Shown in pieces: positions 1 through 37,033 of a stretch of 37,033 bases of DNA. Source of the DNA: Clavulina sp. PMI_390 (Eukaryota; Basidiomycota; Agaricomycetes; Cantharellales; Hydnaceae); the NCBI GenBank assembly GCA_015039315.1, contig WIDE01000058.1, positions 114,079-151,111 on the forward strand, written 5' to 3'. A program made the position numbers and the translations under genes. The notes beneath the pieces are model-generated. The model was not told where the DNA came from, did no database searches, and saw only the letters and a program-made list of their open reading frames with translations. The first letter of the stretch is position 1. Each line of letters starts with the position of its first letter.

Positions 1-393
1 GATGAAGTCAAGTACAACACCATGGACTCGATCGAGAGCCAGTGCCACAACTGCAAGACCTGGTACCCCCGCCGCAACGACTTCAGGATCTGCGGTGCTT
101 GCGGCGTGAAGCGTCTCGAGTCCGAATACGTCGTACGTCTCGTTTCATCTCGCACTCACTCTCCGCGCCCTCAGTGAACATCACTAACAACCGACTCACT
201 CCCAAAATAGATCGGCTGGAACGAGCCTTTGATCCCCGAGTACATGATCAAGTACGGCAAGACCACCCCCACTTGGGATGCGCTCAACGCCGACCACGTC
301 GCCTGGCTCACTGAGCGCAAGATCCGCATGGAGGCCGAGGAAGCCGCCAAAATGACGGAGGTGACCGACGGAATGGCGGCGACGACGATGTAA
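1..393 (+). CDS. Zinc-ribbon-like hypothetical protein, 3' end only
   Basis: Exons 1-132 and 211-393, with a 78-nt intron (donor GTACGT, acceptor AAATAG), give an open 104-residue C-terminal part ending in TAA at 391-393. The 5' end lies outside the window. The first exon encodes a CHNC...CGAC pair (CxxC, 13 residues, CxxC) rich in Arg and Trp, which looks like a small zinc ribbon. The second encodes a charged segment (IGWNEPLIPEYM..., then TERKIRMEAEEAAKM) that is probably helical. I do not recognise the family. A zinc-binding nucleic-acid or protein-interaction module is an inference from the cysteines only. Codon use is GC-rich at third positions and unlike the intergenic DNA that follows, which supports a real gene. 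Confidence 0.7.
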
Positions 394-1347
394 AAGGCCG
401 CGCTGCTCCTGAAATGTCTCACTGCTTCATCTTTCTCCAGCCACATTGTTTGTACAACTAAACACCGCCTTCTTTTCCATCTGGTTTTCTCTCATGGATT
501 GCCCAATGTTACTACTACACTACAACTCATTCATTTACGACAATACTGTTATAACTCGTAATCTCCAAATTCATGATTTCTCCTCTCTGCCCCGCTGATG
601 CTAATCCCACACTGCCCCCTTGTTCCTACTATCCACCTCGTATACAGTTCATTTCATGAGCGTGGTCACGAATCTGCTGAGGGTGTCCTCATCTAGCTGC
701 TTGCTGGTTGTGGTAGCTTATTCAACCAACCAATGTTCATTGCTCTAACCTCCTGGTGCTTCTGTACAGCGCTCCACCTCACCATTTGATCGAGCTTTTG
801 CGAAATTGATTTTCTGTCCCAACGTCAGCCCCTGCTGGCTCTCGAACCACGGATCCACATCGTCAATTATCGCTTCGCTCTCCGAACCGGAGCTTATTCT
901 CTATCCAAACTATAGTTCCATGCTCTCTTCATCCTAGTATTAGATTCCAAATATACGGTACGCTTACATATGGATAGATATTTGCGGTGATTAGGTAGTG
1001 GTGGCTATAGGAGAAATTATAGCAGTTTGGCGTCAGCCGTACAAGGAGTCAATATCCATAATCGAAGTGCAACTGGATTGCCATCATCATTGATGTCAGA
1101 TAGCCCACGTGGAGGTTCTCGATAGCAACTCTCCCACCCAAAGAGAAGTTCGGGATAGTATTTAGTGTCGTTGTCTTCCACATATCTCCGTTCGAGCAAA
1201 AACAAATAGGGTGGATGCATGCTGCAATGCAGCAGGCGAGGATGGTGGAGTCAAACTTTTGATTGTTGGGCACGTTGAGGTGACAGGGTTCGTCATACGA
1301 TGGTGTCCCTTGATCGTCGAAAAGGGGGAGGGTACGTCATTTCGCGT
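394..1347. other. Intergenic region, no gene seen
   Basis: Between the zinc-ribbon-like gene and the stop codon of gene A on the other strand I see no splice-consistent coding sequence. The region is AT-richer than the flanking exons and should hold the 3' UTRs of two convergent genes. Short open frames here have no recognisable domain. Confidence 0.5.
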
Positions 1348-3215
1348 CTACTTCACCAGTCTGCCAAACACACATGGCCTGGGCGGTGACGCGGGACTTT
1401 CCTCCTGGCTGCTCAGTTCCGTTGCCGTCAACAGCGTTGTAGTGTTCTCCCTTTCTCTTTCTCTTGTTCCAATTCGGCAATTATGTGGCGTTGTGGTCAT
1501 CTCCATCGAGGAAGGTAAAGGACTGGACAGACGGTGCTCCTCGGCAAGACGAGATCTAAGGCCCGTACGAGAATGTAGACTGGGAACAAGTGGAGATCAG
1601 ATCACTACGCCCACGCCACGCCAGGGTCCAAATTTACGTACTGTGCCAGTGCAGAGACTGTGTAGACACCTCCCAAAGCCTGATAAAGAGATCGTCAAGT
1701 CAGAGAGCTATCAATGGATGATCATTCTTAAACGATGCACACGCACCACCCCAGCCGCCAAAACGGTCTGACCGCCTCCAACGATATTCTAGGGAGGAAA
1801 GAATGAGGATTGAGCCTGAGCGATGTTAATTTTGAAATCGAGTCTTACTGCGGCGAGGATCCCAATGGCTACAACACTGGTTACCACTCCAGATGCTACT
1901 CCGTATAGCATAAGCCAGTTAATCATACGATCTGTTCTACGTATGACACTCCATCAGCGCGAGGAGCTTCTCGGAGTTGGAATAAGAAGTAGACTCACTG
2001 GAGAAATCCAGTACGTTTCCTCCGCAATTCAATAACAACGCCAAATGCAAGAGCTAGATCTACGGCCGACTGTGACAAGAATCGAATTCCATTAGTGTCG
2101 ACTGAATTCCCGGATCCCCACGCAAGGAGTCGTACCGAGATAGAAGCAATGCTGACGACCGTCGAGAAAGTGATTGGTGATCCAGTGTAGCCGTTCTTAT
2201 TTGCAACTGTTGAGGAATATATCAACAACTGAGGTGTGTCAGTGAAGAGAGAAGGCCTACCAAGTCCTACAACTTTAGAGGGTTCCTCGTTCAGACCGTC
2301 ATGGTTTGTCAGATAATTGAAGACCACGCACCAGCGCCAGCCAGGATGAGTGGAGGCTGGGAAGAGGAGGGTCTCAGCGATGAAATACGTGTTACAATAA
2401 GGAAAGGGTCTCACAAGGGCGATAATATAAATCCAGCGCTGAGCCACTGGAAATGCGTTGTTGTCAGGCGCTGTTTCTTCAAGAAGACCGGTACCAATCA
2501 CTTACACGCCCATAACCTGAAGGTAAAGAAACACTGGACCACAAAAGATGTCATAACCTAGCGGAGAATCAGGCTAGAAGATCAGTTTATCGTGGTATAG
2601 AGCAAACCCACCAGATGGGTGGCCCAGTAAGCTGACTCCCTGGGGTGACACAAGGAGAGTAAGATACTGGGGTGGACGAGTGAAAGGAGGGTGTGCACCA
2701 TTTGAGATGTTTGTTGAATCGATATTCGATGGCTATGAGGCCGTCATATATATCACAGGTTGTTATGAGTCTAGTCCGTACAATGCGTCAGTGATCGATG
2801 ATGGAGATGGATGGGGATATCACCGAGAGCATACGTTTCCATTAACTGCGCAAACCTGCCAAGCCAGTCGTGCGTGAGCAAAGTGGAAACACATAAGCAG
2901 CCGCAGTGGCACTACTCGCACCAGAGAAAGGCGACCTGTAATTGTGCCAAGTGAGCTTTGGCGATTCGTCTAAAAATCATTGAAGGCGATTTGGGCCATA
3001 CCATAGCTTTCACTACCCAATGGTCACCAGGAAACCTGTCCCAGTAGAGCTTTGCTTGGACAGTGATCACCCCAAAAAGGCTACAATAAAACGTATGATG
3101 AACCTGGACCATCTTGATGATTCCACTGGGGGCGTGCTCACATCGACGTCAAGATGTTGCCAATGAAGAAGCTACCAGATACTGGGGAGGTAGGGGGTGG
3201 TATAGTTGTGGACAT
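1348..3215 (-). CDS. DUF6534-type seven-helix membrane protein (gene A), short tail
   Basis: Exons (minus): 3215-3142, 3080-3002, 2935-2922, 2855-2835, 2770-2699, 2639-2612, 2557-2506, 2446-2415, 2356-2332, 2272-2261, 2206-2136, 2069-1999, 1936-1849, 1788-1747, 1679-1642, 1579-1348; 316 aa. All introns are GT-AG and every phase matches the paralogues. Recognisable segments are SFFIGNILTSI/LFGVITVQAKLYW (first helix), VAFLWFAQLMET, the TDRMINWLMLYGVASGVV signature and ALGGVYTVSALAQ before the LHSRTGLRS stretch. It is the most diverged member: the first exon is 12 nt longer, the loop exon 5 is the shortest (72 nt), and the tail is only about 77 residues. The tail lacks the PPRFNPTELF-like ending that most copies have. 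Open throughout, so probably functional, but the tail may be degenerate. Biochemical function unknown. Confidence 0.8.
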
Positions 3216-4031
3216 TGTCGACTCGCCAGGAGTAGCACCAGAAACCTCTCCTCTCGAGAGTAAAGGGGTGGGTGGAGGTTGAAACAACTCGGGGCGTGAT
3301 CATTTGTCACGAGGACCGCCTAGACAAACGACCTACGGCATGGTTGCAAATGGGACAATTTTTCGGCTCGGAGATTAATAGAGACCTGAAGAGCAAGGGG
3401 GATTGGCAGCCAAAGGTTCGTTAGCAATGAAATTCTCGCCAGTGCTATCGCTCCATTCCTCAGCTGGACGTTCTCGATGTTGGAGATGTCTTGCTGAGCG
3501 GCGGCCGAGCCTCCGAACTGAGTGTTCACGATGACTCACGGAGATTTAAAAAATGTTTCAGGTCCCATTCATTCGCATTGTATTTGGCCGCAGCGGGGAA
3601 TGTGCTTGTGGAGATACAACTCTGAATGAGATTTGCACCCGCTTGCTTCTCCTGATGTTCGGGATTCTGGGGACATGACACGCCAGCGCGTGTTGTGGAT
3701 CAGATCCCATTATGACGGCAGCTCAAATAGTCATTGGATAAGGGAGCAATGGAAGTGATGGCCGGCAGATACCCAAAATGACGGGATCAACTGTGATAGT
3801 AAGGAGATTATGCTGAACCATGCTGGACGTCAGTTGGGATTTCTCTCTATCTATGATTTAATACAAGGTGCCAGGGGTGTTACAGATAAAAAAAAAACGA
3901 CGACACAGGGAATATCAATAGGGAATAAAGACAAGTAGAAGGAGCGAGTGGGCTGGATCAGCACTAGGGTTTCAATAGTCAAGGCACCTGCATAGAAGAG
4001 AGGATACGTCAATAATCGATGGTGGTGATTG
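3216..4031. other. Intergenic region upstream of gene A
   Basis: This holds the presumed promoter of gene A (read leftwards) and the 3' flank of gene B. I see no splice-supported gene. A 69-codon minus-strand frame at 3320-3529 is the only open stretch of note and has no recognisable family. A short poly-A run lies near 3889. Confidence 0.45.
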
Positions 4032-6276
4032 TCACAAACAGGCAGGAAGAACACGAACTTGATGAACTTCTTGAGAGTTTAGCCTCAATTTTGAAAGCTG
4101 AAAGGGTACTTCCTCCGCGTCAGGGCTAGGAGGTAAGAAACTGTTGGTTTCAGACCGTTGTCTCCCTTTGGCAAACAACTCTGTTGGGCTGAATCTTGGC
4201 GGTAAAGGATTGCAGACTTTGGTGCTGACTTGTAATGATGGTAGGGGTCGCGAAGGTACGGAAGGATCTGCTGGTCCTTCAGGATTGCGGTGGAGTGTGG
4301 AAATTCGGAGCTGGTGGTTGCGATGGGAACCGGAGCCCGACGGAGACCTGGCGTCGGCGTCGATAGTCGTTTCAATGGTTCGGGTGACTCGAACTATGTC
4401 CATGGAACTCTGGAAATCGTTCATCTCAATACCAGGGTCGGTCATGGACACGGGATATGAGGTGGATGGGTGGTTGTTTGACGGTAAGATGGTACGTTTT
4501 TCTTGGGGCTGAGAAACATGGTGTGTGGAGATTATCTCCGACGATGGAGTGACGCCCTTATCGAGGTGTCGAGGAAGCTCAGCCGCAAGTCGGGATCGAA
4601 GTCGTGTACGAGAGTGCAAGCTAAGAATGTAAGTGGGGGAACTTGTGAGAGAAAGTAGCAGGATCGCCAAATTTATTACGCACTGTGCGAGAGCAGACAC
4701 TATATATGACGCTCCAAAGATCTATCAAATCAAAATGGCAGGTGAATAAGCTTATGTGAGGTCAATAGCACAGAAATTTGACGTACTCCACCAACACCCA
4801 CGGTGTGACGATCATCTCCGATGATGTACTAGAGAAAGCACATGATTAGAGCGATCCAAGCAACGAAGAGTAGGCTATTCGAATATGAATACTGAACGCA
4901 CGAATATCAACATAGTGATTGCGAAAATACTTGTCATAACACCTGATGCAACTCCGTATAGTGTTACCCAGTTGACAACACGGTCTGTTCTATGGAGCAA
5001 TTTGGCGTAAGGTTCAATCCATTAGGAGCCAGGACATGGAGGTTATGAACTCACTGAAGGAAACCTGTGTGATGTTTTCTCATCGTAATGGTCACGCCGA
5101 ATGCAATTGCCAAATCGACCACAACCTTATAGAAGCAAGTTATTATGTGAATCCACACGTTGCTGAAGCAAGCTCACTGTTGACGACACAAGGGTGATGA
5201 GTTCAGCGAAAGGCCGGGGTGACGTGGGGACTCTGCTTCCTATCAGAAAATTGGTCCTACACACATCTTCACGAAGACGTCAATAAGATAAGACGGTAGA
5301 TATGAGGTGGTCTTACCAAATCCCAAAGCTGTGGAGAGATTTGGAGGTGATTCAGCTTGCTGGAACTGTGTCCTTGCAGTGTTGGTGCGATGTGTCAACT
5401 CACCAGCATTGAATAGGATCATGGAGCTCTGAGATGGAAAGAGTAGGTTTGAGACGCTAATAAACCTTGTGGAGACGAGACAAAACTCACAATGACTGCG
5501 GTATATGCTCGCCGCCGCGACACTACGAATCGCGTTAGCTCGAGTGTGGTCTCGGTCAGGAGAAGTTTTGGCTTACATATCCATAGCCTGTACGCGTAGA
5601 AGCATTCCACAATAATGGCTGCTGCAAGCTGGATGGACGTCGTAAGGATCGGAAATGTCACAAGTGTCTAAATATAGTCACCAGGTGAGTTGCCCAATAT
5701 TGCGTTTGCCTAGAGCACGGGGGGCACAGGTCAGATCACTTCGATGTGGCGAGCAACTGTACAATTACCATTGTGGTCTTAGATTTGTTCGATTCGAGGC
5801 GTCAGGGGAACGAGACCAATTGTGTTCGATGATTTGCCTGTAAAGATCCTGGGTCGCAATCACTCTGAGAGATACGAGTTATGAGTAATGGAAGGTGCAA
5901 GAAGGCACAAACTCACACTTGCAACAGTTGTAGAACCCTACGAGGCACGAGGTGAGTCTAAGAATGGCCAACTTTGAGAATTTTCATACCATAAGAGTGC
6001 CACCTTGGTGTGCGGAGAAGAGAGCGGTATGAGGTTAGTGTTGCAACACTGGTGCTTTGAACCATGCTACCCTACCATCACTTTCACGGCTCGTGAATCG
6101 TTCGGAAACCTGGCGAAATATAGCTTTGTTTGGACAGTAATGCCACCAAACAGGCTAGGATGCGATAGATTGAGACATTGGTCGTGCCGACGACCATGAC
6201 AGCGATCAGCTCACATCGACGAAAAGATATTTCCAACGAACAGACTGCTGAATACAGGTTCATGAGGCGCAGCCAT
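4032..6276 (-). CDS. DUF6534-type seven-helix membrane protein (gene B), longest copy
   Basis: Exons (minus): 6276-6215, 6154-6076, 6003-5990, 5937-5917, 5864-5769, 5709-5682, 5628-5577, 5522-5491, 5428-5404, 5328-5317, 5266-5178, 5125-5055, 4989-4902, 4828-4787, 4721-4684, 4620-4032; 445 aa. Helical segments include SSLFVGNIFSSI/LFGGITVQTKLYF, VECFYAYRLW, DLAIAFGVTITMRKHHTGFLQ and VNWVTLYGVASGVMTSIFA. The tail begins LHSRTRLRSRL, is rich in Ser/Thr/Pro, and contains PPRFSPTELFAKG. About 40 further residues follow that motif, more than in any paralogue. Exon 5 (96 nt) and exon 11 (89 nt) are also longer, by whole codons. For exon 11 the acceptor at 5268-5267 must be used: the more pyrimidine-rich-looking one just downstream gives an in-frame stop. 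Function unknown. Confidence 0.83.
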
Positions 6277-8684
6277 TCGAAGGGATTCGTCGACTCCAGT
6301 CGAGCCCAGCTCTGGCTCTGTAAGCTCAAGCAGCGACGGGATGTAGATAGTTGGCACCAGACTCTGACGTTGGACGGCAAGTGACTGAAAGGAACATCCC
6401 GTGCCAAGGGTTTTGTCAAAAGAGTTGCCGCATGTGCGGTCAGGGTAGAGAGCGCATATATCATATGAGTCACGGCGTCCCGTTACTGGCATCAAGTCCC
6501 TGCGCCGAAAAGCGGGGGAAAACCTCGAGGAAAACAGTTCCGCGAGTAAAAACCCACTCTTCAGCTTTGTCTCTGTCGTTCTAGCCCACTTGCACTCGTT
6601 CTATCTAACAGAAACGGACAGAAAAGCGGGGTCACCCCCAAAAAACTCTATTCAAACGCCGATTCCCACAATCAACAATACAAACTGTGACGGCCACTTG
6701 ATGTCCGACATTCATTGCGAGGCAGTCAAAATCCAGCAAAGCAGCTGGATAGAGAAAGTGGAGGGGCATAGATGTGATTCAACCGGCATTACGGTCCCCG
6801 ATCATGAATCTCGGACAAAATAATGCCGATAAGTGGAAGCACGAGTCTCCCTCCATCTGCATTTCCATCTGCCGATGCGGGTAGCTGTCCAGGTATAAGC
6901 GCCATTCTCCGTCTAGAAGCTTAAGGGGAGCAATGCTACCCTATTCATTGGCAAGTGACCTCCGTTTCCCTCGGACTGGAGGGGCTAGAGCATTTAGACC
7001 GGACCAACTTCCAACGTTGATCCGCCCCGCTCGAAGAGAATAAGGTTGTAGTCTGACTGAATAGTCGAGGACAAGAATCCCCTAGCGCCAGAGTCGACCT
7101 CCTCCACTGAGTCAACTTCTCGCCGAGCTCCAGCTATTCTCAACATAAGATTCAATATGACTTGGCGCAGGTGGTCTCGTTGACCGTCACATCGTGGATC
7201 CCTCTCTTCCTCACTAGGATTGGGATCGCGAGCGGTGCAGTGGTGGGGCTCGTATGAATTAGGCACGGACGGCGGGTGGGCGACTGTGGCTCATCATCAG
7301 ATGGTGAATGAAGGTTCTCCAGAAAAATCTGAAGATAATACTGTGCGTAACTCTGAGAGGCACGATGATGGGCATGCAATAAATCACAGTACTCACAAGG
7401 ATGGAAAGATGGCTGGGCCTTTTCGAGAGGCCGATCTATAGCTGGCTCCATCAATAGTACGCCAAGTGCTTGTGGGGTGGCTCATCGATGTGGTCCAGGA
7501 GCTGATGCAACCTGGAATATCAATCATTTCACTATACTCTCAATTATAAGTAATGATTCTGTCAATCGCCTGATGGATAGAAGAAACTGGGCATTGCTGT
7601 AAGCCTCACTACCATATGCTCTGCGAAGCGCACCAGTGATCGTTATCGATAATTAGCTATTGTTTTCTCTAAGATAGATTAGCCCAGATGAGCCACGCCG
7701 AGTCCGAGGTGAGATCGATGCGAGGGGTCGAATCGGGGGCTTTTCTCCTTAGAGGCCGAGAGACAAATTCTTTCTATTCATCCCTAAGAATGCATCATAG
7801 ACCATGATATTGCAAATGCCACCCTCAATTCTGGCAGGTTGATGTTGGGTTGGATATGATCGTTCAGTTACTTGGCACAAGCACATGAAGGGAAGCATGT
7901 GCACTGATGCTGCCAAAGAACAGAGACTCTGTGCGGGGTCCCGTCAGATCCCAACTACCACTTAGAAATAAACAATGTGAGCTCCTACAACGTGGACCCC
8001 GTGATGGACGACTAACTAGACGGTCGATATGAGCTGAAAGACTAGACGAGCACCGTAAACATGTTGTTGGATTCACTTGCTCCGCTTTCCCTCAAATGAT
8101 CATCTTCCTCCTTCGGCGGCTGAGAGGGAGATCCTCCGCGAGTAAACAGCGCCAAGCCTGAGTGAGCTAGATATGTTCTGGGAATAATGATTGACATTGA
8201 TACCAACACGTCGGGGGGTCATTATACGCCCGGCGGCGTTCAGATGATGTCTCCGCAGTTGGAGCATCTAGATTGCAGCGTGAGAGTAGGATGAGGCAAA
8301 ATCGTTGTCCAGCAAATAGTTCATAAACTGGGATATCGCTGTAGGATAGCAATGAAGTTTGGAAGGACTCATGGCTTGCACAATCGAGGAATATGATATG
8401 AGGCGGACGCCGGGCTCAATCGAGATGTGATGAAACCAAGATTTGAACCTGTGACAGACATCGTCACACGGACGGTTACGAGATCGTGTTGTGTTGGGCA
8501 TCAGGCTCAATGGCAAAGCTTGGGAAATGCCTGAGGCGACCTAGAAGCGCCACGTTCGTCCAAGAAGAAGCCCAAAAAACCTCTTTGAAGATTGCCTCAC
8601 TCTACCACAAAGACCGCTGAAGCACCGCTGCTTACAACAGCTCGAAAGCCTTTCAACCGCATATAATAGCTAAGGACCCCTACT
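6277..8684. other. 2.4-kb interval without a convincing gene
   Basis: The interval lies between the start of gene B and the F-box gene, so it contains two outward-facing promoters. The only hint of coding is on the minus strand at 6994-7454, where two overlapping open frames (100 and 90 codons) with charged, non-repetitive composition could be exons of a small or broken gene. I found no domain and no consistent splice model. No tRNA, transposon end or tandem repeat was recognised. Confidence 0.4.
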
Positions 8685-10213
8685 ATGATCAATACCATCC
8701 CCCCAGAACTCTTATCGCAGATATTCATCCATGGTGTGCCACGGATTGAGGCAGAGCCAGTGGTCCCAACCAGACCTGTGGATGAGATGGCAGCCTGGAC
8801 GGGTACTACCTCGATGTATCAATGGACCTTTTATCGCCAGACCCTGATGCTGACTTGCCGCGCTTGGCACAATGTCTGCATTCAAACTCCCCAGCTCTGG
8901 ACTTATATTGCCTGGCCTCCCACGGTCAGGGCAGACCAGTACGAATTTTTTTTTTGGCCTTGGATTACAACTAGCCTCAGGAGCTCACCTCTACCTATAG
9001 GATCTCTGCAGCACTTGGCCTCTATGCAAAACGGAGCGGCGTGCTTCCTCTCATTGTTTATGTCGACTTGCGGCTGATCCAGTCGCGGCCTCTGCATGGC
9101 GCCAGTACTTGTACTGCGCTCCAGCTTTTCAATCTCTCCGTGCTCCCTCGTATTGGCCAGCTCCGGTTCTTCTCCGCAAACACAGACAGCTCTAATAGCG
9201 TGTGGGAGAAGATCATACAAATGTTTACCGATCCGTGTTGCGTAGAACCACGCGTGCAGTCTCTCCATGGCCACGGATTCCCCTTGCTGGTCCCCCAAAG
9301 ATTCGTCTCTATGCTGGAGATGCGAACGCAGCAGCTTTCTGTCCGGCTGAAATCTGCCCTTGATCTTCTCTCGTTCGGAGAACCATTTCCCCTTCTTACA
9401 TCCCTCGATCTCCGCAACACCTCGGTCAATCCACCCCAGCTCACTCAATTGCTCGAACGATGCCCCTCCTTGAAGTCTCTCCGCGTTATGCTCGCTCAGA
9501 GAGGAGACTATTCTTGTGCATCACTGGGTCGCGCACTGAGCCAGCTTCGTTTCCTTGCCCTCTACCCCTTCCCATTTCACGGAAGCACGAACGGCCCTTT
9601 CGGCCAGTTTCCAACTCTCACTCCCTCTCCTATCCCAGGAAAGGGGTGTCAGCATATTGAAGTCTCTGTCCGCGCACTGGAAGAAGGGTGTTTCCCAAAT
9701 GTCCCTGGGGCAACTGTTCTCACTATCGTATGCAACCCCTTCCCTCCAACCAGTTTACGCCGAGGCCTTGTAGCTGCACCTGCTGCGAGCTTTGGTTGTA
9801 TCAAAGAGTTGCGCCTACATGGGTTCAGGCCCACTGCCCATGCAAGGTACTCTTTCTCCGAAACGATGATGGTCCTGGCTTCTCCCGACCTCGTACGCAT
9901 GGCGTTCCCTGGTCTATCCTATCTTACCATCCAGTACCCCCCTTGCCCTGATGAGGTCTGCCGTATTGGCGACGATTCAAGATTCCTGGCGGATCTCGCG
10001 CACAAAGAGGTGTTGAGCGCTCTCTCAAAGGTCCTTGAGGTCCTTCCTGATATCACACTTCGCGTTTGGCTCCCTTACACATTCAAGTTGGGGTTCAGGG
10101 GCTATGAGTCATGGTTGGATTCGCAGATGATGATTAGGAGATGGAGGGAGTCCCTTGTCAAAGACTTTGGCCCGAGGGTGGTGGTGCTGGACCAATGGCC
10201 TCCGGAATATTGA
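8685..10213 (+). CDS. F-box domain protein
   Basis: Two exons, 8685-8938 and 9001-10213, with a 62-nt intron (GTACGA...CTATAG), give 488 aa. The start INTIPPELLSQIF is the classic opening of agaricomycete F-box proteins. LTCRAWHNVCIQTPQLWTYI completes the F-box at about residues 1-75. After the splice comes GLYAKRSGVLPLIVYVDL, the usual 'separate residents with the same score' segment of this family. The rest is a leucine-rich solenoid-like region (FPLLTSLDLRNTSVNPPQLTQLLERCPSLKSLRV and later repeats) expected to bind a substrate. F-box proteins link substrates to SCF ubiquitin ligases through Skp1; the substrate here cannot be inferred. The two parts lie in different frames, and only the intron at 8939-9000 joins them in phase. 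The gene converges with the aminotransferase, 249 nt away. Confidence 0.88.
8939..9000 (+). other. Intron of the F-box gene
   Basis: Donor GTACGA at 8939 and acceptor TATAG ending at 9000. A run of T residues follows the donor. Using the earlier AG at 8979-8980 would put the downstream exon out of frame, so this acceptor is favoured. Confidence 0.8.
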
Positions 10214-10462
10214 TAGCCCAACTCTTGTCCTGGCACACACAAAAAAAAAACTGCACATTCTTGTAGCGAGTAACAGTTTTCATTGACGGATTCGTGTTCT
10301 TTCGTCTCCTAGCATACAAATCGTATCGTAATCGTAATCTCATAGTACAAATGTTATCGAGATTTCACAAGTATTTTAGACCAGATATCCTTCCGAGAAA
10401 AAGAGAGAGAGAGAGATCTAGGATCACCTCTACAATGCGTTCATTTAGCTCGGACGAATGCT
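10214..10462. terminator. Convergent 3' region between F-box and aminotransferase genes
   Basis: A 249-nt tail-to-tail spacer. It contains an A-run near 10240-10250 and AT-rich sequence, suitable for 3' UTRs and polyadenylation of both genes. No single polyadenylation site can be assigned from sequence alone. Confidence 0.4.
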
Positions 10463-13400
10463 CTAGAGGTGGGTATCGTGCTCGGCAAAGTTGAGCTCGA
10501 GACTCTTGCGGTAGCTGTGGCCGAAGTGGCGCATGCCCTGGGTGTTTGCCTTGTGTAGCACACGCTCAATGGCATCAAGACCTACACATTCATAATTTGG
10601 GGAAATTATATGGAGTCAGTAGGTGTGTGTGAAGGTATGTAGCAACTAGGAGAAGCAGATGGGTCAGACTTGCAACGCACCCTTGTCGAGAGTCTCCAAG
10701 TTGGGTCCAAATGAGATTCGGACGAAGTGATGGCAGGGTGACTCGAAGAGGTCACGACGATGGGATGGGTTAATGTCGAAGAAGATGCCAGGGACAACAA
10801 TGGTCTTCTCCTTGAGGAGTTCCTCAAAGAATGTCTATGTACGCCAGAGATTCTCAATGTTAAATGCAAGAAAGGAGATAGAGATCGACGTACCAGGCCG
10901 TTGTTAAGCGGAGGAGGCAAGCTTGAAAGGTCCAGCCAGATGTAGAACGTGGCGGCAGGGGGGGTATGCACGGGGAGGCCCATGGCCTCGAGCCGCTGCA
11001 GGACGTGGTTGCGCTTCATGTGGAAGTGCTTCTGGAGGGCGAGCTACGGGTAGAGTGTTATGTTGGCTGCAAGTTCGTATGTAACGCACAGAGGAGAAAG
11101 AGCGACAAGACAAACCTTCTCAGCCTGGACGCGCTCGGGTTTAAGGAGATCAAGCGCTGCAACCTGCAGACTATAAGTTTAAAAGTAGAATCACATTAGC
11201 GCCTCATTCCCAACGTGATCAACAAGAGAGAATCTTGCTGACACTATTAACAAAAATGACTTACGGATGCGACGCACCACCATCCAAGAATGAGCCGGAC
11301 TGCGAGAGCGCACTGATCAAGTTCTTGGGACCAACGACCCAGCAGACTCGCCAGCCAGGGAGACGGAAGTTCTTGGTGAGACCATCAATCAGCACAACGG
11401 GGTCCTCATTGACATCTACAGGATAGTCATGGCCACACGGTCAGCATTTTTAGCGATGCTCCCAGGCACAAAAGACGTGAGGGGTGGACATACCATCAAC
11501 GTATGCGGCACCGCTCAATGATTGGCCATAGTCCTCTCCCTCCTTGGGGTAGATGTACCACGAGTAGAACTCATCGAGCACCAGGGTTGTGTGGGGCCTA
11601 GAGAGCGAAACGAGCTCTTTGAGTTCCTCTCCCCTAAAATTTGAAAGACAAGTCAATAATTGTACCGTAAGTCAGTGCTCAGCAGGGGAAAGAAGGGGAG
11701 AAAGTGAAACACATACATGACAGCCTGCCCAGTGGGGTTACGAGGGTTGCTCGCTACGACGACGGAAAGACCTTGGTTGTTGATGTCGCGCTACATATCG
11801 ACATCAGAAAGTACACTCGACGATCAACACGGATCCCCTTTTGGTGTAGAGTTTATTGTGCGCACCTGAAGCTGAGCAATATCGAGCTTGTAGCCATTCT
11901 CGGCGGTCAGACGGGTAGGAATGGGCACGAGGCGCTTGAAGACCGACAAGACCTAGACGCACAGATTCACCACATTAGTTCAACACAACAAGAGGCCACC
12001 GCCCGGCTGGGACTGACCTCAGAGTATGTAGTATATTCGGGCACTTGATAACCGCAATACACATCGCCAACAACGGCGGCCACACGGCTCAACCCTGCAC
12101 GTCCACCAGGGACGATACAGACGTTCTCGAAAGTGTACTGAGATTCCTTGTCCTTGCGGTAAGTGGCATTGTACATATCCGCGACAGCACTGCGGAGGGC
12201 CTTAAGACCGGTAGTGGGCGCGTACTCATTTGCGAGAGTTTCGATATTGATGGACTGAACGCGTGGGGGCGCGTCGGGGATGTCGCCTACCTCAGGGGCA
12301 CCTTGGCCGAGGTTGGCCTAGTAGGCAATAATTCGCGAACATGAGCGTCAAAGTGAACAGGTATGAGGTCAGAAGGTGCCGAGGTGTGTGGGGGATGGCC
12401 AACACATGAGCGTGGGAAAAGAAGGGGTGGAAAATGATGGTTCGGATCCGTGCCGAGGCAAAATGGAATCGATGGCATCATTGACAGGTCCCATCGCACG
12501 TGTTGAAGCAGCACAGACGATGAGGAGGGGGAGGGGGGAAAGCGAGGTGTGGGACGTGCGGTTAAATTTAGATCGGGGCGACATGAGGAAAAAAGAACGG
12601 CCACCCAAGTGGAGCAGCAGAAGCACGAGTGGGGTATTTGCCAGTCAAGTTGGTCAAACAAACAAATGCATGTAGTGATGGTGATCGAGGCGGAACCCAG
12701 ACCCAAATCGAGGGAGGGCGTGTATATATAAAGCAAAATGAACGGTTTAACGTCATCAGGACAAAAATAGTAAGTATCATCCTCCAAACCCTAGTAGAAC
12801 GGGAAACCCAGGAGCAACGCACCCATTCTTCGTTGCCGTAGGCAAAGCCATTTGCCATGGCACGGTCGGTACAGTAGATCACACCCGTCGCACCGGGGTG
12901 GGCAACACCTGGCACGGTCTCCCTACGCGATCGCCATCGCGAATATCAAATGAAATGAGGCGATGAGATCGCCAGATAAGACGGCGACAAAGGGCACCGA
13001 GACGCACTCATCGGGGTTGACAGTCTGGGGCTCAAAGGCGGTGTTTTTGAGGTTTCTTTTGTGTCCAGGGTACGAACGGAAGATCTAGAGAGTGGGGTGA
13101 ATGTGAAGAAGCCCGAGCAACGGGAACTGCGCGAGTGTGAGCAATACCTTGTAGGCCTCGGAGTCTGCTTCAGTCAGCTCCTTCTTGATGAACTCTCCGA
13201 CGATATCGCGGAAGTGGCCAGCAGGAGTGGTTGTCATGTCTGGTTCTCTGGAAGGAGAAAAAAAGGTTGTAGGTGGTAGGGAGGAAGAGGAGGAAGAAGC
13301 GCGCAAGTGGAAGTGTGTTGTAAATGAACCGACGTCGATTGCGATATAAATACCCACTCACTGTCCGTCTTTGTCTTGGGATGGCGACTTGACAGCGACA

Positions 13401-13564
13401 AGCGCGGCCTTAGTCTCAGTATCTTCGCTTGGCTTTTCCTCTGGTGCTACAACAATAACCTCTTCTGGCTCAGGGAGCGAGGCTTGTGCTTTGGCCTTTG
13501 GGGAGTGACGTTGACGATGAGCGTCTCTGATTGATTTGATCTTCGCGAGGAACGACGACATCAT
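10463..13564 (-). CDS. PLP-dependent aminotransferase, class I/II
   Basis: Thirteen exons (minus): 13564-13362, 13247-13148, 13084-13008, 12922-12823, 12317-12018, 11952-11866, 11790-11717, 11633-11494, 11415-11265, 11170-11116, 11043-10894, 10834-10681, 10581-10463; 569 aa. Fold type I landmarks are all present: NPRNPTG at residues 304-310, DEFY at 334-337 (Asp pairs with the pyridine nitrogen), GLTKNFRLPGWR at 372-383 with Lys375 the expected Schiff-base lysine and Arg383 a phosphate ligand, and VRISF with Arg517 the expected substrate-carboxylate arginine. The protein should therefore be catalytically competent; the amino-acid substrate is not predictable. The first ~70 residues are a non-catalytic extension, basic at the start and then acidic and Pro-rich. 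Met72 (MTTTPAGHF) is a plausible second start. Intron 4 (12318-12822, 505 nt) is far longer than the rest. The promoter is shared head-to-head with IPK1. Confidence 0.9.
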
Positions 13565-13842
13565 TCAATATCGTTCTTGGCGTGTGTTCGTTGCTGGATG
13601 CGAGGGTGTGGAAGACAGGTATGAACTACACTAATTCCTGACGACATCTTATTATGCTGCCCCCTTATACGACCAGCGACCAAACGCTGCGCGGCCTCCA
13701 TCATGCAAAACGGGCGACTGCCACGATGATCGTGTTCAACGTCATCGGCAATAACACTCCAATACAAACCTGAAGGCAGCCGAATTGACTGTTATTCATT
13801 GTTATTCCCCTGAGCGTTTGGCAGTTCGCGACTGATTGTCCA
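13565..13842. promoter_or_regulatory. Divergent promoter region, aminotransferase / IPK1
   Basis: A 278-nt spacer between the start codons of two head-to-head genes. Both 5' UTRs and both core promoters must fit here, so the genes probably share a bidirectional promoter. I see no clear TATA box on either side. Confidence 0.5.
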
Positions 13843-15417
13843 ATGTCCTTTCACCACAGTACCAGCACGGGAAACCATCGGGAAACTGAGCCAATCGACC
13901 TGCGAGGCACGACTGCCGATGACTGGCGCTATGTCTCTGAGGGGGGTGCCACGATCGTCTTTGCCTATGTCGGAACTCCCCATCAGAGTCTCGATGGGAT
14001 GGTTCTTCGTCTCAGGAAGGCTCCTCTAGGTGAACTTCAGCAAATCGTCCTCCCTACTCATAGCAAGGCTACGTATAACTCCGATCACCCTCCCGCCGCA
14101 ACTGCGGAGGCGGAAGCGGCAGAAGGAGAAGAGGACGATTGGGAGCTATATGAATCCGAGCCGGACGACGCGACGATCGCGTTCCAATCATGCGTCACCT
14201 CAAAACTCGTCCCACCAGAATTTCTCCCGCGCCTTCTCCCTGCGCGCGTATCGTTATCCCTGCTCTCAGCGCTTTCCCGTGCGCCTTGCTCGGCCCGCCC
14301 CCCGGAGAGGGTGCTCAGAGATGCGATCGACACGCGCAAGAGGCGTGCTGTGCTTGCTACGGACCTCGTTGGGTTCGAAGAAATGCGATCTTCAGATTCT
14401 CAACCACGCCACTTTGCGGTTGAAATCAAGCCCAAGTGGGCATTCCTCGCGAACCCCACATACCTCTCTCCCGAGACTGTGCATGTCAAAACCAAGTACA
14501 GTCGTTTCGTCATGCACACCTATTATCGTTCCCTCTCTGGCCACGCATCTGGAGAAGATTCAATCTCCTCGACATATAACCCGCTCGATTTGTTCTCTGG
14601 AGAAAAGTCGCGTGTCGAGAAGGCTGTTGGTGCGCTGTGGGATACGTGGATTGCCGCTGANNNNNNNNNNNNNNNNNNNNNNNNNNNNNNNNNNNNNNNN
14701 NNNNNNNNNNNNNNNNNNNNNNNNNNNNNNNNNNNNNNNNNNNNNNNNNNNNNNNNNNNNNNNNNNNNNNNNNNNNNNNNNNNNNNNNNNNNNNNNNNNN
14801 NNNNNNNNNNNNNNNNNNNNNNNNNNNNNNNNNNNNNNNNNNNNNNNNNNNNNNNNNNNNNNNNNNNNNNNNNNNNNNNNNNNNNNNNNNNNNNNNNNNN
14901 NNNNNNNNNNNNNNNNNNNNNNNNNNNNNNNNNNNNNNNNNNNNNNNNNNNNNNNNNNNNNNNNNNNNNNNNNNNNNNNNNNNNNNNNNNNNNNNNNNNN
15001 NNNNNNNNNNNNNNNNNNNNNNNNNNNNNNNNNNNNNNNNNNNNNNNNNNNNNNNNNNNNNNNNNNNNNNNNNNNNNNNNNNNNNNNNNNNNNNNNNNNN
15101 NNNNNNNNNNNNNNNNNNNNNNNNNNNNNNNNNNNNNNNNNNNNNNNNNNNNNNNNNNNNNNNNNNNNNNNNNNNNNNNNNNNNNNNNNNNNNNNNNNNN
15201 NNNNNNNNNNNNNNNNNNNNNNNNNNNNNNNNNNNNNNNNNNNNNNNNNNNNNNNNNNNNNNNNNNNNNNNNNNNNNNNNNNNNNNNNNNNNNNNNNNNN
15301 ATTGACCTCGATCCGAAGTCCGTTGCGCGGTTAGAGAAGTGGCGAGTGCTCGATAAGGATATTGCGCAGGCGTACGCTGCGCATCTCCGTGACTCAGGCT
15401 CGTCAGATAGTGGGTAA
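13843..15417 (+). CDS. IPK1: Inositol-pentakisphosphate 2-kinase, interrupted by assembly gap
   Basis: An open frame of 272 residues runs from ATG 13843 to the gap at 14661. After the gap, 39 residues ending at TAA 15415-15417 follow in the same nominal frame. WRYVSEGGATIVFAYVG near the N-terminus matches the glycine-rich nucleotide-binding entry of the family, followed by MVLRLRK. EIKPKWAFL at residues 194-202 is the hallmark EIKPK motif of IP5 2-kinases. RFVMHTYYRS and YNPLDLFSG follow as in fungal members, and the C-terminal IDLDPKSVARLEKWRVLDKDIAQAY fits the end of the domain. The enzyme phosphorylates inositol pentakisphosphate at the 2-position to give phytate (IP6). Introns inside the gap cannot be excluded. 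Its 3' end has been copied twice downstream (near 18960 and 21840) along with the DUF6534-type genes. Confidence 0.85.
   Translation: MSFHHSTSTGNHRETEPIDLRGTTADDWRYVSEGGATIVFAYVGTPHQSLDGMVLRLRKAPLGELQQIVLPTHSKATYNSDHPPAATAEAEAAEGEEDDWELYESEPDDATIAFQSCVTSKLVPPEFLPRLLPARVSLSLLSALSRAPCSARPPERVLRDAIDTRKRRAVLATDLVGFEEMRSSDSQPRHFAVEIKPKWAFLANPTYLSPETVHVKTKYSRFVMHTYYRSLSGHASGEDSISSTYNPLDLFSGEKSRVEKAVGALWDTWIAAXXXXXXXXXXXXXXXXXXXXXXXXXXXXXXXXXXXXXXXXXXXXXXXXXXXXXXXXXXXXXXXXXXXXXXXXXXXXXXXXXXXXXXXXXXXXXXXXXXXXXXXXXXXXXXXXXXXXXXXXXXXXXXXXXXXXXXXXXXXXXXXXXXXXXXXXXXXXXXXXXXXXXXXXXXXXXXXXXXXXXXXXXXXXXXXXXXXXXXXXXXXXXXXXXXXXXXIDLDPKSVARLEKWRVLDKDIAQAYAAHLRDSGSSDSG
14661..15300. other. Assembly gap (640 N)
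   Basis: A run of 640 undetermined bases inside IPK1. The true length may differ. Reading frames that appear to cross it are meaningless inside it. Confidence 0.99.
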
Positions 15418-16224
15418 CAAGATGTTGATTCAAGCTGGAGGGCTTTGATTACCAAATGTAGGAGTCATTGGATTTGGCATTCCAGTATTAGTATGGGATT
15501 TGGGGGTATGCAGCCATATGCAATGTCTGAAATATGGCGATTATCATCAATCACTGTCTCTCATAGTGATGAATATACCATGGGTATAAACCAGGGCCAC
15601 GTGGTCTTCATGCCAACACACATTTCCATTCGCTGAGTTCGTGGCTCTCCCCGCGGTCTCAGGGCGCCGAGTCATTCAATGAGGATACACGCATTAAGAT
15701 CATCCTTTTCTCATCAACTCATGAGGCTCCAGCATCGTCACACCCCAATTCCATCGCATTGAGTGTCTCTAGGGAGTTGACAACCAAAGATCTGCGCTGT
15801 GTGGTGGTCAAATAGATCCGCCTATTCTTATGACGGCATTCCATCTCGGATGACCGTGGAATTATGATATTGACTCAGTTTCCAGTGGTCGTTCATTTCA
15901 ACCAACCTCGATCCGTAACCTCAACGCATTTGATATGCCCATGCGGCACTGGGGTTTTATTAGGTCTGGACTGATTTACGAATGGATTCCGTCACTGATG
16001 CCTGGACCAGTGAGTGCGGCTGCATATAGAGATCACCTCCACAGTCTGGAGAACTCGAGTTTGTGGATGGTTTGTTAGTCTAGATATCCACACTTTCGCG
16101 CACGAGTTCGCATGATCAAGTCATCCCTGATGTACTGGGCACACTCCAATCGCCCCCAGCGTAGATACAACAAGAAGGTTATGATTCAGAATCACAGTAG
16201 CCTGGCCTCGCCGACAAGCGGGAT

Positions 16225-16233
16225 AATTTGAAA
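16225..16233 (+). promoter_or_regulatory. Conserved upstream box AATTTGAAA, gene C
   Basis: AATTTGAAA lies 146 nt before the start of gene C. The same box, in a similar context, precedes E, F and G, and a variant precedes D. The binding factor is unknown. Confidence 0.45.
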
Positions 16234-16370
16234 CTCCAAGATTGCCCGCCATCAGTTTATGCAGGTTTGTGGAGCGATTGGATAAATACCGCTTACTTTC
16301 GCCCACTCTCCTCCCATCACTTATCTCTTCTTTCCGCTAATCCCTCCTAACCACTAGAACGTCGATCTCT

Positions 16371-18553
16371 ATGGTATTATCCCCCGATCCTGTGCTTGGC
16401 AGCTTGTTTATTGGGAACACCCTGACCTCGATGTGAGTAACACGCTCCTGCTAGATTCAATACGCCGCTCGAAGCTTATGTTGGATGTCTGATAGTCTAT
16501 TTGGGGTCATTACCTTCCAAACCAAGCTGTACTTCACCAAGTTTCCCAGCGATTCGAGGGTACTGAAGGTCATGGTACGCTTCAAGGACAGCTTTGATAA
16601 TCTCTGATAGGTTACTGAATCTGCTTGATTCACCCTGCAGGTGGCTTTCCTTTGGTATGCGTGATTTCATGGCTGAGTATCCTTCCGTCTTGCTGCTCAT
16701 CACGTTCCCCAGGCTCGCGCAGCTCCTTGAAATGTATGTTTTGCTAGAGGAGCTATGATAACTACCCTCATCATCTTCTATAGAGTGATCTCTTCTCACA
16801 ACTTATATGAGCAAACGAACCGACATCCCGAAAGCTCCTCGCCAATTTTGCCTCGTAGCTCGACATGGTGTGCATGGTTGTGGGCGTTTGCACCTGGTTT
16901 ATTATTAATAAGCTTTGAATGATTTAGGGAGAAGGGGTATTGGTACACTCATACCGTGAGCGCCTCGGGAAATCACGACTATTACTTTATTGACCCGTAT
17001 CCTCTAACAGATTATCTCATCACTCATTGCCCAGTCTTTCTTTACGTATCGATTGTGGTCTCGTAAGTGTTAGCAAGCTGCGATGTAAACAGCTATCTGA
17101 TTGAATATCATAGTATCGCGGTATCGAGTGTATATTGGGATAATTGTGGGCAGCTGTTCTTGGCCGAATGGTAGTGTTTGTAACTGACCGAACGTTTCAA
17201 GGCATCCCTCATTCTGGTAAACTTTGGTGAGTGCGCTATAGGATCTACTCATATCGTGTCCGATTCCCAACTCACCAATGAAACACTAACTGACGCTTCA
17301 TAGGTGTAGCACTCAGTGAGTCAATTGAGACACGACCTTTGATTTCGCATGGGTTCCCTCACTCGACCTCAAAGGTGATAATTTGAATGACTACCTCGGT
17401 CGACCTCCCGAAGGCGCACACTATTTGAATAAAGTCATTGTAATTACCACATTCTCGGTATGTTCCTTTCCTTTCCCTGGATTTTTGTTCCTGAGACAGT
17501 CCACCGCTGTTTCGATCCCTGTTACAATAGTCTGTGATAGATTTGGCCATCGCATCCGGCGTTGTTATTATCATGCGAAAGCAACGTACTGGGTTCGTGC
17601 AGTAAGTTTCTCATGACAACGCTGATACTTTATGGTCCAGCGATTTTTGACGCTAGCCGATAAACGTGTTAGGACGGATCGCATTGTCAGTTGGATCATT
17701 CTTTATGGGGTGGCATCGGGGGTGTTGACCAGCCTTTTCGCTCTCGCGATCCTCGTGATGGTAAGGGCCCCATCGCCCGCTTGATTAAGGTTTCTTGGTC
17801 TCCGAGCATCTTCTTACTTATCAAAAATGCCTAGAACCTAGCGGGGGACGGCAGAAACGCGGTGGGCGTAGCAATGGTGAGCAGTTCCGCCCCCTGTATG
17901 GATGGTCACTTAGATCTGTACGCCATCCAAATAGTTTTTCGGAGGAGTATATATTGCTTCTGCGCTTGCACAGTGAGTTGCTCACTATGATAGGTTGTTG
18001 ATATGTCGATGCCATCCAGACTAACTCAGCCGCTGGAAGCCTCCATTCTCGCGCGGGTCTCCGAGAGGAACTCTTAAGAGAACATCGCCTACCGACTGGA
18101 AGAGGCCCCCGGCTTTCTTCAATCGAGTTCAGGGTCTTACCACCTAATTCTCCGCCGGGCCAAAAAACTACCGAGCCCATACCCACGCCAGCCCCTGGGC
18201 TAGTACCTTTACAACGTCCCCCCCTCCCAACCAGCGGCGAGGCGGCCAGCCTGCAGGTCATCACTGGTCCTGCCCATGCTATGTCAAGCGACGTGGCCAG
18301 TGTTGGAGTGGAAACAAGACCGTCAGCCAGCCAGCCTCGTCTCAACTCCGATGATGGGCTAGAAGCTTCTAGTGTGTTTTGCACTCCCCCTGATTCATTT
18401 CTGATCCCAGATTCAGCCCCAAGATTTCTCTCGAAGCCTGCCAGCGCCACTTTATTGCGTAGAGCTCCTCCTCGATTCAACCCCGCCGACTTATTTACCA
18501 ACGGAGCCGTGTCGTCTGAAATGAAGGAGCCGCCACTCAAAAATACTGGCTAG
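16371..18553 (+). CDS. DUF6534-type seven-helix membrane protein (gene C)
   Basis: Exons: 16371-16432, 16496-16574, 16641-16654, 16713-16733, 16784-16867, 16928-16955, 17011-17062, 17114-17145, 17202-17226, 17304-17315, 17375-17457, 17531-17601, 17673-17760, 17835-17876, 17935-17972, 18040-18553; 414 aa. Seven hydrophobic segments can be followed, starting GSLFIGNTLTSI/LFGVITFQTKLYF and including LIAQSFFTYRLW, DLAIASGVVIIM, VSWIILYGVASGVLTSLFALAIL and FFGGVYIASALA. The Ser/Pro-rich tail begins LHSRAGLREEL, then EHRLPTGRGPRLSS, and ends with PPRFNPADLFTNG. Exon 8 uses a weak GTGGGC donor, also near-identical in D and E, and the last intron ends GAAG where D and E have GCAG. All frames are open. 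The family is known only as a fungal membrane protein group; no activity is assigned. Confidence 0.85.
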
Positions 18554-18945
18554 GGCCTCAGCTGTCAATCTTTCTGGAGATATTCCGCTCAATCCATCAC
18601 TATGGCCACTGCGATCAACCGTGAGCGATATCACTTCCCCCCGTTTGCGTTTCATTCAATGAAGCAACACATATAAGGTTCATTTCACCAAACTGAAACT
18701 GCGATCAGTGACTTGATATTATGGGCTATGGGTCTCAATTCCAGCGCCGATACCTCAACTTGGCTTGGATGTGGTCAGCATGATCAGCTGTGGGCGGGGC
18801 TCGTCTGGTGGTCTTCTCGTCAAAAGGCCCAGCGTCAAGATCAAACCTATCATAGGCTAGCATAGTTTGTGCTTCATTATCCAGCCGATCGAAACCATGT
18901 GCTACCTTCGTCCCCTGAGAAGACGGCGCATCAGCTCATATTACT
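18554..18945. other. 3' flank of gene C
   Basis: Non-coding. It aligns in order with the 3' flank of gene E (25116-25470), for example GGCTAGCATA(A/G)TTT near 18860 and 25422. This shows that the duplicated unit extends about 350-400 nt past the stop codon. Confidence 0.5.
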
Positions 18946-18954
18946 AGTAGCGAT

Positions 18955-19032
18955 CACCTGCGGCGTATCTCCGTGACTCAAGCAATTCAGTCAGTGGATA
19001 ACAAGATGTTGTTTCAAGCTAGAGGGCTTTAT
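18955..19032 (+). pseudogene. IPK1 3'-end relic 1
   Basis: GCGTATCTCCGTGACTCA, then a stretch matching the IPK1 stop-codon region, then ACAAGATGTTG and CAAGCT(A/G)GAGGGCTTT, align with 15380-15445. Only the last dozen or so codons of IPK1 plus some 3' UTR were copied. It is not expressed as a kinase. Confidence 0.7.
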
Positions 19033-19659
19033 TTATTGGAGCCGTTAATCTGACATTCGGGTATTAGCATGAGTCCTGGGGCATGCACATATGGTGACTA
19101 TTTCAATTTAGGGGAGGACAGATATCATCTTTTTCGCGTGGTCTTGGCCAGCAGCATCGTCATCTCTGGAAAAATCGCACTAGGTGTCTCTAAGGAAATG
19201 GAGGTGATAATCTGAGATTGGCATGAAGCAGTGGCCAAATACAACCGCCTTCCTCTGGCGGGCATTGCATCCTGGCAGGCCGTCGGCATTTGATATTGAG
19301 TCAGTCCAGCAGTCGTTCATTTCAACCCACCCTGATCTGCAACCTCAACCCATTTGACATGCCGACGCGGCACTGCGGGGTTCCAGGAGGTCTTGCCCTG
19401 ATTTTCGAATGTATGCCGTCACCAACAGATGAGCCAGGGAGTGCTATGCGCACTGATAAGTCCAGGGCCTGGTGAGCTCGAGTTCCCAGATGGATCTGCT
19501 CAGTCCAGGCACCAAAGTTTCTGCGCACGAGTTGGTATGGTCAAGCCATTGCCGGTGAAATCGATACATTGCAACCGCAACTAGTGCATGCAAAGCGTGA
19601 ACGATCCATTATAGCATGCTTCCAGAATCATAACAGCCTGACCTGCTGACGCGCTGGGT

Positions 19660-19670
19660 AATTTGCTATT
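19660..19670 (+). promoter_or_regulatory. Diverged AATTTG box, gene D
   Basis: AATTTGCTATT sits about 147 nt before the D start, in line with AATTTGAAA of C and E. The second half of the box has changed. Confidence 0.35.
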
Positions 19671-19806
19671 GCAACGCTGTGGCCATCAGTTTGCACAAGT
19701 TTGAGGGGCTGTTTCGACAAATGTTTCTCGCTCTCATCCGCTCCCCTCCTTCATCGCCTTTCCCCCCTCCTAGTCAATCCACTCGAGTTCCAGAACGTTT
19801 CCTTCT

Positions 19807-21800
19807 ATGGTGCTATCACCTGGTCCCGTACTTGGTAGCTTCTTCATTGGGAACATCCTGACATCGATGCGAGTACTATGCTCGTATTGTATTGAATATG
19901 ATGCTCGAAACTTATACGGAGTGTATTCCAGTCTGTTTGGGGCCATTACCCTGCAAACGAAGCTGTACTTCATCAGGTTTCCTAGTGATTCACGCGTCCT
20001 GAAGGCCATGGTACGCTTCAAGAACAGACTTTCATAGTGCCCGAGGCGTTGTTGAGGTTGTTTTAAACTCCCTGCAGGTTGCATTCCTTTGGTATGCTTG
20101 GTGTCATGCCCGAGTGTCCTTCGATCTTGCTTATCATCAAATTCTAGGCTCGCTCAGCTCGTCGAAGTGTACGTTTCTATAGGAGGAGCCGTAATAACCA
20201 ACCTCATTATCTTCCATAGAGTGGTCTCTTCTCACAAATTATATGCACAAACGATCCGATATCACCAAGACTTCTCAACAAAACCGCTTCCTCCCAGTTC
20301 GACATGGTGTGCATGACTGTTGGCGTTCGCAGCTCGATTTGCCAGTGTTATTAACGAGCCCTCATTTTTAGGGAGAAAGATTATTGGTATAGCCATACCG
20401 TGAGCGCGTTCGGCGATCACAGCTGTCTCCCTAACAACCCGAATCCCCCAATAGATTGCGTCATCATTCATCGTGCAATTTTTCTATACCTATAGATTGT
20501 GGTCTCGTAAGTGCTGGCTAACCCTGAGCGGGAAAGAGGCATCTAATCCGCTACCGTAGTATCACGGTATCGAATTTATATTGGGATGATTGTGGGTAAT
20601 GTTGTTGACTGCATAATAATGTGACGATTGATCGAATTCCTTAAGGCCACTCTTATTCTGGTCAACTTTGGTGAGTACTCTCGGACCTGCCCAAATCATG
20701 TGCGAAGCCTAACTGCTTGATGAGATACTAATCGGTTCCATCCATAGCTGTAGCAGTTAGTGAGTCAATTGGGATACAACCTTTCATTTCGCATGGTTTC
20801 TATACCTCAGCTTCATAGGTGATAACTTGGACAACTACCTCGGTCGACCTCGCAAAGCCGCACATGACTTGGAAAAAGTCATTTTAATTACTATATGCTC
20901 AGTACAGTTCTTCCTTGGTTTTGTGCCCCTGGGATCATCTGCCAAATTTTCGCTCCCTACTTCAACAGGCGGCAATAGATTTGGCCCTTGCGTTCGGTGT
21001 TGTTATCATCCTGCGAAAGCGACGAACTGGCTTTGTTCAGTGAGTTTCATATAACAACAGGTTGCGACCAATTGATATTCGAGAATGGCTGAGACCCTCA
21101 TTAGGACAGACCGCATTATCAATTGGATTATGCTATACGGGGTAGCATCGGGAGTATTGACCAGCATTTTCGCTCTTGCAATACTCGTGATGGTAAGCTT
21201 CACATTGCTCACTTCAGGAAGATATCGTAGCCTCCAAACGTCTTCTTCGTTCACCAACACCGTCCCAGAACTTGGCAGGGCATTTCCACAATGCGGTGGG
21301 AGTAGCGATGGTGAGCAGAACTGTGCCCGTGTATCAGATCGGTCACCTAAATATATACCTCATGAGGGCAGTTTTTCGGAGGAGTATATATCGCTTCTGC
21401 ACTGGCGCAGTAAGTGACTCACTATTTCAGATTTGTTGATTCTTCTGATACCATGCTGCTTGCTGGCAGCCTCCATTCCCGAGCGGGTCTTCGATCGGAA
21501 CTCTCGAGGGAACACCGGCTGCCCAGTGGAGGAGGCTCCTGGCTTTCTTCGACTAATATAAGAGTCTCATCACCTAATTCTCCGTCGAGCCGAAAGACCA
21601 CAGAGCTCATACCCACGTCGAGCTCTGTATTACTGGCTTCGCTTTATCCCGCATGCCCAATTGAATCAAGAACGGATGGTTTGCAGGTCATCATTGAACC
21701 TACAGATGCTACGCCAAGCGACGTGACAACTTTTGAAGTGGAAACAGAACCCTCAGCTAGCCAGCATCCTCTGGAGACCGCCTATAACCAATCCACCTAG
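19807..21800 (+). CDS. DUF6534-type seven-helix membrane protein (gene D), truncated tail
   Basis: Exons: 19807-19868, 19932-20010, 20078-20091, 20148-20168, 20220-20306, 20372-20399, 20455-20506, 20560-20591, 20646-20670, 20748-20759, 20819-20901, 20969-21039, 21105-21192, 21269-21310, 21372-21409, 21470-21800; 354 aa. The membrane part is complete, from GSFFIGNILTSI to FFGGVYIASALA. The tail stops about 60 residues short of C and E, losing the PPRFNPTELF-like end. The cause is visible: homology to E ends near 21788 and an IPK1 relic follows, so the stop codon comes from foreign sequence at a duplication junction. The first intron has a GC donor (GCGAGT at 19869) where C has GTGAGT. GC-AG introns are spliced in fungi, so this does not prove loss of function. 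Candidate recent pseudogene or a tail-less isoform. Confidence 0.78.
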
Positions 21801-21839
21801 TGATGATTGTCGCAAGGATGGGGCGAGGATGGGCGCCAT

Positions 21840-21990
21840 CATGGCAATGGACCTCGATCCCAAGTCGCTGTGGTGTGTGCTGGATAGGGACACCGCGCGT
21901 GAGTACACGGCGCATCTCTCGTGACTCAAGCTAGCGAACAGTGGACGAGAAGATTTTAGTTCTAATTACCAAGGATGAGAGGTTTGAATC
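21840..21990 (+). pseudogene. IPK1 3'-end relic 2
   Basis: The frame reads MDLDPKSLWCVLDRDTARE and then YTAHLS before a stop. It matches IDLDPKSV...RVLDKDIAQAYAAHL at the IPK1 C-terminus, with five codons deleted after DPKS. Sequence just upstream (21800-21840) may also come from IPK1, but the matching part of the gene is hidden in the gap. It is a truncated, non-functional copy. Confidence 0.78.
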
Positions 21991-22766
21991 CGATATTTTG
22001 TGTTTTGGATGGAGCGCAGGCGTGTGCCAGTGCGGCTATAGATGATGACAATTTCGATGTAGGGAACGAAAGAGGCATGGCCCTCGTCCTCATCCAGTGT
22101 CTCTCACAGTGTGAAGTCTATACTATTCCTAGGCTGGCGCCGTTGTGCATGCCTGCTAAAGCGCCGAACGCAGCATGCTTCCCCATTCGCCAACGTCGTT
22201 GCTCTCGCCGCGGCCTCAGAGCGCCGAGCGGATCGACAAGCGACGAGTATATGCGAATTAATATCGTATCTTTCTCACCACCTCACCAGGCCAGGCAACA
22301 TCGTCATATTCTAGATGTCTCTACAGGGTTGACATTCTAGGATTGGCACGACGCAGGGGCCCGATACATCCGCTTATTCTTGTGATGGGCAGTGCTGCTC
22401 AGCGGAGCGTCAGCACTTGGTGTTGAGTCAGTTTCAGCCAAGTGGCCGCTCATTTCAATCGACCTCGATCCGCAACCTCAAAGCCCACCTGACATGCCGA
22501 TGTGGTGCTGTGGAGTTTCTAGAGTTCTTGACACGATCTTTAAGTGGATGCCGTCACTGATAGACGAACTAGGGAGTTCCGTTCCGTGTTAACATTAATA
22601 TCACGCCTCGATACCTGAGTTTCTGGGCACGAGCTCGAGTTCGCGGGGCCAAACCATCCTTGATAGAGTGGACTTAAAGCAATCGCAACAAGCAGGCGTA
22701 AAAAGAAAGCAGTCGTTTATCGTATGATTCAGAAGGACGGCAGCCTGATCTGCTGATGAGCGGGGC

Positions 22767-22775
22767 AATTTGAAA
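22767..22775 (+). promoter_or_regulatory. Conserved upstream box AATTTGAAA, gene E
   Basis: AATTTGAAATTCCAATGCT begins 156 nt before the E start. The extended form CAATGCT recurs at G (ATACAATGCT). Confidence 0.45.
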
Positions 22776-22922
22776 TTCCAATGCTGTCGCAATTAGTTTG
22801 CGCAGGTTTGAGGAGGCTGTTGGGACAAATGCCTCTTGCTTCGTCTGCTCCCCTCCTTCTCCACTGTCCTCTTCTTTCTGCTAATTCAACTATTTCTAGT
22901 GGCGCACAAAACCTTTGTTTCT

Positions 22923-25115
22923 ATGACACTATCCCCTGGCCACGTTCTCGGTAGCTTCTTCATTGGGAACACCCTGACATCGATGTCAGTAGCGTGCTCA
23001 TAGATTCAATATGATGCTCGAACCTTACTTGGAGTGTTTGATAGTCTATTTGGAGCTATCACCCTGCAAACCAGGCTGTACTTCACCAGGTTTCCCAGCG
23101 ACTCGCGCATACTGAAGTTTATGGTACGCTTCAAGGGCCTGGCTTTCATAGTCCCCAATGTGGTGCTGAGTTTGCTTTAAAATCCCTACAGGTAGCTTTC
23201 CTCTGGTACGCCTAGTTTCGCGGTTGAATTGCCTCCGGTATCGCTTATCGTTGAGTTGCTAGGCTCGCGCAGCTCCTCGAAATGTACGTTCCTTTGGACG
23301 GAGCTGTGATGACTACTCTCATCGTCTGCAATAGGATGATCTCGTCTCACAAGTTATACGGGCAAACGACCCATTCTCACCAAGCTTCCTCAGCCACGTC
23401 GCCTCCTCGTAGCCCGACATGGTGTGCATGCTTATTGGTGTTTCACAGCTCTTTGGCCATTAACGAGCTTTCAACCGTTTAGGGAGAAGGATTATTGGTA
23501 CACGCACACCGTGAGTACATTAAGGAATCACAAATAACCCTTCGATAACCCATATTCTCCAACAGATTTTATCATCATTCATTGTTCAGTCTTTCTTTGC
23601 CTATAGACTATGGTCCTGTAAGCGCTAGCCACTTCTGATAACCCAAGTCATCTAATCGACTAACGTAGTATCACGGTATCGAATTTACATTGGAATGATC
23701 GTGGGTGACCATCCCTAGTCGCATGATGATGTTCGTGACTGACTAAATGCTTCAAGGTTGCCCTCATTGTGGTAAACTTCGGTGAGTATTATAGAAGCCG
23801 CTCATATTGTGTGCGAAGCCCTAATTGACTATGAGATACTACCTCGTTGTATCCATAGCGGTAGCCCTAAGTGAGTTAATTGAGATCTAGCCTTTCACTT
23901 CGTATGGATTTCTTTACCTCGATTTCAAGGTGACAATCTAGATGACTACCTCGGCCGACCCCCTGAAGCTGCGCATGATTTGGACAAAGTCATTATAATC
24001 ACTACATGCTCGGTACAGTTCTCTCTTGGGCTTTTGCACCTGTTACCGCGTTAATTTGGTATTGCCTGTTCCAACAGGCTGTGATAGACTTAGCCGTTGC
24101 ATTTGGCGTTGTTCTCATACTGCGAAAACAACGCACTGGGTTCGTTCAGTGAGTTCCGCACAAAACGCCGATCTTTTCCTACGAATCAATCATCGAGAAT
24201 AGCTGATGCTCCTGTTAGGACAGACCGCATTGTCAATTGGATTATACTCTATGGGGTGGCTTCAGGGGTGCTAACTAGCATTTTCGCTCTCGTGATCCTT
24301 GTGTTGGTAAGTGTCACATTTTCTGCTTCTGCAAGTTTTCTTGATCGCTGAGAGTCTTCTTTGCTTATCGCACCACCGTTCTAGAACCTGGTGGGAGAGG
24401 CTAACAAAGCCATAGGAGTGGCGATGGTAAGCTCTTCCCTCCCTCCTTGCATGGATGAGGTTGGCTGAATGCATGTCTTATGCGAGCAGTCCTTCGGAGC
24501 AGTATACATCGCTTCTGCACTCGCACAGTGAGTGGCTCACTATTTTCGCTCTGTTAATATCTCTGATATCAAGCGGGTTGCTCCGCCGCTGGCAGCCTCC
24601 ATTCTCGCGCAGGTCTCCGATTGGAACTCTCGGGAGAATGTCGCCTACCTACTAGAGGCCCCTGGATTTCTTCAACTAAAATCAGCCTCCCACCACCTAA
24701 TTCTCCGTCGAGCCGAAGGAGCTCTGAGCTCATGCCCACGCCGAGCCCTGAGCTGCTAGCTTCGCAGCATTCTTCCTACCCAACTGGCGATGAAGCGGAT
24801 GGTGTGCAGGTCATTATTGACTCTGGCTATACTATGCTGAGCGAGGTGGCAATTGTTGGGGTGAAAACGAGTTCCTCGGCTCGCCAGCATGCTCCTAACT
24901 CCACTTATGACGAGCTAGAGGTTTCTAGTCTGTCTCACGATCGTCTTACCCCTAATGCATCCATGACTCCAGGTTCACCTCTAGAGTTTACCCCAAGGCC
25001 TGTTAGCAGCGCCCTATCGTATAGAGCCCCTCCTCGCTTCAACCCGACTGAGTTGTTTGGCAAGGATGCCCCATTAGCCAGAAGAACCAACTCAATACCC
25101 CGCAATGCTAGCTAG
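22923..25115 (+). CDS. DUF6534-type seven-helix membrane protein (gene E)
   Basis: Exons: 22923-22984, 23046-23124, 23192-23205, 23263-23283, 23335-23421, 23483-23510, 23566-23617, 23669-23700, 23757-23781, 23859-23870, 23930-24012, 24078-24148, 24219-24306, 24385-24426, 24490-24527, 24596-25115; 417 aa. Approximate helices at residues 10-35, 44-65, 98-114, 118-138, 158-180, 190-218 and 220-245. The DUF6534-like block spans VIDLAVAFGVVLILRKQ, then TDRIVNWIILYGVASGVL, and ends SFGAVYIASALAHLHSR. The tail (245-417) is Ser/Pro-rich and ends PPRFNPTELFGKD plus a short basic stretch. It is the best-preserved of the C-D-E group and a suitable reference for it. Confidence 0.87.
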
Positions 25116-25485
25116 CGGGTCAGCCTGCGGCTTTCGGAGAGGAATTATATTCAATTCCTTACAATAACAGACTGTCATAAACAGGTACGTTCTCTCTCGC
25201 CGCCTCTCGCCGTCTCTCAATTTTCTTAAAACGGATGTATCCAGTTCATTTGGTGACCACAAAGTTGGAAACAACAACTTGATCCAACGAGTTGGGCGGC
25301 TCAATATTGGAGAAGATGCTTCGACGTGGCTAGGATGTGAGCAGTATATAAGGGTAGGCCGCATCTGTCCCATCGCCAGACCTCCTGCAAGACTGGCGTC
25401 CAAATCAACCTCCAGGAGGCTAGCATAATTTATATTTCTTTATGACCAATTGAAACGATACGGGGGTTCGGCCTACTATCCAGGG

Positions 25486-25511
25486 GTAGCGGTGTAGCAG
25501 TGTAGCAGTGT
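25486..25511 (+). repeat. Short GTGTAGCA tandem repeat
   Basis: A small run of the 8-nt unit GTGTAGCA, two copies plus partial flanking copies, just beyond the 3' flank of gene E. No function inferred. Confidence 0.5.
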
Positions 25512-26096
25512 TTCTTCTCGAGCACTGACACAGATACTGCTTGCATCCGTCGGCGTTGTGGGTCAGTTCTCCGTTCCTCTGCTGTTTTATCAGCGATTGT
25601 GATGTCAATCACCCAGTGGTTGATCTTAACAATTACAACACCTGTGCTGCGCATGACTACGGCTGCCAACCATTGCAGTCAATCTTTTAGGCAAAATGAC
25701 TGGCGATAAATAGGCAGGCATTCTTGATTCAGAAGTTCAGGTCTCACTTGCTATTGATGGTGAATGTGCACTGCCGAGTTTGTGCAACGGAATGAATGAG
25801 CATTGATGCTTAATTGTGCACGGGATCGGAAAAGGCGGTAAAAACAAAGAGTCATAAGCCAAAGGAGACGACCTCCGAGATCAATTTAGTTTCGAATTTC
25901 CACTAATGGGCAAAGGCTCCGATTGGCCACACTAGGCAGGTATGGTCGACTGGGGATCCAGGAACTCTCACAAAGAGCTTGTCAGGAACGCCGCTAATAG
26001 CTCCCCAGATCGTCGGTGAGGACGAAGCGGGAGGCGGCGGCTTGACGAAGATCGCGGCCGAGATGTGAGATGTGGGTAGTTTTAGAGAATTCGAAA

Positions 26097-26104
26097 CACG
26101 TGAC
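26097..26104 (+). promoter_or_regulatory. CACGTGAC element upstream of gene F
   Basis: An E-box-type CACGTG core with AC following, 382 nt before the F start. The same octamer occurs 344 nt before G and 331 nt before H. CACGTG is the general site of bHLH factors such as Cbf1; use here is inferred only. Confidence 0.4.
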
Positions 26105-26246
26105 CGGCCCACCACGATGCTCGACGATGAAAATCGTCCTAGTGAGAGTCAGAGCAGTGAAAGATCGATGTAACTCCTTCCTCTTCAACTTATACGATGT
26201 ACAACGCGTCGGCTCTGAGCATTGTCGCTTGTGGATGAGTCAGGAG

Positions 26247-26255
26247 AATTTGAAA
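26247..26255 (+). promoter_or_regulatory. Conserved upstream box AATTTGAAA, gene F
   Basis: AATTTGAAATTTCA begins 232 nt before the F start, following GGATGAGTCAGGAG. It resembles the context of the E copy (TGATGAGCGGGGC). Confidence 0.4.
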
Positions 26256-26478
26256 TTTCACCGTGCGATTCTGTCAATGTTATTGGGAATAGCCCACGCT
26301 GTCGCGGCTACCTCCAACCATCTTGGCCCTGTCCGCATATCATGGGCGTTGTCACAAACCTATTCGGACTCTTTCTCTTTCTCTTTCTCTCTTTACCATC
26401 TTTGCTGTTTTTTGGACGACCTCGCTCTGCTCCTTGCCATACACCGCCAACGCTAACAGATCGACAACATTCCCAGCC

Positions 26479-28654
26479 ATGAGGCAATCTTCTAGCCCCA
26501 TCAGCAGCGGCTTCTTCATCGGTAACATCCTGGCATCGATGTAAGTATGAGTAGCCTAAATCTGTTGCGGGTTCCTCACGCTTCCATGGGTTGCTTCCTT
26601 ATAATAGTTTATTGGGCGCTACTACGATCCAGACAAGGCTTTACTTCGCTAGGTTTCCACACGATTTACCGGCATTAAAGGCTATGGTACGCTTAGAGGA
26701 CAGTCTCTCACACCATTTGGTGGGTAGCTGATATTGGTGTTCAACTTGTTGCAGGTGGCCATACTGTGGTATGTTGTGTTGGGTCAAAATTTCCTTCATG
26801 TTCCTCATGACCAGCTTCTAGGGTGGCCCAAGTAGTTGAAGTGTACGTCCAAACATCATCAGGATGGCTGCCGCCTCTCACAATCCCTCATAGAGGAGTC
26901 TCCTCTGGAAGCATCTACAAGCAAGTCGCCGGATATCACCTTTCCTCATCGTCTTCGTCCCAGAGTAATCATGGATGGTTCGTGGTTTCACTAGTATTTT
27001 GACTCCGCCTTCTAAGCCTCTAGCATCTTAGGGACACGCAATACTGGAGATCTCATCTAGTAAGGGTGCCGGGGAAATTATCGCTATCTCTTTGGCTGAC
27101 GATCTTATTCAGGTTGTGGTCTCTACCATAGTCCAATCCTTTTTCGCGTACAGGCTGTGGTCTTGTGAGTTGTGAACCCTTTCTGTTGAAGCGAAAACAC
27201 CCCTTATACCCCACCACAGTATCACGACACCGATTTTACGTTTGTTTCATTGTAAGTATGGGTCCTCCTTTACAGATGAATCTCTATGCCTTACCCGGCA
27301 CCTCTAGGCCGCCATGATTTTGACTAACCTTGGTGAGTACAAGGCTTCCTTGTTAGTGTTTGTGCGTGTTCTCTGACAATGCCTTCTACGCCATCACAGC
27401 TATTGGGCTGGGTGAGTGTAAATATAGACCAGCCTGCTGGATTTTCTATTTACGGCAAGCTCCCGAAGATGAAAATATCACAAGTTCCCTTACTTCGTCA
27501 CCCCACTCTGGGAAAATAGTCGCCATTACCACGCTCTCGGTGCGGCTCGCGTTCTCACATCTTTTGGAAGAATTTCGCTTATTTCCTTCCGTTGTCTCGA
27601 CAGGCTGCCATCGATCTCGGCCTCGCATTCGGTGTCATCATATCGTTGCGAAGGCAACGCACAGGGTTTCTCCAGTGAGTTTGGAATGATTTGCTGAGAC
27701 TTTACCTGCGTGAAGCCTTTACTGATACCGATCCTCCCTCTTAGGATGGATCGCATTGTTAACCGGATCATTATTTATGGCATAGCGTCGGGTATGGTGA
27801 CCAGCATCTACGCTATCTTGATGCTCGTCTTCGTGAGTCCCTTTGCTTAAGTAGACAAGTATTCCGTTTCCCAGGAGTTTTATTACTAATTGCGTACGTG
27901 TTCCCGCCTTCCAGAGCTTATTTGAGTATGGTCAAGTCGTGGTTGGGGCAGGTATAGTGAGTGACTTTCTTGCTTTCCAGTGGAGGGGAACAATCAAGAT
28001 GTTCATGTAAATGGCCAGCCCTTTGCGGGGGTATACATCGCTTCTACCTTAGCACAGTGAGTATTTTACCACTTCCGATGGCTCCCTGATCTAGATTTAC
28101 TAATCTTGATCAATGGCAGGCTGCATATCCGGGCAAGTCTTCGGTCTCAACTTGTTGGGGAACACCGCCTCCCGACCGGAAAAGGCCCCTGGCTCTCATC
28201 GTTCGAGATGTCTTCTCCACCGCATGATGTTCCGGCAGGTGAGAAGGTGACTCATCCATCGTCCACTCCGTGCCGTCATGAAGCGGCTTCGGACCGTCCC
28301 TCCGTGCAAGCCGTAGTCGACACTGTTGAGGTTAGCGAATCTCAGATCCCCTCCAACACCGCTCGAGCACCGGCGGAAACCGGGATATTTGTCGGGCCAG
28401 AAACGGAAACATTGGCCCAGCGCCATCCTCACCTCTTCGGCCATGATTCGACCGAGGCTTCAACGTCATCTCCCAGCCTAGATACAACTTGTGAATCTTT
28501 CAGTTCAGGCTTGAGTCCCGCGCCTACATCGGACTTCCCTGCTATCAGGTCGGTTTGCAGGCCCCCACCTCCTAGCTTCAACCCGACGGAACTATTTGCC
28601 AGGGGAGCACAATCGTCGAAAAGAACAGGATCTATGGCCCGTAGTGCTAGCTAG
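26479..28654 (+). CDS. DUF6534-type seven-helix membrane protein (gene F)
   Basis: Exons: 26479-26540, 26608-26686, 26755-26768, 26822-26842, 26894-26977, 27032-27059, 27113-27164, 27220-27251, 27308-27332, 27400-27411, 27469-27539, 27604-27674, 27745-27832, 27915-27956, 28019-28056, 28120-28654; 417 aa. Segments include SGFFIGNILASI, VVVSTIVQSFFAYRLWS, DLGLAFGVIISLRRQ, VNRIIIYGIASGMVTSIYA and PFAGVYIASTLAQLHIR. The tail contains EHRLPTGKGPWLSS and ends PPPSFNPTELFARG. With G and H it has Met rather than Thr after the conserved Gln at the exon 12/13 splice (QMDRI against QTDRI in A-E), which marks a second clade. Exon 11 is 12 nt shorter than in C-E. Exon 5 uses a GTTCGT donor, shared with G. 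Confidence 0.86.
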
Positions 28655-29163
28655 GAGGTCGCATATTGCTTCTGGAGACAAATCATCTTTAACAGTCACA
28701 TCCGCGGCTGTACATCATCAAATAGTACGTTATTTCATCCTATTCGTTCCACTTTTCGTGAATTTACTGAAAGTTGAAGCAAGAGTTCTCTTGATGATAC
28801 TGCTAGCAACGCTGTCTTAGGAGTCGGGTCTATCAACATCGCGGAAGATGGCTCAGCTCAGCGTTTTGGAGCGTAACAGGCAGTTTCCACGTGGAGCAAG
28901 TCTGCCTCTGGCTCGTCATCAACTCTCTCACAAAAGCCGGGTTGAATTAAACCAGCAGTGTAGATCTGATCTCTCTCGTAACCGGTTGAGACGACTTGCC
29001 CGTCGTCAAATCGTAATATTATACTTAAAATATTCGTAATAATCCCATAAGTTGATTCAAACACTGACAGTAGGCATGTTTTGAGACAACGGATTAACCT
29101 TCTTACTCTCTCCTGCTCCTTGAAGCCCATATTTATCACTTTTCCTATCAACAATTCTGAGAC

Positions 29164-29925
29164 CTAGTCATCATGATCACGGGTCCATCTGCCTTCAAGG
29201 ATTGCGTGCAACATTGAATCGTCTTGATCTTGAGATGATATTCCCCTCCCAGCTTCTTCGAATGGTGGAGGTGTGATACTGCCTAATACAGCTGTTGCTC
29301 CATAGAACAGACCAGCTTTATAAAGCTGGCCGCAACACTCGGTGCAGCTTGGTCCAAAACCAGCCTCGGGCTCGGGCTCACACTGGAGACGATTTACCAG
29401 CAGATCCATGATTCAGCCGAACGTGGGCTCCACTGACGGAATATTCCAACCTCGGCGACCAGCACCCCGTACGCTCTTTGCTGCCATAAAGCGGACGATC
29501 AGCCAGTCTTGACAAGCTAGAAGACACTCGAGGCCAAACGTTTCAGCTCCACTGTCACCCTGAATACACCAAAATGGGTATGCCTCGATTTTACCCTTCC
29601 AAAATGAGATGCGTTGGGTCATATCGTGTTTTGATAGTGTAATCTCGAGACAGGAGGGAAAGGAGATCAGACCCTCGGAGCGGGCCTTCGAGATTGATTC
29701 CGTTTCTATCAAGTTTACGCCATTCATTGGGCCGAGCGGCCAAAGATTAGCTCTCCATACTGCGGCAACTGGAGAGAATCTGCCTTTCGAGATCCAGGGC
29801 TGTGGAAAGGACCCTGCCAGGAACTGCCGCCAATTATACTGGAATTCGTCGGTGAGGGCAGTGGAGCCGGCTTGGCGAATATGAATTTGGAAATCGTGCC
29901 ACGTGACCCTTCCGAGTTGTACCAT
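29164..29925 (-). CDS. Hypothetical protein, uncertain
   Basis: Two minus-strand frames, 29925-29413 (170 codons, from MVQLGRVTWHDF) and 29409-29164 (81 codons), follow each other and could be joined by an intron near 29470-29430. No family is recognised. Composition is mixed and not obviously membrane or repetitive. The second part has CTECC and an acidic C-terminus. The first codons overlap the CACGTGAC octamer at 29900. A partly similar, broken frame precedes gene F (VTCFEF...RQAAASRFVLTDDL), which suggests that this flank was duplicated with the array. It may be a chance open frame. Confidence 0.25.
29900..29907 (+). promoter_or_regulatory. CACGTGAC element upstream of gene G
   Basis: The same octamer as before F and H, 344 nt before the G start codon. 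It overlaps the first codons of the uncertain minus-strand frame, so its conservation between F and G could be coding rather than regulatory. Confidence 0.4.
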
Positions 29926-30002
29926 TGCATCTCAACTCGGCCACAGCAGAACCTTCAGTGGCACCAACGCACGCCGCTTGTTGATGACTTATGTGTTAAG
30001 TG

Positions 30003-30011
30003 AATTTGAAA
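30003..30011 (+). promoter_or_regulatory. Conserved upstream box AATTTGAAA, gene G
   Basis: AATTTGAAATACAATGCT begins 241 nt before the G start. About 90 nt further on, G and F share TTGTCAC(A/G)AACCTA(T/C)T. Confidence 0.4.
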
Positions 30012-30243
30012 TACAATGCTATGACACCATCGCGGATGGCCAACAGTTATCGCGGGTACCTTCAATGATCTCAGCCCTGCCCGCACGCTATGAGGTTTTG
30101 TCACGAACCTACTGAAAATCTTCTTGTTTTCTTTCCTTCTCTCTTCCCATCACCCTACCTCCCCCTATCTTCTTCGCTCTGCCACCACATTACCGCTTTC
30201 GTGTTAGTAGGCCGACATCGCTGACGATACTAGTACCACAGCC

Positions 30244-32433
30244 ATGAGTCTGGCACATAACCCTCTCATCGGTGGTTTCTTCGTCGGCAACCTTCTCGCA
30301 TCAATGTGGGCATGTAGCTGCACAATTGATCCTAATATCTGATATCATCATGGGCTGCATCGTAGGCTGTTTGGTGCTATCACACTTCAAGCCAAGCTGT
30401 ACTTCGATAGGTTTCCAAGTGATACACGGATACTTAAGACCATGGTACGCTGGGAACAATATTTGCTAGCGCTGAATGTATAATTGAATCGGATTCCTAT
30501 TCTGTGCAGGTGGCCTTTCTCTGGTGAGTCTACCCTGGGTGACCTGATGCTATTGTCAGACCTCACTGTTAGTCTCTTAGGTTTGCGCAACTACTCGAAG
30601 TGTACGTTGTGTAACACGAATAACGTTATCACTTCTCATCGTGTATTATAGCTGTGCCACTTCTTTTAACGTGTACACGCAAGTAATCGGATCCTATCCC
30701 CCGACCTCATCACCATTGCCTAGTGAGGGCCAAGAATGGTTCGTGGTTTGATATCTAGCTGCTACACATTTCACTGTCCTAAGCTTCCGGAACCTCAGGA
30801 CCAGTCAGTATTGGACCACCCATCTAGTGAGAGCGTTGGGTGAAAGCGATCGTGACCCCCCGTCGCTGATTATCACATCCAGATCATAGTCTCCTTCATC
30901 GTTCAGTCTTTTTCTGCATACAGATTATGGTGTTGTGAGTAATGAAAGGGTGCTTTAAAGTACGGCATTGACTGACAGGCTGATGTAGTGTCGCGGAATC
31001 GAACTTTCATTTGGATCATGGTGAGCGAGTATGCTTGATTTTGGATTTTTTTAAAACCTTATCCTATCCTCATAGAGCTTTGTAATTCTAACTGCTTTTG
31101 GTGAGTCTGGCGAGTTCCAGCTGGTCTGTGAGCAAAGCTCCAACGGCATGATGATTCTTACGTTATTATCGTCGCAGCTTTGGAAATCGGTGAGTCCAAA
31201 GATCACTTATCCCATTCGACTCTCTCTGATATGGTCCCGTCTACGAAGATGACAATATCGATAGCTACCTCGGTCAATCACTTAACTCCTCGCACCATGC
31301 TAAGAAAGTCATCGCAATCACGACGCTCTCGGTACCCTTTTCGTTGCTCAATGTATAGTAGCTCATTACTACTCCTGACTGAGTAATCCAATAGGCCACC
31401 ATTGATACGGCTCTTGCGTCTGGTCTCACCATCACGCTACGAAAGCAACGCACAGGGTTTCTCCAGTGAGTTGTTGGGATTATGCTGCTGTTTCTGCATG
31501 ATCGCCTTCATTAATGTCCAATCCCATCAGGATGGATCGTATCGTAAACTGGATTATCTTCTACGGTGTGGCATCGGGCATGGTGACCAGCATTTATGCC
31601 ATCTTGATACTTATCGCTGTATGAACTTTTTACCGATACTGACTGGCCCTCAGCTTCGCCAAAGCCCATGATTGATTGTTTTAATTTTCGTACTTTTATA
31701 GAACCTCTTAGGAGATGGTCCAACCGTATTGGCGGTAGGGATAGTGAGTAACCTTCTTATCCTCTGGTGGTCGAAGTGACCCAACGCACGTTTGTAACGC
31801 CATCAGCCGTTCGGAGGGATATACATCACCTCTATGCTCGCGCAGTGAGTGTCTTGCTATTTCAGGCGTCAACTTTTCTCTTACCACCCTGTCTATCCCA
31901 CCCCTAGGTTGCATTTTCGGGCAACTCTTCGGTTGCAGCTTACTGGAGAACACCGTCTACCCACTGGAAGGGGTCCCTGGCTTACATCATTTGAGATGTC
32001 TTCCCCACGACACCAGACCACGGCAACTGAAGAGATTACTAGCCCGTCATACACCTCATGCCATCACCAATCGGCATCAGATCGCCCTTCTGTGCCAGAT
32101 ATAAGCGATGTAGAGCGCAATGCTTCACATCACGGGCCAAAAACCGTTCCGGTCATAGGAAACATCGGGATAGTGGCCGAGCCAGAAACGGAAACTCTGG
32201 CTCGCCACCTCTCTGCTAACGATGAGATAGAGTCTTCAACGTCGTCGCTGAGTCTTGGTACATCCCATGGGTCTCTCGATCCTGACTCGAGCACCAGACA
32301 TCTCACAGAGTCCCCTGCCATCGCCTCGGTTTGCAAACCCCCACCTCCTCGCTTCAACCCGACTGAGCTGATCGCGAAAGGGTTAATCGGATCTTCCGGG
32401 GGGAAGGAATCTGCACTACGGAGGACTAGCTAA
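30244..32433 (+). CDS. DUF6534-type seven-helix membrane protein (gene G)
   Basis: Exons: 30244-30305, 30366-30444, 30510-30523, 30581-30601, 30652-30738, 30799-30826, 30883-30934, 30989-31020, 31076-31100, 31178-31189, 31249-31331, 31395-31465, 31531-31618, 31702-31743, 31807-31844, 31908-32433; 419 aa. Landmarks are GGFFVGNLLASM/LFGAITLQAKLYF, IIVSFIVQSFSAYRLW, VNWIIFYGVASGMVTSIYAIL and PFGGIYITSMLAQLHFR. The tail begins EHRLPTGRGPWLTS and ends PPPRFNPTELIAKG. It is closest to F: shared QMDRI splice site, shared tail wording (EPETETLA, STSSLSL) and shared promoter blocks. Two donors are weak (GTGGGC in intron 1, GTATGA in intron 13), but every phase holds. Confidence 0.86.
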
Positions 32434-33963
32434 GAGTTTACCGGGTGTTTCACTTCTAAGAGTGGAATGTACCAATAAAACGCCGATGTGGCAGCATCAA
32501 AAGTACGTCACTTCCTCGAGATCTCGCAGCTACTTCAGAGCGCTGAAAAAAGTATCTGGGGTTGTTCCTAGATGAAGAGGCATCGTCAGTGATCCTAATT
32601 CACAGGTTGTCTAATCAGGTTTATATCGATAAGCCTGACTGGCCATTTCATAGGCGTTGCTGGATTTTATAAGTATCATGGCTCGCTACGTCAGCTTCTC
32701 GTCACCAAACAAAATCGAATGAAACCCTGTACAAAAATCTAATTCCCTCGAGATTGAGCTACGAATCCAGGGACCCACCCCCACCAATCTTGCACGAACC
32801 CAGATCATCGACTACGCAGTGCACTCACTTGGTAAAGGATCTCTAGGAACTCTGCTCACGGTCTCGGAACGTTCTTAGACCGATATCTTGTTGGAAGGAT
32901 TGAAAGTTCTGGCCATGGTCTTGCTCCATCCGAGTTGGGTACCGACTAATGGGAGCCATTCCGAGCATGCTCACTGAGAATGATCGTGTGCCGCCAAGTT
33001 TTTACCTCATAGCGCTCAATCAACAGCCGGTTTGGCGAAGTTAATGTCGAAAAGAGCGAGTATAGCCCCCTTTATCGCCCGACCAACATTATGTATTCTT
33101 TGCCTTCACTCTTGAGATGATAACCGAAGATTCGATTGGTGTAGATTATACCGTTTCCCTTCTAGGCAATGTTGATACTTGGAGGAAAATATTGCAGTCT
33201 TAGCGGAGACCACATTTGAACCCCCTTACACCATATCTATTAGCGGACCTACGATCGTTTCCGACATTAACGCCTTATAGTGGCTAAACTCCACTCGCGA
33301 AAAGGCTTCGATGATGTCTGGCTATCGGTGGCATCACGACCAATCAGATTCCTCGCCAGAGGCTAACTGTGACGCTTAGTATTGAGCTGCCGGCCAAACA
33401 TCTCGTAGTTCATTCCAGGCGGCTCGTTAATATGGACATCTGCTGTAGCGGCTGGTATCGGTGTCCGCATCGGCAAGAGTTGATTGACGCAGGATTTCAA
33501 GCAGAATCCTCGAGATATTACCGCTCTTGCTTGGCGTTTGAAATTGTCAGCAAATATGACGTTAGCCATGATATAAAGAAGGGCCCAAGGCTTGAGAGTT
33601 GAAGGGCGGGAAGACGAATTGGTCGTATCCGTCACGTGACACCCGCGGCTCCGCACAAACTCTGGCCACCAACTGACCGCGCCAAAACTGGTGTAACAAA
33701 AATCGCGGAGAGACCTCAGATTGATTAAATACACCCAGGAGATGTCAAGGGCTTCCCAAAATGCAATAATATGAGATTTGCGCATAAAAATATGATTTTC
33801 GATAACCCTAATCCGCGGTTCCTCTCAACCATCCTGAACGTAGCCGCGGTTTTCTAGGACCCGCCATGAAGAATCGCCGAGGCCCTCTTACCATCGATTC
33901 CGTACTGCTCTCCTGTTCCCGTCGCTTCCACTATAGTACCATCAGCCGAGGATGTTAATACTG
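32434..33963. other. G-H intergenic region
   Basis: No convincing gene. A 140-codon minus-strand frame (33363-33785) is open but has no recognisable domain and overlaps the H promoter region. The 3' flank of G shares GCATCAAAAGTACGT with F (TCATCAAATAGTACGT). Confidence 0.4.
33633..33640 (+). promoter_or_regulatory. CACGTGAC element upstream of gene H
   Basis: It forms part of a perfect palindrome GTCACGTGAC (33631-33640), 331 nt before the H start. This is the strongest of the three copies as a dimeric bHLH-type site. Confidence 0.45.
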
Positions 33964-36110
33964 ATGACACGATCCCATAGCCCTATCCCCAGTGGTTTCT
34001 TCGTTGGCAACATCCTTACGGGAATGTAAGTCCTCGGTGGCTGCTTCTTCTTCGGCGTTTTGACTCCTTCCTTGAATTCTAGCCTTTTTGGTGCAATAAC
34101 GCTGCAAACCAGATTATACTTCGCGAGATTCCCAAACGATTCGCGGTCAATCAAGGCGATGGTACGTTTGCATGATATTTCCAAAATTTACTCCTGACTT
34201 TACTCTCTTCAGGTGGTCTTTCTGTGGTACGCCTAGCTGCGCTAGCTGACTCTCCAGATCTCCTTACCTTGCTTACCGTTCAATTCTCAGGGTCGCGCAG
34301 CTGTTCGAAATGTAAGTTTGCGCAGCTCGGCTTATTTTATACCCTCTGATCATCTCCTGTAGAGGGATATCTTCTAGCATAATCTATCTCCAAACCCTCG
34401 AAAGTTATCAGGCTTCTTCGTCCACTCCACCGCTCAACAAACAACAGTGGTCTGCATCATTTATTACGTCTTGGCTCAATCTACTAAGCATCTAACCCCT
34501 CAGGGCCATCCAGTATTGGACCACTAACCTGGTGATTCCGCAAGAGAAAAATATTTCCTCCGTGACTAACTCTATTTCCCAGAGTGTTGTGTCTTTTACC
34601 GTTCAATCCTTTTTCGCGCATAGGCTATGGTCTTGTGAGTAGTCGTAGTCTAATTTCACGAGCGCAATCTCTGATGGCCCAACGTAGTGTCGCGGTATCG
34701 GATTTATGTTGGAATGATCGTGAGTCTCATTCACTCTGGGTTGGTCGTTGTGTCTCACACTCTATTCCTATTTTCAGGTTACCATGATTGTCGCTAACCT
34801 TGGTGAGCACAGCACTTTCTACGTATAATATTAATCGCATAGTTAAGGGAACTCTCCTTGGCATATCACAGCTCTAGCAATCGGTGAGGCACTAGAGAAA
34901 CCAAAGCTAGCTTCTACTCATATCAATTCCATCGTGCAGATGACAATATAAACGGTTGCCTTGCCAGATCGCCAACTTCCATACACCACTTTCAGAAGAT
35001 CATGGCGATCGTTTCGCTTTCGGTAAAGCTTGTCTTAGGTATTGCCCAGATTCTTCGTTGACCTACTTTTATCTTGATAGGCTGTGATAGACCTAGCTCT
35101 CGCTTTTGGAGTCGTCATCACGTTGCGGAAACAGCGCACAGGATTCATCCAGTTAGTCTTGCACGATCATATTGGGGTTTCTTTGGGTAATCATCTCACA
35201 GTATCGACAACCTTGCCTAGGATGGATCGAATTATCAATTGGATTATCCTATATGGAATAGCGTCTGGCGTGGTGACCAGCATTTTTGCCTTCTTTATCC
35301 TCGTGAATGTGAGAAGTATTGTTTCATCTGATTACTCTTCCGACCCTCCCTTATGCGTATTATCACTCGTCTAGACCTTGGTCGGGGACCCTCAAGTTGC
35401 AATAGGAGCAGGCATGGTGCGCCGCGTCCTTCAATTTCTCGTAACGCCATCTGAGGGTTCCCTGTGATACAAATAGCCTTTTGCAGGAATATATATCGGC
35501 TCTACACTTGCACAGTAAGTGCTACAATGTCCAAGATGCTCTACCTCTAACCAACCTTGTTATTTTGGTGTTTGTCTCTACTGCTAGCCTGCATTCTCGC
35601 GCCAGGTTGCGGAGACAATTGGCTGGTGAACACTACCTGCCCACCGGAGGAAGGCACTGGCACTCATCCATTGAGATGGTCTCTCCAATCAATGGCTCTT
35701 CATCGAACGGAAATATGACTAGTGTCATCTCCACGTCAACTCACTCGGCTTCACACCATCTCCCTGCGACAGGGGCGAACGACCGACATGTAGACGACAT
35801 GTACGCTATCCCCGAGGTTATATTTCCCACTCGAAGCCACGAAACAATCATTGAAGAAGAGACGGAATCTCTGGAAGACCACCATTCTAATACGTCTCTT
35901 CACGATGAGCTTAACGTCTCAACGTATTCCCAGAGCCTTCACACTCCAGATGGATGTCTAACCCCTGGTTCCCATCTGGCATCGCACTCGGAAACGTCTA
36001 GCGTTGCCTTAGTGCCCACCTTCTCGCCTCACTTGGATCCGACGGAACTGTTCAGCGGGTCGGCAAACCCATCCTGGGGGAGAGGTGCATTGAATTATGA
36101 TGCATGCTAG
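33964..36110 (+). CDS. DUF6534-type seven-helix membrane protein (gene H)
   Basis: Exons: 33964-34025, 34083-34161, 34213-34226, 34291-34311, 34363-34449, 34504-34531, 34583-34634, 34688-34719, 34778-34802, 34872-34883, 34940-35022, 35081-35151, 35221-35308, 35375-35416, 35477-35514, 35588-36110; 418 aa. An earlier in-frame ATG at 33952 exists, but starting at 33964 gives the 62-nt first exon shared by six paralogues and aligns MTRSHSPIPSGFF with MRQSSSPISSGFF of F. Segments include VVSFTVQSFFAHRLW, DLALAFGVVITLRKQ, INWIILYGIASGVVTSIFAFFIL and PFAGIYIGSTLAHLHSR. The tail begins EHYLPTGGRHW, and its end motif is altered to HLDPTELFSG. Intron 12 has a GTTAGT donor. Intact and of the F/G clade. 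Confidence 0.86.
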
Positions 36111-37009
36111 AGAAGCGCGGGCTTCAGTTCAGGGAGCAGATCGTCGTGATAGTAAATCGTGACGTGTTGCTATCATGAAGTAGGTCGCCTTGACTTTCCG
36201 TCACAGTGGACTTTTGTGCAGTTGCGCGAGCTCATGATTCCTGCTTGGACAAGGGACCCTGCTAGCGATTTCGATCATTGAATTGTGTTTATAGCATCAG
36301 CTTGGGGCGAAGGCCAATGTGTTGCTCATCTAATGTGGGTCCATCGGAGAGGCATCGTGTTGTGTACCGTGTATTAGCCTACATGCGTATTACCGCCGCT
36401 AGATACAATCTTCACCTCCTCTTCTCGCCATCAAAGCTGCTGTACCCTCTTCTCCTGCCGCCAGGGCATTACTCAATACCAGATATAATGGGTTAGGGTT
36501 GAAATATTCGAGCGCGTCGGAGAAGTTGCCGTTTGCAGCCGTCGCCTGTAAAATAACATCCCTGTTTGCGAGCGATTACGCGCGCCTCTCGATCCATCTC
36601 GCAACCTGGATTGAGAGAGGAATAAATATCTCCCGTGAAGAAGGCTCATGTCCTATCCAACAGCAATGGCTGAGTCGGCATCATGGTCGGCATCAAAAAT
36701 GAGTGGGCGTGGGAAGCATAGCCACCGATTCAAAACTCGTCATCTTGCCTTTAGCTCGTTTTTGGCTGCCCCGCATAGTTCTACGGGAACAGACTAGGAC
36801 ATTCCCCTGTTCTCAATGACCCCCAATGTGGTGCTTGCTCGCTTTGACCCCCTCGATAATCAAATCTGAGGTTCTTGGGCAACGGGAGTGACAACACCAA
36901 CTAGATTCATCCATATATATACCGTACTCAGATCTGTCCCTAATCAATCGCACTACTCAGTGCCTGTCCGATTCCCGAGACTGCGCTTGGTTGCCACTTC
37001 CGCCGCAAT
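36111..37009. other. 3' flank of gene H and upstream region of next gene
   Basis: No splice-supported coding sequence. A CT-rich stretch lies at 36415-36460. A TATA-like ATATATATAC at 36913-36922 precedes the ATG at 37010 by about 90 nt, which fits the core promoter of a gene beginning there. Confidence 0.45.
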
Positions 37010-37033
37010 ATGGCATTCAAAGAAGAGCTTGGG
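37010..37033 (+). CDS. Possible start of next gene (8 codons visible)
   Basis: ATG at 37010 opens a frame (MAFKEELG) that runs off the window. Support is the context CCGCAATATGG and the TATA-like element about 90 nt upstream. Unlike the DUF6534-type copies it does not begin with the xGxFFxGNxL segment, so it is probably a different gene and may mark the end of the array. Confidence 0.3.

Follow-up and report, generated by a model that had tools for sequence, protein, structure and literature searches.

The closest described systems to the locus reported here are seven-helix fungal proteins. In PMC12842992, DUF6534 proteins are the biggest cluster of unassigned seven-helix fungal proteins and are put forward as a novel GPCR class on the strength of three machine-learning predictors and AlphaFold-Multimer docking to G-alpha, with 767 consensus GPCR predictions in DUF6534, all of them from Agaricomycotina; the same paper gives STE2-type receptors as exclusive to Ascomycota. 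With this 2025 proposal, the function of the family is not entirely undescribed any more, as the original prediction for this locus had it. For Ste2 itself, PMC8942848 records an LPLSSMWA motif with a conserved proline in TM7 as the class D1 mark, and Gln149 as a conserved residue. Two further papers report one DUF6534 transcript among the upregulated genes of a Flammulina CO2 experiment (PMC12387923) and list DUF6534 among the domains of some Ganoderma (PMC8955403).

The window (the whole stretch of DNA analysed, 37,033 nucleotides) covers positions 114079-151111 of contig C256 (210,089 bases) in the 39.4-Mb assembly of Clavulina sp. PMI_390. The original prediction had described an array of eight DUF6534-type genes sharing one 16-exon plan, and this was confirmed, with all eight genes found where they had been placed:

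1348..3215, minus strand: gene A, 16 exons, 316 aa, DUF6534, short tail without the distal motif
4032..6276, minus strand: gene B, 16 exons, 436 aa
16371..18553, plus strand: gene C, 16 exons, 414 aa, exact mapping of deposited P0003
19807..21800, plus strand: gene D, 16 exons, 354 aa, GC donor in intron 1, truncated tail
22923..25115, plus strand: gene E, 16 exons, 417 aa, exact mapping of deposited P0002
26479..28654, plus strand: gene F, 16 exons, 417 aa, identical (100%) to deposited P0001
30244..32433, plus strand: gene G, 16 exons, 419 aa
33964..36110, plus strand: gene H, 16 exons, 418 aa, deposited P0008 lacking most of the 5' core

Each of the eight final models has 16 exons and one terminal stop. 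They include the GC donor of D (GCGAGT, intron 1), and take exon 5 of C (84 nt) and exon 11 of E (83 nt) from deposited proteins, the search models having given 96 and 71. The exons are free of internal stops and frameshifts in all eight genes, as had been claimed, yet the D tail ends early and the tail exon of A is only 232 nt long. The Pfam DUF6534 profile (PF20152), the search of which had been proposed earlier as a check, matches all eight translations at 32.8-43.8 bits (gathering cut-off 28.2), and it is the sole Pfam family above cut-off in each.

Twelve of the 15 internal exons are invariant in length across the eight genes: exons 2, 3, 4, 6, 7, 8, and 9 measure 79, 14, 21, 28, 52, 32, and 25 nt, and exons 10, 12, 13, 14, and 15 measure 12, 71, 88, 42, and 38 nt. 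Exons 1, 5, and 11 differ by multiples of three (exon 1 is 62 nt in seven genes and 74 in A; exon 5 is 72-96 nt); the sizes first proposed hold in general, except that exon 11 spans 62-83 nt (62 in B) and not 71-89. The exon-chain search behind these models scored splice sites, branch point, intron length, and open frame, and was non-blind, with the earlier plan as its template and start codons picked by eye; the equal phases are partly built in, because the plan-guided search let lengths change only by multiples of three. With lengths left free (genes C-H only), the top solution equals the plan for E, F, and H, and for D except exon 1 (77), while the plan is only second-best for C; another frame was preferred for G, so that for G the plan depends on the constrained search and on the resemblance of this gene to its paralogues. 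Across 110 kb of member-free sequence from this contig, a complete chain was obtained at 5 of 3268 ATGs, with a best score of 7.5 compared to 63.3-74.6 for the eight genes. A check independent of the search is given by exact spliced mapping of deposited proteins, in which P0001 (F), P0002 (E), and P0003 (C) fall into 16 exons on the plan, as do P0004 and P0005 (same contig, 194-201 kb), P0006 (C247), and P0010 (C267).

Other deposited models depart from the plan. P0007 (D) has 15 exons, with intron 1 read through; P0009 has 17, with the tail split; P0012 has 15, with exons 3 and 4 joined through an intron; and P0011, whose locus is only partly covered by the sequence used, gave no spliced mapping. 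The first two homology searches, each of which scored ~8000 candidates sharing most words, returned 15 proteins, with B and G absent among them and A, which is deposited solely as the 218-aa partial P0013, present only in that form. Among the deposited proteins, those of D and H are mis-spliced. With exons as short as 12 and 14 nt, the plan is a demanding benchmark for gene-finding programs, and it corrects or completes what is deposited for A, D, and H.

Searching the retrieved regions outside the window, which included eight other DUF6534 loci (L001-L008), with the plan alone located seven further members on four contigs (three on C256, one each on C247 and C191, and two on C267). The array belongs to a larger subfamily that is dispersed and has this plan in common. 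The twelve fixed exon lengths are kept in six of the seven; in the C191 model exon 6 is 34 nt, and in its deposited counterpart P0012 it is 28. A second cluster of the same subfamily occupies C256:194437-210089 (L025, L026) on the minus strand, ~43 kb beyond the window, and holds three complete members; two more, one at C256:202-203 kb and one that runs off the end of the contig (from 208.5 kb), have tblastn matches but no complete plan chain. None of L001-L008 (each ~3.2 kb, in which the gene may be cut) yielded a plan chain, and in L002, 130 codons run without interruption across a part that is split by several introns in the plan. The plan as a general DUF6534 feature was therefore rejected, and it marks the Clavulina subfamily. 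The 15 Clavulina proteins form one group (100/100) in a 21-row tree, which also groups C-D-E (100/100), F-G-H (97/91), and C to H (91/87); A and B fall among the dispersed members without a resolved position.

The duplication unit of the array is marked by pieces of a neighboring gene:

13789..15417, plus strand: inositol-pentakisphosphate 2-kinase gene (PF06090, 165 bits on 13789-14658)
18960..19093, plus strand: copied kinase 3' end between C and D, 74.5% DNA identity to 15376-15520
21847..21945, plus strand: second kinase 3' scrap, 47% protein identity, one stop, directly after the truncated D tail

The inositol kinase gene is the donor of the 3' scraps. Its 3' end recurs after C and D, so that the duplication unit comprises this 3' end and the one DUF6534 gene that follows it. 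The C, D, and E units share 68.9-70.5% pairwise DNA identity over 2586-2956 columns, with introns and upstream DNA included, and D ceases to resemble C and E at ~21772, just before the early stop of D and the second kinase scrap. The introns, originally described as strongly diverged, are still recognizable in these three units, which align at about 69-70% DNA identity through their introns. Copies may have multiplied by unequal crossing-over of this ~3 kb unit with its kinase scrap. An assembly gap (640 N, 14661-15300) lies inside the kinase gene. Elsewhere in the window are an F-box-like and LRR gene (8670-10213) just under the Pfam cut-offs (24.1 vs. 24.3 and 26.6 vs. 27.0 bits), and a minus-strand gene (10606-12317) with an aminotransferase class I/II stretch (19.8 bits, cut-off 19.7).

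Near the C-terminus, 12 of 16 members (the 15 with the plan, and P0011) carry the motif F[NS]P[TSA]x[LM] (FNPTEL-like); it is missing from A, D, and P0006, and the form in H is degenerate:

4161..4205, minus strand: distal tail motif of B, LPPRFSPTELFAKGR
18464..18508, plus strand: distal tail motif of C, APPRFNPADLFTNGA
25026..25070, plus strand: distal tail motif of E, APPRFNPTELFGKDA
28565..28609, plus strand: distal tail motif of F, PPPSFNPTELFARGA
32341..32385, plus strand: distal tail motif of G, PPPRFNPTELIAKGL
36021..36065, plus strand: degenerate distal tail motif of H, FSPHLDPTELFSGSA

Shuffled tails contain the motif in 80 of 32000 cases, and it occurs in none of 80 other DUF6534 proteins from a Favolaschia-seeded search. 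In the predicted model of F, the sole tail helix (residues 395-407, low confidence) coincides with it. Among the non-Clavulina DUF6534 proteins P0015-P0094, short tails with an IEM plus Lys/Arg-like ending are frequent (31 of 80, by a loose pattern), and other DUF6534 subfamilies may therefore carry a different tail motif.

The model of F is predicted to have seven helices, with the N-terminus outside and the C-terminus inside, and the charge bias predicts this same topology in all 68 aligned relatives. The best solved fold match of two predicted models, the alignments of which share 56 rows, is the Ste2 alpha-factor receptor. Because their predicted shape is most like that of the yeast mating-pheromone receptor, these genes probably encode sensors of chemical signals. 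We judge the chances slightly better than even that the array, a tandem set of genes from a single intron-rich DUF6534 subfamily of Clavulina, encodes GPCR-type chemoreceptors with a class D-like (Ste2-like) helix arrangement. Each gene would then produce a plasma-membrane seven-helix protein with its N-terminus out and a long, disordered, Ser/Thr/Pro-rich tail in; a ligand from outside would bind the helical bundle, and the resulting change in bundle shape would engage G-alpha inside, while the tail, through its conserved distal motif, may dock regulators or scaffolds. G-alpha genes are present in this genome. The wider proposal, that DUF6534 as a whole is a basidiomycete branch of the class D (Ste2-type) fold with a large chemoreceptor repertoire, to which Clavulina adds a motif-ended inner tail and tandem growth, is a tentative one, and we hold it to be doubtful.

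Receptors, transporters, and self/non-self recognition had all been named as compatible with the array; the receptor reading is favored here, and the other two are without support in these data. It is unlikely that the genes encode non-receptor seven-helix proteins (a small-molecule transporter, a lipid-handling protein, or a membrane enzyme) expanded for detoxification or uptake, given that no transporter or enzyme fold lies near Ste2 among the top 50 fold matches listed and that the long, disordered tail with its conserved short motif has a regulatory look. At TM7 columns 232-250, the three most frequent residues do not include lysine, which argues against a retinal protein within this alternative; microbial rhodopsin was rejected on the same count. 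The best sequence match to a solved structure (E 0.34, an efflux pump) was judged to be chance.

Values of dN/dS (Nei-Gojobori) were computed for core and tail apart over the 28 pairs of the eight genes, with dS saturated for the core in 8 pairs and for the tail in 7. The three closest pairs have core values of 0.18 (C-D), 0.16 (C-E), and 0.11 (D-E), and tail values of 0.55, 0.74, and 0.69, respectively; the F-G pair has 0.24 for the core and 0.30 for the tail. Positive selection was found in no pair. The core is clearly under purifying selection and the tail is weakly constrained, which bears out the original prediction of a conserved core and a freer tail (0.11-0.18 vs. 0.55-0.74 in the C-D-E pairs, some other pairs being saturated). 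The accompanying claim of tail diversification fits the higher tail values in part only, as the tails are not solely diversifying and keep their distal motif in most members. Selection holds the core of these putative receptors, while the tail would drift.

It is improbable that the array consists of duplicates in partial decay and of little function, with D and A turning into pseudogenes: D does combine a GC donor, a truncated tail, and a kinase scrap behind it, A is short-tailed, and the deposited models of A, D, and H deviate from the plan, but the 16-exon frames are open in all eight genes and the D core remains as constrained as the values against C and E given above. Least probable, and very much so, are receptors for self/non-self or mating recognition, with individual identity set by many diverged copies, for although the tandem array, the diverging tails, and a predicted fold nearest a pheromone receptor would suit them, divergence is highest in the inner tail and not the outer loops (as placed by charge topology), tail dN/dS is below 1 in every unsaturated pair, and STE3 receptors for mating are present in this genome.

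What appears to be new, within the literature searched, is the gene plan with its limits, the unit of duplication, the distal motif, and the fold match to Ste2; no open-licence paper was found to ascribe a Ste2-like fold to DUF6534. The fold match turns into a definite, testable receptor hypothesis for DUF6534 in a phylum that, according to PMC12842992, is without Ste2-type receptors.

Compared with known receptors, class A GPCRs were rejected (DRY and NPxxY each in 0/68 DUF6534 members). The predicted likeness to Ste2 (class D1, PF02116) lies in the seven helices, the N-out/C-in topology, and the fold match, whereas no sequence similarity was detected: LPLSS occurs in 0/68 members, the TM1 GxxxG in 1/68, and a proline anywhere inside TM7 in 10/68, and the STE2 profile is absent among 25 of the 26 families listed for the 68 members. 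A STE2 search of the genome gave no match and its control likewise gave none, so it is uninformative. In TM3, Gln is present in 61/68 members and Arg in 67/68, and this Gln might correspond to Ste2 Gln149. The STE3 pheromone receptors of Basidiomycota (PF02076), present in this same genome, are likewise seven-helix fungal receptors; they differ in that PF02076 has no match among the families listed for the 68 members, and a sequence relation to either STE2 or STE3 was rejected on that listing. The nearest relatives are the DUF6534 proteins themselves: the profile also matches all 68 aligned relatives, which have invariant residues in common with the array proteins, and the putative GPCR class of PMC12842992 is of this same Pfam family. 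Against DUF6534 at large, a big family of basidiomycete seven-helix proteins, the Clavulina members are set apart by the 16-exon plan and by a long tail with a distal FNPTEL-like motif.
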